Notes under the pieces: model-generated
Told to the model about the DNA's origin: nothing
Databases searched by the model: none
The model's input: the letters and a program-made list of their open reading frames with translations, nothing else
Made by a program: the position numbers and the translations under genes
Shown: positions 1-64,000 of the stretch, one piece after another
Layout: every line of letters begins with the position of its first letter
How positions within the stretch are numbered: the stretch's first letter is position 1
Source of the DNA: Roseobacter sp. MH60115
GTDB lineage: Bacteria > Pseudomonadota > Alphaproteobacteria > Rhodobacterales > Rhodobacteraceae
Direction: 5' to 3'
Length of the DNA: 64,000 nt
Assembly (NCBI RefSeq): GCF_015644665.1
Contig: NZ_JADOBQ010000004.1
Span: 379,501-443,500, forward strand

Positions 1-355
1 CGGGGATTGGGTCAATGGGGCGTGGGTTTTCCAGCAGCAGTCCCGCTTCGCCGCCAAACCACGGGCTGTCACTCTCGGTAATGATCTCTACCACATCCAC
101 GGTGCCGATGAGGGCACCGCGTATCAGGGCCTCCGGGCGCGGACAGGTTGTGCCGTGCTGCGCAAAGCGCCAGTGCAGGTAGCGGTATTCGTCTTCCTTC
201 ATGCCGGTGGCGGCGTGAATACAGATCGGGCCCGGGGTCATGCGGCCCGCACGGATGGACCCGAGCGAGCGGTTCTCAATGATTTTGCCGCCGTGGATGA
301 TCGCCCAGGCGGAGGGCTGGCGGACAGAGAGCGCGAGGCGGGGCAGATCATCCAT
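1..355 (-). CDS. ASCH-domain protein (C-terminus beyond window)
   Basis: The reading frame starts at ATG 355-353 and stays open to the window edge, giving 118 codons, so the C-terminus is missing. The protein begins MDDLPRLALSVRQPSAWAI and continues with GGKIIENRS, the usual opening of ASCH-domain proteins, which are thought to bind RNA or nucleotides. A later segment, ALIGTVDVVEII, fits the ASCH beta-barrel core. It starts 29 bases after the stop of the K+ channel gene on the same strand, so the two may be co-transcribed. The family is assigned from motif recall only and no cellular role can be given. Confidence 0.75.
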   Translation of the reverse strand, partial: MDDLPRLALSVRQPSAWAIIHGGKIIENRSLGSIRAGRMTPGPICIHAATGMKEDEYRYLHWRFAQHGTTCPRPEALIRGALIGTVDVVEIITESDSPWFGGEAGLLLENPRPIDPIP

Positions 356-384
356 GCGGCAAAGCTAGCGCGCGGGCCGTGCGA

Positions 385-813
385 TCACAGATCCTTTTCG
401 CCGAGGATGCGGGTGAAGAGGCCGACGACAAAGGCGGTGGTCATCCCGAACATCAGGATGCCGGTCACCGAGATCATCGCCCCGGCGATGCGGTAGCCCG
501 GCTCCAGCACGACATCGCCGTAGCCCACGGTGGTGTAAGTGACGAGTGAATAGTAGATCGCAGCCTCATAGCCCGGCAGTGCCCCGATGACCCACAAGGA
601 AAAGGCGCTGATGTAGATCTGGATAGTGTGCGAGGCCAGCAGGAGCAGAAACAGAGCACAGACGGTCAGCAATTGATGACGCGTGGTGCGGCCAGGCTGA
701 AAGTGGTCGTTCTCGCGTAGATGGCGGATCAGCCGCGCGACGCTGAGAATATGCAGCAGTGCGCAGACCAAAAGCACTGTGCTGCCGAAGGTGATCTCGA
801 GAAGGACAGGCAT
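385..813 (-). CDS. Small two-TM potassium channel (ion_trans_2 family)
   Basis: The 142-residue membrane protein has hydrophobic segments near residues 8-28, 47-67 and 107-130. A pore loop carries the K+ selectivity filter T95-V-G-Y-G-D100. That filter is diagnostic of potassium channels, and the C-terminal half (about residues 50-140) has the outer helix-pore-inner helix order. There is no cytoplasmic RCK/TrkA-N or cyclic-nucleotide domain, so the gating signal is unknown. I chose ATG at 813 because the open frame upstream (to 1017) overlaps the LysE gene and encodes non-membrane, Arg/Ala-rich sequence typical of an antisense shadow. It lies 78 bases downstream of the LysE-type gene. Confidence 0.85.
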   Translation of the reverse strand: MPVLLEITFGSTVLLVCALLHILSVARLIRHLRENDHFQPGRTTRHQLLTVCALFLLLLASHTIQIYISAFSLWVIGALPGYEAAIYYSLVTYTTVGYGDVVLEPGYRIAGAMISVTGILMFGMTTAFVVGLFTRILGEKDL

Positions 814-890
814 GGCGCGCCCCGCACTGGTTTTGACAAGAGTTTGGAATGGTTTACGTGTCGGCGCGACGCTTGTCCAATGCTCTGCGA

Positions 891-1481
891 TCAGGCTTGC
901 GAGAGGGCTGCGAGCAGGACCACCGCCATCATCGAGGCGGCCATGGCGATGTTGATGGCGCGCTGCGTCCGCTGCGGCAGGTTCATCCGTTGCAGGGCAA
1001 TGCCGAGCCAGAGCCAAGCGAAGTGAATAGGGATCCAGATGGCGTTGATAATCAGGAATTTCAGGGCGATTTCAACGGCAAAGCTCTGCGGCCAGAAACC
1101 GAACCCGCTGAAGAGCGCGGTATTGACCGCATAGGCTTTGGGGTTGATGGCCTGCAGCAGAATGCCACCGCCGATGCCGGGTGGCTTTGCGCGTTCGATG
1201 AAGGCGACCTTGCTGCCCGCCAGTGCGATGCGCAGGGCGAGGTAGGCCAGATAGGCGACAGAGGCTGTGAAGAGCACAAGGCGCAGACGGTCGTCCGCGA
1301 GGATGGCAGCGGTGACGCCGGACACAACTGCAAGGGAGACGAGGTTCGTGCCGATGAAGAGACCCAGCACATAGCGGGTGCCAGCCGCGGCCCCGAAGGC
1401 AGCGCCCACACCCGCAGTGGAAAGCACGCCGGGGCCGGGCGTGATGATCAGGAAGAAGACGGCGGCGGCGAAGGTGAGCAT
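891..1481 (-). CDS. LysE/RhtB-family amino-acid exporter
   Basis: This 196-residue, very hydrophobic protein has the LysE-family N-terminus (first helix ending in ITPGPGVL) and about six transmembrane helices. Family members export amino acids such as lysine, homoserine, threonine or leucine across the inner membrane. Other family-typical features are the small-residue stretch GAAFGAAAGTRYVLGLFIG around residues 27-45 and INPKAYAVNTALF near residue 112. The substrate cannot be predicted. The gene follows the rpsO terminator by about 35 bases on the same strand, so it probably has its own promoter or depends on read-through. Confidence 0.87.
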   Translation of the reverse strand: MLTFAAAVFFLIITPGPGVLSTAGVGAAFGAAAGTRYVLGLFIGTNLVSLAVVSGVTAAILADDRLRLVLFTASVAYLAYLALRIALAGSKVAFIERAKPPGIGGGILLQAINPKAYAVNTALFSGFGFWPQSFAVEIALKFLIINAIWIPIHFAWLWLGIALQRMNLPQRTQRAINIAMAASMMAVVLLAALSQA

Positions 1482-1514
1482 GGGGGCACTCTATGCAGCC
1501 AGTGGCGCGGGTAA

Positions 1515-1544
1515 AGAAAAACCGCGCCGGGTAGGGCGCGGTTT
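1515..1544 (-). terminator. Rho-independent terminator of rpsO
   Basis: A 10-base perfect inverted repeat (1519-1528 with 1535-1544, sequence AAACCGCGCC) surrounds a 6-base loop. Read on the minus strand it runs into a short T-run (A residues 1517-1521 on the plus strand). It lies about 90 bases after the rpsO stop and just before the LysE-type gene. Confidence 0.75.
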
Positions 1545-1630
1545 GGAATGCATTGCTGCGGCGGGGTGCCGGACCGCAGGTTTGCTGTACAAACCCACTT
1601 GTCCGCAGGCGGAGAAAATCGCTCTGCGAA

Positions 1631-1900
1631 TTATCTCCGGAGGCCCAGGCGTTTGATCAGGTCCTGGTAACGGGCCTCATCCTTGCCTTTGACGTAGTCG
1701 AGAAGCTTGCGGCGCGTGGCCACCATCTTCAGCAGACCACGACGGCCATGGTTGTCTTTCTTGTGGGTCTTGAAGTGCTCGGTCAGGGTCGCGATGCGCG
1801 AGCTGAGGATGGCGACCTGAACTTCGGGCGACCCGGTGTCGCCTTCCTTGGTTCCGTATTCCTTCATGACGCGGGCTTTGTCTTCAGCAGTGATCGACAT
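1631..1900 (-). CDS. rpsO: 30S ribosomal protein S15
   Basis: The 89-residue product matches S15 over its full normal length, starting [15 protein letters not shown] and containing the conserved [11 protein letters not shown] and [13 protein letters not shown] segments and the C-terminal [10 protein letters not shown]15 binds the central domain of 16S rRNA early in 30S assembly. The start has a good ribosome binding site (AGGAG, minus strand). In this order rpsO normally follows truB, but here three other genes lie between them. A strong terminator follows the gene. Confidence 0.98.
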
Positions 1901-2096
1901 CGGGGGCTCCTATACAATAAGTGTTTGGGTCAAGGCGCAGGCCGGGATGTCGTCCAGCACAGGCCGATGGAGATACCGCCTGTGAGAAAGAGAATCCCCA
2001 AGGCGATGCGGGCGTATAAGCGCCCTGATCAAAAATGGCAATTGTTGAATTCGATACGGGGCAGCAGACCGACCGTCAACCGCCACTAGCCCTCGT

Positions 2097-2777
2097 TCAA
2101 ACGGCTTCCAAGCCGATTGCCATCGCCGAACTCAGGGGGATCAGGGTCAGGTCGGCAACGCTCAATTCAACGTCCCCATAGACTTCGGCGACATTCTCTC
2201 CGTTCATGGAAACCTGCATCACCTCCGGGTCATCCGGGTCCGGTGCCACGCCGACATCCGGTTCTGACGCGTCTTCATGCGTGTCATCCCAGACCAGCAT
2301 CAGGCTCTCTGTCTGTGATTCGTAGTCCAGGATTTCGGAACCGTCCCGCTGTTCAATCCAGTCGCTGAGCAGGATTTCGTCCTGCTGTGCCGGGGTGTCC
2401 AGTGCCACGTCATCCGTTTCAAGCATGGCGGAACTGTAGACGACCTCTTGCGAAGATGCGGCATCTGCCGGGTTTTCCGGTGTCGCCTCTTCTGTTTCGG
2501 CCATGACTTCGTTGAGAACGTCATCTCCCCAACCACCGGCAGCATCGGTTGTGGAGGATGTGTTGAACGCCACTTGCGTGTCGGCCTGCAGCAATCCACC
2601 GGCCTCGCTGTGATCCTTGATCTGGCTGAGAAGGTTCCCGATGTCCGAGGTCTGCTCACTCTCTTCCGACAGCAGTTCCTCTTCGTGTTCTTCTTCCTCA
2701 CCGACGTCAGCTTTGATGCCCACGAAGGCAGCGGCGCCAACACCCGCAACACCCATCAATCCGGCCAGCCATAACAT
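2097..2777 (-). CDS. Acidic protein with N-terminal membrane anchor
   Basis: The protein has 226 residues. Residues 1-21 form one hydrophobic helix (MLWLAGLMGVAGVGAAAFVG), and the rest is extremely acidic and low in Lys/Arg, with a Glu-rich stretch around residues 26-40. It should therefore be an inner-membrane-anchored or exported acidic protein. The C-terminal third, with alternating hydrophobic strands (SLMLVWDD, VSMNGENVAEVYG, LSVADLTLI), loosely resembles the beta-rich Ca2+-associated domains of alphaproteobacterial RTX-type proteins, but no GGXGXD repeats are present. I do not recognise a defined family, so its function is unknown. It stands alone between rpsO and the DUF1643 gene. Confidence 0.7.
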   Translation of the reverse strand: MLWLAGLMGVAGVGAAAFVGIKADVGEEEEHEEELLSEESEQTSDIGNLLSQIKDHSEAGGLLQADTQVAFNTSSTTDAAGGWGDDVLNEVMAETEEATPENPADAASSQEVVYSSAMLETDDVALDTPAQQDEILLSDWIEQRDGSEILDYESQTESLMLVWDDTHEDASEPDVGVAPDPDDPEVMQVSMNGENVAEVYGDVELSVADLTLIPLSSAMAIGLEAV

Positions 2778-2887
2778 CAGATCAAGACCTTTTACCGTTC
2801 ATCTGCGGCACGCCGACTGTTCACCCGCCACGGGCCGCGTCGCAATCCACATTGGTTTAGGGTCAAATCCTGACCAATGTGTTAACG

Positions 2888-3403
2888 TCAGCCTGGCCTG
2901 TCCCAGCGTTCCGGCTGCCGGGAATAGGGCAGGTAAAGAGGATGTCGCGGATGTCCGTCCTTGGACAGGCCCAGGTGAAAGAGGTCATATCCCGCATCAA
3001 TCAGCAGATTGGCGACCGCCGTGCCCCGCGCCAGATGCGCGCCGTGCACACCCCAGGCGGCGATGACCTGATCCGCTTGTCGCGCAGCTTCAATCAATAC
3101 CACGTCGTTCTCGGGTCCGATGGGACGGTCGGCGCGACGCATCGCCTGCGGATCAGTATCCCGCCAGGCAAAGATATTGGTCACCTGAAAGCTGCCAAAC
3201 CCCAACCTACGAGCACGTTGTTCGCAGCGTTCCACCGTCGGGTCGTTTCTGATCTCATCGGCTTTCGACGGGTTCAGCATGACGAAGTTCACGCGCCTGC
3301 CTTCGGGTTGCCAGATCCTGCGCAGGCTGTAGCGATACGCACTGCACGCTGAATAGGCCGCTTCGGACCAGCTGTCGGCGCTTTGATGGGTGCGGGTGAG
3401 CAT
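2888..3403 (-). CDS. DUF1643 domain protein
   Basis: The 171-residue protein matches the DUF1643 pattern: YRYSLRRIW near residue 24, then VMLNPSKADEIRNDPTVERC and TNIFAWRDTDP, later VIAAWGVHG and LSKDGHPRHPLYL near the end. The family is widespread in bacteria and has no established biochemical role. The start at 3403 places the conserved YRYSLRR motif at the expected distance from the N-terminus. It is transcribed away from nothing obvious, and a terminator at 3449-3477 separates it from the upstream membrane-protein gene, so it is probably a single-gene unit. Confidence 0.85.
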   Translation of the reverse strand: MLTRTHQSADSWSEAAYSACSAYRYSLRRIWQPEGRRVNFVMLNPSKADEIRNDPTVERCEQRARRLGFGSFQVTNIFAWRDTDPQAMRRADRPIGPENDVVLIEAARQADQVIAAWGVHGAHLARGTAVANLLIDAGYDLFHLGLSKDGHPRHPLYLPYSRQPERWDRPG

Positions 3404-3448
3404 GCGGCTTCATGCCAGCCGGTCGGCAGCGCCGCAAGACAGACATGC

Positions 3449-3477
3449 AAAAGGCCGCCCCGGTGAGGCGGCCTTTT
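3449..3477 (-). terminator. Rho-independent terminator
   Basis: AAAAGGCCGCC (3449-3459) pairs perfectly with GGCGGCCTTTT (3467-3477) around a 7-base loop. It lies 18 bases beyond the stop of the membrane-protein gene at 3496 and ends that transcript on the minus strand. The A/T flanks would also let it work on the plus strand. Confidence 0.8.
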
Positions 3478-3495
3478 CGAAAAGTATGTTTGCGT

Positions 3496-3984
3496 TCAAG
3501 CGGCTGCGGTGATGCTCTTGCGGGGCAGCTCCAGCACTTCGCCACGCAGTTCCAGGATTGCGGCGGCAACCACGGCGTAGACGATGTGACCCCAGAGCGC
3601 GACCCAGGTGATGCCGGTGAAGCCCAGGAAGGGTTTCATGCCTGCCACCAGATGCGCCATGCCGTAGAGGGCAAAGACCCAGAGGGCGATACCGTAGACC
3701 ACGGCGGTGATGCCCCAGTGCAACTGCGGCAGGACGGCGCGCTGTACCGGGCGGGCAATGGCGAAATAGCCCACGACATAGAAGATGAGGCCGGTCAGGG
3801 TGTGCAGCAGATAGGCGGCACCGGATGGGGCAGCGCCAAAGACGGATTTCAGTGTGGCACCGGCAAGACCGACAGGTGCCAGTTTCGCGTAGCCTAAGAG
3901 CGGGCTGAGCGCCTGTCCGAAGGTGTCAAAAGCGATGGTTGCAAAGGCGCCGGCGGTCAGGATTGTCAGAGCTGTGCGTTTCAT
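3496..3984 (-). CDS. Four-helix integral membrane protein of unknown function
   Basis: This 162-residue protein has about four hydrophobic helices (roughly residues 6-24, 55-75, 90-112 and 120-143) and short hydrophilic loops. I chose ATG at 3984 because GGAGAC lies 6 bases upstream and because the first helix then starts right after MKRTA. The frame further upstream is hydrophilic and lacks a binding site. I do not recognise the family with certainty. The phrases SPLLGYAKLAPVGLA and VALWGHIVYAV suggest an uncharacterised alphaproteobacterial membrane family. It ends at a strong terminator. Confidence 0.75.
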   Translation of the reverse strand: MKRTALTILTAGAFATIAFDTFGQALSPLLGYAKLAPVGLAGATLKSVFGAAPSGAAYLLHTLTGLIFYVVGYFAIARPVQRAVLPQLHWGITAVVYGIALWVFALYGMAHLVAGMKPFLGFTGITWVALWGHIVYAVVAAAILELRGEVLELPRKSITAAA

Positions 3985-4170
3985 ATCAGGGTCTCCATGT
4001 TGGAACGGGTTCGACTTCTGACCCCGATATGGCAGTGCTGGCGCGTCTTGTGCAGCCTCCTCACACAAGGCTTACCTTCGCGCGGATTTTCGTAACATTC
4101 TTTGTAACAAACCCCCGATCTCGCTGACATCGGCGCGAGGTTTGCGTCAGATTGAAATATTCGGAACTGA

Positions 4171-5082
4171 TCAGTTCTTAATGTTCAGCACGCGGGTGGG
4201 ATGCAACTCCCCCGATTTATAGCGTCCGATGGCCAGAGCCTGACCTTCGAAAGAGGCCCAGACCTCCTCGCCATAGTCGACATCACTGGCCAGAACCATG
4301 CCGGGATTGCCATTGCGCAACCGGGCGGCCCCTTCGGGGGTGGCCTTGACTTCGGGCAGCGCGATGAAGGCCTCCGCCACGGGGCGCAGATGTTCATCGA
4401 GGTCGGGGGTCCTGGCAAGCGCTTCGATCTTGTCCATGGTCAGCCCGTCGCTGGCATCGAAGGGACCCGACCAGATGCGGCGCAATTCGCGCACGTGCCC
4501 GAAGCAGCCCAGAGCCTCTCCCAGATCGCGTGCAATGGACCTGACATATCCGCCCTTGCCGCAAACCAGTTCAAGGGTGACGTGATCCGGGTCCGGACGG
4601 TCGATCAGCAAAAGGCTTTCGACATAGAGGGGGCGGGCAGCGATTTCCATCGTTTCGCCGTCGCGGGCGCGTTTATAGGCGCGTTCACCATCGATCTTGA
4701 CAGCTGAGAACTGGGGCGGGACCTGCTCGATATCACCCACAAACGCCCCGAGCGCCTGTTTGATTGTCTCGTCATCCGGGCGCAGATCGCTTTGCGCAAT
4801 GACTTCACCCTCTGCATCATCGGTGTTGGTTGCCTGGCCAAGCCGCATGGTGAATTCATAGGCTTTCAGCGCATCGGTGACATAAGGTACCGTCTTGGTC
4901 GCCTCGCCAAGCGCGACGGCAAGCACACCGGTGGCGTCGGGGTCCAATGTGCCCGCATGTCCCGCTTTCTTGGCGTCCAGCGCCCAGCGGACCTTGTTGA
5001 CCACCGCCGTGGAGGTCAGGCCCGCAGGTTTGTCCACCACGAGCCACCCCGAAATCTCTCTGCCGTTTTTTCTGCGTCCCAT
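4171..5082 (-). CDS. truB: tRNA pseudouridine(55) synthase TruB
   Basis: The 303-residue protein converts U55 of the tRNA T-loop to pseudouridine. The family motif G-T-L-D-P-D-A-T-G is present at residues 44-52, with D47 as the catalytic aspartate. The substrate-binding stretches [15 protein letters not shown] (21-35) and [15 protein letters not shown] (about 122-136), the motif [13 protein letters not shown] and a PUA-like C-terminal part are also visible. Length is normal. It lies downstream of rbfA with the phosphodiester-glycosidase-like gene in between, keeping the common rbfA-truB order. Confidence 0.97.
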
Positions 5083-5188
5083 GATGCCTCACGTGCTCCT
5101 GCGCGCGGTGCCATAACGGTCTGTGCCGCTATCCGCCAGTGTTCTTTTGCGGCCTTGCCGCAAAATCGTTATGCGCTGCAGGATGCCG

Positions 5189-5929
5189 CTACTCTGCCGG
5201 TGTCACGACGCCGACGATGGGCCCTAGATTGAACCCGAAATCACTGCGTCCCAGAGCAGGCGCATAAAGCCGCGACACCTTGCCATCGAAGTAAAGCGCG
5301 TTGGGCAGGCCCAGATGATCGCGAAACAGCAGTCCGAAACTGTGGAAATTCACCGGTTCATCCGAAATGGCAAAGACGACCCGTCGGCCATCTGACGACG
5401 TCCCCACACCGTTGCGAATGAACTCAGAGGTGCCGTCTTCCAGAAATCGCGGGTGCAGCGCGCCGTCGATGACCAGCATTGGCCCGGATTGCGTGGCGTC
5501 CCGGCACTCGGGTTGCGCCTGAAGGAAAGCCAGCGTTTCGAAGACATCCGCCCGATCTTCGCGCAGGCAGAACACACCGTTGGGCAGCAGGCCGAAGTTG
5601 CCGGGGCCTGCGGTGTCGATGACCCGCATGATCTCCTGCCCGTCTTCGACGTAATGCCCGACGGGCGCGCGGTTGTCGTGATACATGCCCGCATTCATGG
5701 CGAAAACCAGCTTTTGCTGCTGTGCTGCGAGCTTTCTGTCCACCTCTGAAAACTGGCCCAACGGGGCGCCGCCTTCGTCATAGAGAAAGAGCTCAAGCGC
5801 TTCGGTGGCGGCATCCACTTCACAGACGGTGTAGCGCGTGTCCTGAAATGTCACGGGCTCACACTCCACCGCCCCCGCGTCATGCGCAAGAAGGCACAAA
5901 GCAGCGGTGGAAAGCAGCACGCGGATCAT
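5189..5929 (-). CDS. Exported phosphodiester glycosidase-family (DUF2233) protein
   Basis: The 246-residue product begins with a signal peptide ([21 protein letters not shown], cleavage near residue 20) and should be periplasmic. The NAGPA/DUF2233 pattern is visible: [47 protein letters not shown], and late [23 protein letters not shown]. The family includes phosphodiester alpha-N-acetylglucosaminidases and bacterial cell-wall-associated proteins, but the bacterial substrate is mostly unknown. Its ATG overlaps the rbfA stop by four bases, so translation is probably coupled to rbfA. Four cysteines may form disulfides. Confidence 0.85.
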
Positions 5930-6357
5930 TCCGAATCGGGCTCCTCGCTGCTGCTTGCGCCGGTGTCGCGCCGCACGTCGTCACGGTTCAGCATTTCGCG
6001 TGTCTCATCCATCCGGTCGAAGGTCTCATCAAGCTGAAACCGCAGGTCAGGCGCGAATTTCAGCGACAGCTTCTTGGACACGACCCGGCGCAATTCACCC
6101 TTGTTGCGGGCGAGAAGGCTGATGACCTCTTCCTGTCCCCGCCCGCCCAGGGGCAGCACATAGGCCGTGGCAATGCGCAGGTCGGGCGACGTGCGCACTT
6201 CGCCGACGGTGATCGACATCCGGTTCAGATCAGGGTCATGCACGTCGCCGCGCGCCAGCACATCCGATAGCGCCCGGCGGATCAACTCGCCTACCCTGAG
6301 TTGTCGTTGCGACGGACCTGCGCCCTCGTGAAACTTGTTCTTTCCCATGCGCCCCAT
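5926..6357 (-). CDS. rbfA: Ribosome-binding factor A
   Basis: The product has 143 residues and matches RbfA, the KH-type factor needed for late 30S maturation and cold adaptation. Visible features are [20 protein letters not shown] (residues 15-34), the region [22 protein letters not shown] (52-73) and [19 protein letters not shown] near the C-terminus. A start at 6348 (MGKNKF) is equally possible. It is divergent from dapB, with about 80 bases between the two starts, and translationally coupled to the DUF2233 gene downstream. Confidence 0.95.
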
Positions 6358-6436
6358 CTAAGGGGTCACCGGGGCTTTGCCAAGCGTGCGCTGTCGCGAT
6401 AAGCAAGGCGCGGGGCAGGCAAGCGGGGATTGCAGA

Positions 6437-7255
6437 ATGGACAAGCCGATGAGAATTGCGATCACGGGTGTGTCGGGCCGGATGGGGCGGATGCTGGTGG
6501 AGACAATCGAAGCCTCTGACCGGGCCGTGGTGTCGGCGGCCATTGAGCGGACGGGGCATGGCTGGATCGGGCGGGATCTGGGTGTCGCCATGGGCGGGGC
6601 AAGTAGCGGTGTTGTTGTCACGGATGATATCGACGCGGCCCTGTCGGACGCGGATGTTGTCATTGATTTTACGGCACCGACGGCCACCATCGCCTTTGCG
6701 CAGGCGGCAGCACGGGCGGGTGTTGCGCATGTGATTGGCACCACCGGCATGACAGCGCAGGAGATCGCGCAGCTTGAGGCCCCAGCGACGCAGACCGTTA
6801 TTGTGCGGGCGGGCAATATGAGCCTTGGGGTCAACCTTCTGGTGCAGCTGACCAAGCGGGTCGCGGCCGCCCTCGACGATGATTACGACATCGAGGTGAT
6901 CGAGGCGCATCACAACCGGAAAGTGGACGCGCCCTCGGGCACGGCACTGATGCTGGGCGACGCAGCGGCAGAGGGGCGTGGTGTTGATCTCGATGATGTG
7001 TCCGACCGCGCACGCGACGGCATTACCGGCGCGCGTGACAGGGGGCGTATCGGTTTCACCGCCATCCGTGGCGGCGATATCATCGGAGAGCATGACGTGA
7101 TGTTCGCTGCCGATGGGGAGCGGATTATCCTGCGGCACGTCGCCTCTGACCGGTCCGTGTTTGCGCGGGGCGCCTTGAAAGCCGCGCTTTGGACCGCCGG
7201 AAAGCGACCGGGCGCCTATGATATGCTCGACGTCCTGGGTCTCTCTGAGCAATAA
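6437..7255 (+). CDS. dapB: 4-hydroxy-tetrahydrodipicolinate reductase
   Basis: The 272-residue enzyme reduces 4-hydroxy-tetrahydrodipicolinate with NAD(P)H in lysine and diaminopimelate synthesis. The NAD(P) motif GVSGRMGRM sits near residues 11-19, [14 protein letters not shown] marks the domain joint, and the active-site signature [15 protein letters not shown] is complete (catalytic His pair and Lys). ATG at 6437 fits; MRIAITG at 6449 is an alternative start. Upstream in-frame sequence before 6437 is not conserved. It stands alone, divergent from rbfA. Confidence 0.97.
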
Positions 7256-7338
7256 CTTGCCGAGAGTCGTCCTTTGAGTCATCCAAGTCGCGTGCTGCTG
7301 CGTAGTACTTTCATGACGCTTAAAGGAGATGATGTGCG

Positions 7339-7695
7339 ATGCGCTTGATTTTGAGCCTTGTGACAGGTGTAGCAGTCTTGACCGCAACCTCCGTGGCGGC
7401 TGAGTTCACCAAGGTCGACAGTCAGCAAGAGTTTCTATCGCTTATCTCCGGCAAAGAGCTGCGACGTCCGTTTGTGAAGCTCGAAGTATCGCCGCAGGGG
7501 GATATCTCCGGCATTGGTGCGGCTTGGACTGTGACCGGGAACTGGACCTGGCGCGAAGGGTACTTCTGCCGGGATCTCTTCTGGGGTGGCGATCCGCTCG
7601 GATATAATTGCCAGGCTGTCGAGGCGCATGACAACCGCATCCGCTTCACGTCCGACAAGGGGCGTGGCGATTCGGCGGAGTTTCGTCTCAAGTAA
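7339..7695 (+). CDS. Small exported hypothetical protein
   Basis: This 118-residue protein has a clear signal peptide (MRLILSLVTGVAVLTATSVAA, cleavage near residue 21). The mature part contains FCRDLFWGGDPLGYNCQAVE, with two cysteines that could pair, and ends RFTSDKGRGDSAEFRLK. A ribosome binding site (AAAGGAGATG) lies just upstream. I recall similar short proteins in Rhodobacterales, sometimes labelled as dihydrodipicolinate reductase, probably only because they lie next to dapB. There is no Rossmann fold here, so that name would be wrong. Function unknown. Confidence 0.75.
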   Translation: MRLILSLVTGVAVLTATSVAAEFTKVDSQQEFLSLISGKELRRPFVKLEVSPQGDISGIGAAWTVTGNWTWREGYFCRDLFWGGDPLGYNCQAVEAHDNRIRFTSDKGRGDSAEFRLK

Positions 7696-7785
7696 TCTTT
7701 GTCGCCGCCTGATCCAAAGGCACGCGCTGCGCGCGTACGACATACGCCCGTTCCGGGCAATTGGCGCCTTTATCAAGTGGGTTGA

Positions 7786-7980
7786 TCAGAAATCGACCGC
7801 GAGGCCTTTCTTTTCCCAATCGCCATAGCGCACGGGTTCCGGGCCGTCCCGCCCACCCAGTTCGGTTGGCAAATCAAGCGCTTTGGCCTTTTGTCGCCGT
7901 TCCTCAGCCTCTGCCAACGCCCGCTGTGCGGCGGGCGGGAGCTTTGGTTTTTCCTGCGGTCTGTGCGCGTCGTCTGGCAT
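7786..7980 (-). CDS. DUF1674 / SDHAF4-family succinate dehydrogenase assembly factor
   Basis: The 64-residue product ends with the family signature GGRDGPEPVRYGDWEKKGLAVDF, as in DUF1674 proteins and eukaryotic SDHAF4 (Sdh8). Those bind the flavinylated SdhA subunit during assembly of complex II. The N-terminal half is Lys/Glu/Ala-rich and helical (residues 13-35). ATG at 7980 is chosen because it gives the usual length; longer in-frame sequence to 8046 looks non-coding. It is divergent from rsmB. A role in SdhA maturation here is inferred from the family. Confidence 0.85.
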   Translation of the reverse strand: MPDDAHRPQEKPKLPPAAQRALAEAEERRQKAKALDLPTELGGRDGPEPVRYGDWEKKGLAVDF

Positions 7981-8063
7981 TGCTACATCTCTTTGATCTG
8001 CCACCTTGATATACGCCGCTCTTTGGCGCAGACAACCCGCCAGCATTCAATGGAGCCTTGTGC

Positions 8064-9338
8064 ATGTCCGATACCGGCGTTCCCGCCCGAAAAAGCGCGG
8101 TCTACCTGCTCGACCAGATCCTTGGTGAAGGGCGTCTGATGTCAGAGCTGTTGGGCGCGGGGGCGCTGGACGCTCTGCCGGTGGCGGATCGGGCGCGGGC
8201 GGCGCGCTTGGCGCAGGACACGCTGCGGGGGTTGGAACGGGCAGACCGTCTGTTGCAAAAGCACCTGTCGAAGTATCCACCGCTCACCGTGCGCAACGCT
8301 TTGCGGGTTGGCACGGTGGAGCTGTGTCAGGGGCAGGCGGCGCATGGTGTGGTCAATGCAATGGTCGAACTGGTGGCGCGTCACAAAAGACTGGGCCATC
8401 TGAAAGGCCTGACCAATGCGGTGTTACGCAAAGTCGCGGCTGAGGGACCGGAGGCATGGGATGCCCTGCGCGCGCCGCGCTTGCCAAAGTGGTTGAGGGG
8501 GCCGCTGGTTTCGGCCTGGGGGCCGGACGCAATGGCGGCAATAGAACGCTCGCATTTCGCTGGGGCGCCGCTGGATTTGACGGTCAAAAGTGACCCTGCA
8601 GCCGTCGCCGCTGCCACCGGAGGCACCGTGCTGCCCAGCGGGTCAGTGCGCATTGCGGATCCGGGTCAGGTTTCTGCCATGGCGGGCTTTGAGGCGGGAG
8701 ACTGGTGGGTTCAGGATGCCGCCGCCGCCTTGCCCGTGCAGGTGCTTGCGCCGCAGACCGGGGAGGAGGTGCTTGATCTCTGTGCCGCGCCGGGGGGCAA
8801 GACGATGCAATTGGCGGCCGCCGGGGCGCGGGTCACGGCGGTGGACGATTCCGCCGGACGCATGGCACGGGTGACGGAAAACCTGAAACGCACCGGGCTG
8901 AGTGCGGAGTTGATCGTGCAGGATGCGCTGGCGCATGCGGGCGCGTACGATGCCATCCTTCTCGACGCGCCCTGTTCCGCAACCGGCACCATCCGTCGTC
9001 ATCCCGATTTGCCCCATGCCAAGGATGGGTCCGAATTCGGCGCCCTGATCGATTTGCAAGGTACATTGATCGATCACGCGTGGAGCCTGCTCAAACCCGG
9101 CGGCAGAATGGTGTTCTGCACCTGCTCCCTGTTGCCTGATGAAGGCGAGGTGCAGATCGATGAGGCGCTGTTGCGTCACCCCGACATGCGAGTGGACGCG
9201 GCGGCGCTGGACCTGCCGGGTGTCGAGAAGGACTGGCACACGGCTGAGGGCGGGCTGCGGCTGCGTCCCGACTACTGGGAAGATCTCGGGGGTATGGATG
9301 GTTTCTACATCGCCTGCCTGCACAAGCAGACGCGATAG
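8064..9338 (+). CDS. rsmB: 16S rRNA (cytosine-5) methyltransferase, RsmB family
   Basis: The 424-residue protein has an N-terminal NusB-like helical domain (about residues 1-140) and a C-terminal SAM-dependent methyltransferase domain with the glycine-rich motif LDLCAAPGGKT. Both catalytic cysteines of RNA m5C methyltransferases are present: C304 in DAPCSATG and C354 in FCTCSLLPDEGE. RsmB methylates C967 of 16S rRNA in E. coli. The start at ATG 8064 (MSDTGVPARK) is preferred over an upstream TTG. It is the first gene of a plus-strand run toward purH. Confidence 0.92.
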   Translation: MSDTGVPARKSAVYLLDQILGEGRLMSELLGAGALDALPVADRARAARLAQDTLRGLERADRLLQKHLSKYPPLTVRNALRVGTVELCQGQAAHGVVNAMVELVARHKRLGHLKGLTNAVLRKVAAEGPEAWDALRAPRLPKWLRGPLVSAWGPDAMAAIERSHFAGAPLDLTVKSDPAAVAAATGGTVLPSGSVRIADPGQVSAMAGFEAGDWWVQDAAAALPVQVLAPQTGEEVLDLCAAPGGKTMQLAAAGARVTAVDDSAGRMARVTENLKRTGLSAELIVQDALAHAGAYDAILLDAPCSATGTIRRHPDLPHAKDGSEFGALIDLQGTLIDHAWSLLKPGGRMVFCTCSLLPDEGEVQIDEALLRHPDMRVDAAALDLPGVEKDWHTAEGGLRLRPDYWEDLGGMDGFYIACLHKQTR

Positions 9339-9439
9339 TTTTCTCGGCTGATCCGCGCAATATAATGCGGTGACTCACGTCATCAGTCGGGGTAACATGT
9401 GCCAAAGCGCCGTCAGAGCGTCCTCAGGCAGAGAACCCC

Positions 9440-11191
9440 ATGTCCGAAAACAGAAGTTTGGCCGCCCGCAAGGTGCATTTTCTAAACCGCTGGCATGCCG
9501 CGCGCGCGGGCAGGATGCGCGCGCGGGCCGTCGGGTTTGTGTCGTCCCCCGAACCACGCACCATTGGCAGCTTTGCCCGGGGGCGGCAGCTGCTGGCGGG
9601 CAACTTCCTGTTTGCGGGTCATTTGCTGGAGCATCAAGACAGCGATCTTTGGGATCTGCCGGCGCCGAATGCCGATTATGAGCAGGAAATCCATGGGTTT
9701 GCCTGGCTGGACGACCTGGCCGCCGTGGGCGATTTGCCCGCCCGCGTCGCAGCGCAACGCTGGCTTTGGAACTGGATCGAGCGCTACGGGCGCGGGCGCG
9801 GGCCGGGCTGGACGCCGGATCTGACCGGGCGGCGGCTTATCCGCTGGATCAACCATGCGCTCTTTATGCTGCGCGGCAATGATGCGCCGGACAGCGATGC
9901 GTTTTACCGCAGCCTGCATCAACAGACGTATTTTCTGTCCAAGCGCTGGCAGGGCGCGGCCAGTGGCCTGCCCCGTTTCGAGGCACTGACCGGTCTGATT
10001 TATGCGGGTCTCTCGCTGGAGGGTATGGAAGGCATGGCGGTGCCGGCGGTAAAGGCTTTGGCAAAGGAATGTCGCACCCAGATCGATGATCAGGGCGGGT
10101 TGCCGACACGCAATCCGGAGGAGCTTCTGGAGGTTTTCACGCTTTTGACCTGGGCGGCGGCGGCCTTGTCGGACGCGGGTCAGGCCGCGCCGCCGGAGCA
10201 TCTGGAGGCGATCGAGCGTATCGCCCCAACGCTGCGCACCCTGCGCCATTCCGATGGGGGGCTTGCGCGTTTTCACGGAGGCGGGCGTGGGCAGGAGGGG
10301 TGGCTGGACCATGCGCTGGCGCAGGCCAGGGTCAAAAGACGTCAGCCCGATGGGCTGTCGATGGGGTTCGCGCGCCTCTCTGCCGGGCGCACCAGCGTGA
10401 TCGTCGATGCCAGCAAGCCGCCGACAGGGCGCGCGTCCTATAATGCGCATGCCTCGACACTGGCGGTGGAACTGACCTCGGGGCGGCGTCCTTTGGTCGT
10501 AAATTGCGGCTCTGGCCGGTCCTTCGGGCCGGATTGGCGCCGTGCGGGTCGGGCCACACCCTCACATTCGACACTGTCGCTGGATGGCTATTCCAGTGCG
10601 CGACTGGGCAATGCAGAGGGCTCCACGGGCCGCGAGGAGCTGATTGAATCGCCCACCAAGGTACCGATTGAGATCGGTCACGTCAGCGATGGATTGCGAT
10701 TTCAGGGGGGACATGACGGGTTTGTTGCCACCCACGGTCTGACGCATGCCCGCACGCTGGAGATGACCTTTGACGGTCGCGCCATGGCGGGCGAGGATAT
10801 GCTGCTGGCGCTGGATGATGCGGAAAAGCGGCGGTTTGATCTGGCGCTGGATGCCACCAAACTGCAGGGTATCGCCTTTGACATCCGGTTTCATCTGCAT
10901 CCGGAGGTGGACGCGACCCTGGATTTGGGCGGGGCCGCGGTGTCCATGGCGCTGAAGAGCGGTGAGATTTGGGTGTTCCGCCACGATGGGGCGCAAAATC
11001 TGACCCTGCAGCCGTCGGTCTACCTGGAAACCGGAAGATTGAAGCCCCGGGGCGCAAATCAGATTGTTCTTTCGGGCAAGGCTATGTCATACGCCACGCG
11101 TGTCCGCTGGTCTCTCTCCAAGGCGCAGGAAACTGCGGTTGGCATTCGGGATCTCAGCCAAGATGCGCCTGACCTGACTGACGAGCCTTAA
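9440..11191 (+). CDS. Heparinase II/III family protein
   Basis: The 583-residue protein has an alpha-helical, Trp/Arg-rich N-terminal part (about residues 40-290, similar to the toroid of heparinase II/III lyases) and a beta-rich C-terminal part with the family stretch SYNAHASTLAVELTSGRRPL around residue 335 and the typical SHSTLSLDGYSSA. It has no obvious signal peptide, which is unusual for a polysaccharide lyase. Relatives between rsmB and purH occur in many Rhodobacterales, so it probably acts on an endogenous glycan rather than on host heparin. That last point is inference. An AT-rich TATAAT at 9361-9366 may be part of its promoter. Confidence 0.85.
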   Translation: MSENRSLAARKVHFLNRWHAARAGRMRARAVGFVSSPEPRTIGSFARGRQLLAGNFLFAGHLLEHQDSDLWDLPAPNADYEQEIHGFAWLDDLAAVGDLPARVAAQRWLWNWIERYGRGRGPGWTPDLTGRRLIRWINHALFMLRGNDAPDSDAFYRSLHQQTYFLSKRWQGAASGLPRFEALTGLIYAGLSLEGMEGMAVPAVKALAKECRTQIDDQGGLPTRNPEELLEVFTLLTWAAAALSDAGQAAPPEHLEAIERIAPTLRTLRHSDGGLARFHGGGRGQEGWLDHALAQARVKRRQPDGLSMGFARLSAGRTSVIVDASKPPTGRASYNAHASTLAVELTSGRRPLVVNCGSGRSFGPDWRRAGRATPSHSTLSLDGYSSARLGNAEGSTGREELIESPTKVPIEIGHVSDGLRFQGGHDGFVATHGLTHARTLEMTFDGRAMAGEDMLLALDDAEKRRFDLALDATKLQGIAFDIRFHLHPEVDATLDLGGAAVSMALKSGEIWVFRHDGAQNLTLQPSVYLETGRLKPRGANQIVLSGKAMSYATRVRWSLSKAQETAVGIRDLSQDAPDLTDEP

Positions 11192-11203
11192 AGGATCCTG
11201 CCC

Positions 11204-12790
11204 ATGACCGATCTCGCCCCGCTGCGCCGCGCCCTGCTGTCCGTATCCGACAAGACCGGGCTGGTGGATTTTGGCAAGGTACTGGCGGCACGGGGGGTTG
11301 AACTGCTCTCTACCGGGGGGACGGCGAAGGCGCTGCGGGACGCGGGGCTGCAGGTGCGCGATGTGGCCGAGGTGACCGGATTTCCCGAGATGATGGATGG
11401 GCGGGTCAAGACCCTGCACCCGGTGGTGCATGGTGGTCTATTGGCGCTGCGGGACAACGACGATCACGTGGCGGCGATGGAGACGCACGGCATCGGGCCC
11501 ATCGATCTGGTGGTGGTGAACCTCTACCCCTTTGAGGAGACCGTGGCCAAGGGCGCGGCCTATGCCGAAGTAATCGAGAACATTGATATCGGCGGCCCCG
11601 CGATGATCCGCTCGGCGGCGAAGAACCACGGGTTCGTGACGGTGGTCGTGGATGTGGAAGACTATGATGCCGTGCTGGCGGAACTGGACGCGCAGGACGG
11701 ACAGACCGGCTATGCGCTGCGCCAGCGGCTTGCGCAGACAGCCTATGCACGCACGGCGGCCTATGACACGGCTGTCAGCACGTGGATGGCGGCAGAGGTG
11801 GGTGAAACACCGCGCAGACGGACGTTTGGCGGCACGCTGGCACAGACTCTGCGCTATGGCGAGAACCCGCATCAGGCCGCAGCCTTCTACACCGATGGCA
11901 GTAGCGCGCCTGGCGTGGCCACAGCCAAGCAGCATCAGGGCAAAGAGTTGAGCTATAACAACATCAATGACACCGATGCGGCCTTTGAACTGGTGAGTGC
12001 CTTCGATCCGGCGGAAGGTCCGGCCTGTGCGATCATCAAACATGCCAATCCCTGCGGTGTCGCGATGGGGGCCACGCTGAAAGAGGCCTACACGCGCGCT
12101 TTTGATTGTGATCGCACTTCGGCCTTTGGCGGGATCATCGCGTTGAACCAGCCCTTGGATGCCGCAACGGCAGAAGAGATCACCGGGATTTTTACCGAAG
12201 TCGTGATTGCGCCTGGAGCCGATCAGGGCGCAATGGATATTTTCAGCCAGAAGAAGAACCTGCGTCTGTTGACCACATCCGGCCTTGCGGACCCGCGCGC
12301 AGCGGGTCTGGCCGTGCGGCAGGTGTCAGGCGGATATCTGGTACAGGATAAGGATGTGGGTCACGTGGGTGTGGAGGACCTGAAAGTTGTGACCAAGCGC
12401 CAGCCGTCCGAGCAGGAGATGGCCGATCTGCTTTTTGCCTGGACCGTAGCGAAACATGTGAAATCGAACGCGATCATTTACGTCAAGGATGGCGCTACTG
12501 TGGGTGTCGGCGCCGGCCAGATGAGCCGGGTGGACAGCACGCGCATTGCCGCGCGCAAGGCGCAGGATATGGCGGAGGCGATGGGTTTGCCCGCGCCGCT
12601 GACCCAAGGATCGGTCGTGGCGTCGGATGCGTTTTTTCCCTTTGCCGATGGGTTGATCACGGCGGCAGAGGCGGGTGCAACCGCGCTCATTCAACCGGGC
12701 GGGTCGATGCGGGATGACGAGGTGATTGCCGCGGCGGATGATGCCGGGATCGCCATGGTCTTTACCGGCATGCGCCACTTCCGCCACTGA
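11204..12790 (+). CDS. purH: Bifunctional AICAR formyltransferase / IMP cyclohydrolase
   Basis: The 528-residue enzyme carries out the last two steps of purine synthesis. The N-terminal MGS-like cyclohydrolase domain (about 1-200) shows [34 protein letters not shown] and [13 protein letters not shown]. The C-terminal transformylase domain contains the catalytic [22 protein letters not shown] and [10 protein letters not shown]. Length is normal. It starts 12 bases after the heparinase-family gene (AAAGGATCC upstream of ATG) and ends 13 bases before lspA, so the three genes are likely one operon. Confidence 0.98.
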
Positions 12791-12803
12791 GAGAGGAGCC
12801 GTC

Positions 12804-13289
12804 ATGCGTGCCCTTGCTCTGGCGGCCCTGATCGCCTTTGTCATCGACCAGCTCAGCAAGTATCTGGTGATCCATGGGATGGAGTTGTGGCGTGTCCGCG
12901 CCATTGACGTGCTGCCGCCGGTGCTGAATTTTCGCTATGGCGAGAACCGGGGCATCAATTTCGGCCTTTTTGGCGATGCGTCTGACGCCAGCCGGTGGGT
13001 CCTGATTGGGCTGGCGGTTGTGATCTGCGCGGCGGTTCTGATCTGGGCATGGCGGCAGGAGCTTGGTTTTTGGGCGCAGGTTGGTGCCGGGTTCTTGATC
13101 GGCGGGGCGCTGGCCAATGTGCTCGACCGGCTGATCTATGGCTATGTGCTGGATTTTCTGAACATGTCCTGCTGCGGGATCGAAAACCCCTTTGTGTTCA
13201 ACCTGGCGGATGTGTTCATTTTCGGGGGGGCCATCGCATTGGTTTTCCTGTCACCCGATCCCAAGGACACACCAAAAAAAGGCCAGTGA
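12804..13289 (+). CDS. lspA: Lipoprotein signal peptidase (signal peptidase II)
   Basis: This 161-residue inner-membrane aspartyl protease removes signal peptides of lipoproteins after lipid attachment. Four transmembrane helices are apparent. The family motifs are present: DQLSKYLV near residue 15, GxxFG-like NRGINFGLFG (48-57), NVLDR with catalytic D108, and FNLADVFIF with catalytic D136. ATG at 12804 is preceded by GAGAGGAGCC. The next gene encodes a lipoprotein, a natural substrate. Confidence 0.96.
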   Translation: MRALALAALIAFVIDQLSKYLVIHGMELWRVRAIDVLPPVLNFRYGENRGINFGLFGDASDASRWVLIGLAVVICAAVLIWAWRQELGFWAQVGAGFLIGGALANVLDRLIYGYVLDFLNMSCCGIENPFVFNLADVFIFGGAIALVFLSPDPKDTPKKGQ

Positions 13290-13340
13290 CATTGCCTGCT
13301 TGCATGGCGTATCAACAGGCAGACCGCGAGGAGACCTGAC

Positions 13341-13838
13341 ATGAGCCGTATTTTGGCCCTCATTCTGATCACAGCATCTGTTGGCGCCTGCGCCAATACC
13401 GGGCTGCGCGATCTGCGGTCGAACACGCGTGGGCCCGATGAATTCATCATTGAGCCAAAGGCGCCGCTGCAGACGCCTGATGATCTGACCAGCCTGCCCG
13501 CGCCCACGCCGGGTCAGGGCAATCTGACCGATAATGATCCGCTGTCTGATGTGGTGGTGGCACTGGGCGGTCGTCCGTCGAACGCAACCGCGGTGCCTGC
13601 CACGGATGGTGCTCTGGTCACCGCGGCCAGCCGGTTTGGCGTGACACCGAACATCCGGCAGAACCTTGCCGAAGAAGATGCGGATTTCCGCCGCAGGCAG
13701 TCGCGGTTCACGCAGTACCGCCTGTTCCGGGAAGACCGCTACCTGCAAGCCTACCGCCGTCAGGCGCTGGACGCCAGCGATGTGGCGGAGCGGTGGCGTC
13801 GTGCCGGGGCCCGAACGCCGAGCTATCCGCCGAACTGA
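13341..13838 (+). CDS. DUF3035 lipoprotein
   Basis: The 165-residue protein has a lipoprotein signal peptide with lipobox ASVGAC (Cys at residue 17), so it should be lipid-anchored in the envelope. After it come the DUF3035 features GPDEFIIEPKAPLQTP (31-46), a Pro/Thr-rich linker and a C-terminal Arg-rich helical segment (about 113-158). DUF3035 proteins follow lspA and precede M16 peptidases in many Rhodobacterales. Their role is unknown. A strong Shine-Dalgarno (GAGGAGACC) precedes the ATG. Confidence 0.88.
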   Translation: MSRILALILITASVGACANTGLRDLRSNTRGPDEFIIEPKAPLQTPDDLTSLPAPTPGQGNLTDNDPLSDVVVALGGRPSNATAVPATDGALVTAASRFGVTPNIRQNLAEEDADFRRRQSRFTQYRLFREDRYLQAYRRQALDASDVAERWRRAGARTPSYPPN

Positions 13839-13842
13839 TCAT

Positions 13843-13861
13843 GGTGCGCAAGCCGCGCACC
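13843..13861 (+). terminator. Possible terminator hairpin after the DUF3035 gene
   Basis: GGTGCGC (13843-13849) and GCGCACC (13855-13861) form a perfect 7-bp stem with a 5-base loop, starting 5 bases after the stop. Only a weak T-run follows (TCACTTTC), so termination may be partial. Confidence 0.4.
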
Positions 13862-13951
13862 TCACTTTCGTGACAGCGTGACTTGAACCGCGCGGCTTGG
13901 GGCGTATTTCTTGCCCAGACCCGATGTGCTTGACCTTTGGAAGGACAGATC

Positions 13952-15286
13952 ATGATACGACTGCCTGCGCTTGCTGCCATCCTTTCGTTTCTGCCCGGTC
14001 TGCTGGCCGCTGATGATGAGGCCGTGACGACCTTTGCCCTCGACAACGGGATGCAGGTTGTGGTGGTCGAGGATCATCGGGCCCCGGTTGTGCAACATAT
14101 GTTGTGGTACCGGGCAGGCTCCGCCGATGAGCCCAAGGGATCGTCCGGCGTGGCGCATTTTCTGGAACATCTGCTCTTCAAGGCCACCGACACGTTGGAA
14201 GCCGGTGAGTTGTCGGCGACCGTCGCGCGCAATGGTGGACGGGACAATGCCTTCACCTCCTACGATTACACCGCCTATTTTCAGCGGGTTGCGGCGGATC
14301 GGCTGGAACTGATGATGCGCATGGAAAGCGACCGGATGCGCAATATTCGTCTGACCGACGAGAACATCGAGACCGAGCGCGATGTGATCATCGAGGAACG
14401 CAACCAGCGGACGGAGAACAACCCGAACGCGCTTTTCGGCGAACAGATCGCAGCGGCGCAATACCTCAACCACCGCTACGCTGTGCCGATCATCGGCTGG
14501 ATGCATGAGATGCAGACGCTGGATATGGAGGACGCGCTGGGCTTCTACGAGATTTACTACTCGCCCAACAACGCGATCCTGGTGGTGTCGGGCGATGTGA
14601 CGCCCGAAGAAGTCCGGACATTGGCAGAGAAGTATTACGGCGTGATCCCTGCAAATCCCGACCTGCCGGAGCGTGTTCGCACCGAAGAGCCACCGCAGAC
14701 CGCCGAGCGCCGGTTGATCTTCCGCGATGCGCGCGTCGCCCAGCCCTATGTGCGCCGGTCCTATCTGGCGCCGGAACGCGATCCCGGTGCGCAGGAGAAG
14801 GCCGCCGCGCTCACCTTTCTGGCGGAGATTCTGGGGGGTGGTACGACATCCTATCTGACGGATGCGCTGCAGTTCGACACACAGATTGCGACGTATTCCG
14901 CGGCTTTCTACCGTGGGGTTTCGCTGGATGACACGACGTTCAACCTCATCGTTGTTCCCCGCCCGGATGTCAGCCTGCAGGAAGCCGAAGACGCGCTGGA
15001 TGCGGCGGTGGCGCAATTCCTGATCGATGGCGTGGATCCGGAGCAGCTGGACCGGATCAAGCTGCAGATCCGTGCCGATCAGATCTATGCGCGGGATGAT
15101 GTGGACCGGATTGCCAACCGTTATGGTCAGGCGCTGTCGTCGGGGCTGACGGTAGAGGACGTGCAGGCGTGGCCGGATGTGCTGGAGGCCGTCACGGCTG
15201 AGGATATCATCGAAGCCGCCCGCGATGTCTTTGATAAACGGGCCTCGGTCACCGGTTGGCTGATGCGTGAGGAGGTCACCCAATGA
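13952..15286 (+). CDS. M16 family zinc metallopeptidase, catalytic subunit
   Basis: The 444-residue protein begins with a signal peptide (MIRLPALAAILSFLPGLLA) and should be periplasmic. It has the inverted zinc motif H69-F-L-E-H73 of M16 peptidases, followed by NAFTSYDYTAYFQRV and the conserved ERDVIIEERNQR region. The C-terminal M16 domain contains YSPNNAILVVSGDV. ATG at 13952 has GGAAGGA upstream; a TTG at 13937 is less likely. Its stop overlaps the start of the next M16 gene by four bases, typical for a heterodimeric M16B protease with one active and one inactive subunit. Confidence 0.92.
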   Translation: MIRLPALAAILSFLPGLLAADDEAVTTFALDNGMQVVVVEDHRAPVVQHMLWYRAGSADEPKGSSGVAHFLEHLLFKATDTLEAGELSATVARNGGRDNAFTSYDYTAYFQRVAADRLELMMRMESDRMRNIRLTDENIETERDVIIEERNQRTENNPNALFGEQIAAAQYLNHRYAVPIIGWMHEMQTLDMEDALGFYEIYYSPNNAILVVSGDVTPEEVRTLAEKYYGVIPANPDLPERVRTEEPPQTAERRLIFRDARVAQPYVRRSYLAPERDPGAQEKAAALTFLAEILGGGTTSYLTDALQFDTQIATYSAAFYRGVSLDDTTFNLIVVPRPDVSLQEAEDALDAAVAQFLIDGVDPEQLDRIKLQIRADQIYARDDVDRIANRYGQALSSGLTVEDVQAWPDVLEAVTAEDIIEAARDVFDKRASVTGWLMREEVTQ

Positions 15287-16602
15287 TCCGCTTTTTCCTG
15301 TCGATTTGTATTGTCATCGGTTTCGCGCTGCCCGCCTCAGCCGAGGTGGACATCAAGGAGGTGACATCCGACGCGGGGCTGACCGCCTGGCTGGTCGAGG
15401 ACCACTCCATTCCCTTCGTGGCGCTGGAAATCCGGTTCCGGGGCGGTGCCTCGCTGGATGCGCCGGACAAGCGCGGGGCCATCAACCTGATGACCGGGCT
15501 TTTGGAGGAGGGTGCGGCAGACATGGACGCGCGCGATTTTGCGCGATCTACCGAGGCGCTGGCGACCTCTTTTGGCTTTGATATCAGCGACGATTCGCTT
15601 TCGGTCTCCGCCCGCTTTCTGACCGAAAACAAGGAGGCATCTGTCGCCTTGCTGCGGGCCGCGCTGCAAGAGCCGCGTTTTGATCAGGATGCCATTGATC
15701 GTGTGAGGGAGCAGGTTTTGTCGGGCATCCGGTCAGACGCCAAGGACCCGAACGAGATCGCGTCGCGGGCTTTTGACCAGATCGCCTTTCCCGGGCATCC
15801 CTATGCCACATCGCTCAGTGGAACAGAGCAAAGCGTTGCGGCGCTGACCCGGGATGATCTGCTGGCCGCGCACCGCGCGGTACTGGCGCGGGACCGGATC
15901 TATATCGGCGCCGTCGGGGACATCACGCCGGAGGAATTGGGCGTGCTGATGGATGACCTGCTGGCGGCATTGCCGGAAACGGGCGCCCCGATCCCGCCGC
16001 GTGCGGAGGTTCAGATCCCCGGTGGGGTGACGGTGGTCCCCTTCGATACGCCGCAATCCGTGGCGATTTTCGGCCATGGTGGTATCGCACAGGACGATCC
16101 TGATTACTTCACCGCGCTTGTGCTCAACCAGGTTCTGGGCGGTGGCGGTTTCGAGAGCCGCCTGATGGATGAGGTCCGGGAGAAACGCGGGCTGACCTAT
16201 GGTGTCTATTCCTACCTGCTGGCCAAGGATCTGGCGGAGGTCTACCTGGGGTCGGTGAGCTCGGCCAATGACCGGATCGCAGAGGCGATTGAGGTGATCC
16301 GTGACGAATGGGCGAAAGCTGCCGTGGAGGGTCTTACCCAGACCGAGCTGGATGATGCAAAAACGTACATGACCGGCGCCTATCCGCTGCGCTTTGACGG
16401 GAACGGGCCGATCGCACAGATCATGGTGGGTATGCAGATGCTGGGCCTGCCCATTGACTACATCGCGACCCGGAATGATCGTGTGGAGGCGGTCACGCTG
16501 GAAGATGTGCAGCGTGTGGCAGCCGACCTGCTGGACCCCGCGGGGCTCCACTTCGTTGTTGTGGGCCAGCCCACCGGGCTGGAGAGTACGCCCGCCAACT
16601 GA
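15283..16602 (+). CDS. M16 family protein, non-catalytic subunit
   Basis: The 439-residue protein has a signal peptide (MIRFFLSICIVIGFALPASA) and two M16 domains. Where the active subunit has HFLEH this one reads LMTGLLEEGAADMDARDF, so the zinc ligands are absent. The Arg/Tyr-type substrate-binding signature of inactive M16 partners is visible late in the protein (GFESRLMDEVREKRGLTYGVYSY). It is coupled to the upstream gene by an ATGA overlap. Known M16B pairs act as clamshell heterodimers that degrade peptides; the substrate here is unknown. Confidence 0.9.
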   Translation: MIRFFLSICIVIGFALPASAEVDIKEVTSDAGLTAWLVEDHSIPFVALEIRFRGGASLDAPDKRGAINLMTGLLEEGAADMDARDFARSTEALATSFGFDISDDSLSVSARFLTENKEASVALLRAALQEPRFDQDAIDRVREQVLSGIRSDAKDPNEIASRAFDQIAFPGHPYATSLSGTEQSVAALTRDDLLAAHRAVLARDRIYIGAVGDITPEELGVLMDDLLAALPETGAPIPPRAEVQIPGGVTVVPFDTPQSVAIFGHGGIAQDDPDYFTALVLNQVLGGGGFESRLMDEVREKRGLTYGVYSYLLAKDLAEVYLGSVSSANDRIAEAIEVIRDEWAKAAVEGLTQTELDDAKTYMTGAYPLRFDGNGPIAQIMVGMQMLGLPIDYIATRNDRVEAVTLEDVQRVAADLLDPAGLHFVVVGQPTGLESTPAN

Positions 16603-16645
16603 GCTGCCGTTGCCAGAATGAGGCGCTGACGCGCCACGCCATGTC

Positions 16646-16665
16646 CTCGACCCGGTTGGGTCGAG
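16646..16665. other. Perfect hairpin between convergent genes
   Basis: CTCGACCC and GGGTCGAG form a perfect 8-bp stem with a GGTT loop in the 84-base gap between the convergent M16 and ALDH genes. No T-run follows on either strand, so it may be a weak or Rho-assisted terminator, or an mRNA 3'-end stabiliser. Confidence 0.45.
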
Positions 16666-16686
16666 TGCTGTCGCCTCGGTCAGGCG

Positions 16687-19029
16687 TCATTCGCCGTAGG
16701 GCACCCAGATGTTTTTGACTTCCGTTGCCGCTTCAAGGAACTCATGTCCCTGACCGGCGGTTCCCATCCAATCGCGGGCCAGGCCGTTGTTGACCCATGT
16801 GCGTTTGAGATTTGCGGCACTGGCTTTTTCGATCTCTCCCGAGAGCGATTTTGTCCCGAAGCTCCAGACCGCATCGATATCCATATGTGCGGCCATGGGA
16901 GTGGCGACGTCGGCCTGCGGGCCCGTCAGGATATTGACCACGCCCGCCGGGACGTCTGAGGTTTCCAGCACCTGGGTGAAATCCGTGGCGGCCAGCGGGT
17001 AGGGTTCCGAGGCGCTGAGGATGACCCGGTTGCCCATGGCGATGGCGGGGGCCATGCAGGAAATCAATCCTAGGAGGGGCACTTCGGACGGGCAGACCAC
17101 GCCGATCACGCCCACTGGTTCTTTCATCGCAAGTGCCACACCGCGGATCGGCACGCCATGTACCTGGCCGTCGTATTTGTCTGCCCATGCGGCATAGGTG
17201 AAGAGGCGATTGATCGCGGCCTCGACTTCTTTTGCGCCCTGTTTTCCCCCCATCATATCGTCGAGGCGGCTCGCGAACTCATCCGCGCGGGCGGAGAGGT
17301 TTTCGCCGATGTAATAGAGGATTTGTGCGCGCAGGTGACCGGTTGTTTTGGACCAGCCTTTCGCGGCATGAGCGGCTTCAACCGCGTTGCGGACATCCTT
17401 GCGGTTGGCAAGGGAGGCGTGCCCCAGCAGTTTGCCGGATTTGCCCCAGATCGGGGCGGAATAGCCGCCGTCCGGGCGGGCCTGTTTGCCGCCGATGTAG
17501 AGCTTTGCCGTGCGGTCTATCGGGTCGGTTGGTGCACCATCCCCTTGATTGGGCTGGATGTCCTTGAGGGGCTTTTTGGTGCCTTTTACTCTGGTGTAGC
17601 CGGACAGACCTTCCCAACCGCCTTCGCGGCCGAAGCCGCTTTCCCGCACCCCGCCAAATCCGGCGGCGGCGTCCATCAGGTTGGTGCCGTTGACCCAGAC
17701 GATGCCGCTGGCCAGTTTGGGCGCGATGTCGAGGGCGAGGTTGATGTTCTCGCTCCAGACCGTGGCGGCAAGGCCGTAGCGGCTGTTGTTGGCCAGCGCG
17801 ATGGCGTCTTCCGGTGTGCGGAAGGTGGTGGAGACGAGCACGGGGCCAAAGATCTCTTCCTGCATGAGCGTGTCGGCAGGGTTCAGCCCGGTGATCAGCG
17901 TGGGCGGATAAAAGGAACCTTCGGAGGGCAGTTCGGTGGCCGCGACATGCGTCTCGCCCGCAGTGTTGGCCGCGACCAGACCGGCGATGGCGTTGAGCTG
18001 TACCGGATCGACGATGGCGCCGACATCGATGCTTTTGTCCAGCGGGCTGCCGACGCGCAGCTTGTCCATGCGGGCGCGGAGTTTGGCGTAAAACACCTCT
18101 GCCACCGGTTCGTGCACCAGAAGGCGTGAGCCCGCGCAGCAGACCTGTCCCTGATTGAACCAGATCGCATCGACAAGGCCCTCGACGGCGGAATCCAGAT
18201 CGGCGTCATCGAAAACGATGTAGGGGGATTTCCCACCCAGCTCGAGGCTCAGCGCCTTGCCGGAGCCTGCGGTCGCCTCGCGGATACGGCGCCCCACGGC
18301 GGTCGACCCGGTGAAGGCGACTTTATCCACCTCTGCCGCCACGACCATCTCGCCCACGGCGCTATCGCCGGTCACGATGTTCACCACGCCCTTTGGCAGG
18401 CCCGCCTGACGGCAGATATCGGCAAAGAGAAGGGCGGTGAGCGAGGTATATTCTGCCGGTTTCAGCACCACGGTGTTGCCCATGGCCAGCGCGGGCGCGA
18501 TTTTCCACGCCAGCATCAGCAGCGGGAAATTCCACGGGATGATCTGACCACAGACGCCAAGCGCTTCGCGGTCGGGCAATTCCTCTTCCATCAGCTGCGC
18601 CATGCCTGCGTGGAAATAGAAATGCCGTTGTGCCAGGGGCACATCGATGTCGCGGCTTTCCCGGATTGGCTTGCCGTTGTCCAGCGTCTCCAGCACAGCA
18701 AAAAGGCGGCTGTGTTTTTGCAACAACCGTGCAAGCGCATAGAGGTAGCGCGCGCGGCCCGGTCCCCCTAAAGCCTCCCACTTAGGCTGCGCCTTGCGCG
18801 CGGCCTTGACCGCCGTATCCACATCGGCCTGCGTGGCCTGTGTCAGCGTCGCAAGGACCTCACCAGTGGCGGGGTTGCGGCTGTCGAAGCCTTTGCCGGG
18901 TTTGGTAAAGGCCCCGTCGATGAAATGGCCAAAGCGGTCCCCCTGATCCACCAGCCACGCCAGCGCTTCGGCGGCACTTTCCGGGGCGACCCCGTAATCC
19001 ATCGTTTCAAAAATCTCGGAGATGGTCAT
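16687..19029 (-). CDS. ALDH16-type aldehyde dehydrogenase (two ALDH domains)
   Basis: The 780-residue protein contains a complete N-terminal NAD-dependent aldehyde dehydrogenase (about 1-480). It has [12 protein letters not shown] (catalytic Glu) and [12 protein letters not shown] (catalytic Cys near residue 295). After a linker comes a second ALDH-like domain (about 495-780) with a Rossmann-type part but no catalytic Cys/Glu signatures; it ends early. This matches bacterial ALDH16, of which a Loktanella enzyme has been studied structurally. Beside deoC it may oxidise acetaldehyde from deoxyribose 5-phosphate cleavage, which is inference. Its start overlaps the stop of the small HTH ORF (ATGA). 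Confidence 0.93.
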
Positions 19030-19259
19030 AGCCAAATCCATCCTTTTCTGGATTTCTCGACCTTACCCTCATCGACAAGCAATTGAGCTGCCCACCTCAT
19101 TTCATATTGCCAGATATAGAAAAGGTCTCCTTCTTTTTTGAAGTCCAATTCGTGCTTCCGCCAGAGTTCTTGTGCAACCTCAACAATAGTCATACGTCGA
19201 CCACTGCTCGCCAAAACTTTTGCCACCATCGGTTTCAGTGTTTCTCTTGGTGAAGTCAT
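19026..19259 (-). CDS. Small winged-helix-like protein, low GC
   Basis: The 77-residue protein (MTSPRETLKPMVAKVLAS start) contains MTIVEVAQELWRKHELDF, a helix-turn-helix-like pair, and the end [23 protein letters not shown], a beta-wing-like tail as in HARE-HTH or Mrr-N winged helices. I counted 107 G/C in the 240 bases 19021-19260 (about 45%), far below the neighbours. It sits inside the deoC-ALDH16 unit, overlapping the ALDH start by four bases and 9 bases after nothing else. It may be a transferred regulator or a remnant of a restriction-related gene. Function unknown. Confidence 0.72.
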   Translation of the reverse strand: MTSPRETLKPMVAKVLASSGRRMTIVEVAQELWRKHELDFKKEGDLFYIWQYEMRWAAQLLVDEGKVEKSRKGWIWL

Positions 19260-19268
19260 TCGTGTTTC

Positions 19269-20267
19269 CTAACTCGTCGGGTGGCGATAGCTGGCGGAAT
19301 AATTGCCGGTCACATGGTGTTCGAGCTGCCGTTCGATGTCATTGAGCAGCGACGAGGCCCCAAAGCGGAAGAGGTCAGGCTGCAGCCAGCGGTCGCCCAG
19401 CTCCTCCTTGATCAGCGCCAGATAGGTGATCGCATCCTTGGCTTTTGAAATCCCGCCTGCCGGTTTGTAGCCAACGCGAAAGCCGGTGCGCTCGAAATAA
19501 TCCCGGATCGCGCGGATCATCACCAGCGTGACGGGCAACGTGGCATTTACGCTTTCCTTGCCGGTCGAGGTCTTGATGAAATCGGCACCCGCCATCATGC
19601 AAATCATCGAGGCGCGTGCGACATTGCGCAGCGACCCCAATTCGCCGGTGGCCAGGATCGCCTTGACATGTGCGTCTCCGCAGGCGGCGCGGAAGACGCG
19701 CATCTCGTCGTAGAGCGCCTGCCAATTGCCGGACAGTACGTGGCGGCGGGAGATCACGATGTCGATCTCTGCGGCTCCGGCCTTGACGCTTTCGTCGATC
19801 TCCGCAAGGCGCAGGTGCAAGGGGGACAGGCCCGCCGGAAACCCGGTGCTGACGGCGGCCACGGGAATGCCGGAGCCGTTCAGGGCACGTACCGCCGCCG
19901 GGATCATCTCGTGATAAACGCAGACGGCGCCGGTGGTGATCGGGCCCATGCCCATCGCCTCCAGCAGGCTTTGCGCAATGGGTTGCCGGGCCTTGGCGCA
20001 GAGCCGCGCAACGCGGTGTTCGGTGTCATCGCCGGACAGGGTGGTCAGATCGATGCAGGTGACTGCGCGCAAAAGCCACGCGGCCTGATGCTGTTTCTTG
20101 ACCGACCGTCGCGCGGGCAGGCTGGCCGCACGCCGTTCAATGGCGGAGGTGTTCGCCTGCAGGCTACGCACCCAGTCCAGATCCAGCGCCATGCCGGGAT
20201 TGCGGGGCTCGGTGACCTGCGGCAACTGGTGGCTGGCCGTTGCGGTTTGTGTTGTCTGGCTGAGCAT
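19269..20267 (-). CDS. deoC: Deoxyribose-phosphate aldolase
   Basis: The 332-residue protein cleaves 2-deoxyribose 5-phosphate to glyceraldehyde 3-phosphate and acetaldehyde. The Schiff-base lysine is K232 in FIKTSTGKES. Other class I DeoC features are CIDLTTL, the VYHEM region, EIDIVISRRHVLSGNW, VKAILATGELG and GYKPAGGISKAKDA. It is longer than E. coli DeoC (about 260) through an N-terminal extension of about 75 residues, as in many alphaproteobacterial and eukaryotic DeoC. ATG at 20267 (MLSQTTQTAT) was chosen because the frame before it looks non-coding. The ALDH16 gene downstream could use the acetaldehyde. Confidence 0.94.
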   Translation of the reverse strand: MLSQTTQTATASHQLPQVTEPRNPGMALDLDWVRSLQANTSAIERRAASLPARRSVKKQHQAAWLLRAVTCIDLTTLSGDDTEHRVARLCAKARQPIAQSLLEAMGMGPITTGAVCVYHEMIPAAVRALNGSGIPVAAVSTGFPAGLSPLHLRLAEIDESVKAGAAEIDIVISRRHVLSGNWQALYDEMRVFRAACGDAHVKAILATGELGSLRNVARASMICMMAGADFIKTSTGKESVNATLPVTLVMIRAIRDYFERTGFRVGYKPAGGISKAKDAITYLALIKEELGDRWLQPDLFRFGASSLLNDIERQLEHHVTGNYSASYRHPTS

Positions 20268-20366
20268 CGCGGCACTCCTGAACCTGCGGGACTGCAAAGT
20301 CGCATGGCCGGTCAGGCTTGGCAAGAACCGGCACGTCGCGTCATTCGGGTAATCGATTCCGAATTT

Positions 20367-20726
20367 CTAGCTGCCGCGGTATGTCGAATAGCCGAAGGGC
20401 GAGAGCAGCAGCGGCACGTGGTAGTGGCTGTCGCTGTCCGAAATCCCGAAGCGGATCGGAATACTGTCGAGAAAGCGCGGCTCTTCCGGCGCGACACCGC
20501 TGGCGGTGAGGTAGGGTCCGGCTTCGAAGATCAACTCGTAGACGCCCGCCTTGAACTTGTCCTTGCCGAGGATCGGCGCATCCGTGCGGCCATCCGCATT
20601 GGTGACGGCCTCCGCGATTTTCCGGTGGCTGTTGCCGGACACGCGGAACAGCAGGATGCGGAGCCCTTCCGCCGGGCAGCCACGCGCCGTGTCGAGAACA
20701 TGGGTGGTCAGATATCCCTCGGGCAT
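20367..20726 (-). CDS. uraH: 5-hydroxyisourate hydrolase (transthyretin-like)
   Basis: The 119-residue protein hydrolyses 5-hydroxyisourate, the product of urate oxidation, to OHCU. The family signatures are both present: LTTHVLDTARGCPA at the N-terminus (catalytic His8) and the C-terminal YHVPLLLSPFGYSTYRGS. ATG at 20726 (MPEGYLTTHV) gives the normal length. It is divergent from the puuE-uraD fusion, with 105 bases between starts, and about 100 bases upstream of deoC on the same strand. It acts in the cytoplasm together with PuuD and UraD. Confidence 0.96.
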   Translation of the reverse strand: MPEGYLTTHVLDTARGCPAEGLRILLFRVSGNSHRKIAEAVTNADGRTDAPILGKDKFKAGVYELIFEAGPYLTASGVAPEEPRFLDSIPIRFGISDSDSHYHVPLLLSPFGYSTYRGS

Positions 20727-20831
20727 TGGCGTCTTTCCTGCTGTTTCACCTGCAACCTGCCCGGCCCAGATACGAATTGCAACGGCCCGCAACCCGGTAT
20801 TGAATGGCCCGGCAGGCACAGGAGTTCGTTT

Positions 20832-22244
20832 GTGAAACGCTATCCCCGGGATTTTTCAGGCTATGGGGCCAATCCGCCAGATGCGCAGTGGCCCGGTGGC
20901 GCCCGGATTGCCGTGCAATTCGTGCTGAACTACGAAGAAGGGGGCGAAAACTGCCTGCTGCACGGGGACGCCGCGTCAGAGGCATTTCTCTCCGAAATCG
21001 TCGGTGCGCAGCCCTGGCTGGGGCAGCGGCACTGGAATATGGAATCGATTTACGATTATGGCGCGCGCGCCGGGTTCTGGCGGCTGCACCGCCTGTTTAC
21101 CGGCGCGGGCGTGCCGGTCACGGTCTACGGTGTGGCCTCGGCGTTGGCCCGTGCGCCGGAGCAGGTCAAGGCGATGCAGGAGGCGGGCTGGGAAATTGCC
21201 AGCCACGGGCTTAAATGGATCGACTACAAAGATCACGCCGAGGCCGACGAGGCCGCGGATATGATGGAGGCGATCCGCCTGCACGGCGAGGTTACCGGCG
21301 AAAGCCCGCGCGGCTGGTACACCGGGCGCTGTTCGGAGAATACGGTGGCGCTGGCGGCCAAGACCGGGCAATTCGAATACATCTCGGATACCTACGATGA
21401 TGATCTGCCCTATTGGCGCAAGATCGGGCGGCGCAATCAGCTGATCATCCCCTATACGCTGGATTGCAATGACATGCGCTTTGCCACGCCGCAGGGGTTC
21501 AATTCAGGCGACCAGTTCTTTGCCTATCTGCGCGACACCTTCGACGCTCTCTATGCCGAAGGCGCAGCGGGGGCGGCCAAGATGATGTCCGTCGGGCTGC
21601 ATTGCCGGTTGATCGGCAGACCCGGTCGGGTGCAGGCGCTGAAACGCTTTATCGACTATATTCAGGGCTTTGAGGGCGTCTGGTGTCCGCGTCGGATCGA
21701 AATTGCGGAACATTGGCGCAAAGTGCATCCGCCCACCCGCATGGCACGGCCCTCGGCGTTGAAGAAAACCGATTTCGTCGAACGGTTTGGCGGTATCTTC
21801 GAGCATTCAGAGTGGATTGCGGAACGCGCCTTTGAGCTTGAGCTGGGGCCTGCGCATGATACGGCGACGGGCCTGCATTCCGCGTTGGCGCGCATGTTTC
21901 GCTCCGCTACGGTGGAGGAACGGATGGGCGTGTTACGGGCGCACCCTGATCTGGCAGGCAAACTGGCCGCAGCCAAACGTCTGACCGTCGAAAGCACGCA
22001 GGAACAGGCCAGCGCCGGGCTTGACGCGTTGACCGATGAGGAACGCGAGACCTTCGAGAGCCTGAACGCCGCATATGTCAAGAAACATGGGTTTCCTTTC
22101 ATTATTGCAGTGAAAGATCACGACAAGGCCGGTATTCTACGTGCCTTCCAGCGGCGGCTGGACCATGAGACGGATACGGAATTCGATGAAGCCTGCCGTC
22201 AGGTGGAGCGCATTGCCGAGATCAGACTGGAGGCGCTCTTATGA
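20832..22244 (+). CDS. Fusion of allantoinase PuuE and OHCU decarboxylase UraD
   Basis: The 470-residue protein starts at GTG 20832 (AGGAG upstream). Residues about 1-305 form a polysaccharide-deacetylase-like allantoinase (PuuE): YPRDFSGYGANPPDAQWPGG, NYEEGGENCLLHGD, EIASHGLKWIDY and GLHCRLIGRPGR. Residues about 308-470 form 2-oxo-4-hydroxy-4-carboxy-5-ureidoimidazoline decarboxylase (UraD): FGGIFEHSEWIAERAF, HPDLAGKL and FPFIIAVKDHDK. Together they convert OHCU to S-allantoin and open it to allantoate. The open frame extending upstream to 19668 is antisense to deoC and uraH and is not used. The stop overlaps the next gene by four bases. Confidence 0.95.
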   Translation: MKRYPRDFSGYGANPPDAQWPGGARIAVQFVLNYEEGGENCLLHGDAASEAFLSEIVGAQPWLGQRHWNMESIYDYGARAGFWRLHRLFTGAGVPVTVYGVASALARAPEQVKAMQEAGWEIASHGLKWIDYKDHAEADEAADMMEAIRLHGEVTGESPRGWYTGRCSENTVALAAKTGQFEYISDTYDDDLPYWRKIGRRNQLIIPYTLDCNDMRFATPQGFNSGDQFFAYLRDTFDALYAEGAAGAAKMMSVGLHCRLIGRPGRVQALKRFIDYIQGFEGVWCPRRIEIAEHWRKVHPPTRMARPSALKKTDFVERFGGIFEHSEWIAERAFELELGPAHDTATGLHSALARMFRSATVEERMGVLRAHPDLAGKLAAAKRLTVESTQEQASAGLDALTDEERETFESLNAAYVKKHGFPFIIAVKDHDKAGILRAFQRRLDHETDTEFDEACRQVERIAEIRLEALL

Positions 22245-23050
22245 GCTATGCGTTCCCCCCCGGCGGATTGCCGGATCAATCCGTGCACCCCGAAGGCACG
22301 GCGATTTTCACTGAAAGCTACGCCGTCCTGCCCGCCGTCACGCAGCGCGATATCGTCACCAGCTTCCTGCCGGAATGGACGGACACGCGCGCCTGGATTC
22401 TGGCCCGCCCGCTAAGCGGATTTGCAGAGACTTTCGCGCAATATGCGGTTGAGATTGCACCGGGGGGCGGCTCCGATGCGCCGGAACCGGATCAATCCGC
22501 GCAGGCCATCCTTTTTGTAGCGGCAGGAGAGGCGACCCTGACCGTGGATGGCAATGAACACGCGCTGAAACCCGGCAGTTACGCCTATATCGCACCGGGG
22601 GATTTCTGGACGCTGTGGAACGACGGCGCGGCGCCCTTCAAGTGCCATTGGGTTCGCAAGGCCTATTCGCCCGTCAGGAACATCGAAGTGCCCAAAAGCT
22701 TTGTGACCTCGGATAAATCGGTCGCGCCCACCCCTATGCCCGATTGCGATGGTGTCTGGGCGACAACCCGTTTCGTGGACCCGTTGGATTTGCGGCATGA
22801 TTGCCATGTGAACATCGTGACCTTCCAGCCGGGCGGGCGCATCCCCTTTGCGGAAACCCATGTGATGGAACACGGGCTCTACGTGTTGCAGGGCACCGCC
22901 GAGTATCTTTTGAACAAGGATTGGGTCTCCGTGGGGCCTGGGGATTTCATGTGGCTGCGTGCCTTTTGCCCCCAAGCCTGTATCGCCACGGGCTCCGAGC
23001 CCTTCCGTTACCTGCTCTACAAGGACGTGAACCGTCACGTGCGCCTATGA
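22241..23050 (+). CDS. allE: (S)-ureidoglycine aminohydrolase
   Basis: The 269-residue bicupin enzyme releases ammonia from (S)-ureidoglycine to give ureidoglycolate. Two cupin barrels are visible (about 50-125 and 185-260); the second contains the metal-binding pattern FAETHVMEHGLYVLQG, and PGSYAYIAPGDFWTLWN belongs to the first. It starts within the stop of the puuE-uraD gene and overlaps the start of the ureidoglycolate lyase gene, so all three are translationally coupled. A separate allantoate amidohydrolase (allC), needed just before it, is not in the window. Confidence 0.93.
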   Translation: MSYAFPPGGLPDQSVHPEGTAIFTESYAVLPAVTQRDIVTSFLPEWTDTRAWILARPLSGFAETFAQYAVEIAPGGGSDAPEPDQSAQAILFVAAGEATLTVDGNEHALKPGSYAYIAPGDFWTLWNDGAAPFKCHWVRKAYSPVRNIEVPKSFVTSDKSVAPTPMPDCDGVWATTRFVDPLDLRHDCHVNIVTFQPGGRIPFAETHVMEHGLYVLQGTAEYLLNKDWVSVGPGDFMWLRAFCPQACIATGSEPFRYLLYKDVNRHVRL

Positions 23051-23535
23051 GCCGGGAGATCCGCTGCGTACCGCTGACCGCAGAGGCCTTTGCGCCCTAT
23101 GGCGATGTGCTCGATTGCAGCGGCACACCCGACAAGATGATCAACGCAGGGCTCTGCGGGCGCTACCATGACCGTGCCAGGCTTGATTTCGGTGAGGGGG
23201 CGCGCGCAGGCATCAGCCTCTTTCACGCCGAGCCACGCGCGTTGCCCTACACGCTTGACCTGATGGAACGGCATCCAGAGGGCAGCCAGGCCTTCATCCC
23301 GATGACGGATCAGCCCTTTCTGGTGACCGTCGCGCCGGACGCGGGTGGCAAACCGGGCGCCCCCCGCGCGTTTCTGACTGCCCCCCATCAGGCGATCAAC
23401 TTTCATAAAGGGACGTGGCACGGGGTGCTGACGCCGCTCGCAGCGCCCGGAATTTTTGCAGTCGTGGACCGGATCGGGAAAACGCCGAACCTCGAGGAGG
23501 TTTTTCTTGATCCGCCCTATCGCGTGGTTCCATAA
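23047..23535 (+). CDS. allA: Ureidoglycolate lyase
   Basis: The 162-residue protein converts ureidoglycolate to glyoxylate and urea, ending urate breakdown. Family features are PLTAEAFAPYGDVLD at the N-terminus, ISLFHAEPRALPYTLDLMERHPEGSQAF spread over residues 58-86, and NFHKGTWHGVLTPL with the active-site His, then VVDRIG. ATG at 23047 overlaps the preceding stop (ATGA). The longer frame upstream to 22801 lies inside allE and is not used. Confidence 0.94.
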   Translation: MSREIRCVPLTAEAFAPYGDVLDCSGTPDKMINAGLCGRYHDRARLDFGEGARAGISLFHAEPRALPYTLDLMERHPEGSQAFIPMTDQPFLVTVAPDAGGKPGAPRAFLTAPHQAINFHKGTWHGVLTPLAAPGIFAVVDRIGKTPNLEEVFLDPPYRVVP

Positions 23536-23580
23536 CCGTTTGAGGCCGACCAACAGGCCACTCACGACAGGGATAAAACC

Positions 23581-24900
23581 ATGACAGACACCGCATCCGG
23601 CGCTTTCCGCGACCCCAATCAGACCCCTCCGCTGGCGCAGGCCGTGCCGCTCGGCTTGCAGCACGTGCTGGCGATGTTTGCCTCGAACGTGACGCCTTCG
23701 ATCATCGTGGCGGGTGCCGCGGGGCTGGCCTTTGGCGGGCCAGAGCAGGTCTACCTGATCCAGATGGCGATGCTCTTTGCCGGGGTGGCCACGCTGTTTC
23801 AGACTGTCGGCCTGGGGCCGATCGGGGCGCGGCTGCCGATCATGCAGGGCACCAGCTTTGCCTTTGTTGGTGTGCTGGCCGGGGTGGCGGCCACCCAGGG
23901 GCTCAGCGTGGCGCTAAGCGCGTGCATCATCGGCGGCTGCGTGCATTTCGTTCTGGGCGCGTTCATCAAACATCTGCGTTGGCTTTTCCCGCCGCTGGTC
24001 ACCGGTCTGGTCATCCTCGCCATCGGTCTCTACCTCATCCCGGTGGCGATCAAATATGCAGCGGGCGGGGCGGCGACATTCCAGATGGAGGCCGAAAGCT
24101 TCGGATCGCTGATGCATTGGTCCGTGGCGCTCAGCGTGGTGATCGTGGCGCTGGTGCTGAAGTTCTTCACCAAGGGCACGCTGTCCAGTGCGGCCATCCT
24201 GATCGGGCTGATCGTGGGGTATCTGCTGGCGCTGATGCTGGGCATGGTGAACTTCGGCGCTGTTGCAAATGCCAGCTGGTTCACCGCCATCACACCTTTG
24301 CCCTACGGGTTTGAATTCTCTCTGGGCGCGGTGATTGCCGTGACGCTGGTGTCCATCGTCTCGGCCATTGAAACCGTCGGCGACACCTCTGCCACAACCA
24401 AGGCTGGGGCCGGGCGCGAGGCGACGGATGCGGAAATCTCCGGCGCCACCTATGCCGATGGGTTGGGCACGGCTGTTGCGGGGGTCTTTGGCGGGCTGCC
24501 CAACACGTCCTTTAGCCAGAATGTCGGTATCGTCGGCATGACCGGCATCATGAGCCGCCATGTGGTGACGATTGGTGCGCTGGTTCTGATCCTTTGCGGT
24601 CTGGTGCCGAAAATCGGCGCGGTGATTGCCTCGATGCCCTTGCCCGTGCTGGGCGGTGGGGTCATCGTCATGTTCGGCATGGTGGCCGCGGCGGGGATGA
24701 ATGTCCTGAGCGAGATCGAGATGAACCGCCGCAATATGGTGATCATCGCCGTGTCGCTGGCGGCCGGATTGGGGTTGAATCTGGTGCCAACGGCGGTCCA
24801 ATATCTGCCGGGCGTGGTCAAGACGCTGGCGACTTCTGCGGTGGCACCTACCGCCCTGGTGGCCATCGTGTTGAACCTTGTGCTGCCGGATGATGTGTAG
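23581..24900 (+). CDS. NCS2-family urate/xanthine permease
   Basis: This 439-residue inner-membrane protein has 12-14 hydrophobic helices and NCS2 signatures: PLGLQHVLAMFASNVTPSII at the N-terminus, GPIGARLPIMQGTSFAFVG (about 82-100), and the purine-permease motif SFSQNVGIVGMTG (about 304-316). NCS2 members import uracil, xanthine or urate with H+ or Na+. Urate is the likely substrate because it lies between allA and puuD. It starts 45 bases after allA. Confidence 0.93.
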   Translation: MTDTASGAFRDPNQTPPLAQAVPLGLQHVLAMFASNVTPSIIVAGAAGLAFGGPEQVYLIQMAMLFAGVATLFQTVGLGPIGARLPIMQGTSFAFVGVLAGVAATQGLSVALSACIIGGCVHFVLGAFIKHLRWLFPPLVTGLVILAIGLYLIPVAIKYAAGGAATFQMEAESFGSLMHWSVALSVVIVALVLKFFTKGTLSSAAILIGLIVGYLLALMLGMVNFGAVANASWFTAITPLPYGFEFSLGAVIAVTLVSIVSAIETVGDTSATTKAGAGREATDAEISGATYADGLGTAVAGVFGGLPNTSFSQNVGIVGMTGIMSRHVVTIGALVLILCGLVPKIGAVIASMPLPVLGGGVIVMFGMVAAAGMNVLSEIEMNRRNMVIIAVSLAAGLGLNLVPTAVQYLPGVVKTLATSAVAPTALVAIVLNLVLPDDV

Positions 24901-24980
24901 TCAGACGTTGTCTGGCTAGGACCCCATTCGCCGCCGGCAGGGCCACACTGGATCATCAGCTGCTGCAGAGGACAGTTTCC

Positions 24981-26204
24981 ATGTATGATTTCGCCGCCAT
25001 GGGCGCCTGGATCGAGTTCGCCGTGCGGTGGCTGCATGTCATTACCGGCATCGCATGGATCGGCTCGTCCTTCTACTTCATCGCTTTGGATCTCGGGCTG
25101 CACCGTGATCGCAATCTTGCAAGCGGTGCGGATGGTGAAGAGTGGCAGGTGCACGGTGGCGGGTTCTATCACATCCAGAAATATCTGGTGGCGCCCGAAC
25201 ACATGCCCGACGGGCTGATCTGGCACAAATGGCAAAGCTACTGGACCTGGATCAGCGGGTTTATCCTTTTGGTGATGGTCTACTATCTGGGTGCTGAATT
25301 CTACCTGATCGACCCCGCGATTGCGGATCTGCAGGTGTGGCAGGCCATTGGTATTTCGCTGGCCTCGCTGGCTCTTGGATGGGTGGCCTATAACGCGCTG
25401 TGCCGGGTGTTTGTCGATGCCAACCAGACCACGCTGATGGTGGCCTTGTTCGGCGTCCTGGTAGCGATGTCCTACTTCTACACATCGGTGTTTTCAGGCC
25501 GCGCGGCGATGTTGCATCTGGGCGCATTCACCGCCACGATCATGAGCGCCAATGTCTTCAGGATTATCATCCCGAACCAGAAAATCGTGGTTGCTGATCT
25601 GATGGCCGGGCGCAAGCCGGATGCAAAATACGGAAAAATTGCCAAGCAACGCAGCACGCACAATAACTACCTTACGTTGCCTGTCATCTTCCTGATGCTC
25701 AGCAATCATTACCCGCTGGCCTTTGCCACGGAGTTTACCTGGTTGATCGCCAGTCTTGTGTTCCTGATGGGCGTGACCATCCGTCACTATTTCAACTCAC
25801 TGCACGCCCGGACAGGGAACCCACATTGGACCTGGGCGGTCACGGTACTGATCTTCATTCTGATCATGTGGTTGTCGACGGCACCGATGTTCCGGGTGAA
25901 AGAGCCTGAGACGGCTCAAGGAAGCGCGCTGAAATTCGCACAGGCGGATGGGTTTTCTGATGTGCAGGACATTGTTCTGGGGCGTTGCTCCATGTGTCAT
26001 GCGGCTGAGCCGGTATGGGAAGGGCTGCATTGGGCACCGAAGGCGGTGCGCCTGGAAACGGAGTACCAGATCGCGCGGCAAGCCCGGGAAATTTACCTGC
26101 AGGCCGGTATGAGCCATGCCATGCCGCCCGCGAACCTGTCCTATATGGAAGAGGAAGAGCGCGCGTTGATTGTCGCGTGGTACCGTGCCGCAACCGCAGA
26201 GTGA
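24981..26204 (+). CDS. puuD: Urate hydroxylase PuuD (membrane protein with C-terminal cytochrome c)
   Basis: The 407-residue protein oxidises urate to 5-hydroxyisourate at the membrane. It has about eight transmembrane helices (DUF989 region, residues 10-315), starting WIEFAVRWLHVITGIAWIG, and a C-terminal cytochrome c domain with haem motif C336-S-M-C-H340 and a later Met-containing GMSHAMPP as possible sixth ligand. This replaces soluble uricase and would pass electrons to the respiratory chain rather than make H2O2. It completes a set with uraH, uraD, puuE, allE and allA. Confidence 0.95.
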   Translation: MYDFAAMGAWIEFAVRWLHVITGIAWIGSSFYFIALDLGLHRDRNLASGADGEEWQVHGGGFYHIQKYLVAPEHMPDGLIWHKWQSYWTWISGFILLVMVYYLGAEFYLIDPAIADLQVWQAIGISLASLALGWVAYNALCRVFVDANQTTLMVALFGVLVAMSYFYTSVFSGRAAMLHLGAFTATIMSANVFRIIIPNQKIVVADLMAGRKPDAKYGKIAKQRSTHNNYLTLPVIFLMLSNHYPLAFATEFTWLIASLVFLMGVTIRHYFNSLHARTGNPHWTWAVTVLIFILIMWLSTAPMFRVKEPETAQGSALKFAQADGFSDVQDIVLGRCSMCHAAEPVWEGLHWAPKAVRLETEYQIARQAREIYLQAGMSHAMPPANLSYMEEEERALIVAWYRAATAE

Positions 26205-26207
26205 CCA

Positions 26208-26285
26208 AGGGTGGCCTAAAGCCCACCCTACCTGCCGCCCACGTCGGGATGAGGTAGACAGGTAAGGTGGGCTTTAGGCCACCTT
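26208..26285. repeat. Long inverted repeat of a dispersed palindromic unit
   Basis: A 26-base arm (26208-26233) is inverted at 26260-26285 with two mismatches, around a 26-base loop. Each arm contains the unit GGTGGCCTAAAGCCCACC, itself able to fold into a small hairpin. A single related unit lies at 52535-52558. It separates puuD from mutL and may end the urate operon, but it has no T-run. It looks like a REP/MITE-like intergenic repeat. Confidence 0.8.
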
Positions 26286-26337
26286 CTGTGCGGGAAGCGG
26301 TTTTAGAATCGGGTGCGACTATGCTAAACCTTGGGGT

Positions 26338-28161
26338 ATGGTATCTCTCGACCCCAATATAGGCGAAAACCGCCCTGTCATTCGGCAACTGGATGAAGCA
26401 GCCATAAACCGCATTGCTGCCGGTGAAGTTGTCGAACGCCCCGCCTCTGCGGTCAAGGAACTGGTGGAGAACGCACTCGATGCCGGAGCGCGGCGGATCG
26501 CGATTGACTATGCCGATGGCGGCAAGACTCTGATCCGGGTGCAGGATGACGGCTGTGGCATGCGTGAGGACGAATTGCCGCTGGCGCTGTCTCGCCACGC
26601 GACCTCCAAGATCGATGGATCGGACCTGCTGGCCATTCACACCTTCGGGTTCCGCGGTGAGGCTCTACCATCGCTTGGTGCTGTGGGTCGCTTGACCATC
26701 GCCAGCCGTGCGGAAGGTGCTGCCGGTGTGGAGGTGTCCGTCACCGGCGGAGAGATGACAGCGGTCCGGCCTGCCGCGCTCAATACCGGTACAACCGTCA
26801 CGCTGCGCGATCTTTTTTACGCCACCCCCGCGCGTCTGAAGTTTCTGCGCACGGATCGCGCTGAAAGCCAGGCAATTGCCGACGTCATCAAGCGGTTGGC
26901 GATGGCGGAGCCCTTTGTTCAATTCATTCTGCGCGATGTCTCCGGCGATGGCGAGGGCCGCGAGGTCTTTCGGGCTGATGCGGAGCAGGGTGATCTGTTC
27001 GGAGCGTTGCAAGGGCGCCTGGCCCGTGTGCTGGGACGCGAGTTTGCCGAGAATGCGCTGCCGATAGATGCCGAACGCGATGGGTTGCACCTGACCGGTT
27101 TTGCCGCGCTGCCCACCTATTCGCGGGGCTCTGCTGTCGCACAATACCTCTTTGTGAACGGGCGCCCGGTGCGGGACAAACTGCTTGTCGGGGCTTTGCG
27201 GGGGGCGTATTTTGATTTTCTCAGCCGGGACAGGCATCCGGTTGCTGCGCTTTTCATTGATTGCGATCCCAACCTGGTGGACGTCAATGTGCACCCGGCG
27301 AAATCCGAAGTGCGGTTTCGCGATCCCGGCGTCGCCCGGGGTTTGATCGTTTCGGGTTTGCGTCATGCGCTGGCCAACGCCGGGCATCGGGCGTCCACGA
27401 CGGTGGCGGAGGCAACACTGGGCGCGATGACGCCAGAGCCCGTGGGCGCACGGGTCTACCAGATGGACCGTCGCCCGGCACCAACCCAGACACCAAGCTT
27501 TGCCGAAACCGCGCCCGTTTGGGGACGGGTGGTCGACACGCCGGAGCCACCACACCAGGCTGAACCGGAAGAAACTCCGGATTATCCGCTCGGCACCGCG
27601 CGGGGTCAGGTGCATGAGAATTACATCATCGCGCAGACGGCGACTGGCATGGTCATTGTTGATCAACACGCCGCACATGAGCGGCTGGTGTACGAAAAAC
27701 TCAAACGTCAGATGGCCGAGAGCGGCGTGGCGCGTCAGGCCTTGTTGATTCCGGAAATCGTGGAGCTTTCGGACGCGGAATGCGCACGCCTGATGGAGGT
27801 TTCCGAGGAGCTTGAGAAATTTGGTTTAGGCATTGAACCATTTGGGGGCGGGGCGATTGCCGTGCGCGAAACACCGGCCATTCTGGGCACGGTCGATGCG
27901 CGCGCCATGGTAATGGACATCCTTGATGAACTGGCCGACCAGAACGACAGCAACACGCTGCAAGCTAGAATAGAAGCCATCCTCAGCCGTGTGGCTTGCC
28001 ACGGTTCCATCCGCTCGGGTCGCTGGATGCGCGCGGAAGAAATGAACGCCCTGCTGCGCGAGATGGAGGCGACACCGCACTCCGGCCAGTGCAACCATGG
28101 CAGACCAACCTACGTCGAGTTGAAACTGGGCGACATCGAACGCCTGTTTGGACGCATATGA
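26338..28161 (+). CDS. mutL: DNA mismatch repair protein MutL
   Basis: The 607-residue protein coordinates mismatch repair. The GHKL ATPase motifs are clear: [48 protein letters not shown] and [16 protein letters not shown]. In the C-terminal dimerisation domain the endonuclease motif DQHA(X)2E(X)4E is complete as [12 protein letters not shown], and CNHGRP near the end matches the CPHGRP zinc-site motif. So this is a nicking, MutH-independent MutL. The start overlaps no gene; its stop overlaps the rmuC start by four bases (ATGA). Confidence 0.97.
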
Positions 28162-29399
28162 TTGAAATCGCAGGACAAACCTATTCTCTGACGGATCCGC
28201 AGGTGATGGTCATTTTGGCCAGCGCCGGTGTCGTTCTGGTGATCCTGGTGCTGTTGGTTATGACGGTTCGGGCGGCGCGCCGGAGTGCTGCCGTTTCCGC
28301 CCCATTGATGCAGCAAATTGGCCTTCTGGGTCAGCATGTGCAGCAATTGAGCGCGGGCCAGGAACAGCTTCGCGGCGGGTTGCAGACAGTATCTGACACC
28401 CAGGCGACTGCACAGGCGCAGGTCATCCAGACGGTAGAGGCCCGCCTTGCCGCCGTGCAACAACAGATGCAGGACCGTCTGGCGGATAACGCCCTGCGCT
28501 CGGCCCGCTCCCTTTCGGAAATGCAGGAGCGGATGAAGGAGACGCTGCACGGGTCCTCTAAGCAGACAACCACATCACTGACGCAGCTGCAGGAGCGGTT
28601 GGCAGCCATCGACAAGGCGCAGGACAATATCACCAAGCTCTCGGGCGATGTCCTGTCGCTTCAGGATATTCTTAGCAACAAACAGACGCGCGGGGCCTTT
28701 GGCGAAATTCAGCTGCGCGATATCGTCTCCAAAGCCTTGCCGAAGGACAGTTTTGCGTTGCAGCACACGCTGAGCAACGGCAAACGTGCGGATTGCCTGA
28801 TCCACCTGCCAAATCCGCCCGGCCCGATCGTGATCGACAGTAAATTCCCGCTTGAAGCTTACGAAGCCTTGCGTGCGGCAGAGACCGATTGGGAGTTGAA
28901 AGAGGCGGTGGCCAAGATGAAGGTCGCGGTGACAAAACACATCAGCGACATCGCGGCAAAATACATCATCGACGGTGAAACAGCGGATGGGGCGTTGATG
29001 TTCCTGCCGTCGGAGGCCGTCTACGCCGAACTGCACGCCAATTTTCCCGATTTGGTGCGCAAGGGCTTTGACGCCCGGGTCTGGATCGTGTCCCCCACCA
29101 CCTGCATGGCGACGCTGAACACCATGCGCGCCATTCTCAAGGATGCCCGGATGCGCGAGCAGGCGGGGGCGATCCGGTCGGAACTGTCCAAGCTGGTGGC
29201 GGATGTGGACCGTCTGGGGACGCGGGTGGGCAACCTTGACCGGCATTTCAATCAGGCCTCGAAAGACATCGAGGAAATCAAGATCAGCGCGGATAAGGCG
29301 GGCAAACGGGCGCACCGTCTCGATAACTTCGACTTTGAAGAGATCAGCCCGGATGATGACACGGCAAACGTCGTGCCACTCGCCAAGCAGGACGTCTAA
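28158..29399 (+). CDS. rmuC: DNA recombination protein RmuC
   Basis: The 413-residue protein has one N-terminal transmembrane helix (about 17-37), a coiled-coil stretch rich in Gln/Ala/Glu (about 50-165) and the RmuC nuclease-like domain (about 170-385) with [34 protein letters not shown] and [12 protein letters not shown]. RmuC limits inversions at short inverted repeats in E. coli. ATG at 28158 is coupled to mutL; upstream in-frame sequence lies inside mutL. It converges on uxuA, with the two stop codons overlapping. Confidence 0.95.
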
Positions 29400-30577
29400 C
29401 CCGCGCAGGCAGCCATGATACCGCGTAGTTCCGCCAGCCCGCGCATCCGCCCGATCAGCGGATAACCCGGCATGCTGCCCGCCTCCCTGTCATAGAGCAG
29501 TTCCTGCCCGTGATCCGGGCGCATCGGAATTTGCCAATCTGACCGGCCCGCGTCCTTGCGCCGGGCCTGTTCCTGCATCAGCGCGCGGATTGTGGCAACC
29601 ATATCGGTGTCGCCTTCCAAATGCGCCGCTTCAAAGAAATCCGGTCGGTTCGGTTCACCGCCCAGCCTCTTCGTGTTGCGCAGATGTACGAAATGGATGC
29701 GTGGGCCAAGCCGTTCCACGAACCCCGGTGCGTCGAAATCCGACCGCACGCCCAGCGACCCGGTACAGAGGGTGGCCCCGTTGGCGGGCAAATCAACGGC
29801 GGTGAGCGTTTCGGCATAGTCATCTGTTGTGGACATCACCCGCGGCAAGCCGAGTAGCCCAAAAGGCGGATCATCCGGATGGCAGCACAGGCGCAGGCCG
29901 AGGTCTTGGGCAACGGGCGCAACTTCGGCCAGAAAATCGATCAGATGGGCGCGTAGCTTGTCCGGGCTGATGCCATCATATGTGCCCAGTCTTGCGGCCA
30001 CATCCGGCAAGCTCCAGGTATCGTTTGCACCGGGCAGACCGGCGATGATGTTGCGCTGCAGGCTCAGGCGTTCGGCGCCTGACATCGCCTGAAACTGCGC
30101 GCGGGCGGCCTCGCGCATCGCGGCGGAATAGTCCTCAGGCGCCGAATTGCGGGCGAGGATGTGCAGGTCAAAGACAGCGAAATCCAGCAGGCGAAACAGC
30201 ATCGCATTGCCGCCATGCGGCTGCGGTGCCCGGAGCGATGTGCGCGTCCAATCGAGGATCGGCATGAAGTTGTAGCACACCGTTTTGATCCCGCGTTTGG
30301 CCAGGGCGATCAGGCTGGATTTATAGTGCTCCAGATGCTGCTGCGCCTCCGGTCCCTGCGTCTTGATCTCTTCGGAAACGGGCAGGCTTTCGACAACGTC
30401 CCAGGCAAACCCGGCGCTGCTCAGCATCTCTTGCCGTTTGGCGATGTCGTCTTCGGTCCAGGGCATGCCGGGGGCGATGTGATGCAGGGCGGTGACGATG
30501 CCCTCCACCCCGACCTGATGCAGGTCGCTCAGGTCAATGGTGTCGTGTGGTCCAAACCAGCGCCAGCATTGCTTCAT
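29396..30577 (-). CDS. uxuA: Mannonate dehydratase
   Basis: The 393-residue enzyme dehydrates D-mannonate to 2-keto-3-deoxygluconate in glucuronate breakdown. It has the usual start MKQCWRWFGPHDTI, then GVEGIVTALHHIAPGMPW, the metal-site region LRLCCHPDDPP, and the C-terminal MRPDHGQELLYD and GYPLIGRMRGLAELRG. Length equals E. coli UxuA. Start at 30577 overlaps the stop of the upstream Gfo/Idh/MocA gene (ATGA). It is the last gene of a four-gene operon starting at 33664. Confidence 0.96.
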   Translation of the reverse strand: MKQCWRWFGPHDTIDLSDLHQVGVEGIVTALHHIAPGMPWTEDDIAKRQEMLSSAGFAWDVVESLPVSEEIKTQGPEAQQHLEHYKSSLIALAKRGIKTVCYNFMPILDWTRTSLRAPQPHGGNAMLFRLLDFAVFDLHILARNSAPEDYSAAMREAARAQFQAMSGAERLSLQRNIIAGLPGANDTWSLPDVAARLGTYDGISPDKLRAHLIDFLAEVAPVAQDLGLRLCCHPDDPPFGLLGLPRVMSTTDDYAETLTAVDLPANGATLCTGSLGVRSDFDAPGFVERLGPRIHFVHLRNTKRLGGEPNRPDFFEAAHLEGDTDMVATIRALMQEQARRKDAGRSDWQIPMRPDHGQELLYDREAGSMPGYPLIGRMRGLAELRGIMAACAG

Positions 30578-31626
30578 GGTTGCCATCCTTCATAAAGCGG
30601 GTGTGCGGCATCGAGCGGAAGCGCCACCCGGTCGCCACTGCGGGCCGCGTGATAGATCGCCGTTACCAGAGCGACAGAGGCCGCACCCTCTTCCAGTGAA
30701 ACGGCATGGCTACCCTGTCCTGCCATCTCTTGTGCGATGGCTGTCAGAAAGCCTTCGAACCCAATGGGTTCGGGTGCCGTTACGGCCAGACAGGTATCCA
30801 CCTTGTGCTGATCGTCGGGGGTGCGGGCGACGAACTGCCAGTTGGCCGCGCCGGGGGCATAGGGCGTCGTGGCGGAGGTTGCGGTCAGACGCTCGAACAC
30901 GAAACGGATGCGGGTTTCGTCGGTCGCCGCCCCCAGCGTGATGCTGCTGGTGCAGAGCGCGCCATTTTCCATCTGGAAACTGATCGCCGCGCAGTCTTCT
31001 GTTTCGATGGGGTTCACCCGCGTTGTCGTCATGGCCGACAGGTTGGCGACCGGCCCCATGAAATGGGTCATCAGATCATGGTTGTGAATGGCGTGGCCCA
31101 GCACGGCACCGCCCTGCTCCCCGGCCCATGTCCCGCGCCAGGGCACGGCGTAGTAGTCAGCGCCGCGCGACCAATGGGTCTCGATCGCGCCCACCTGCGG
31201 TGCGCCGGTCAGCCCGGCGGCCATCAACCCGCGCAATTGCGCCAGGGCCGGACCCCAGCGATATTGGAACACCGGAAACACGCGGCGTCCGCTGTCTGCT
31301 GCCGCTTTGCGGATGCGGTCCACATCCTTCATGGAGGTGGCCAGCGGTTTTTCACAGATGACATGTTTGCCAGCAGACAGCGCCTGCAAGGTCACAGGCA
31401 CATGCAGGTGAGGCGGGAGGCAGATATCGATCAGATCGATCTGCGGATCGTCCAGCGCCGCTTGCACCTCTGTTTCCACGGCAAAGCTGTCGCCCGCCCG
31501 GATGCTCTCTGCGCGGGCGGCGTCCTGATCCACGAGAGTGTTCACCGAAAAAAGATCCGGCAACGCGCGGTAGGCTTCCAGATGTTCACGCCCAATGCCA
31601 GCACCGAGGATGGCGACGCGGATCAT
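30574..31626 (-). CDS. Gfo/Idh/MocA family oxidoreductase 1
   Basis: The 350-residue protein has the N-terminal Rossmann motif VAILGAGIGREHLEAY and the catalytic-site motif CEKP (in KHVICEKPLA, near residue 95), typical of NAD(P)-dependent sugar or inositol dehydrogenases. The C-terminal alpha/beta substrate domain includes GHAIHNHDLMTHFMG. ATG at 31626 is chosen because it overlaps the upstream stop (ATGA); the sequence before it is not conserved. Its substrate is not predictable. Position directly before uxuA suggests a hexuronate or a derivative. Confidence 0.9.
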   Translation of the reverse strand: MIRVAILGAGIGREHLEAYRALPDLFSVNTLVDQDAARAESIRAGDSFAVETEVQAALDDPQIDLIDICLPPHLHVPVTLQALSAGKHVICEKPLATSMKDVDRIRKAAADSGRRVFPVFQYRWGPALAQLRGLMAAGLTGAPQVGAIETHWSRGADYYAVPWRGTWAGEQGGAVLGHAIHNHDLMTHFMGPVANLSAMTTTRVNPIETEDCAAISFQMENGALCTSSITLGAATDETRIRFVFERLTATSATTPYAPGAANWQFVARTPDDQHKVDTCLAVTAPEPIGFEGFLTAIAQEMAGQGSHAVSLEEGAASVALVTAIYHAARSGDRVALPLDAAHPLYEGWQP

Positions 31627-32630
31627 GGGGCCGTGCCTTCCGCCATGGCCTGTGCGGTCAGGGCCAGTTCCATCACCGTAAAGCAATGCCGCTGTGTCAT
31701 CGCGGTTTCGGTCCGGTTTTGGATGTCATGCGCCAGTCGTGCGAAGTAGGGCAAACCGGCCCCGCTGGCGTCGATTTTCTCACAGCGCGTGCCATTGACC
31801 AGCAATAAGTGATCGGTGCCGTCAGATCCGCCGACATCGACATATTTGCGCAGCTCGATGTAGCCTTCGGTGCCCAGGATGGTCAGCCGCCCGTCGCCCC
31901 AAGTGGGCAGCGCATCGGGCGTGTACCAATCCACGCGGATGTAGCCCGAGGCCGTGGTACTGCGTATGGAAATCTCCCCAAAATCCTGTAATCCCTGATC
32001 GGCCGGGTTGGCGTGATTGGCGACCATGGCATAGGCGACATCTGCCTCCTGCGAGCCGGTGAAGTGCAAAAACTGGTCGATCTGGTGGGAGCCGATATCC
32101 GTTAAAATACCGCCATAGCGCTCGCGCTCAAAGAACCAGCCGGGCCGCTTGGCGCGGTTGAGCCGGTGGGGGCCAAGACCTGCCGTATGCACAACCTTTC
32201 CAATCGCGCCCGCCTCGACCAGCTCGGTCGCGCGGGTCACGGCGGGCACCTCGAAGCGTTCCGAGAAGTTGACAGACCAGATGCGGCCTGTATCTGCCAC
32301 GCAGTCCTTGATTTCCTGCAGCTGGGCCAGTGTGGTGCAGCCGGGTTTATCTGTCATCACATCCATGCCCTGCTGCATGGCGCGGATCGCGAGGGCGGCC
32401 CGGTCGGCGGGGATGGCGGACACCAGTGCCAGATCGGCGCCGCTGGCAAGCGCCGCCTCAAGGCTTTCAAAGCGGGGCAGGTCGGGGAACCTTTTGGTGA
32501 ACCCGGCAAGCGTTTCGGGCGTTCCGTCCGTCCAGTAGCCAAGGCAGGTCGCGCCGGTTTCCAGCATGTTCTGCGTCATGCCAAAGATGTGCCGGTGGTC
32601 GAGACCCAGAGCGATGAAGGAGAGAGTCAT
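31623..32630 (-). CDS. Gfo/Idh/MocA family oxidoreductase 2, DKP variant
   Basis: The 335-residue protein has a less canonical N-terminus (LSFIALGLDHRHIFGMT instead of a GxGxxG loop) and carries TDKPG where relatives have EKP. The lysine is kept, but the preceding acid is Asp. The C-terminal domain has GGILTDIGSHQIDQFLHFTG, a common feature of the family. Start and stop each overlap neighbouring genes by four bases. The altered nucleotide loop may mean a different cofactor mode or a structural role. It is one of three tandem family members. Confidence 0.87.
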   Translation of the reverse strand: MTLSFIALGLDHRHIFGMTQNMLETGATCLGYWTDGTPETLAGFTKRFPDLPRFESLEAALASGADLALVSAIPADRAALAIRAMQQGMDVMTDKPGCTTLAQLQEIKDCVADTGRIWSVNFSERFEVPAVTRATELVEAGAIGKVVHTAGLGPHRLNRAKRPGWFFERERYGGILTDIGSHQIDQFLHFTGSQEADVAYAMVANHANPADQGLQDFGEISIRSTTASGYIRVDWYTPDALPTWGDGRLTILGTEGYIELRKYVDVGGSDGTDHLLLVNGTRCEKIDASGAGLPYFARLAHDIQNRTETAMTQRHCFTVMELALTAQAMAEGTAP

Positions 32631-33664
32631 GTCGGTGTCACTTCTGTGCGTTCTCCGGAGGCGTGTGCCCGTTCCATGGCGTCGATGACCCGGTGTGCTT
32701 CCAGAGCGCTGGCGCCAGAAGCAAGCGGGGTCTGCCCGGTTGTGACGCAGGTTGCAAAATCTTCAAGGATGGTTTGGTGCCAGTCATGGGTAAAGGCCAT
32801 GGGGTCCGCGCCGCCCCCGGTGCTTGCCGCTGCGCCAAATGTCTCCACCCGACCATCCAGATGGGTAAGGGTCAGGACACCGGATGCCAGATGCGCGCTC
32901 GCCCGCGTTCCCTGTATGGTCAGGCTCTCGGCCTCGCCCGGAAAAGCCGCCGTCGTCGCGGTCAGATTTCCGAACGCGCCGCTCTCCATGTCGAAAACCG
33001 CGCTGGCCCAGTCTTCGGCCTCGAGGTCATGCAGCGGGGTTTTTCCCATCATAGCCTGCAGGTTGCGGATGGGACCCAGCAGCCAAAGCGCCAGATCGAG
33101 CGTGTGAATGGCCTGATTGATCATCACCCCGCCGCCATCGCGGGCATAGGTGCCGCGTCCCGGCGCATCGTAATAGGCCTGATCGCGCCACCACGGCACG
33201 CGGATATCCACGGTGGCGATATCCCCCAGCGCGCCTGCGTCCAAAAGCGTCTTGAGCTGTTGTGACGCGGCACGGGCGCGGTGCTGGAATACGATCCCAA
33301 GAGGCACCTGCGCGCGTTCGCACTGCGCAACGATAGCTGTTGCCGTCTCCAATGTCCGCTCGATGGGTTTTTCCATCAGGATCGGTTTGCCCGCCGCGCT
33401 GAGCGCCGAGACCAACTCCTGGCGCGCGTCGGGTGGTGTGGCGATGATCACGGAATCCACCGTGTTGTCTTGCGCGATCTGCTGCACCGTTTGCGCAACT
33501 TGAACGTCATAGCCAAGGGCGGTTTTTGCCTTGTCTGCAAACGCCTGCGCACGGGTCGGATCACGGCCCATGACGGCGGCCAGTTCGATCCCTTTTGCGG
33601 AATGCTGGATCGCCGCCAGATGTGTATCCGCGACCATGCCGAGGCCGATCAAAACAGTCTTCAT
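32627..33664 (-). CDS. Gfo/Idh/MocA family oxidoreductase 3
   Basis: The 345-residue protein has the Rossmann start VLIGLGMVADTHLAAI and the MEKPIE motif near residue 95. The substrate domain shows GGVMINQAIHTLDLALWLLG. I chose ATG at 33664 because GGGAGGGG lies just upstream and the frame before it crosses the promoter region. It is the first gene of the uxuA operon and is divergent from uxaC, with about 95 bases between the starts. Function within uronate metabolism is inferred only from position. Confidence 0.9.
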   Translation of the reverse strand: MKTVLIGLGMVADTHLAAIQHSAKGIELAAVMGRDPTRAQAFADKAKTALGYDVQVAQTVQQIAQDNTVDSVIIATPPDARQELVSALSAAGKPILMEKPIERTLETATAIVAQCERAQVPLGIVFQHRARAASQQLKTLLDAGALGDIATVDIRVPWWRDQAYYDAPGRGTYARDGGGVMINQAIHTLDLALWLLGPIRNLQAMMGKTPLHDLEAEDWASAVFDMESGAFGNLTATTAAFPGEAESLTIQGTRASAHLASGVLTLTHLDGRVETFGAAASTGGGADPMAFTHDWHQTILEDFATCVTTGQTPLASGASALEAHRVIDAMERAHASGERTEVTPT

Positions 33665-33737
33665 ATCCCCTCCCGATTGGGGCAACACTTGCAGGAAAGA
33701 TCGGATAAGGCCAAGCAAAAGATGCACAATCCGCAAA

Positions 33738-33751
33738 GCGTGGTATCACGC
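33738..33751. promoter_or_regulatory. Candidate operator palindrome in the uxaC/oxidoreductase control region
   Basis: GCGTGGTATCACGC is a perfect dyad (arms GCGTG and CACGC, spacer GTAT) 9 bases before the ATG at 33760 and 74 bases from the divergent start at 33664. It has the size and symmetry of a GntR/LacI-type half-turn operator. No binding protein can be assigned. Confidence 0.4.
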
Positions 33752-33759
33752 GGTACGGC

Positions 33760-35142
33760 ATGAGGATCAGGGGGACAGCAGTGCAACATCTGACAGGAAC
33801 GGCGGCCACGCTTTACGAGGAAATCCGGGGTCTGCCGATTGTCTCGCCCCATGGGCATTGCGCGCCGGAATGGTTTGCGACGGATGATCCCTTTCCGGAC
33901 CCTGCGACCCTCTTGGTCGTGCCGGATCACTATGTGTTTCGGATGCTCTATTCCCAGGGCGTCAGCCTTGCCGATCTCGGCATTGGCGCGCCCGGCAAGG
34001 GGGCTGACCCGCGCGCGATATTCCGGCTGTTTGCGCGGCATTGGCCATTGTTTCTGGGCACACCTTCAAGGTTCTGGATGAGCTATGTTCTGACCGAAAC
34101 GCTGGGGATTGAGACGCCCTTGTCCGAAGAAACGGCGGATGAGATTTACGACCGGGTTGCCGAGAAACTTGGCGACCCGGCTTTTCACCCCCGCGCGCTG
34201 TTTGACCAATTCGGGATCGACGTGCTGGCGACGACGGATGGGGCGCTGGATGATCTGGCGCATCATCAGGCCATCACTGACAGCGACTGGAACGGGCGGG
34301 TGATCCCAACCTTTCGCCCGGATTCGGTGCTTGACCCCAGCGACCCGGATTTCGCGAAAAATCTGGCCCGTCTTGCCATGCGCACGGGAGAGGACGTGAG
34401 CAGCTTTGACGGTTTCCTTGCCGCCCTGCGCGCCCGCCGCGCCTTTTTCAAGGCGATGGGAGCCACGGCAACCGATCATGCGATCGAAGCGGTCCATACC
34501 GAATGGCTGGAGGATCCCGAAGGGATCTATCAGCGGCTGCGCAAGGGCATGGGGTCAGACGACGATGCGCGGGCCTTTTACGGTCACATGCTGATCGAGA
34601 TGGCGCAGATGTCTGTTGAGGACGGGTTGGTCATGCAGATCCACGGCGGCAGCAGGCGAAATACCAATGCCGCTGTTATGGATCAGTTTGGCCGTGACAA
34701 GGGCGCGGATATTCCTATTGCCGTGGATTGGGTGCGCGGGTTGGAGCCGCTATTGAACCGGGTGGGGAACACACCCGATTTCACCCTGATCCTCTTCACG
34801 CTGGACGAGACCACCTATGCCCGGGAACTGGCCCCGATGGCCGGGCATTGGCCCTGCCTGCGGATTGGTCCGCCCTGGTGGTTCCATGACAGCCCGGCGG
34901 GTATTGCGCGCTATTTTGACCAGGTGGTGGAGACAGCGGGATACTACAATCTGGCCGGATTCAATGATGACACGCGGGCGTTTCTGTCGATCCCGGCGCG
35001 GCATGATCTGTGGCGTCGCGGTGTCGCGGTGCATCTGGCAGGGCAGGTGGCGCGCGGCGCCTTTGACCTGAGCGATGCACGCATGCTGGCACCCTTGCTG
35101 GCGACCGATCTGGCGCGAAACACCTATCGGCTGGATCGCTGA
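33760..35142 (+). CDS. uxaC: Glucuronate (uronate) isomerase
   Basis: The 460-residue enzyme interconverts glucuronate with fructuronate and galacturonate with tagaturonate. Visible motifs are LPIVSPHGHCAPEWF (metal-binding His), DVLATTDGALDDL, VIPTFRPDSVLDP, MQIHGGSRRNTN and IGPPWWFHDSPAGIARYFD. Length is close to E. coli UxaC. ATG 33760 lacks a ribosome binding site, while GTG 33781 has AGGGGGA just upstream and may be the true start (453 residues). The stop shares one base with the next gene's ATG (TGATG). Confidence 0.95.
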   Translation: MRIRGTAVQHLTGTAATLYEEIRGLPIVSPHGHCAPEWFATDDPFPDPATLLVVPDHYVFRMLYSQGVSLADLGIGAPGKGADPRAIFRLFARHWPLFLGTPSRFWMSYVLTETLGIETPLSEETADEIYDRVAEKLGDPAFHPRALFDQFGIDVLATTDGALDDLAHHQAITDSDWNGRVIPTFRPDSVLDPSDPDFAKNLARLAMRTGEDVSSFDGFLAALRARRAFFKAMGATATDHAIEAVHTEWLEDPEGIYQRLRKGMGSDDDARAFYGHMLIEMAQMSVEDGLVMQIHGGSRRNTNAAVMDQFGRDKGADIPIAVDWVRGLEPLLNRVGNTPDFTLILFTLDETTYARELAPMAGHWPCLRIGPPWWFHDSPAGIARYFDQVVETAGYYNLAGFNDDTRAFLSIPARHDLWRRGVAVHLAGQVARGAFDLSDARMLAPLLATDLARNTYRLDR

Positions 35143-36359
35143 TGGGACGGATTTTGCACATCGGGGTCGGCAACTTCTGTCGTGCCCATCTGGCCGACTA
35201 CACACAGGACGCTGGCGGCTGGCGGATCACCGGGGTCAGCCTGCGGTCTGCGACTGTCCGTGACGGGCTGCGGGCGCAGGACTATCGCTATGGTCTCGCC
35301 ATTCAGGGGCAGGCGGTCAAACCGATCACCGTTTTCGAGCACGTGCTGGTCGCGCCGGAACACCCGCGCGCCGTCTTGCAGGAGATCGCGGCACCTGACG
35401 TTCAGATCATCTCAATCACGGTGACGGAAAAGGGCTACCATCTGACATCGGACAATCAATTGGATGTCGCCGATCCCTTGATTGCGGGCGATCTGGCTGG
35501 TGGCGACCCGCGCACGGTGATCGGCTTTCTCGCGCGCGGGTTGGCCGAGCGGCTGGCACCGGTGACCGTGCTGAGCTGTGACAACCGCGCGGCCAATGGT
35601 GATGTGTTGCGCGCGGCTGTTTCAGAGTTTGCCGCGCGTGCAGGGCTCAGCATTGACTGGACGCAAGCCAGTTTTCCCAACAGCATGGTGGACCGGATCA
35701 CGCCCGCCACGTCGCAGGCCCTGTGTGATGCGACCGGTGATCCGATGGCGGTGCCGACCGAACCGTTCCGGGAATGGGTGATCGAGGATAGCTTTGCTGG
35801 TCCCCGCCCCGATTGGCCGGATGTGCAATTCACCGATGATGTGGCACCGCATGAGATGCGCAAACTGCGGATGCTGAACGCGGCGCATTCGATGCTCGCC
35901 TATGCCGGGACGCTGGCGGGGCATACCTATGTGCATGAGGCGATGGGTGATCCGACCCTGCGGCAGGCGGCGCGGGATATCATGGCAGAAGCCGCCCGGA
36001 CCCTGACGCCGGACATGCAGGCCTTGGCACCGGCATATGCCGACGCGCTGATTGCGCGGTTCGACAATCCGCACATCAACCACAGCCTGCGGCAGATCGC
36101 GATGGATGGCAGCCAGAAGCTGCCCTACCGGATGATCGACAGCATCCGTGGCTTACAGGAGCAGGGGCATCCCGCGCCTGCTCTGGCGTCTGGTGTCCGC
36201 GCATGGATCACATTCTGCCGTCAGGAAGTGGCGGAGGGGCGGGATCTGCAAGACCCGCTGGCGGTGCAGATTGCCGAGATCATCCGCACGGGCAAAGCCG
36301 ACGACGCGCTGCTACAGCTGATCGGCGCGGATGATCTATCGCAGGCTATTTTGGGATGA
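35142..36359 (+). CDS. uxuB: Mannitol-dehydrogenase-family hexuronate reductase (UxuB-like)
   Basis: The 405-residue protein has the family's Rossmann start ILHIGVGNFCRAHLADY, the middle signature VTVLSCDNRAANG followed by SFPNSMVDRITPAT, and the catalytic-lysine region MRKLRMLNAAHSMLAYAG. UxuB reduces fructuronate to mannonate and UxaB tagaturonate to altronate. No second family member is seen, so this one may serve both or favour fructuronate. It is about 75 residues shorter than E. coli UxuB and begins almost directly at the nucleotide loop. It overlaps the convergent kdgK end by 14 bases. Confidence 0.88.
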   Translation: MGRILHIGVGNFCRAHLADYTQDAGGWRITGVSLRSATVRDGLRAQDYRYGLAIQGQAVKPITVFEHVLVAPEHPRAVLQEIAAPDVQIISITVTEKGYHLTSDNQLDVADPLIAGDLAGGDPRTVIGFLARGLAERLAPVTVLSCDNRAANGDVLRAAVSEFAARAGLSIDWTQASFPNSMVDRITPATSQALCDATGDPMAVPTEPFREWVIEDSFAGPRPDWPDVQFTDDVAPHEMRKLRMLNAAHSMLAYAGTLAGHTYVHEAMGDPTLRQAARDIMAEAARTLTPDMQALAPAYADALIARFDNPHINHSLRQIAMDGSQKLPYRMIDSIRGLQEQGHPAPALASGVRAWITFCRQEVAEGRDLQDPLAVQIAEIIRTGKADDALLQLIGADDLSQAILG

Positions 36360-37218
36360 TCGCGCCCCGGTGCTGCACCACGCGCGCGGCGCAGTCGTGG
36401 CCTGCACGCAGAGCGTCCGCCTGTGTGCTGCCGGTCAGCACGGCACCCAGATAGCCGCCGTTGAAACTGTCGCCTGCCGCAGTTGTATCGACCACCTTTG
36501 GAGCGGCGTCATAGGCTTGCTCCACCGGCTCACCCAGTGACACGGGCCCAAGATCACCGCGTTTCAGCGCTCCGGTCCCCTGATAGGTGTCAAACCGCGC
36601 GGCGACCTGCGTGTCGGTTTCACCAAAGAGCGCCATCTCATCATCAATGGACGGCATGGGAATGTCGCAGCGCGCCCACATGGCCTGGGTGGCATCCTGC
36701 GCGATCTGCTGATCTTCCCAAAGCTTGGGCCGGTAATTGCTGTCGTAGGCGACGCGGATCGATGCGCTCTCCAGCCAGCGGATCAGCGCTTGTCGGACAT
36801 GCGGCGGCAGGATCGCCATGGTGATCCCGGAAAGATAGACAAGATCGTAGTCGGAGAGTGGCGAGAAATCACATGTATCGCCGGTCTGGAACATCTCGCG
36901 CGCGGCGGATGTGCTGCGCCAATAGGTGAAGGAACGTTCGCCATCATCGGTGGTGGTGATCGCATAAAGGCCGGGGGATTTGCCTGCGATTGTCTGGATT
37001 GCCCCACAGCCAATGTCTTGCGCGGCGATGAAATCGCGTATCTGACCGGAGAAAGGATCATCCCCCAGACAGGTTACATAGTCGACCTGCAGATCAGGTG
37101 CGGCCCTTTTGAGATAGATCGCGGTGTTGAGGGTATCCCCGGCCACGCCTACATTTGCCGTGCTGCCGCGCATCGACAGTTCAATCATTGCTTCGCCGAT
37201 ACAGGCCACGCGTGTCAT
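36346..37218 (-). CDS. kdgK: 2-keto-3-deoxygluconate kinase (PfkB family)
   Basis: The 290-residue sugar kinase phosphorylates 2-keto-3-deoxygluconate to KDPG. It has VACIGEAMIELSM and GVAGDTLNTAIYLKR at the N-terminus, and the PfkB C-terminal signature DTTAAGDSFNGGYLGA with catalytic Asp. No KDPG aldolase gene is in the window. ATG at 37218 overlaps the stop of the EamA gene (ATGA). It is the last gene of the ten-gene operon that starts with the TRAP binding protein. Confidence 0.92.
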   Translation of the reverse strand: MTRVACIGEAMIELSMRGSTANVGVAGDTLNTAIYLKRAAPDLQVDYVTCLGDDPFSGQIRDFIAAQDIGCGAIQTIAGKSPGLYAITTTDDGERSFTYWRSTSAAREMFQTGDTCDFSPLSDYDLVYLSGITMAILPPHVRQALIRWLESASIRVAYDSNYRPKLWEDQQIAQDATQAMWARCDIPMPSIDDEMALFGETDTQVAARFDTYQGTGALKRGDLGPVSLGEPVEQAYDAAPKVVDTTAAGDSFNGGYLGAVLTGSTQADALRAGHDCAARVVQHRGAIIPK

Positions 37219-38096
37219 CGCTGTTCCCTCTTCCAGATGATCAGACCGGAGACCACGATGATCAATGCGCCGAGGATTGTCCATCGGTCAGGCAGGTGAT
37301 CAAAGACCAGATAGCTCAGAAGTGACAGGTAGATCATGAAGGAATAGGTATAGGGCATCAGCGTGTTGGCCGACCCGAAGCGGTGGGCGTTGGTCAGCAG
37401 TTGGTGACCCGCCCAGCCAAAGACGCCCAGCCCGATCAGGATCAACCAATCGGCAAGGGTTTCCGGCCACTGCCACACCCAGACGGCCATGGGCAGCATC
37501 ACGGCGGTGCCAAGCGCGCCCATGTAGAACTGCATCGTTTCGGTGGCGACCACGCCTGCCAGTTTCCGCGTCATGATCGAATAGAGCGCAAGGCTGAGCG
37601 AGTTGAACAGCGGCAGCAGCATCGCGATGTGAAAGGCCTCGCCAAAGGGGCGGATGACAACCAGCACACCCGCAAATCCCAGCAGGATCGCGAACCACCG
37701 CCACGGGCCCACCCGCTCGCCGAGCAGAGGTCCCGACAGGGCGCAGACGATAACGGGGCTGGAGAACATGATCGCCGAGGTGACGGTCAGCGGCAGGAAA
37801 TTCAGCGCGTAGAAATTCGACAGGGTGGCGATGATCAGCAGCATGGCGCGGCTGACCACCTGCCACATATGCGTGGTTTGAAAGCGGTCCCGGGTGACCC
37901 CGCCACGGGCAATCAGCGCCAGAGAGATCACGAAGTGCCCGGCATAGCGCATGAAGGCCAGTTGAAACGCCGAAAACCCGGCGATCACCAGCCATTTGGC
38001 GCTGGTGTCCACCAGTGAAAACAGGAACCACGCGCCCAGCATCAGGAGGATGCCAAAATGTGGGCGATCCTCGATCAGGCGCGCGGCCACTGCCAT
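37215..38096 (-). CDS. EamA/DMT-family transporter
   Basis: The 293-residue protein has ten hydrophobic helices in two EamA repeats. The first repeat contains WFLFSLVDTSAKWLVIAGF and the second repeat begins near MLLPLFNSLSLALYS. DMT members move small metabolites, often outward, across the inner membrane. Its place between an HIBADH-type gene and kdgK suggests transport of a sugar acid or release of a by-product, but nothing specific is visible. It is one base from the upstream gene and overlaps kdgK by four bases. Confidence 0.9.
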   Translation of the reverse strand: MAVAARLIEDRPHFGILLMLGAWFLFSLVDTSAKWLVIAGFSAFQLAFMRYAGHFVISLALIARGGVTRDRFQTTHMWQVVSRAMLLIIATLSNFYALNFLPLTVTSAIMFSSPVIVCALSGPLLGERVGPWRWFAILLGFAGVLVVIRPFGEAFHIAMLLPLFNSLSLALYSIMTRKLAGVVATETMQFYMGALGTAVMLPMAVWVWQWPETLADWLILIGLGVFGWAGHQLLTNAHRFGSANTLMPYTYSFMIYLSLLSYLVFDHLPDRWTILGALIIVVSGLIIWKREQR

Positions 38097-38097
38097 G

Positions 38098-38985
38098 CTA
38101 CTTGCCCATCTTGCTGGCGTAGAAATCGATCATCTGGCTGACCATGTTGTCGCCGTGGCCGGTTTCGGTGGCTTCGCGCAAGGCGCTGAGCGCGCATTTC
38201 GACATGATGCTGTCGACGCCGGCCTCTTCGGCCATCCGGGCATAGTAGCCCACGTCCTTGGCGGCGTTCCTGATGGCAAAGGCCAGCTGGTTCGGATCAC
38301 CCTTGAGGCCGTAGCCTGAGACGAAGTCCATCATGCCGGAATGCAGCGGCCCGGCGGCCATCACATCATAAAGCTGCTGACGGTCGATGCCCGCGACATC
38401 CGCCATGGCAAAGGCTTCGGCCATGGCATTGGCGACGGTCATGCCAAAGAAGTTGTTCATCAGCTTGATCGTATGGCCCGACCCGAGGGTGCCGAGGTGA
38501 AAGACGTTTTCGCCCAGGTCCTTTAGGACCGGTTCCACCTTGTCAAAGGCCGCCTTGTCGCCCGCCGCCATGATGTTCAGCAACCCGTCCTTGGCGTGGC
38601 TGGGCGTGCGACCCAGCGGCGCGTCCATGTAGGTGCCACCTGCCTCCGCGACCTCTGCGCCAAGGGCGCGGGTGCTGCCGGGCAGCGAGGTGCCGAAGTC
38701 GATCACCACAGCCCCCGGTTTCAGGCCCGCGATCACCCCGTCTGCCCCGCGCATCCGGCTTTCCACGCTGTCGCTGGTGTCCATGCAAAGCATGACGATA
38801 TCGCTGGCCGCTGCCACATCGCGTGCCGTTGCGACTTCGCTGGCCCCGCGCGCCACGGCGGCATCAATGTTCGGACGGGAGCGGTTGGCGGTGACCGTCA
38901 TGCCATAGCCCTTGTCCTGCAGGCGCCCGACCATGGCTGCGCCCATCAGCCCAAGCCCGATGAATCCGATTGTGGGGTGTGTCAT
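38098..38985 (-). CDS. HIBADH-type NAD(P)-dependent oxidoreductase
   Basis: The 295-residue protein belongs to the beta-hydroxyacid dehydrogenases: N-terminal IGFIGLGLMGAAMVGRL, substrate motif DAPLGRTPSHAKDG and the catalytic lysine in TIKLMNNFFG (near residue 172). Relatives include 3-hydroxyisobutyrate dehydrogenase and tartronate semialdehyde reductase. The substrate motif reads LGRTP rather than the commoner VSGG, so it may be a distinct subgroup. Start overlaps the stop of the PhyH gene by four bases. Confidence 0.9.
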   Translation of the reverse strand: MTHPTIGFIGLGLMGAAMVGRLQDKGYGMTVTANRSRPNIDAAVARGASEVATARDVAAASDIVMLCMDTSDSVESRMRGADGVIAGLKPGAVVIDFGTSLPGSTRALGAEVAEAGGTYMDAPLGRTPSHAKDGLLNIMAAGDKAAFDKVEPVLKDLGENVFHLGTLGSGHTIKLMNNFFGMTVANAMAEAFAMADVAGIDRQQLYDVMAAGPLHSGMMDFVSGYGLKGDPNQLAFAIRNAAKDVGYYARMAEEAGVDSIMSKCALSALREATETGHGDNMVSQMIDFYASKMGK

Positions 38986-39896
38986 GTCCTGTCCTTTACG
39001 TCTTTTGGTTCTGAAATGGTGTCAAAGGCCCGTTTCTTCAGGCCTTTCTGGATTTCGTAGATGGAGATCGGCACATCCGGTTGCGGCTGCGGAATGCGCA
39101 CCGGAATATCCTTGAGCCGTGGGTTCAGCGTGGTGTTGCCGCAGAGCATGCGGGTGTCATAATCCTTGATCCCCTCCCAGCGGGTCATCGACCCCATGAT
39201 CGGAAAGGCATCCGCCGCCATCATCTCGTAAAACAGAATGCGCCGGGCGCGGTCAGATGTGTTTAGCGCTGAACCATGCACGATGCGCCCATGGTGGATG
39301 CTGATTGATCCCGCAGGGCCGGTCAGTTCCACCGCGTCCTTCGGGTCGAGCCCGTTTTCTTCCGGCAGCATCGCGCCCGCAAAAACACCGTCCACGTGGT
39401 GGTCATAGACCGGCCCTCTGTGAGAGCCGGGGTAGACCATCAGTGGGCCATTTTCGCTGGCCATATCGTCGATCAACACGCCGATGGCGAGGATGTCGTC
39501 ATTCGTATGCGGGTAAAACGCATAGTCCTGATGCCACTCGACGGCGGCGCCATAGCCTGCCGATTTCATGTTCAGCTTGGTCGTGTGCAGTCGCAGGTCA
39601 GGCCCGGCCAGATCGCGCGCGGGACCAAGGATATGATCGGAATACATCAACTCCCGCATGACATCCGAGATCAGATGCGGCAGCTTGATCCGCCGCAAGC
39701 GAGGCGCGTCGGGCTGGTGGCTGTCTTCCAGATCGAGCCGGTCGTTGCTGGCCGTCATCCCGCGTGCCTCATCCTCGAACCTTGCGATTTCGGCGTGGAT
39801 ACGGGCGAGCCATGCCGCGGGGATCTGGTTTTCCAGAACAAGGTAGCCCTGCTCTTGATAATGCGCGATATGATCCGCCGTGAGAACTTCAGGCAT
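38982..39896 (-). CDS. Phytanoyl-CoA dioxygenase (PhyH) family protein 1
   Basis: The 304-residue protein is a likely Fe(II)/2-oxoglutarate oxygenase. It has the facial-triad start EWHQDYAFYP (His and Asp ligands, around residue 125-127) and the distal HHGRIVHGSALN with His plus an Arg (SDRARR) that would hold 2-oxoglutarate. ATG at 39896 (MPEVLTADHIAHYQEQGYLVL) fits the family start. It overlaps the upstream Gfo/Idh/MocA gene by eight bases. In a uronate operon it could hydroxylate or demethylate a modified sugar. The substrate is unknown. Confidence 0.87.
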   Translation of the reverse strand: MPEVLTADHIAHYQEQGYLVLENQIPAAWLARIHAEIARFEDEARGMTASNDRLDLEDSHQPDAPRLRRIKLPHLISDVMRELMYSDHILGPARDLAGPDLRLHTTKLNMKSAGYGAAVEWHQDYAFYPHTNDDILAIGVLIDDMASENGPLMVYPGSHRGPVYDHHVDGVFAGAMLPEENGLDPKDAVELTGPAGSISIHHGRIVHGSALNTSDRARRILFYEMMAADAFPIMGSMTRWEGIKDYDTRMLCGNTTLNPRLKDIPVRIPQPQPDVPISIYEIQKGLKKRAFDTISEPKDVKDRT

Positions 39897-40890
39897 AGAT
39901 GGCTCCTTTGACTGTGCTGGCCAATTGCCCTTCGATCTGCAGGGCGACATCAAGGGTGCGCGTGGCATCGGCGACATCGATCAGCGGTTCGGCTCCGTCG
40001 ATCACGTCGAGAAAATGATCCAGCTGGGCTTCCAACGGGGTCTTTGCATTTTCCGCCTTTTGAACGGGCACCCGTTGCGCGGGTTGCCCCCAATCGGTGC
40101 CGGACCAGAGCGTCATGGACGGAAAGCTGACCGCTCCTTCGGTGCCCATGATCCACATCATATCCTGCCCGGTGGTGCCGATGTTGGGGTTCTCCCCCGT
40201 GCCTGCCTCGAACCCCCAGGGGCTGGGACTGGTGTCGGCAAAGCTGATGGTGCCGGTGGCGCCGTTCTCAAAGGCCAGTGCCACCGCGCCGCTTTCAATG
40301 CGGGTATCGCCGCGCAGCCCCGCGCCCCGCAGGGCGGAAACCGCCGCGATCTCGCCAACGACAAACCGCAGGATGTCGATGTCATGCACCAGATTGATCA
40401 TCACCGGGCTGCCGCCCGCAGCTCGCCAGTTCCCGGCAAAATAATCATCCGGTTTACGCATCGCCCAGATCAGATTGGCACAGACCACCCGGCCGACGGT
40501 CCCCGCCGCGATCATGGCTTTGAGCTGTTGCACGGCGGCATGATAGCGGCGGTGGTGCCCGACAAGAGAACCGACACCGGCGCGCGCCACGGCGTCGCGC
40601 AGGGCCTGCGCACCTGTCAGATCGCCCGCAACGGGCTTTTCGATCAGCATGTGCCATCCGCGTTTGGCGGCGTGGGTGCCGTGGCGGGCGTGCAGGTCCG
40701 TGGGTGTTGCGATGATGACGCCATCCACCGGGTCCGTCACCTCCGCCATATCGGCAAAGCGCGGGACATTCGGTGCAAGAGACATGTCCGGATCAGCCAG
40801 CCCGACGAGGTGGCAGCCCGGATGAGCCTGCGCCGCCCCGACGTGCCGAATGCCGATCAGACCTCCCCCAACGACAAGGATGCGTTTCAC
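39889..40890 (-). CDS. Gfo/Idh/MocA family oxidoreductase 4
   Basis: The 333-residue protein starts with the dinucleotide motif ILVVGGGLIGIRHVGAA and has IEKPVAG near residue 85 and the substrate-domain motif GGSPVMINLVHDIDILRFVVG. It lies between uxaA and the PhyH gene and overlaps both (by four and eight bases), so it is made with them. It probably oxidises or reduces a sugar acid or its lactone in the same route as the dioxygenase. Confidence 0.9.
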   Translation of the reverse strand: MKRILVVGGGLIGIRHVGAAQAHPGCHLVGLADPDMSLAPNVPRFADMAEVTDPVDGVIIATPTDLHARHGTHAAKRGWHMLIEKPVAGDLTGAQALRDAVARAGVGSLVGHHRRYHAAVQQLKAMIAAGTVGRVVCANLIWAMRKPDDYFAGNWRAAGGSPVMINLVHDIDILRFVVGEIAAVSALRGAGLRGDTRIESGAVALAFENGATGTISFADTSPSPWGFEAGTGENPNIGTTGQDMMWIMGTEGAVSFPSMTLWSGTDWGQPAQRVPVQKAENAKTPLEAQLDHFLDVIDGAEPLIDVADATRTLDVALQIEGQLASTVKGAIYA

Positions 40891-42395
40891 ATCACTGCCC
40901 CGATCTGCCAGGGAACGAATTCATAATCGCCCAGGCCCTGAGCTTCGGACTTGGTCATCTCGCCACTGGCGACCTTCAGGAAGAGGTTGTAGATTTCGCG
41001 CCCCTTCTCCTCGACCGTGGTCCCTTGGGAGAGGATCGTGCCCGCGTCCACGTCCATGTCATCTGCCATGCGCTGGGCCATCTGTGAATTTGTCGCGACC
41101 TTGATGGTCGGGCTGGGTTTGGAGCCAAAGGCGGAGCCGCGCCCGGTGGTGAAACACACCAGATTGCAGCCTCCGGCGATCTGACCGGTGACGCTGGCCG
41201 GATCGTATCCGGGGCTGTCCATGAAGGTGAAACCGCGTGCTGTGACGGGTTCGGCGTATTTGTAGACGCCCATCAAGGGGCTTGTGCCGCCTTTGGCGGC
41301 AGCGCCCAGTGATTTTTCGAGGATGGTGGTCAGACCACCAGCCTTGTTGCCGGGGGAGGGGTTGTTGTCCATCGAGCCCTTGTTGCGGGCGGTGTAATCC
41401 TCCCACCAGTGGATGAGGCCCACCAGTTTTTCACCGATCACGCGGTCGGCGGCGCGGCGGGTGAGCAGGTGTTCCGCGCCGTAGATTTCGGGCGTTTCGG
41501 CCAACACGCCGGTGCCCCCTTGGGCCGCCAGCAGATCGCAGGCGTAACCCAGGGCAGGGTTGGCGGTGATGCCGGACCAGGCGTCAGAGCCACCGCATTG
41601 CAGGGCCACCTTAAGCTCCGAGGCCGGGCAGGGTTCGCGCGTGGCCTGATTGGCCAGCGGCAACATGGCGGTGATCTTGCCGATGCCCATCTCGACGGTT
41701 TTGCGCAGCCCGGCCACGGATTGGATGTTCATCACTTGAAAGCTTGGACCCTGTTTCAGGCCATAAGCATCAAGCAGCCAGTCGATCTGGTTGATCTCAC
41801 ACCCCAGCCCCACCATCAGCACGGCGGCATGGTTGGGGTGGCGCGCATAACCCCACATCACACGTTGCAGCGCCTCGAACCCGTCCCCGGCATCGGCCAT
41901 GCCGCAGCCCGTGCCATGCACAAAGGCAACGACCCCATCCACATTGGGATAATCGGCCAGCACCTCGGGCGTGAAATGCGCGGCAATCATCCGCGCGGCG
42001 GTGGCGGAACAATTCACCGAGGTCACAATGGCGATGTAATTGCGCGTGCCCACCTGGCCGTTTTCCCGCCGATACCCCATGAAACTGTCGCGCTGGTCTT
42101 CGGGCACGGGCGTGACCGGGCGCAGGTCGGTGGCATAGTCGTAATCGGCTTGGGTATTGCGGAATTCGACGTTCTGCGTGTGCACGTTATCGCCCGCCGC
42201 AATGTCATCCGCCGCGTAGCCGATCACCTGCGCGTATTTGCGAATGGCCTCCCCCTTGGCGATGTCCCGGGTTGCGATCTTGTGCCCTGAGGGGATCAGC
42301 GCGCGGGTGGTAACACTTTCGAAGGCCACACCGACCTCCAGCGCGCGGGTGGCGGTCACAACGTTATCGGCGGGATCAAGACGGACGATGTCCAT
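40887..42395 (-). CDS. uxaA: Altronate dehydratase
   Basis: The 502-residue enzyme converts D-altronate to 2-keto-3-deoxygluconate. The N-terminal SAF domain (about 1-90) contains IPSGHKIATRDIAKGEAIRKYAQVIG. The large C-terminal UxaA/GarD domain shows GYRRENGQVGTRNYIAIVTSVNCSATA, GTGCGMAD, ALQCGGSDAWSGITANPALG and CFTTGRGSAFGSKPSPTIKVATN. Length equals E. coli UxaA. It lies 10 bases after the upstream PhyH gene in the TRAP operon. With UxuA in the other operon, both hexuronate branches are covered. Confidence 0.95.
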   Translation of the reverse strand: MDIVRLDPADNVVTATRALEVGVAFESVTTRALIPSGHKIATRDIAKGEAIRKYAQVIGYAADDIAAGDNVHTQNVEFRNTQADYDYATDLRPVTPVPEDQRDSFMGYRRENGQVGTRNYIAIVTSVNCSATAARMIAAHFTPEVLADYPNVDGVVAFVHGTGCGMADAGDGFEALQRVMWGYARHPNHAAVLMVGLGCEINQIDWLLDAYGLKQGPSFQVMNIQSVAGLRKTVEMGIGKITAMLPLANQATREPCPASELKVALQCGGSDAWSGITANPALGYACDLLAAQGGTGVLAETPEIYGAEHLLTRRAADRVIGEKLVGLIHWWEDYTARNKGSMDNNPSPGNKAGGLTTILEKSLGAAAKGGTSPLMGVYKYAEPVTARGFTFMDSPGYDPASVTGQIAGGCNLVCFTTGRGSAFGSKPSPTIKVATNSQMAQRMADDMDVDAGTILSQGTTVEEKGREIYNLFLKVASGEMTKSEAQGLGDYEFVPWQIGAVM

Positions 42396-42404
42396 GACAG
42401 CTCC

Positions 42405-43352
42405 TCAGGCGCAGAAGGGGGCATCGCTTTGCCAGCGATGGATCGGGATATGAGCCCCGCCGGCAAGCTCTGCCCGGGTCTCTTCCCACATCTGCCGCCA
42501 TGTACGCCAGTCGGTCAAGGCCGTCTCCGGCCGTGCGGCGCTGCGGGCGACGAAATCGGGAAAATGCGCGCGGCCGGTGGGTTGGCCGGTTACATTGTAG
42601 CGCAGATCAAAGGACCAGCGGAAGGCATCGGTGCCATTGGGCAGCGAGGCATGTGGCGTGAGCGGATGCAGCAGCACGATGCCTCCTGCACGGACGGGCA
42701 GGGGCAGGGCCTGCGCGGGGTCGATGAACCCATCAGCGATGGCGGTCTGGGTCTTTGGGCAGTGTGGCAGCATGGTGTCGGGTGTGCCCGGCATGACCTG
42801 CAGGCATCCGTTTTCCTCCGTCGCGTCCGTCATGGCGATCCACACGGTAACCATCTCTGTCTGGTCGGCTTCTTCCAGACCGACACCACGATCCTGATGC
42901 CAGTCCGTCTGGGTGATATGGGCGCGGATTTCACTTTCCTGAAGTGCAGGACGGGGCGGTTTGATCCGCAGATGCTGGATCGGGTTTGACGTGATCTCAG
43001 GCCCGATCAGGGCCTCGACAACGTCCAGAATGGCGTGGCAAGTCACGAGGTCAAAGACCGCTGGGCCGAAATGCATCGGCGTGTCTGCAGTAATCTCATC
43101 CCCCGGTAAGCTGATGTCCATCGGTTGGAACCAATCACATCCGGCCTCATAGGCGTTCAGCAGTTTTTGCCAGAAATCCTGCTGCATGACCTCCTGTGGC
43201 AGCAGGCCATCTGCGACCCAACCGTCGCACAGGCTGTCCAGCAGCGCGGCATATTCGCCTTCAACCTGCGCCCTGACCTCTTGCGGCACCACGTCTTCCA
43301 CCACCAGATAGCCATCGGTGGCAAAGGCACGACGTTGGGCATAGGTCAGCAT
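42405..43352 (-). CDS. Phytanoyl-CoA dioxygenase (PhyH) family protein 2
   Basis: The 315-residue protein has the start AFATDGYLVVEDVV, the Fe-binding TDWHQDRGVG (His and Asp near residue 150), and the distal LLHPLTPHAS with a following Arg in FRWSFDLRY. These fit an Fe(II)/2-oxoglutarate oxygenase. Its loop LRYNVTGQPTGRAHFP is seen in sugar- or osmolyte-linked PhyH proteins as I recall, not in phytanoyl-CoA hydroxylase itself. It is the first gene after the TRAP permeases, so it may act on the imported compound first. Confidence 0.87.
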   Translation of the reverse strand: MLTYAQRRAFATDGYLVVEDVVPQEVRAQVEGEYAALLDSLCDGWVADGLLPQEVMQQDFWQKLLNAYEAGCDWFQPMDISLPGDEITADTPMHFGPAVFDLVTCHAILDVVEALIGPEITSNPIQHLRIKPPRPALQESEIRAHITQTDWHQDRGVGLEEADQTEMVTVWIAMTDATEENGCLQVMPGTPDTMLPHCPKTQTAIADGFIDPAQALPLPVRAGGIVLLHPLTPHASLPNGTDAFRWSFDLRYNVTGQPTGRAHFPDFVARSAARPETALTDWRTWRQMWEETRAELAGGAHIPIHRWQSDAPFCA

Positions 43353-43362
43353 TTTACATTCC

Positions 43363-44988
43363 TCAGGGTAAGAGCAATGAGACGATCGGAGGCCAGATCA
43401 GCAGCACCGACAGGGCACAAAGCTGGATACCGATAAAGGGCAGGAACCCTTTGAAGATATCCGTCAGGCTGATGTGCGGCGGTGCCACGGATTTCAGGTA
43501 GAAGGCGGCAGGGCCAAAGGGCGGACTGAGAAAACTCACCTGCATGTTCATACAAAAGACCACGCCGAACCAGATCGCCACATGGCGGGGGTTCAGCTCG
43601 CCAAAGACGCCGATTTCCTCGATGGGAAGGCGCTGCACGATGGGCAGGAAGACCGGGATGATCAGCAGCACGATGCCGACCCAATCCATGAAGGCCCCCA
43701 TGAAGAGCAAAATTACCATCATTGCGAGGATGATCCCCATGGTTGGCAGATCGGAGCCGACGATAAAATCGGCGACATAAACTGGCCCGCCCGCGATGGT
43801 GTAGGCACCCGCGAGGGCCGCGGCCCCGATGGTCACCCAGATGATGGTTCCGGTGGATTTCAACGTGCGCATGAGGCTGTCCCAGACCAGCTCGAACGAT
43901 GCCTCCCCCCGGCAGATGGCGATCACCAGAACGGCCAGCGCGCCCATGCCCGCCGCTTCGGTGATGCCGGTGATACCGCCGTAAATCGAACCCATGACAA
44001 CGCCGATGACGACGATGGGCGGCACGAGACCCTTGCCCATCGACCAGCCCAGGGCCGTGCGCGCCTTGCCCAGAACCGCGAACATCATCACGAAAGACAG
44101 CGCCACGGCCCCGCCGAACCATGGCAGCCAGTCGGCGGTGCCATAGGCGATGGCGGCCCCGGTATTGCCCGCGTTCTGGCCGGAGAGCTCAAAGAAAAGA
44201 GCCCGCAGGAAGAGTGCCGTGCCAAAGCCCGCAACCAGGACACAAAGGAAGGCGAGGAAGAGTTTGGCTTTCTCCATGCCATAGGGCTCACCCTCAACAG
44301 GGTCGGGGAGCGGCGCATCCTGCGGACGCAGCTGGGTGCGGATGATGATGTAGAGGATGATGAAACTGGCCAGCATGAAGCCGGGCAGGAAGGAGGCGGT
44401 GAAGAGCGCCTTGATCGAGGTTTCCGTGATCAGCCCGTAGATGATCAGAACAATGGAGGGCGGGATCATGGTGCCGAGCGAACCGGAGGCGCAGATGGTG
44501 CCGATGGCGAGGTTCTGGCTGTAGCCCAGGCGCAGCATCTGCGGCAGGGCGATCAGACCCAGCAGCACCACTTCGCCGCCAATGATGCCGGACATCGCGG
44601 CCATGATCACCGCCATGATCGAGGTTACGATGGCGATGCCGCCGCGGGTGCGGTTCAGCCAGACGTTCAGCGAGGAATACATATCCTTGGCAATGCCCGA
44701 ACGTTCCAGCAAGGCCGCCATGAAGATGAAAAGCGGAATGGATATGAGGACATAGTCCGTTAAGAGCCCGTATATTTTCTGCGCGAGAATGTTGAGCGGC
44801 CCCGCACCGGGCCTGCCGGTCAGAATGCCGTCGCCAAAGGTCCAGGGCGCGGTCAGTAACGCGGGTTCGAACTTCATCACCAGCACCAGAACGGCGAGGA
44901 TGGCAGAGGCAAAGCCCAGCGGCATGCCGATGGCCAGCAAAAGGATCAGGCCCAGCATGAGGACCAGTGAAATTGTACCGATATCCAT
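43363..44988 (-). CDS. TRAP transporter large permease (DctM)
   Basis: The 541-residue inner-membrane protein is the DctM subunit of a TRAP importer: GMPLGFASAILAVLV at the N-terminus, LFIFMAALLERSG, GIIGGEVVLLGLIALPQM, and GASGSLGTMIPPSIVL-type ASGSLGTMIPPSIVLIIYG. It is longer than classic DctM (about 425) because of a cytoplasmic or periplasmic insert between about residues 230 and 310, as in the mannitol/chloroaromatic-type TRAP systems. Its ATG shares one base with the small-permease stop (TGATG). Confidence 0.94.
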   Translation of the reverse strand: MDIGTISLVLMLGLILLLAIGMPLGFASAILAVLVLVMKFEPALLTAPWTFGDGILTGRPGAGPLNILAQKIYGLLTDYVLISIPLFIFMAALLERSGIAKDMYSSLNVWLNRTRGGIAIVTSIMAVIMAAMSGIIGGEVVLLGLIALPQMLRLGYSQNLAIGTICASGSLGTMIPPSIVLIIYGLITETSIKALFTASFLPGFMLASFIILYIIIRTQLRPQDAPLPDPVEGEPYGMEKAKLFLAFLCVLVAGFGTALFLRALFFELSGQNAGNTGAAIAYGTADWLPWFGGAVALSFVMMFAVLGKARTALGWSMGKGLVPPIVVIGVVMGSIYGGITGITEAAGMGALAVLVIAICRGEASFELVWDSLMRTLKSTGTIIWVTIGAAALAGAYTIAGGPVYVADFIVGSDLPTMGIILAMMVILLFMGAFMDWVGIVLLIIPVFLPIVQRLPIEEIGVFGELNPRHVAIWFGVVFCMNMQVSFLSPPFGPAAFYLKSVAPPHISLTDIFKGFLPFIGIQLCALSVLLIWPPIVSLLLP

Positions 44989-45887
44989 CAGTTGGATCCT
45001 TTGGACTGAATGCTGCCGCGTGTGACGTCGAGGTCGCCGGTGCCGTCCGCGCCGACGGCGGCCTTGATCCGCTCCAACTCGTCTTGGTCGATGTCGTCGG
45101 CAGCGGTATGGATCACCGGCTCGGCGTTCCAGTCGGAGACCAGATTGACAACGGCCTGAAAAGCCACAAGCACGATCACCAGCAAGACCATGGGTTTCAG
45201 CGTGGCCGGAATGGGCGGGTCAAAGGCGGTTCCGAATGTTTCCCACCGGTAAAACTTGTCGAAGGCCTCGCCGTAGCCGCCATAAACGAGGAAGAAGGCG
45301 AAGGTCACGATCAGCAGCGTGGAGATGCAGTCGCAAGTGCGCTGCAAGGCGCGGGGCAGCATGTCATAGAGCAGAAAGATGCGAATGTGGCTGCGTTGCT
45401 GCATGGCGTAGAGCCCGGCGCAGAGAAAAACGAAACCAGCCAGCCAGAGCGAGAGTTCATTGGCCCAGAGGGTTGGCGCCTCGAAGACATAACGCAACAC
45501 CACCTCGTAGATCATCACAGAGCAGAGCAGGACAATCAGCATCATGGTCAGCCGCCCGATGAAAACGGCAAGGCGGTCCAGCGGTCGCCAGCTTTCGAAT
45601 TCCATGGGCGCGCGGCGGACAGTGCGCACACCGATGAAGCCGAAGATCGGCAAGAGCAGCAGCGTGATCCAATCCACCATGTCGGCGTAACCGCCAAAAA
45701 GCCCGCCCATTTCGGGCGTCACGTCGATGCGTCCGAAAAGCGCGCTGAGCTTGTCAAATTGCGATGGATCCTCGGGGGGAAACCACGAGAGCGTAAAGGC
45801 GGGAAGATGCCATGTCAGCCACGCAGCACAGACGATGAAGGCGAGCGGTACAAGCCATTCGATAAGGCTTCCGGATTTTTCCTGCAT
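44988..45887 (-). CDS. TRAP transporter small permease (DctQ)
   Basis: The 299-residue protein contains the four-helix DctQ core (about residues 105-260) with the signature VVLRYVFEAPTLWANELSLWLAGF. An N-terminal extension adds two more helices (about 10-28 and 70-86), so it is roughly 100 residues longer than usual, matching the oversized DctM partner. The C-terminus is acidic and soluble. It follows dctP after a 93-base gap that holds a strong hairpin with a T-run. Confidence 0.92.
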   Translation of the reverse strand: MQEKSGSLIEWLVPLAFIVCAAWLTWHLPAFTLSWFPPEDPSQFDKLSALFGRIDVTPEMGGLFGGYADMVDWITLLLLPIFGFIGVRTVRRAPMEFESWRPLDRLAVFIGRLTMMLIVLLCSVMIYEVVLRYVFEAPTLWANELSLWLAGFVFLCAGLYAMQQRSHIRIFLLYDMLPRALQRTCDCISTLLIVTFAFFLVYGGYGEAFDKFYRWETFGTAFDPPIPATLKPMVLLVIVLVAFQAVVNLVSDWNAEPVIHTAADDIDQDELERIKAAVGADGTGDLDVTRGSIQSKGSN

Positions 45888-45934
45888 GGTTCTCCCCCAG
45901 CGGCCGATTGTTGGTGATTGCCCCGGCCAGAGAC

Positions 45935-45965
45935 AAAAAAGACCCCGCCCTTGGCAGGCGGGGTC
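45935..45965 (-). terminator. Intra-operon terminator/attenuator between dctP and dctQ
   Basis: GACCCCGCC (45941-45949) pairs with GGCGGGGTC (45957-45965) around a 7-base loop. On the minus strand the stem is followed directly by six T (A residues 45935-45940). It starts 16 bases after the dctP stop. Partial read-through would give far more binding protein than permease. Confidence 0.88.
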
Positions 45966-45980
45966 CGGTTTCAGGCCAGC

Positions 45981-47003
45981 TTACTGCTTGAGGCCAAGCT
46001 GCTCCAGATAGGCCAGGTGGCTTTCGACAAGCGCCTTGGCTTCCGGTGTGTCGGCGAACTCAGGCCATGTGGCCTGTGCTGCTGCACGGAACTTCGCCAG
46101 CTCTTCAGGTGCCCACTGCGACAGGGTCACTCCTTGCTCACGCAGCTGAGCAGCCGCTTCGGCGTTCTTCTTCTCGAACGTCAGCGCGGTGCGCAGGGCC
46201 AGCGCTTCCATCGCCACTTTCATGATCTTCTGGTGGTGCGCCGGCATCGCGTCAAATACGGCCTTGTTGCACGCCAGGTGATCCGACGGCATCGAGTGGA
46301 AGCCGGGGAAGTTGGCATATTTCACGATGTCATAGAGACCCAGGCCCACGTTGTTGGCGAGGCCCGACGCGTCCGCGCCGTCGATGATGCCGGTTTCAAG
46401 TGCGGTGAAGATCTCGGTGAAGTCCATCACGATGGGCGAGGCGCCCAGCTTTTCGAAGATCTTGGTTTCCATGCCGGGGGGCGAGCGGAATTTCCAGTCT
46501 TTGAAGTCTGCCACCTTGGCGATGGGCTTGGAGGAGGCAAAGCTCTCCTGCCCGTAGACCCACCAGCCGATCAGCTCCATGCCGTATTTGTTGTAGAGCG
46601 GTGCCGCTGCTTCACGACCGCCACCGAAATAGAGCCAGCTCAGCTGTTGATATGGTGTGTCGTAGCCACCCATGATGTCGCCGACGAACTGGAAGGCGGA
46701 GTTCTTGCCGGTCTGATATCCACCACCCGTCATGTCGCAGTCGAGAATGCCCGTGGAGGCGGCATCGAAGGTCTCAACCGATTTCACGACCGAGGATGAG
46801 TAGAACATTTCGACAGCGATCTCGCCGTTCGACATGTCCTGAATGTCCTGCACGTATTGTGCTGCCAGTTTGCCCGAAACCGTTTCAGGCGCATAATGTG
46901 TTTGAATGCGAAGATTGCTTGTTTCTGCCGACGCGGTCAGCGCAGTCGACGCAGCAAAGGCTGCTACAGCGGCGACTGTGGCCGCCTTTTTCATCATTTT
47001 CAT
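45981..47003 (-). CDS. TRAP transporter substrate-binding protein (DctP)
   Basis: The 340-residue protein has a signal peptide (KKAATVAAVAAFAASTALTASA, cleaved near residue 26) and the DctP fold: VETFDAASTGILDCDMTGGGYQTGK, then WKFRSPPGMETKIFEKLGASP with the conserved Arg that binds the substrate carboxylate, and FTALETGIIDGADASG. A uronate or related sugar acid is the likely ligand given the operon. ATG at 47003 has GGAGG five bases upstream. It is the first gene of the operon and is divergent from the GntR gene. Confidence 0.94.
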   Translation of the reverse strand: MKMMKKAATVAAVAAFAASTALTASAETSNLRIQTHYAPETVSGKLAAQYVQDIQDMSNGEIAVEMFYSSSVVKSVETFDAASTGILDCDMTGGGYQTGKNSAFQFVGDIMGGYDTPYQQLSWLYFGGGREAAAPLYNKYGMELIGWWVYGQESFASSKPIAKVADFKDWKFRSPPGMETKIFEKLGASPIVMDFTEIFTALETGIIDGADASGLANNVGLGLYDIVKYANFPGFHSMPSDHLACNKAVFDAMPAHHQKIMKVAMEALALRTALTFEKKNAEAAAQLREQGVTLSQWAPEELAKFRAAAQATWPEFADTPEAKALVESHLAYLEQLGLKQ

Positions 47004-47062
47004 TTTGTCCTCCCAGACGTTGAGCGCACTAAATTTCGGGACTTGAACGCCCCGGTCGTGAT

Positions 47063-47081
47063 TACGCTAACGAAACGTTAG
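47063..47081. promoter_or_regulatory. Candidate GntR operator, CTAACG-AAA-CGTTAG dyad
   Basis: TACGCTAACGAAACGTTAG contains a perfect 6-bp inverted repeat (47067-47072 and 47076-47081) in the divergent dctP/gntR region. Thirteen bases (TACGCTAACGAAA) recur at 49776-49788. On the minus strand a possible dctP promoter, TTGCTT-N18-TAACGT, has its -10 inside the dyad, which would suit repression. Assignment to the adjacent GntR protein is inference. Confidence 0.55.
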
Positions 47082-47193
47082 GCTGAGGCAGGCGCTTCAA
47101 GCAAGAAAATATTTTATTTTTCCCGAATTTCGATATTTTCTTTGATTTTCGAAATTTTGGGCGTAACGCTGGAAGGAGACTGGGAGACTTCAC

Positions 47194-47883
47194 ATGGCCG
47201 CGCAGGATGCCGATATTTTCGACGATATGCGTCACCGGCTGATCACCGGCGAATTTGGATATGGTACCAAACTGCGCGCGGAAAAGCTACGTCAAGATTA
47301 CAATTGCTCGGCCAGTACGGTGCGGGAAGTCCTGTTTCGGCTGTCCACGGTCGGGTTGGTGGATTTTCAGGAGCAGCGCGGATTTAGATCACCATATCAG
47401 TCAGTTGAGCGACAGCATGAGTTGACCCACATGCGGATTTTGCTGGAGACGGAAGGCGCGTGCCTGTCGATACGCTTGGGGGGCGTCGAATGGGAATCCC
47501 GTCTGACGGCGGCCCACCACAAGTTGTCTCACATCGAAACCAGGGTGCGCTCATCGGGCGATCTGATTCCCCTGCTGGGGCTCTGGAGCCGGGCGGAGCA
47601 GGAATTCCACGAGACGTTGATCGACGCCTGCGGGTCTGGACTGTTAAAGCGTACGCATGTGGTAATTTACGAACAGTTTCGGCAACAGCTGGTCTCTGCA
47701 GAGACAAATTACGGGTATTTTCCGGAGAATATCCGCGAGCATCAGGCGATTCTGGATGCCGCTTTGCAGCGCAATGAGGATCTGATGCGCGTCTGTGTGA
47801 ATGACCACCTGGCGCGCAATCTGACACGGCCCCTGCCCCGCAAATCCTACCCTGATGCCTTCGGTAAATCCTCCGCGATATAG
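47194..47883 (+). CDS. GntR-family regulator with FCD ligand domain
   Basis: The 229-residue protein has an N-terminal winged helix (about 5-70) with KLRQDYNCSASTVREVLFRLSTVGLVDFQEQRGF and a C-terminal all-helical FCD domain (about 78-215). The FCD metal ligands fit E/H residues in FHETLIDACGS and FPENIREHQAILDA. FCD regulators of uronate clusters (UxuR/ExuR type) sense sugar acids. GGGAGAC seven bases before ATG supports the start. It is divergent from the TRAP operon, and its 3' end overlaps the convergent denD-like gene by 37 bases. Confidence 0.93.
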   Translation: MAAQDADIFDDMRHRLITGEFGYGTKLRAEKLRQDYNCSASTVREVLFRLSTVGLVDFQEQRGFRSPYQSVERQHELTHMRILLETEGACLSIRLGGVEWESRLTAAHHKLSHIETRVRSSGDLIPLLGLWSRAEQEFHETLIDACGSGLLKRTHVVIYEQFRQQLVSAETNYGYFPENIREHQAILDAALQRNEDLMRVCVNDHLARNLTRPLPRKSYPDAFGKSSAI

Positions 47884-48830
47884 GTCTGTACGATTTCGTC
47901 AAAACTGTTCTCTGCTTTGAAGCCAAGCGCCGTGGCGCGGGCCGGGTCGAAGTTGCGCGGCCAGCCCGCGACGATCTTCATGATGGCCTCATCTGGTTGC
48001 GGCTTGATCAGATCGACCGCCTTTTGACCTGCGACGCGGCGCAACGCTTCGATCTGCTCGGCCACGGTGCAGCTGAGCCCCGGCAGGCTGAGCGCGCGAC
48101 GGCCTTCGAGCCGCGCGGTGTCGAGGGTTGCAGCATGGATAAGGAAACCGGCGGCGGCACGCGGCGACGCGTGCCAGTGCCGTACCGTATCCGGCACCGG
48201 GAGCACCGCCTCGACCCCGTTGAGCGGTTCGCGGATGATCCCGGAAAAGAAGGAGGAGGCCGCCAAGTTGGCTTTGCCGGGGCGAACACAGATTGTGGGC
48301 AGTCGCAGCGACATGCCGTCCATGAAGCCCTTGCGGCTGAAGTCCTGCAGCATCAGTTCGGAGATGGCCTTTTGCGCACCATAACTGGTTTGCGGAGAGC
48401 AGAGGAATTCGTCGCCGATCTTGTCCGGGAAGGGCGCGCCAAAAACCGCGATGGAAGAGGTGAAGATCACGCGCGGCACATACGCGCCACCGCTTGCGTC
48501 ATGTTCGCCGCGCAGGGCCTCCAGCAGATGCCACATGGCCATCATGTTGGTGGCCCAGCCCTTGTCGAAATCGGTCTCGGATTCGCCTGAAACAATGGCA
48601 GCCAGATGATAGATCAGATCGGGCCGCAGACCGGCGAGCTGGTCGATCTTTGCAGGGTCGGTGAGATTGCCGGTGATCTGCGCAGGCCCCTCGGGGCAGC
48701 TGGGCGGAAAGCCGATGTCAAACAGCGAGATATCCAGCGTGTCGTGGCCCTGCAGGCCTTCAGACAGCAACCGCGCCAACAGTTTCTGGCCAACCATGCC
48801 GCCGCCACCGATGATCAGAACGCGGGTCAT
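47847..48830 (-). CDS. DenD-like NAD-dependent epimerase/dehydratase (D-erythronate dehydrogenase family)
   Basis: The 327-residue protein is an extended SDR: VLIIGGGGMVGQKLLARLL at the N-terminus, HLAAIVSGESE, the catalytic triad region FTSSIAVFG (Ser) and Y-x3-K in TSYGAQKAISELM, and RLPTICVRPG. It resembles D-erythronate dehydrogenase DenD, which acts in four-carbon acid sugar breakdown. The usual partners (OtnK/OtnC/OtnI) are not here, so the substrate may differ. Its stop lies inside the end of the convergent gntR gene; its start overlaps the LtnD-like gene by four bases. Confidence 0.85.
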   Translation of the reverse strand: MTRVLIIGGGGMVGQKLLARLLSEGLQGHDTLDISLFDIGFPPSCPEGPAQITGNLTDPAKIDQLAGLRPDLIYHLAAIVSGESETDFDKGWATNMMAMWHLLEALRGEHDASGGAYVPRVIFTSSIAVFGAPFPDKIGDEFLCSPQTSYGAQKAISELMLQDFSRKGFMDGMSLRLPTICVRPGKANLAASSFFSGIIREPLNGVEAVLPVPDTVRHWHASPRAAAGFLIHAATLDTARLEGRRALSLPGLSCTVAEQIEALRRVAGQKAVDLIKPQPDEAIMKIVAGWPRNFDPARATALGFKAENSFDEIVQTYIAEDLPKASG

Positions 48831-49714
48831 GTGCTTAATCCGTTTCTGGCTTTCAGTTCGAGGTAAAGCCCTGAATGGTCCTTCTCCGCGCCATCCATGG
48901 CGTCGATGAAATGCTGAAACCTGTCCCGCACGCTTTCCGTGGCGGGCAGCGTAAGGCCAAGGCTTGCGGCTTCGTCCAGGGTGTTGTTGAGGTCCTTGAC
49001 CTGAAACTTGGTCAGCCCGCCGGGCTCGAAATTCCCTGTCGTCATACGTTCGCCATGCTGTTGCAGGATCACGCTGTCGGCGAAGCCGCCCTTGAGCGCG
49101 GCGCGCACCGCTGCCGGGTCGGCGCCGCCCTGTTCAGCGAGCAGCATGGCCTCGGCCACGGCGCTGATGGTGACGGCGACGATGGTCTGATTGGCGAGTT
49201 TCGACAGTTGTCCTGCCCCCGAGGGGCCCACGTGAACGGGTCGGCCCATGGCCTCCAAGATGGCGCGGGCGGTTTGATACGTATCCGCCTTGCCGCCGAC
49301 CATGATGGCGAGGCTGGCGGCCTCCGCCCCTTTGGTCCCGCCTGACACCGGCGCATCAAGGTGCGCGAAGCCGAGGCTTTCGAGTAGCTTGGCCTGGGCG
49401 CGCGCATGTTCCGGCTTGGCACTGGACATGTCGATCCAGACTGCCCCGGGGCTGAGTGCCCTTGCGGCCAGCGCCTCTTCGATCACGGCGCCGGAGGCAA
49501 AACCGTCCGAGAGCATGGTGATGATGAATTCCGCCCCGGTGATGGCGGTCATGGCATCGGGTGCCACGGTGGCGCCATCGTTGGCGAGAGGTTCGGCCCG
49601 GGCCAGGGTGCGGTTCCAGACGGTGAGGTCATGCCCCGCCTTGAGCAGATTGCGGCTCATCGGGACACCCATCAGCCCCGTTCCGATCAGCGTGATTTTT
49701 CGCGATGTGGTCAT
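48827..49714 (-). CDS. LtnD-like / 3-hydroxyisobutyrate dehydrogenase-family oxidoreductase
   Basis: The 295-residue protein has ITLIGTGLMGVPMSRNLLKAGHDL-type nucleotide loop, DAPVSGGTKGAEAASLAIMVGG and the catalytic lysine in LSKLANQTIVA (near residue 172). The family includes L-threonate dehydrogenase LtnD, tartronate semialdehyde reductase and 3-hydroxyisobutyrate dehydrogenase. ATG at 49714 gives the usual length; MSGT at 49726 is an alternative. With the DenD-like gene it forms a two-gene unit divergent from the SDR-led operon. Confidence 0.88.
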   Translation of the reverse strand: MTTSRKITLIGTGLMGVPMSRNLLKAGHDLTVWNRTLARAEPLANDGATVAPDAMTAITGAEFIITMLSDGFASGAVIEEALAARALSPGAVWIDMSSAKPEHARAQAKLLESLGFAHLDAPVSGGTKGAEAASLAIMVGGKADTYQTARAILEAMGRPVHVGPSGAGQLSKLANQTIVAVTISAVAEAMLLAEQGGADPAAVRAALKGGFADSVILQQHGERMTTGNFEPGGLTKFQVKDLNNTLDEAASLGLTLPATESVRDRFQHFIDAMDGAEKDHSGLYLELKARNGLST

Positions 49715-49775
49715 GGTGCCGGACATCCCCCTTGATCCGTTTTCCAAAGCAGTAGCCAAACTGGCGCTGTTGTCA

Positions 49776-49788
49776 TACGCTAACGAAA
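49776..49788. promoter_or_regulatory. Second copy of the TACGCTAACGAAA motif
   Basis: This 13-base copy is identical to positions 47063-47075 and lies in the divergent region between the LtnD-like gene and the SDR operon. The right half of the dyad is not kept (ACCAGC instead of CGTTAG). The shared motif hints that the same regulator controls both clusters. Confidence 0.45.
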
Positions 49789-49911
49789 ACCAGCCATTGG
49801 ACCAGCCCGTCCGGTGGTTTTTTGATGAAGACGGCAAAATTTGTGCTGCGGCCAAGGGTGGATCACCCGGTGTGGAGAGCCGGCCGCAAGCGCTACGGGG
49901 GACACTTTTTT

Positions 49912-50673
49912 ATGACAGGGCAACGGCTTACGGGAAAGCGGGCGTTGGTGACAGCGGCTGGTCAGGGGATCGGGCGCGCCAGTGCTTTGGCCATGGCGGC
50001 AGAAGGTGCGCAGGTCTTTGCCACCGACATCAACATGGATGCGCTTTCCACGATTCGGGAGGCGAATCACGAAAATATCGAAATTTTCGAACTTGACGCC
50101 CGCAGCGATGAGAGTGTCTCCGCCGGGGTGGCGCGGGCGCAGCCGGACGTTCTGTTCAACTGTGCGGGCTTTGTGCATCATGGGTCTGTGCTGGACGCAA
50201 CCGATGACGAATGGGACTTTGCCTTTGATCTGAACGTGCGGTCGATGCTGCGCACAATCCGTGCGGCCCTGCCGGGGATGCTGGAACGCGGGGGTGGATC
50301 GATCATCAATATGTCCTCGGCCTGCTCCAGCGTGATCGGCGCGCCGAACCGTTTCATCTATGGCACCACGAAGGCGGCGGTGATCGGGCTGACGAAATCG
50401 GTGGCGGTGGACTATGTGTCCAAGGGTATCCGCTGCAACGCGATCTGCCCCGGCACGGTGGAAAGCCCGAGTTGGCATGACCGGGTGGACGCCTTGGGCA
50501 AGCAATTGGGCAGCAAGGACGAGGCGATGACGCAGTTCGTCTCGCGCCAACCCATGGGCCGCGTGGCCACAGCCGAGGAGATCGCGGCGCTGGTCGTTTA
50601 TCTGGCCAGCGACGAGAGCGCATTTACAACGGGGCATCCCCATATCATTGACGGAGGCTGGTCAGGACAGTGA
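49912..50673 (+). CDS. SDR-family sugar-acid dehydrogenase
   Basis: The 253-residue classical SDR has [17 protein letters not shown] at the N-terminus, NCAG near residue 80, INMSSACSS (Ser) and [11 protein letters not shown] (Tyr/Lys). It resembles 2-keto-3-deoxy-L-fuconate or -rhamnonate 4-dehydrogenases, which make the 2,4-diketo acid cleaved by an FAH-family hydrolase; such a hydrolase lies two genes downstream. ATG at 49912 matches the family start. GTG of the next gene overlaps the stop (GTGA). Confidence 0.87.
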
Positions 50674-52481
50674 CAGATTCTGGGACCAAGAAGATTGAGA
50701 TCAAGGACTTACGGTCGCGCAAGTGGTTCATGAACCCGGACAATCCGGAAATGACCGCGCTCTATCTGGAGCGCTATCTGAACTACGGGCTGACGCGGGA
50801 AGAGCTGCAGTCGGGCAAGCCGATCATCGGGATCGCGCAGACGGGCAGTGATTTGTCCCCCTGCAACCGGCACCATCTGGAGCTGACCAAGCGGGTGCGC
50901 GACGGGATCATTGCCGCCGGAGGCACCTGTATCGAGGTGCCGGTGCATCCGATTCAGGAGACCGGCAAGCGGCCCACGGCGATGCTGGACCGGAACCTGG
51001 CGTATCTGTCGCTGGTCGAGACGCTCTTTGGCTATCCGCTGGATGGCGTGGTGCTGAACATCGGGTGTGACAAGACCACGCCTGCGCTGCTGATGGCGGC
51101 TGCGACGGTGAATATCCCGGCGATTGCATTGTCAGTTGGTCCGATGCTGAACGGTTGGTTCCGGGGCGAGCGCACAGGCTCAGGCACCATCGTCTGGAAA
51201 GCGCGCGAGATGCTCGCGGCGGGTGAGATTGATGACGATGGGTTCATGGAACTGGTGGCCTCATCGGCCCCGTCGGTTGGGTACTGCAACACTATGGGCA
51301 CGGCGACGACAATGAATTCACTGGCCGAAGCCTTGGGCATGCAGCTGCCAGGCTCGGCGGCGATCCCTGCGCCCTATCGTGAGCGGGGGCAGATCAGCTA
51401 TGAGACGGGGCGGCGGATTGTCGACATGGTCTGGGAAGACCTGCGGCCCTCCGACATCATGACGCGTGAGGCGTTCGAGAACACCATCGTGATCAATTCC
51501 GCGATTGGCGGCTCGACCAATGCGCCCATTCACCTCAACGGAATTGCCCGGCATCTGGGGGTGCCGCTGGACAATAATGACTGGCAAGCCGTAGGCCACG
51601 ACGTGCCACTGCTGGTCAACCTGCAGCCCGCAGGCGAATATCTGGGCGAGGACTACCAGCGCGCGGGCGGTGTGCCCGCAGTGGTGGGAGAGCTGATCGC
51701 GGCAGGGCTTTTGCCGCACCCGCATGTGATCACCGCCAATGGCAAGACGATGGCGGAAAACTGCGGGCATCTGCGCAGCGAAGATACCAAGGTGATCAAG
51801 CCGGTGTCTGAGCCGTTGAAAGAACAGGCCGGGTTCATCAACCTGACCGGCAACCTCTTTGACAGCGCGATCATGAAGACCAGCGTGATCAGCAAGTCCT
51901 TCCGCGCGAAATACCTGTCAAATGCGGACGACATGAACGCCTTCGAGGGGCGCGCGGTCGTGTTTGACGGGCCGGAAGATTTTCATCATCGGATCGATGA
52001 CCCGGCGGAGAGCATCGATGAAGACTGCGTGCTCTTCATGCGTGGCGCGGGGCCAAAGGGGTATCCCGGCGGGGCGGAAGTGGTGAACATGCGGCCGCCG
52101 TCGTATCTGCTGAAGAAGGGCGTCGAGGCGCTGCCCTGCGTAGGGGACGGACGTCAGTCGGGTACTTCTGGCAGCCCGTCGATCCTGAACGCGTCGCCCG
52201 AAGCGGCGGCGGGCGGTGGGCTTGCGCTGTTGAAAAACGGGGACCGGGTGCGGATCGACCTGAACAAGTGCACCGCCGACATGCTGGTGCCGCTGGATGA
52301 ACTTGCTGAACGGGCGCGCGCGTTCGAAGCAGCGGGCGGCTATGACGCGCCGGAGAGCCAGTCGCCCTGGCAGCAGTATTTCCGCGAAAAAGTCGGCCGC
52401 TTTGACCAGGGCATGATCCTGGAGGACGCCGACAAGTACCAGGATATATCGCGTCGGTTCATGCCGCGCGATAACCATTAG
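50670..52481 (+). CDS. IlvD/EDD-family sugar-acid dehydratase
   Basis: The 603-residue protein starts at GTG 50670. It has the Fe-S cysteine motifs of the family: [21 protein letters not shown] and [14 protein letters not shown], plus [21 protein letters not shown] and the C-terminal [22 protein letters not shown]. The length and the motif variants fit pentonate/hexonate dehydratases (L-arabonate, D-xylonate or L-rhamnonate type) rather than dihydroxyacid dehydratase IlvD. It would produce the 2-keto-3-deoxy acid used by the SDR just upstream. Confidence 0.92.
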
Positions 52482-52534
52482 TGCGCCCTCGGGGCGACAA
52501 TCACTAGCGCGCCTCTGGCGTGGCGCTAAAGAGC

Positions 52535-52558
52535 GGTGGCCTGAAAGCCCACCCTACC
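52535..52558. repeat. Single copy of the dispersed palindromic unit
   Basis: GGTGGCCTGAAAGCCCACC followed by CTACC repeats the unit found in both arms at 26208-26285 with one base difference in the core. It lies in the 102-base gap between the IlvD/EDD gene and the FAH-family gene, inside an otherwise tight operon. Confidence 0.7.
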
Positions 52559-52583
52559 CGCAAACTGAGAAGGACCAAGAGAC

Positions 52584-53432
52584 GTGAAACTTGTGCGATA
52601 TGGGGAGAGGGGCGCAGAGAAGCCCGGAATGCTGGATGCCGAGGGGACCCTGCGCGATCTGTCAGCGCATGTTGCCGACATTGCGGGAGACGTGTTGTCG
52701 GATGCCGGGCTTGAAAAGCTGCGCGCAATTGATCCTGCCAGCTTGCCTGTGGTTGACGGTGCCCCGCGCATCGGGGCCTGTGTCGGCAATATCGGGAAGT
52801 TCCTGTGCATCGGGTTGAACTACTCTGACCACGCGGCGGAGACAGGCGCGGACATTCCCGCGCATCCGATCCTCTTTTTCAAGGCCAACTCCGCCATTGT
52901 CGGCCCTTATGACGATGTCAGCATGCCGCGCGGATCGACCCACACCGATTGGGAGGTCGAACTGGGCGTGGTGATCGGCACCACCGCGAAATACGTGAGC
53001 AAGGAAAACGCGCTGGATCACGTCGCGGGCTATTGTGTTGTGAACGACGTAAGCGAGCGGCATTTTCAGACGCAGCTCACGGGGCAATGGACCAAGGGCA
53101 AATCCTGCGACACCTTTGGGCCAACAGGGCCGTGGCTGGTGACCCGTGACGAGGTGCCGAACCCACAAGACCTTGCCATGAGCCTTGATGTAAACGGCAA
53201 GCGGATGCAGACCGGAACCACCTCGACGATGATTTTCACCGTTGCGGAGATCATCGAACATCTGTCGTCTTTGATGACGCTGCATCCAGGGGATGTGATC
53301 ACCACAGGCACGCCACCGGGCGTGGGCATGGGCATCAAGCCCGACCCTGTCTACCTCAAGAAGGGGGACGTCATGGAGTTAACCATCGAAGGTCTGGGTG
53401 CGCAGCGCCAAACCGTGACGGAGGACGCATAG
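52584..53432 (+). CDS. Fumarylacetoacetate hydrolase-family enzyme
   Basis: The 282-residue protein starts at GTG 52584 (GAGAAGGACC upstream). The FAH fold is clear from FLCIGLNYSDHAAE, ILFFKANSAIVGPYDDV, the metal-binding WEVELGVVIG (Glu-x-Glu), VVNDVSERHFQ and TTGTPPGVGMG. The same subgroup contains 2,4-diketo-3-deoxy-L-fuconate/L-rhamnonate hydrolase, giving pyruvate plus lactate. That role fits the SDR and dehydratase upstream. Ureidoglycolate lyase has been an older label for this family; allA at 23047 is unrelated. Confidence 0.91.
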   Translation: MKLVRYGERGAEKPGMLDAEGTLRDLSAHVADIAGDVLSDAGLEKLRAIDPASLPVVDGAPRIGACVGNIGKFLCIGLNYSDHAAETGADIPAHPILFFKANSAIVGPYDDVSMPRGSTHTDWEVELGVVIGTTAKYVSKENALDHVAGYCVVNDVSERHFQTQLTGQWTKGKSCDTFGPTGPWLVTRDEVPNPQDLAMSLDVNGKRMQTGTTSTMIFTVAEIIEHLSSLMTLHPGDVITTGTPPGVGMGIKPDPVYLKKGDVMELTIEGLGAQRQTVTEDA

Positions 53433-54383
53433 GTGGCCGAGCTTTTCATGATTGGTGGCGCGACGGATGTGATGCTGGAGCGTCTGGGTGAGAAATTCAC
53501 CATTCACCGGGCACAGGATATGGAGGATCCGCAGGCGTGGCTGGCGGCAAATGGCAATGGCATCGAATATGTGGCGACCAATGGCCACGATGGGGTAAAG
53601 CCCGAATTCATGGCGGCGATGCCCAACCTCAAAGCCATCAGCTGCTACGGTGTCGGATATGACGCCATCGATACCCATGCGGCGCGGGCCAGGGGCGTTG
53701 TGGTCACACATACGCCAAATGTGCTGAACGCCGAGGTCGGGACCACGGCCGTTCTGTTGATGTTGGCCTGCTACCGCGAATTGCTGCGCGACGATGCCTA
53801 TGTGCGGTCCGGACGGTGGGAGACAGAGGGTAATTCGGCGCTGACGCGCTCGGCGGATAATCAGACCGTGGGCATTCTGGGTCTGGGCCGGATTGGCCAG
53901 GCGATTGCGGACAAGCTCGCGCCGTGGGGGACAAAGATTGTCTACCACTCGCGGAGCCAAAAGGACGTCGACTACACGTATTACGGCGACCTTGTCGAAA
54001 TGGCGCGGGATGTGGATACGCTCATCTGCATCACGCCCGGCGGGCCCGCGACCAACAAGATCGTCAACCGCGAGGTGCTCGATGCGCTGGGGCCGCAGGG
54101 CACGTTGATCAACGTCAGCCGTGGAACGGTTGTGGATGAAGAGGCGATGATCGCTGCCTTGCAGGACGGGCGTCTTGGCTGGGCAGGGCTGGATGTGTTC
54201 GAGGCAGAACCACATGTGCCCGAAGCGCTGCGCAAACTCAACAACGTCGTGCTGTTGCCCCATGTGGGCAGCGCCACGCTGGAGACCCGCGCCGCCATGG
54301 GGGCGCTGACGGTAGATAACCTTCTGCAGCACCTGCAGGACGGCACGGTCATCAGCCCGGTCCCGGAATGCGCGGATATGTAA
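53433..54383 (+). CDS. D-isomer-specific 2-hydroxyacid dehydrogenase
   Basis: The 316-residue protein starts at GTG 53433, directly after the preceding stop codon. It has the NAD-binding motif [20 protein letters not shown] and the catalytic Arg, Glu and His of the family in [22 protein letters not shown] and LLPHVGSAT. The PHVGSAT form is common in hydroxypyruvate/glyoxylate reductases. Here it may reduce or oxidise a two- to four-carbon product of the sugar-acid pathway. It ends four bases before the next gene. Confidence 0.92.
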
Positions 54384-54387
54384 GCCC

Positions 54388-55482
54388 ATGAGCCAGATCG
54401 CCTCGGTCACGGCCCGGCTCTTCAATGTCCCGCTGGACGAAGTGCTGGTGGATGCCAAACATGGCTCTCACAGTCACTTTCACCTGATCACGGCGACAGT
54501 CATGCTGAAGGACGGTCGCCGTGGCACGGGGTATACATACAACGGAGGGCGCGGCGGTCATGCGACCGCCGCTCTGATCACCCACGATCTGGCACCCTTT
54601 CTGGTAGGGCAGGAGGCCGCGGATGTCGAAGCGCTCTATGATGCGATGCAGTGGCATATGCATTACGTTGGGCGTGGTGGCATCCTGAGCTTTGCAATCT
54701 CGGCGGTGGACATCGCGCTCTGGGACCTGCGCTGTCAGGCAGCGGGTCAGCCGCTGTGGCAAATGGCGGGCGGCGCGGGCAAGACCTGCAAAGCCTACGG
54801 CGGTGGCATTGATCTGGCCTACCCACTGCCGAAGTTACTCAAGCACGTGCAGAGCTATCTGGATGCCGGCCTGAACGGGGTCAAGATCAAGATCGGGCAA
54901 CCCACCGAAGCCGAGGATGTGGACCGCATCCGCGCGGTACGCCAGCAGATCGGGCCGGATGCGGCCTTTATGATCGACGCGAATTATTCGATGACGGTGC
55001 CGCAGGCGATCTCGCTGGCAAATGCGGTGAAGGATCAGAACATCCTGTGGTTCGAGGAGCCGATCATCCCGGATAACTACGCAGGCTATGCCGAGATCAC
55101 GCGGGCGACAGGCATGGCCGTTGCGCAGGGAGAGAACCTGCACACGATCCATGAATTCGAGATGGCGCTGGCACAGGGAGAGCTTGGGTTCGTCCAGCCC
55201 GATGCCTCGAATTGTGGCGGGATCACCGGGTGGTTACAGGTCGCCAACCTGGCGCGAGAGGCAGATGTTCCGGTGTGCAGCCACGGTATGCAGGAACTTC
55301 ATGTCAGCCTGGTCTCTGCGCAACCGCACGCCGGCTGGATCGAAGTGCACAGCTTCCCGATTGACCGCTACACAACACGCCCCCTCGTCATAAAGGAGCA
55401 CCGAGCGGTGGCCCCCGATGATCCCGGGGTGGGCGTCGTCTTCGACTGGCCAGAGCTTGTGCCGTTTGAGGTGCGCCTGTAA
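54388..55482 (+). CDS. Mandelate racemase/muconate lactonizing-family enzyme
   Basis: The 364-residue enolase-superfamily protein has the N-terminal capping domain and a barrel with K-x-K in [10 protein letters not shown] (near residue 165), metal ligands in FMIDANYSM (Asp), [10 protein letters not shown] (Glu) and AQGENLHT (Glu), and a His in [10 protein letters not shown]. This K-x-K plus His set fits the mandelate racemase subgroup, which includes many sugar-acid dehydratases. Two dehydratase types in one operon (this and IlvD/EDD) suggest two substrates or an epimerisation step. It is the last gene of the operon. Confidence 0.91.
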
Positions 55483-55568
55483 CGCGAACGGTAGTATGAC
55501 AACCGGACCAACGCCGCTTCATTGTTCCAAAAATATGCAAATCACGCGGCTTGTCCTGAACGCAAAGG

Positions 55569-56231
55569 TCAGATCCGCAGAAACCGCTGTGCAATCTTCG
55601 GGATCAGCCGGTCGAACTGCAGCGGTGCGTCGGCCACGGCCAGACAGATGCAATCCTCGTGAATGTCCGCCACAGGCGTGTGATGCATGTCGCTGTCCGC
55701 GATCTCCACATCGCCACGGGCAAAGTAATCATCCTCATCCTGAAACGCCCCCTTCAGCACCATGGTCATCTCCGTCCCGTGGTGTCCGTGATCTGGCATC
55801 GCGGTGCCCGCAGGGATAAAGAGTAACCTGGCAGAGGCGTCCTTCGACGTCGGTAAGATAGCCTGTTTGACCCCCATGCCCACCGGCTTCCAACGGATCG
55901 CTTCCAGATCCCCGCCTACATAGTCACGCAGCGGCTTGGGCAGCACGGCGCAGACATTGGTCTCGGCTACATGCGGTTTATCCACGGGACCTCCGAGGAT
56001 CAACGCCAGCGTCGCCTCAAGGCTTTCCGGCTGAAGGTCGGCCACTTCATCATTGCGCATCTGGTCCAGTACTTCACCGCCCAGAGCATCAAAGCTCTCC
56101 GCCTGCGCCCGACAGCTGTCACAGAGCGACAGATGAGAGGCCACCATCAGGTTGAAGGCCTCGGGTAACGATCCCGCGGCATAGGCCATCAGGATGGCGT
56201 CATTCAGGTGATGTTTGATTGTCTCGGTCAT
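55569..56231 (-). CDS. chrR: Anti-sigma factor ChrR (zinc domain plus cupin)
   Basis: The 220-residue protein has an N-terminal zinc-binding anti-sigma domain with H7/H8 and H33-x3-C37-x2-C40 (HLSLCDSC), and a C-terminal cupin (about 120-205) with HGHHGTEMTMVLKG and DMHHTPVADIHEDC. This is the arrangement of R. sphaeroides ChrR, which holds RpoE inactive until singlet oxygen appears. It lies 8 bases after the sigma-factor gene, and the two are co-transcribed. Confidence 0.95.
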   Translation of the reverse strand: MTETIKHHLNDAILMAYAAGSLPEAFNLMVASHLSLCDSCRAQAESFDALGGEVLDQMRNDEVADLQPESLEATLALILGGPVDKPHVAETNVCAVLPKPLRDYVGGDLEAIRWKPVGMGVKQAILPTSKDASARLLFIPAGTAMPDHGHHGTEMTMVLKGAFQDEDDYFARGDVEIADSDMHHTPVADIHEDCICLAVADAPLQFDRLIPKIAQRFLRI

Positions 56232-56239
56232 CTTTCATT

Positions 56240-56815
56240 TCACTTCATTGCATGGCGCAGACGGTCCAGCGCCAATCGAATTCTCGATTTGATCGTGCCC
56301 AGGGGCAGACCGGTTTCGGCGGCGATTTCGCTGTGGGTCAGATCTCCGAAATACGCCTTTTCAATCAATTCCCGCTGCGCATCCGGTAACTCTGCCAGCG
56401 CCGCACCGAGAATTTCGGTTTCCTGTTGCAGTGTCAGGACATCTTCCTGATCTGGTTCTTCTTCGGGACCCCACGTCAGGTCCTCCGGTTCCGGTCGCCG
56501 TTGCCGGCGGATAAGGTCAATGCGCCGATTTCGCGCGATGGTGAAAATCCACGTCGCTACGGAAGCCCGGGCGGGATCGAACTGATGCGACTTGTGCCAG
56601 AGCGTCGCCATCACGTCCTGCGCGCACTCCTCGGCCAGAGAGGCATCCGCACCGGATTTTATCAAAAAGCCCTTCACCCGGGGGGCGAAATGGGCAAACA
56701 ACTCGGCAAATGCCTGCGTATCTTGATCGTCACGGATACGGGCCACATGCTCCACCCAAAGCATCCGCGCAGGTCCGGTCGTTGCAGTCACTTTTCTTTG
56801 CCCAGCCTTCTTCAT
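56240..56815 (-). CDS. rpoE: ECF sigma factor RpoE (singlet-oxygen response)
   Basis: With ATG 56815 (MKKAGQRKVT) the protein has 191 residues. Region 2 contains AELFAHFAPRVKGFLIKSG and ATWIFTIARNRRIDLIRRQRRPEPEDL; region 4 contains LIEKAYFGDLTHSEIAAETGLPLGTIKSRIRLALDRLRHAM. It matches RpoE of R. sphaeroides. The frame is open to a GTG at 56914, but a promoter with -10 at 56901-56906 lies inside that extension, so 56896 (leaderless) or 56815 are the credible starts. It is coupled to chrR downstream. Confidence 0.93.
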   Translation of the reverse strand: MKKAGQRKVTATTGPARMLWVEHVARIRDDQDTQAFAELFAHFAPRVKGFLIKSGADASLAEECAQDVMATLWHKSHQFDPARASVATWIFTIARNRRIDLIRRQRRPEPEDLTWGPEEEPDQEDVLTLQQETEILGAALAELPDAQRELIEKAYFGDLTHSEIAAETGLPLGTIKSRIRLALDRLRHAMK

Positions 56816-56900
56816 CGATACCGCAGGTGCCGCCAATGGTGTGCCCACTGATCGTGTACTTGTATCTGTTACATCTGGTTCTACACCCGCCAACATGTCC

Positions 56901-56930
56901 AGATTACGCTGCACGTGCAGAAGTAGATCA
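56901..56930 (-). promoter_or_regulatory. RpoE-type promoter of rpoE-chrR
   Basis: On the minus strand TGATCT (56930-56925) and TAATCT (56906-56901) are separated by exactly 18 bases. This resembles the R. sphaeroides RpoE consensus TGATCC-N18-TAAGA as I recall it. It sits right upstream of rpoE and points to autoregulation. Confidence 0.6.
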
Positions 56931-56983
56931 AAAAAACTTTGTTTTTAATGCAATGCATCCATTTTATCCAACACGCCGTATAC

Positions 56984-58348
56984 ATGGCACTGCAACCAGA
57001 AAGACCGGACACGTCCTTTATGCCCTTTGAAGCCCTGACCGAAGGCACCTTTGCTCCTTTTGACATTCGCAGAACAACCCGAAAAGTCGCCGTCATCGGC
57101 GGCGGTATCTCGGGGATGGGGGCGGCCTTCATGCTGGGCAAGGACTGCCACGTTACCTTGTTCGAGGCGGAGCCGCGGCTGGGCGGCCATGCCCGGACGG
57201 TGATGGCGGGCAAACGTGGTGACCAGCCCGTCGACACCGGTTTCATCGTCTTCAACCGCGCAAACTACCCCTATATGACGGCCCTGTTTGAACAGTTGAA
57301 CGTGCCGGTTGTGGAGTCGAACATGAGCTTTGGCGCGTCCATCGACGGCGGGCGTCTGGAATATGCGCTGACCTCGCTCGACGCCCTTTTTGCGCAGCGC
57401 AGGAACGCGGTCACCCCTGCGTTTCTGGGCATGGTGCGTGATATATTGCGGTTCAACAAACACGCGGTCAGCATCGCAGAGGATCGCAGCCTGAGCCTCG
57501 GCGCCTTTCTCGAAAAGCTCGGGACCGGCAGGTGGTTCCGCGACTACTATCTGCTGCCGCTTTCGGGGGCGATCTGGTCGACGCCGACAGAAAAGATCAT
57601 GGATTTCCCCGCCTATGCCATGATCGAGTTCTTCAAGAACCACGCGCTGCTCGGCGTGCACGGACAGCACCAGTGGTACACGGTTGACGGCGGATCCACC
57701 CAATACGTTAGCCGTCTGGTGGCGGCATTGGAGGGCGTAGGCACCGACATCCGGCTTGGCGCGCCCATAAAATCCGTGACCCGGGGGGCTGGCCATGTGA
57801 TCCTGCATCCCTTTGGCGGCGCCCCTGAGGTTTTCGATCACGTGATTTTCGCCACTCATTCGGATGACACACTGCGGATGATTGGTGATCCGACACCGCA
57901 GGAGCAGAAAGCGTTGGGCGCCATTGCCTACCAGCCGAATGACATCGTTTTGCATGCGGACACAGACATGATGCCGAAAAGCCGCAAGACCTGGGCCAGC
58001 TGGGTCTACACCGAAGAAAAGGACGCCCAATCCGACCGGATCGACCTCACGTACTGGATGAACTCCTTGCAGCCCATTCCGCAGGATGACCCGCATTTCG
58101 TCACCCTCAACACCAAACGCCAGATCCGCGAAGAGCTGATCTATGACGCGGTGACCCTGCGCCACCCGGTCTATGATCTGGCAGCGCTTGAGGCGCAAAA
58201 GGACATCAGAGCATTCAACGGGACAGCGAATACGTGGTTCTGTGGTGCCTGGATGAAAAACGGTTTTCACGAAGACGGATTGTCCAGCGCCGTGGACGTG
58301 GTGCGCAGCCTGCGCCTTGTGCAGCGGGACAGGGTTGCCGCTGAATGA
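56984..58348 (+). CDS. FAD-dependent oxidoreductase (amine oxidase-like), RSP_1091 type
   Basis: The 454-residue protein has the FAD dinucleotide motif VAVIGGGISGMGAAFML, then LFEAEPRLGGHARTV, VDTGFIVFNRANYP and a C-terminal FAD segment ending WFCGAWMKNGFHEDGLSSAVD. This is the pattern of phytoene-desaturase/cyclopropane-fatty-acid-linked flavoproteins. In R. sphaeroides the equivalent first gene of the RpoE-dependent operon has been linked to furan fatty acid formation. ATG 57020 (MPFEALTEG) is an alternative start. It is divergent from rpoE and overlaps the next gene by four bases. Confidence 0.88.
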   Translation: MALQPERPDTSFMPFEALTEGTFAPFDIRRTTRKVAVIGGGISGMGAAFMLGKDCHVTLFEAEPRLGGHARTVMAGKRGDQPVDTGFIVFNRANYPYMTALFEQLNVPVVESNMSFGASIDGGRLEYALTSLDALFAQRRNAVTPAFLGMVRDILRFNKHAVSIAEDRSLSLGAFLEKLGTGRWFRDYYLLPLSGAIWSTPTEKIMDFPAYAMIEFFKNHALLGVHGQHQWYTVDGGSTQYVSRLVAALEGVGTDIRLGAPIKSVTRGAGHVILHPFGGAPEVFDHVIFATHSDDTLRMIGDPTPQEQKALGAIAYQPNDIVLHADTDMMPKSRKTWASWVYTEEKDAQSDRIDLTYWMNSLQPIPQDDPHFVTLNTKRQIREELIYDAVTLRHPVYDLAALEAQKDIRAFNGTANTWFCGAWMKNGFHEDGLSSAVDVVRSLRLVQRDRVAAE

Positions 58349-59103
58349 CCGCCCGGGTCGATCATATCTCGGGCCTGACGTTTCACGGTCGCAAAGGCGC
58401 CATTGAGAATGCCTTTCGCTATTCCGTAGACTACATCCTGCTGGATGCCGAAGCACAGGTGCGTTGCCCACGCCTTTTTGCGCGCAACGGATCGGCGCTG
58501 ACCTCGTTGCATGACAGCGATCATGGCGGCCCACCCAAAGTGGGTCGTGGCGCGCTTTGGGTGCGCGAGGTGCTGGAGCAGCATCAGATCACTGGCGTGG
58601 CACAGATCGAACTGCTCGCGCAGCCGCGTATGCTGGGACATGTGTTCAACCCGGTCAGCTTTTGGCTCTGCCGCCGTGACGATGGCGCGTTGATCACGGT
58701 GATTGCCGAGGTCAGCAATACTTTTGGTGATCGCCACAGCTACCTGTGCCACCACCCCGATCTGCGTCCGATTGAGCCCTGCGACACGCTCACGGCGCAA
58801 AAGATTTTCCACGTCTCACCGTTTCAGCCCATTGAGGGTGGGTATAGCTTCCGCTTCGACATCAACGATGCGCGCATCGGCATCTGGATCGACTACACAC
58901 GAGGCAACGGCGGATTGATCGCCACGCTGACCGGCAAACGCAAGCCGCTGACCAATCGGGCCATCCTGCGTTCCGCCTTTCTCCGGCCTTTGGGCGCACG
59001 TCGTGTCCTTGCGTTGATCCATTGGCAGGCGCTCAAACTCTGGGCCAAGGGCGCGCGGTATCGGGCCCGTCCGGTGCCACCTGAGAAAGAGATCTCACGG
59101 TGA
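58345..59103 (+). CDS. DUF1365 protein
   Basis: The 252-residue protein matches DUF1365 by GRKGAIENAFRYSVDYILLD near the N-terminus, LGHVFNPVSFWLCRRDDG, EVSNTFGDRHSYLC, and KIFHVSPFQPIEGGYSFRF. DUF1365 genes typically follow the flavoprotein in this operon, and the pair has been implicated in modification of membrane fatty acids under RpoE control. Biochemistry of DUF1365 is not settled in my knowledge. Four-base overlaps with both neighbours indicate tight co-expression. Confidence 0.92.
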   Translation: MTARVDHISGLTFHGRKGAIENAFRYSVDYILLDAEAQVRCPRLFARNGSALTSLHDSDHGGPPKVGRGALWVREVLEQHQITGVAQIELLAQPRMLGHVFNPVSFWLCRRDDGALITVIAEVSNTFGDRHSYLCHHPDLRPIEPCDTLTAQKIFHVSPFQPIEGGYSFRFDINDARIGIWIDYTRGNGGLIATLTGKRKPLTNRAILRSAFLRPLGARRVLALIHWQALKLWAKGARYRARPVPPEKEISR

Positions 59104-60335
59104 CGCAGGACAGCGAGCGATTACCGGCCTATTCCCTTTTCGCTGCGCTTTTGGCAGCCGCTGGCCTGCCCATCTATATCCACGCACCAAAATTTTACGT
59201 GGATGAATACGGCGTGTCGCTGGCGGCTCTCGGGGCTGTCCTCTTTGGCCTTAGGCTGCTGGACGTGGTGCAGGATCCGCTGCTGGGCAAGCTGGCGGAA
59301 AAGCTGCGGGATCAGCGGGCTATCGCGGTCGCCGCAGGCTGCGCCGTGATCGCCCTGGCGATGGTCGGCCTTTTTGCAATTCCGCCAGTTCTGCCACCGC
59401 TGGTCTGGTTCGGCCTGACACTGACACTGGTGTTTTCCGCCTTCAGCTTTCTGACCATCAACTTTTACGCCCAGGGGGTGATGAAAGGCACGCGCATGTC
59501 CGGCCAGGGCCATTTCCGGCTGGCACGCTGGCGCGAGAGCGGCGCGCTGCTGGGTGTCTGTGTCGCGGCGGTGGCACCCGTTGCCTTGGCATCGATCTTT
59601 GCCGCGCCCTTTGCGTGGTTTGCCATAGGTTTCGCCGTCCTTGCCGTGATCGCCGCTCTGGCCATGCAGTCGGAATGGAGCACGGCTGGCCTCGCGGCAT
59701 CCACCGGCTTCGGCGTGGTTTTGAAGGACAAGCTGGCGCGCCGCCTGTTGCTGATCGCGCTGGTAAACGCGGCCCCCGTTGCCGTCAGCTCGACCCTGTT
59801 TTTGTTTTTTGTCGAAAGCAAACTGGACGCCCCGGGTTTCGAAGGGCCGCTTCTCTTGGTGTTCTTCCTGTCGGCTGCTGCTGCCGCGCCGTTCTGGGGC
59901 GCGATGGCCGAGCGATTTGGCCCAAAAGACGTGTTGATCGTTGCCATGATCCTGGCAATCTGCGCCTTTGGGCTGACACTGACGCTGGGCCCTGGCGACT
60001 GGGTGTTTTTCGCGATTATCTGTGTGATGTCCGGGGCGACGCTGGGGGCTGACCTCACGCTGATGCCCGCCATTTTTGCCAACCGGATGGCGCGGATTTC
60101 GCCTTCCGCGGCGGAGGGGTTCGGGCTTTGGTCTTTCGTGTCGAAACTCACACTGGCCTTTGCCGCCGTCACCCTGTTGCCGATGCTGGAGCGGGCGGGG
60201 TTTCAAAGCGGCAGCGCGGCGCAGAACAGTCCAGAGACGCTAGCCTTGCTGGCGATCCTCTATGCTGCGGTTCCCTGCGGTCTCAAGGTGATCTCCATCG
60301 CCTTGCTGGCCATCACCGATCTGAGCGAGGTCTGA
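59100..60335 (+). CDS. MFS transporter (RSP_1089 type)
   Basis: The 411-residue protein starts at GTG 59100 and has about 12 transmembrane helices. The sequence HAPKFYVDEYGVSLAALGAVLFGLRLLDVVQDPLLG near the N-terminus is typical of the GPH/MFS_2 sugar-cation group, with a second family motif in GQGHFRLARWRESGALLG. No substrate can be assigned; a lipid or small-molecule role in stress is possible because it is in the RpoE-linked operon. It overlaps the DUF1365 gene by four bases. Confidence 0.9.
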   Translation: MTQDSERLPAYSLFAALLAAAGLPIYIHAPKFYVDEYGVSLAALGAVLFGLRLLDVVQDPLLGKLAEKLRDQRAIAVAAGCAVIALAMVGLFAIPPVLPPLVWFGLTLTLVFSAFSFLTINFYAQGVMKGTRMSGQGHFRLARWRESGALLGVCVAAVAPVALASIFAAPFAWFAIGFAVLAVIAALAMQSEWSTAGLAASTGFGVVLKDKLARRLLLIALVNAAPVAVSSTLFLFFVESKLDAPGFEGPLLLVFFLSAAAAAPFWGAMAERFGPKDVLIVAMILAICAFGLTLTLGPGDWVFFAIICVMSGATLGADLTLMPAIFANRMARISPSAAEGFGLWSFVSKLTLAFAAVTLLPMLERAGFQSGSAAQNSPETLALLAILYAAVPCGLKVISIALLAITDLSEV

Positions 60336-60339
60336 GACG

Positions 60340-60903
60340 ATGAGTGAATGGATGTTTTTGGCTTTCGGTGCCGTGGCCGCTCTGGTGGCCCTTTGGCTCT
60401 GCAAACGCATCGTCGGATTTGCAGCGCAAAAATCGGAAGATTACGAAGACGGCACACCGGACTTTGACATCCGTAAACATCTCAATGGCCCGCTCCTCTG
60501 TGAAGGCGTCATTTACGGCCCGACAGGGCGGGTCAGCAGCCGGTTTGTTGCAGATTTCGATGCCACGTGGGAGGGCAATTCGGGCTCGATGAAAGAGCAT
60601 TTTGTCTACGACGACGGCAGCGTTCAGGACCGCGAATGGCATTTGCAGATCGACGATCACGGCAAGATCTGTGCACGGGCCGATGATGTGGTGGGGGAGG
60701 GATCGGGGCAGCAACTCGGACCAACGGTGCAGTTGAGATACCGGATCAGGTTGCCCGAAGGGTCCGGTGGGCATGTCCTGAACACCGTCGACTGGATGTA
60801 CCTGACGCCAAACGGCACGATCATGAACCGGTCCCAGTTTCGCAAGTTCGGGATCAAGGTCGCCGAACTGGTCGCCACCATGCGGCCAAAGGACATCACA
60901 TGA
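60340..60903 (+). CDS. DUF3833 protein
   Basis: The 187-residue protein has one N-terminal transmembrane helix (about 4-22) and then the DUF3833 core: FDIRKHLNGPLLCEGVIYGPTGRVSSRF, MKEHFVYDDGSVQDREWHLQID, and DWMYLTPNGTIMNRSQFRKFGIKVAEL. It resembles a membrane-anchored beta-barrel-like (lipocalin-type) domain. Function unknown. It begins four bases after the MFS gene and overlaps the SDR gene by four bases. Confidence 0.9.
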   Translation: MSEWMFLAFGAVAALVALWLCKRIVGFAAQKSEDYEDGTPDFDIRKHLNGPLLCEGVIYGPTGRVSSRFVADFDATWEGNSGSMKEHFVYDDGSVQDREWHLQIDDHGKICARADDVVGEGSGQQLGPTVQLRYRIRLPEGSGGHVLNTVDWMYLTPNGTIMNRSQFRKFGIKVAELVATMRPKDIT

Positions 60904-61631
60904 AAAACTGGAACGGGAAACGGTACTGGCTGGTCGGCGCCGGTGACGGTCTCGGGGCTGCGCTGGCCACCCGTCTCAGTACGGCAGGGGCCCATGTTAT
61001 TGTCTCCTCCCGGTCAGAGGACAAGTTGAAGGAATTGGTCGATACGCTGCCGTCGGACGGCAGCTACCAGATGGTCGATGTGGCCGACGATCAAAGTGTC
61101 AAGGCGGCGGCAGAAGCCGTTGGCCCGGTCGATGGCATCGTTTTTCTGGCCGGGGTGTACTGGCCCTTTCCCGCACAGGAATGGAATGCGGATCAGGCGA
61201 CCGCCATGGCGGATATCAACTTCACCGGGTTGATGCGTGTCATGGGCGCCGTTGTGCCGGGTATGGTGCGCCGGGATGCGGGCCACATCGTGATCACCGG
61301 CAGTCTCAGCGGTTTTCGCGGCTTGCCGGGGTCCATCGGATACACCGCGTCCAAGGCCGGGACGATGTCACTGGCGGAGTGCATGTATGCCGATCTGCGG
61401 CAGACCGGGGTGCAGGTGCAGGTGGCCAATCCCGGCTTTATCAAGACGCAGCTGACCGACAAGAACGATTTCAAGATGCCCTTCCTGATGACACCTGAAG
61501 AGGCTGCGGAATACATGTTCAAACACATGAACAGCGACCGGTTCAAGCTGAGCTTTCCGCGGCTCTTCTCACTGGTGTTCCGGGGCAGCCAGCTGCTGCC
61601 GGACTGGCTGTATTTCCGGATTTTTTCCTAA
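60900..61631 (+). CDS. SDR-family oxidoreductase (RSP_1087 type)
   Basis: The 243-residue protein has the SDR nucleotide loop YWLVGAGDGLGAALATRL, a Ser in IVITGSLSGFRG and the Tyr/Lys pair in YTASKAGTMSL. It completes the five-gene operon that is divergent from rpoE. The substrate is unknown; a lipid- or aldehyde-related role in the singlet-oxygen response is inference. Its stop overlaps the end of the convergent saccharopine-dehydrogenase-like gene by four bases. Confidence 0.9.
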   Translation: MKNWNGKRYWLVGAGDGLGAALATRLSTAGAHVIVSSRSEDKLKELVDTLPSDGSYQMVDVADDQSVKAAAEAVGPVDGIVFLAGVYWPFPAQEWNADQATAMADINFTGLMRVMGAVVPGMVRRDAGHIVITGSLSGFRGLPGSIGYTASKAGTMSLAECMYADLRQTGVQVQVANPGFIKTQLTDKNDFKMPFLMTPEEAAEYMFKHMNSDRFKLSFPRLFSLVFRGSQLLPDWLYFRIFS

Positions 61632-62689
61632 TGCCGTGCGGCGTGGTCCCGAAAGGTCTGTGCGGCACGAGCCCAGACGGGCGCGTCCGGTGTCCCAAGC
61701 TGGGCCAGCACCGGCAGCAATTGTTCCGCGTAGTCCTCGCTGCTCTCCAGGGGCAGCATCGACGGCAGGTTGTCGATGGCGGTTACATCCAGCACTGGTT
61801 CGGCATGTACCCGCAGGGCGGGCGCGTCCCAGGTCGTGGTCCTGTCATAGACCTTGATCGGGGAAAAATCGCTGTCCGGGTCACAGGCGATATCGCCAAT
61901 CACGCAGAGCCTGCGCGGGCGGGTTGGCGCATCTGACGGCACGAAGACCGGCGTGCCGGGACGGGCCAGCACGCAGTTGAAAAACAGCTCATGGGCCAGC
62001 ACCTGCGGGAAGGGACCGCCCGAAGCAGTTTCCGCGATGTCCCACTTGGTGGTCGCCACACCCATGGCCGTACAGAGATCGGCAACACCTTTGCCGACGC
62101 GCCCCAGTGCGCCGATGATCAGGGCGTTGGGTCGGTGGCTGCCCGTTGCCACGAGATCAGCCTGCAATTCGGACAGCAAGTGGGTGGAACTGTCGTAAGC
62201 GGTGATCGGACCAGCGATGCCACCGGTCTGTTGCGCCGCCCAGCACGTCAGCGCCACCGCAGCACCTGCATATCCGGCCCAATAGCCAAAGGCCGCCACC
62301 CGGCGCCCGTCATCATCCAGCAGATATTCGAGGTCCAGCAAGGTCCCGCCGCCCGCCTTGAAGCGCTGCAACAGACGCACCCCGGCAGGCTGCCCCTTGA
62401 ACGCATGTCCGAACATGATGTGGCGGTGACGCAGCGGCGTGCCGTCCTCGGGCAGTTCCTTGAGGCCAAAGATAATCGCGTCCCCGGGGGCGTCGGACCA
62501 GCTGTGGGAGGGCTCCATCTGGCACCCTGCGTCGACGTAGGCCGCATCCGGGATGACACGCGTGGGAGAGTGTTCGACGCTGACCTTCATGCCCGTTGCC
62601 AGAAGGGAGGCGGCCCCTTTCGGGGTCAGTCCAACACGGGTTTCATTGTCGCGTTGCTCTGCCCGGACCCAAAGATGCAGCTGGCTCAC
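61628..62689 (-). CDS. Saccharopine dehydrogenase (lysine-forming type)-like
   Basis: The 353-residue protein resembles the AlaDH/PNT-fold saccharopine dehydrogenases of the LYS1 type: LWVRAEQRDNETRVGLTPKGA, FGHAFKGQPAG, LLDLEYLLDDDGRRVAAFGYWAGYAGAA and the nucleotide loop ALIIGALGRVGKGVADLC. It would split saccharopine to lysine and 2-oxoglutarate or run the reverse step in lysine breakdown. It overlaps the GST gene by four bases, so they are co-transcribed. Confidence 0.88.
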   Translation of the reverse strand: MSQLHLWVRAEQRDNETRVGLTPKGAASLLATGMKVSVEHSPTRVIPDAAYVDAGCQMEPSHSWSDAPGDAIIFGLKELPEDGTPLRHRHIMFGHAFKGQPAGVRLLQRFKAGGGTLLDLEYLLDDDGRRVAAFGYWAGYAGAAVALTCWAAQQTGGIAGPITAYDSSTHLLSELQADLVATGSHRPNALIIGALGRVGKGVADLCTAMGVATTKWDIAETASGGPFPQVLAHELFFNCVLARPGTPVFVPSDAPTRPRRLCVIGDIACDPDSDFSPIKVYDRTTTWDAPALRVHAEPVLDVTAIDNLPSMLPLESSEDYAEQLLPVLAQLGTPDAPVWARAAQTFRDHAARH

Positions 62690-63306
62690 AGCATGCCCTT
62701 GGCGGTGACCGTCTGGATTGATGGGCGCGCTGCCATACGCGCCAGATAGGCCTTGATCTCCGGGAAGTCATCCAGGGACACGTTGTCCCGTTCGAGCCAG
62801 CTGCACAGCATGTAGGCATGTGGATCGGCGATGGAGAAGCTGTCCCCGAGAACGTAGTCGCCTTCGAGGCAGTCGCTGGTGAAGTAACGCGCGCAGTCGG
62901 TCATGGTTTCGGGCACTTTGGCCGCCATGTCGTCAAAGCTCGATTGCTGCGTTGCCCATCTGTCGCCGCGGCGCATATGCGCGTGGTTCACGTGCATCGT
63001 TGCTGCCAGAAAATGGATCACGCTGCGCATCTGGGCGGCCCGCTCAGGGTTTGCAGGCACCAGATTAGCCCCCGGCGCAAGGGCCGCGACATAGTCCAGC
63101 AAGGCACCCGTTTCGGTGAGCAGGGTCCCCGCATCGGTCTCCAGTGTCGGCACGCGCCCTTTTGGGTTCAACGCCAGATACTGGGGCTTTTTCTGCTCTC
63201 CGGACTGGAAATCCACAAGCACCGGCTCGTAGGCAAGCCCTGCTTCTTCCAGAGCAATGGCCACAGCAATCGAAATCGTCCGCGGGGCATAGTAAAGGCG
63301 CATCAT
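62686..63306 (-). CDS. Glutathione S-transferase family protein
   Basis: The 206-residue protein has the thioredoxin-like N-terminal domain with the glutathione site NPKGRVPTLETD and LTETGALLDYVAAL (cis-Pro and Glu/Thr pair), and a helical C-terminal domain with GDSFSIADPHAYMLCSWLE. It could conjugate glutathione to electrophiles in the cytoplasm. ATG 63306 (MMRLYYAPRT) is used. It is followed directly by the saccharopine-dehydrogenase-like gene. Confidence 0.93.
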   Translation of the reverse strand: MMRLYYAPRTISIAVAIALEEAGLAYEPVLVDFQSGEQKKPQYLALNPKGRVPTLETDAGTLLTETGALLDYVAALAPGANLVPANPERAAQMRSVIHFLAATMHVNHAHMRRGDRWATQQSSFDDMAAKVPETMTDCARYFTSDCLEGDYVLGDSFSIADPHAYMLCSWLERDNVSLDDFPEIKAYLARMAARPSIQTVTAKGML

Positions 63307-63315
63307 GATCTCCTT

Positions 63316-63969
63316 TTAAACATGGGTCTGGGCATAGTGCCGATCCGGGTCTTCAAGATGTGGGATGGCGTTGAACATGGTGGGCGACAGCGTGCCGCCA
63401 ATTGGGAACAGCCGGTGTTGGGAGGTGTTGTAGATGGCCAGTGCCATCTGCGCCATCGCCGTGATGTCGAGCCGGAGCACCTGCCGCATCGCCATGGAGA
63501 TCAACCCGCCCGAGGTCACCACAAGGGCGGGGCCGTCGCCTTCCGCGATCTCTGCCAGCGCGGCGCCCACCCGGTCTTCGAAATCGCTGAACCGTTCTGG
63601 CGCGCCCGCAATCTCGTCGCGCTGCCAATAGGCGAAGACTTGTGGCAAATGAGTGGTGAATCCGACCTGATCGGTTGGAAAGGGGATGCCGTGTTCTTCC
63701 TCCAGCGCGCGGGCCAGCGTCAGGTATTCCAGCTCATTGAGGCGCGCATCCCGCGTGGGCGTCAGCCCGGTGTCCATGGAGCGGGCTGTTTCAATATGCC
63801 TTTTCAACGTGCCGGTGTAGAGTCGCACGTGATGCTGATTCTGGTTGCGCAGATGGGTGCCCAGCCAGGCGGATTGTTGATGGCCGAGTGCGCTCAGTTT
63901 GTCGTAGCTGGCTTCATCTTGGGCACCGGAATTGGCCTGACCGTGGCGTATGAGAGTGATGTGAGACAT
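63316..63969 (-). CDS. Histidine phosphatase-family protein
   Basis: The 217-residue protein starts MSHITLIRHGQANSG; LIRHGQ is the catalytic histidine motif of the phosphoglycerate-mutase-like phosphatases. A second acid/His part is seen in ALVVTSGGLISMAMRQ, where a typical His is replaced by SGG, which is common in broad-specificity members. Substrate unknown. Just upstream on the same strand a reading frame ends with TGA at 63979-63977, so another gene probably lies beyond the window and precedes this one. Confidence 0.9.
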   Translation of the reverse strand: MSHITLIRHGQANSGAQDEASYDKLSALGHQQSAWLGTHLRNQNQHHVRLYTGTLKRHIETARSMDTGLTPTRDARLNELEYLTLARALEEEHGIPFPTDQVGFTTHLPQVFAYWQRDEIAGAPERFSDFEDRVGAALAEIAEGDGPALVVTSGGLISMAMRQVLRLDITAMAQMALAIYNTSQHRLFPIGGTLSPTMFNAIPHLEDPDRHYAQTHV

Positions 63970-64000
63970 TGGCTCTTCATAGGCGAGCGGTCGGGCGGTG

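Follow-up and report, generated by a model that had tools for sequence, protein, structure and literature searches.

The question raised by this locus is what two Fe(II)/2-oxoglutarate oxygenases of the PhyH type do beside a TRAP importer and genes of hexuronate catabolism. Among the major consumers of algal carbon are the roseobacters, and modifications whose removal is poorly explained occur on many sugar acids from algae. A sequence-only reading of the window (the whole 64-kb stretch of DNA analysed) had proposed that an imported modified uronate is unmasked by oxidation and then enters the hexuronate route. The results given below lead us to favour, tentatively and at a little under even chances, the oxidative conversion of a non-standard, probably aldonic, sugar acid for the dehydratase over the unmasking of a uronate for UxaC.

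Gene content of the locus

Gene content was determined from open reading frames (ORFs) and HMM scans against Pfam and NCBIfam (table 1), and the starts of Gfo1, Gfo3, KdgK and PhyH1 were chosen manually within longer ORFs. The two PhyH genes, four Gfo/Idh/MocA oxidoreductases and HIBADH-type dehydrogenase beside the TRAP importer were all confirmed; the source genome carries four PhyH genes, two of them at this locus. Among the genes that had been called textbook hexuronate genes, UxaC and UxuA scored over the NCBIfam cut-offs, whereas the UxuB-like protein scored under both the fructuronate and the tagaturonate reductase cut-offs and the KdgK-like protein under its own. Similarly, the uxaA label stands at the level of the UxaA/GarD family, but the protein matches UxaA and GarD of Escherichia coli about equally (37.2% and 37.7%, respectively). 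Four-base overlaps were found at Gfo4/UxaA, HIBADH/PhyH1 and Gfo2/Gfo3, but elsewhere genes overlap by 1–14 bases or are spaced by 1–93 bases. An EamA transporter gene, missing from the earlier list, sits within the main gene run. The SDR, IlvD and FAH genes further on resemble what we take to be a non-phosphorylated aldonate module.

Table 1. Genes of the locus and its flank, with positions in the window.
Gene product	Position	Strand	Basis
UxuA, mannonate dehydratase	29396..30586	-	TIGR00695 432.4 bits, cut-off 199.55
Gfo1, Gfo/Idh/MocA oxidoreductase	30574..31629	-	HMM scan
Gfo2, Gfo/Idh/MocA oxidoreductase	31623..32630	-	HMM scan; near PDB 3u3x, 2p2s
Gfo3, Gfo/Idh/MocA oxidoreductase	32627..33664	-	PF01408, PF22725
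UxaC, glucuronate/galacturonate isomerase	33760..35142	+	NF002794 493.2 bits, cut-off 387
UxuB-like mannitol-dehydrogenase-family reductase	35142..36359	+	PF08125, PF01232; NF011611 248 bits, cut-off 603
KdgK-like PfkB sugar kinase	36346..37215	-	PF00294; NF052444 271 bits, cut-off 400
EamA/DMT-family transporter	37215..38096	-	PF00892
HIBADH-type beta-hydroxyacid dehydrogenase	38098..38985	-	PF03446, PF14833
PhyH1, Fe(II)/2-oxoglutarate oxygenase	38982..39902	-	PF05721 4.3e-35, 122.4 bits, cut-off 22
Gfo4, Gfo/Idh/MocA oxidoreductase	39889..40890	-	PF01408, PF22725
UxaA/GarD-family sugar-acid dehydratase (SAF + GD_AH domains)	40887..42395	-	PF20629, PF04295, PF08666
PhyH2, Fe(II)/2-oxoglutarate oxygenase	42405..43352	-	PF05721 5.4e-24, 86.1 bits, cut-off 22
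DctM, TRAP large permease	43363..44988	-	PF06808
DctQ, TRAP small permease	44988..45887	-	PF04290
DctP, TRAP solute-binding protein	45981..47003	-	PF03480 6e-47
GntR/FCD regulator, divergent from dctP	47194..47883	+	PF07729, PF00392
DenD-type D-erythronate dehydrogenase, flanking	47847..48830	-	NF043036 355.4 bits, cut-off 325
GarR/LtnD-type dehydrogenase (HIBD2), flanking	48827..49702	-	PF03446; under NCBIfam cut-offs
SDR, IlvD-type dehydratase, FAH-type hydrolase, 2-hydroxyacid dehydrogenase, enolase-superfamily dehydratase, flanking	49822..55482	+	

Conservation of gene order

Synteny counts were taken from tblastn because the simple ORF picker chose wrong frames, misframing some high-GC loci. 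Neighbours were labelled with 24 window genes at identity thresholds set by the analyst. Of the 45 genomes with PhyH2, 40 were fetched, one was our own, and four were excluded, being the same contigs as loci L005–L008; L007, from the cultured Roseobacter insulae, carries the operon.

Across 292 genomes of the order, this DctM was present in 45/45 PhyH2 genomes versus 26/247 others, and this UxaA-like gene in 43/45 PhyH2 genomes; PhyH2 occurs in 23 genera. DctM lies immediately upstream of PhyH2 in 52/61 loci and UxaA immediately downstream in 51/61, the co-occurrence of PhyH with uxaA and TRAP genes for which the sequence-only reading had suggested a survey. The tie of PhyH2 to DctM and UxaA fits an oxygenase near the pathway entry. 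The recurrent unit is TRAP, PhyH2 where present, and the UxaA-like dehydratase, often with Gfo4, PhyH1, HIBADH and EamA, the last a recurrent member of the run (57/61 PhyH2 loci). The uxaC/uxuB/uxuA/kdgK block next to this unit varies, and in relatives the core run recurs with no uxaC, uxuB or uxuA nearby. The sequence-only reading had named dispensable PhyH and Gfo genes and an order not kept in relatives as evidence against itself: PhyH or Gfo is indeed absent from some relatives that keep TRAP and UxaA, but the order is conserved.

PhyH2 as an optional cassette

Between DctM and UxaA, PhyH2 behaves as an optional cassette. It is absent from 28/71 genomes with a UxaA ortholog, and in 20 loci DctM and UxaA are neighbours without it, 17 of these with a gap of <150 bases. 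On an 85-row DctM tree (a quick tree) the PhyH2 state changes at least 21 times, and in a same-genus relative the DctM–UxaA gap contains a match to the PhyH2 C-terminus, a 3' remnant. Relatives with and without the cassette, this apparently decayed copy included, allow a search for the compound through a comparison of their diets.

All 29 PhyH1 genomes have a UxaA ortholog, and PhyH1 is associated with PhyH2 (25/43 versus 4/28, p=2e-4, not corrected for kinship). Near the PhyH1 slot, shikimate/quinate-dehydrogenase-like genes were found in 15 loci and DAO-type oxidases in eight, each name resting on one representative that scored under NCBIfam cut-offs; they suggest further exchangeable redox steps and do not identify the substrate.

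The two oxygenases

In PhyH-type oxygenases the iron is ligated by an HxD...H motif, and an arginine serves 2-oxoglutarate. PhyH2 residues H152, D154, H234 and R245 were invariant in 70/70 aligned sequences (the window sequence and 69 of 76 available relatives), and PhyH1 residues H124, D126, H209 and R220 were kept in at least 97% of a 39-sequence alignment; in these alignments both enzymes retain complete catalytic residues. H127, R129 and K131 of PhyH2 are invariant as well and are candidates for contact with a carboxylate. Ectoine hydroxylase was rejected on the TIGR02408 scores (PhyH1 87.8 and PhyH2 20.2 bits, cut-off 336.5). SyrB2-type halogenases have Ala or Gly in place of the iron-binding Asp, and this identity was likewise rejected for PhyH2 on the invariant D154.

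The predicted structure of PhyH2 (pLDDT 95.3) was compared with solved structures using Foldseek; none was close (best TM-score 0.59 by query length), and the attempt to read the substrate from the fold failed. Relatives by sequence and fold include the sugar-acting oxygenases EvdO2 and SnoN.

Homologs of PhyH2 with 48–50% identity were found in 20 Chloroflexi loci, one of which (L029) was inspected gene by gene, by eye. These share nearly the whole conserved core. The 20 loci, though some are short, were searched for the other 23 window genes and not one lay beside the homologs, so the chemistry may lie outside this pathway. A Pantoea plasmid homolog (38%) has a different, biosynthesis-like setting, near MFS, radical SAM and O-methyltransferase genes. 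A DNA pattern search of viral contigs gave zero matches.

Importer and Gfo-type proteins

The best PDB match of DctP by phmmer was 4pe3 (1.7e-48), followed by 2zzv (lactate-binding TTHA0766 type) and a ketoacid-binding protein, so by sequence it appears nearer to lactate/ketoacid-type binders. The hexuronate binders 4n15 and 4mhf matched at about 2e-14, and 7bbr, presumably the xylonate-type sugar-acid binder CxaP, at 1e-12. Being equally far from both, DctP is neutral between uronate and aldonate, and its relatives were not decisive for the substrate. CxaP is referred to in PMC12076931.

Gfo1, Gfo2 and Gfo4 each matched, weakly, the solved glucuronide-3-dehydrogenase 8tdi. Several other oxidoreductases outscored it, so these three Gfo proteins were given no function and their reading as NAD-dependent glycosidases or 3-keto-glycoside enzymes was rejected. 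The PDB neighbours of Gfo2 are annotated merely as oxidoreductases.

Alternative explanations

If a capped hexuronate such as O-methyl glucuronate were imported and uncapped by PhyH with release of formaldehyde, the uronate would enter UxaC–UxuB/UxuA/UxaA–KdgK. The hexuronate genes do adjoin the operon, UxaC and UxuA are confident, sugar-acting enzymes are among the relatives of PhyH2, and the source genome has two KDPG-aldolase-family genes, elsewhere than the locus, and two glutathione-dependent formaldehyde dehydrogenases over the cut-off. O-methyl removal by PhyH is possible, but the formaldehyde dehydrogenases are generic and not proof of demethylation. Over all 292 genomes uxaC is commoner with PhyH2 (29/45 versus 90/247, p=8e-4), but among the 65 genomes that carry both DctM and UxaA no such excess is left (27/43 with PhyH2 versus 17/22 without, p=0.28; neither test corrected for kinship). 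The PhyH2 operon is not always accompanied by uxaC: 16/45 PhyH2 genomes gave no match at 1e-20, and the product may therefore bypass UxaC, although an unrelated isomerase could stand in for the lost uxaC. On the DctM tree, where informative pairs were few, uxaC, kdgK and gfo3 did not follow PhyH2, and DctP lies far nearer to 4pe3 than to the hexuronate binders. The earlier proposal of a funnel into the hexuronate route is thereby weakened, and we consider it rather improbable.

Three other readings were weighed. PhyH2 might be a bystander that makes or modifies another compound, dispensable to the sugar-acid pathway and merely settled in the operon, as its absence from many genomes with a UxaA ortholog and the settings of the Pantoea and Chloroflexi homologs would allow; its recurrence at one place beside DctM in 52/61 loci, for a gene present in 23 genera, is hard to explain without a pathway role, and this reading is improbable. 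A little less credit still is given to PhyH2 as a radical epimerase or desaturase, of the kind that SnoN is in nogalamycin biosynthesis, that acts on sugar acids and alters their stereochemistry for the dehydratase. Stereochemical adjustment is needed in sugar-acid catabolism and SnoN is among the top relatives by fold and sequence, but it ranked after ThoJ, PHYHD1 and EvdO2 (TM-score 0.49), hydroxylases and epimerases are not separable by fold alone, and the residues give no support. The enzyme families at the locus are all common, as they would be had generic, unrelated oxidoreductases been inserted by chance into an ordinary hexuronate cluster, but this is very improbable: the direct succession DctM–PhyH2–UxaA in 42/61 loci of relatives puts the arrangement beyond chance, and DctM–PhyH2 recurs, with UxaA not directly next, in the two genomes of other alphaproteobacterial families (L119, L120).

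Proposed pathway

The reading of the locus as a mosaic of sugar-acid catabolism, with PhyH2 as an optional entry oxygenase, is held with a confidence somewhat short of even. The oxygenase genes probably let the cell use an unusual form of sugar acids, for which we infer the following substrate class, reaction and order of steps. The sugar acid imported by DctPQM would probably be a 2-hydroxy acid of aldonic type; PhyH2 would use Fe(II), O2 and 2-oxoglutarate to convert an O-alkylated or deoxygenated sugar acid into a substrate of the dehydratase, and the UxaA/GarD-family enzyme would dehydrate it. PhyH1 and the HIBADH-type enzyme may form a second optional oxidative step, with HIBADH-type and Gfo-type dehydrogenases adjusting the redox state, and the flanking hexuronate, erythronate and IlvD/SDR/FAH modules would feed the products to central metabolism. 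If this is true, an oxygen-dependent entry step is added to sugar-acid catabolism. More speculatively, and with lower confidence, PhyH2 may be the founding member of a class of sugar-acid catabolism not described so far, with an exchangeable soluble entry oxygenase uncapping or hydroxylating modified aldonic acids directly after TRAP import; the Chloroflexi enzymes would share its substrates, which would suggest a class of compounds widespread in the sea and without a linked degradation route.

Comparison with known systems

EvdO2, SnoN and SnoK act in antibiotic biosynthesis; they share the PhyH-type fold and catalytic residues with PhyH2 at about 20% identity and a TM-score of about 0.5. Ashwell-type hexuronate catabolism (UxaC, UxuB, UxuA, UxaA, KdgK, Eda) has UxaC and UxuA in common with the locus, which differs in its TRAP importer, two added oxygenases and recurring core. 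The galactarate/glucarate pathway (GarD, GarL, GarR) is approached by the UxaA-like dehydratase, as near GarD as UxaA, and by the HIBADH proteins (34–39% to E. coli GarR; HIBD2 39%), but the dehydratase scored 380.6 against TIGR03248 (galactarate dehydratase, cut-off 730.85) and no GarL-type aldolase was seen among the cluster genes scanned. The TRAP hexuronate transporters (Salmonella STM3169, Bpro_3107/4MHF, Bamb_6123/4N15) likewise link an organic-acid TRAP importer to sugar-acid genes, but the window DctP is distant from them. In PMC7660916, 4MHF is described as binding glucuronate/galacturonate, and STM3169 has 4N15 as its template.

PhyH proteins are tied to chlorophyll breakdown in SAR86 (PMC7367891) and to antibiotics (PMC7701263). 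No paper recognised as describing this operon was found in the literature search, judged mostly by listings, nor was a description present in the parts consulted of PMC7660916, PMC11668362, PMC7367891, PMC7701263, PMC5770400 and PMC12076931.

The tetronate pathway (DenD, LtnD, OtnK, OtnC, OtnI) shares DenD with the locus, but OtnK and OtnI gave no match at 1e-30 within the 64-kb window, and a direct tetronate link of PhyH2 was seen in 1/93 loci. This is a Rhodobacterales locus (L105) with PhyH2–UxaA away from this TRAP, where LtnD, OtnK and an OtnI-like gene precede the pair and the last of these overlaps it by 4 bases; a different TRAP set follows at a distance of about 8 kb.

Gene layout of the cluster

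All genes named in the sequence-only reading, which had proposed import of a modified (for example O-methylated or otherwise capped) uronate, its unmasking by PhyH oxidation and entry into the altronate/mannonate steps, were present with open frames. They are listed in the table together with neighbouring features; the runs are putative operons, as judged from spacing and conservation. The set on the far side of the main run resembles non-phosphorylated aldonate breakdown. The window genome carried four PhyH genes in total. Its genus group includes a genome (G218) whose contig stretch is also that of Roseobacter insulae (L007). Among named loci, the closest was assigned to 'uncultured Roseobacter sp.' (PhyH2 identity 95%).

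Features of the cluster and of compared loci, with their positions
Feature	Position	Strand	Remark
dctP, dctQ, dctM, phyH2, uxaA-like, gfo4, phyH1, HIBADH-type, eamA, kdgK-like	window 47003 to 36346	minus	main run
uxaC, uxuB-like	window 33760-36359	plus	pair
gfo3, gfo2, gfo1, uxuA	window 33664 to 29396	minus	run
GntR/FCD regulator gene			divergent from dctP
DenD			far side of window run; over NCBIfam cut-off
GarR/LtnD-type dehydrogenase			far side of window run
SDR/IlvD/FAH/2-hydroxyacid dehydrogenase/enolase set			far side of window run
heparinase II/III-like protein (PF07940)	window 9440-11191		away from the cluster
DRL-type oxidoreductase with SAF-domain match (PF21135, PF08666)	L119:8497-9834		between PhyH2 and UxaA
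shikimate/quinate-dehydrogenase-like	L017:13443-14264		one representative scanned
DAO/N-methyltryptophan-oxidase-like	L017:15148-16257		one representative scanned
stretch with PhyH2-UxaA pair (L105)	G141:C1:1722851-1742751		pair away from the usual TRAP

Distribution of PhyH2 and conservation of gene order

Scanning of named genomes with PhyH2, the oxygenase encoded directly after the TRAP importer genes, gave 41 loci: 20 from Chloroflexi/Anaerolineae (48-50% identity) and 21 whose names were alphaproteobacterial, for the most part of roseobacter type (58-95% identity). PhyH2 was found in 45 of 292 genomes of the order, covering 23 of 112 genera, and a sample of the class (n = 385 genomes) held three matches, namely the window genome and two genomes of other families. 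Forty of the 45 PhyH2 genomes were fetched, the remainder being the window genome and four with the same contigs as L005-L008; combined with the 21 named and the two other-family loci, these gave a synteny set of 63 loci, or 60 without near-identical copies.

DctP, DctQ and DctM were present in 58 of the 60 stretches; the labelled neighbour before PhyH2 was DctM in 51 and that after it UxaA (UxaA/GarD-family dehydratase), likewise in 51. Under a stricter neighbour rule (same strand, gap of at most 500 bases), applied to 61 loci including the partial PhyH2 of L142, DctM preceded PhyH2 in 52 loci and UxaA followed it in 51; both neighbours were in place in 42. An enolase-superfamily gene stood between DctM and PhyH2 in seven loci. 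DctM also preceded PhyH2 in both other-family genomes (L119 and L120), where UxaA did not directly follow; in L120 Gfo4 was next to PhyH2, and UxaA was absent from the stretch examined.

PhyH2 is an optional cassette

For a reverse test, the UxaA-like protein and DctM served as queries against the same 292 genomes. UxaA matches of full length showed an identity break, with 71 genomes at 73% or above and the others at 60% or below. DctM was found in 71 genomes, and both proteins together in 65, of which 43 had PhyH2. Around UxaA or DctM, 33 loci were fetched in which PhyH2 was missing at the cut-off or located elsewhere; one of these, L142, turned out to carry the partial copy. DctM ran directly into UxaA in 20 loci, with a gap below 150 bases in 17. 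On an 85-row DctM tree at least 21 changes of state were counted for PhyH2, and well-supported branches provided 16 independent pairs. The same-genus relative L121 had no full PhyH2, and its 292-base DctM-UxaA gap matched PhyH2 residues 251-315 at 38-40% identity, which looks like a decayed copy. PhyH2 is thus an optional cassette within a TRAP-UxaA operon of wider conservation, and on at least one occasion it was apparently lost by decay.

Genes travelling with PhyH2

PhyH1, the second oxygenase, tends to travel with PhyH2. Of the UxaA genomes, 25 of 43 with PhyH2 carried it, compared with 4 of the 28 that had no PhyH2 (p = 2e-4, kinship ignored). On the tree 4.5 pairs changed the same way and 0.3 oppositely, which was not significant (median p 0.125). 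The corresponding pairs were 2.1 and 1.4 for uxaC, 1.8 and 2.0 for kdgK, 2.2 and 2.0 for gfo3, and 2.6 and 2.0 for gfo4, so that the hexuronate genes showed no link to PhyH2, in numbers small enough to hide a weak one. Around the PhyH1 position a shikimate/quinate-dehydrogenase-like gene was found in 15 loci and a DAO-type oxidase gene in eight, which fits a theme of exchangeable redox steps.

Nature of the substrate

UxaC was encoded nearby in 13 of 61 PhyH2 loci versus 3 of 32 loci of the PhyH2-less operon. Genome-wide, uxaC occurred in 119 of the 292 genomes, in 29 of 45 with PhyH2 versus 90 of the 247 without it (odds 3.2, p = 8e-4), an excess that at first sight favours the sequence-only reading; within the 65 DctM + UxaA genomes, however, it was gone (27 of 43 with PhyH2, 17 of 22 without; p = 0.28). 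This result, and 16 of the 45 PhyH2 genomes with no uxaC match anywhere in the genome, weaken the uronate part of the sequence-only reading, while its gene observations stand and oxidative unmasking as a general idea may hold.

The UxaA-like protein stood as far from UxaA as from GarD of E. coli, and the name 'altronate dehydratase' therefore denotes only its family. The closest PDB match of DctP was 4pe3, then 2zzv and a ketoacid-binding protein; 2zzv aligned like 7e9y, the lactate-binding TTHA0766 construct. DctP matched 7bbr, which we take to be the sugar-acid binder CxaP, at 1e-12. Matches to 4mhf and 4n15 were only about 2e-14, 4mhf being described as a glucuronate/galacturonate binder in PMC7660916. 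Side by side, these values mean that the similarities of DctP speak for neither uronate nor aldonate.

In L105 the PhyH2-UxaA pair lay directly behind LtnD, OtnK and an OtnI-like gene, the first two scoring over and the third below its cut-off. The pair overlapped the OtnI-like gene by four bases, and an OtnC-looking frame was seen by eye between OtnK and OtnI. The surroundings of the pair are here of the tetronate (C4 aldonate) type. DctM and PhyH1 were together elsewhere in that genome, and a different TRAP set lay about 8 kb downstream of the pair. As OtnK matched in 4 of 93 loci and not in the window, L105 is an informative single instance, not a general pattern. Taken with the DenD gene that flanks the window run and with the genomes without uxaC, it points to aldonic-type acids.

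We infer every step after import. At the core, a sugar acid, probably aldonic, would be imported and dehydrated, accompanied by exchangeable redox steps. PhyH2 would act at entry, most simply by converting a form not usable by the dehydratase, either through hydroxylation of a deoxy position or through hydroxylation of an O-alkyl carbon that then falls off. Every component comes from a known family, and sugar-acid clusters linked to TRAP importers have precedents; a search of open-licence papers brought up no evident description of an Fe(II)/2-oxoglutarate oxygenase as a recurring entry cassette.

Oxygenase proteins and PhyH2 homologs in other settings

An alignment of 70 PhyH2 sequences had 59 invariant columns, including H152, D154, H234 and R245 and the further basic residues H127, R129, K131, H197, R251 and R261. 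Only three columns cleanly split the 59 non-Chloroflexi from the 11 Chloroflexi sequences, so the chemistry is probably common to both groups. The confident PhyH2 structure model (pLDDT 95.3) was nearest to ThoJ, human PHYHD1, EvdO2 and SnoN among solved folds; none of these exceeded a TM-score of 0.59 (by query length), too distant for naming a substrate; EvdO2, SnoN and SnoK presumably act on sugar moieties, partly judging from titles. PhyH1 keeps H124, D126, H209 and R220, and its best PDB sequence matches were a leucine hydroxylase and phytanoyl-CoA-dioxygenase entries, one of these being 7dt0, whose title names a proline hydroxylase.

None of the other 23 window genes searched matched in the 20 Chloroflexi/Anaerolineae loci (L026-L045), several of whose isolate names look sponge-derived to us. 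By eye, the homolog in L029 lay between trpS-like and YigZ/IMPACT-like genes, and the same gene clusters flanked it in many other Chloroflexi loci. On a Pantoea dispersa plasmid (L118, NZ_CP106661.1) a 38% PhyH2 homolog stood next to another PhyH gene and to genes for a B12-binding radical SAM protein and a TylF-type O-methyltransferase, a group that looks like a small biosynthetic cluster.
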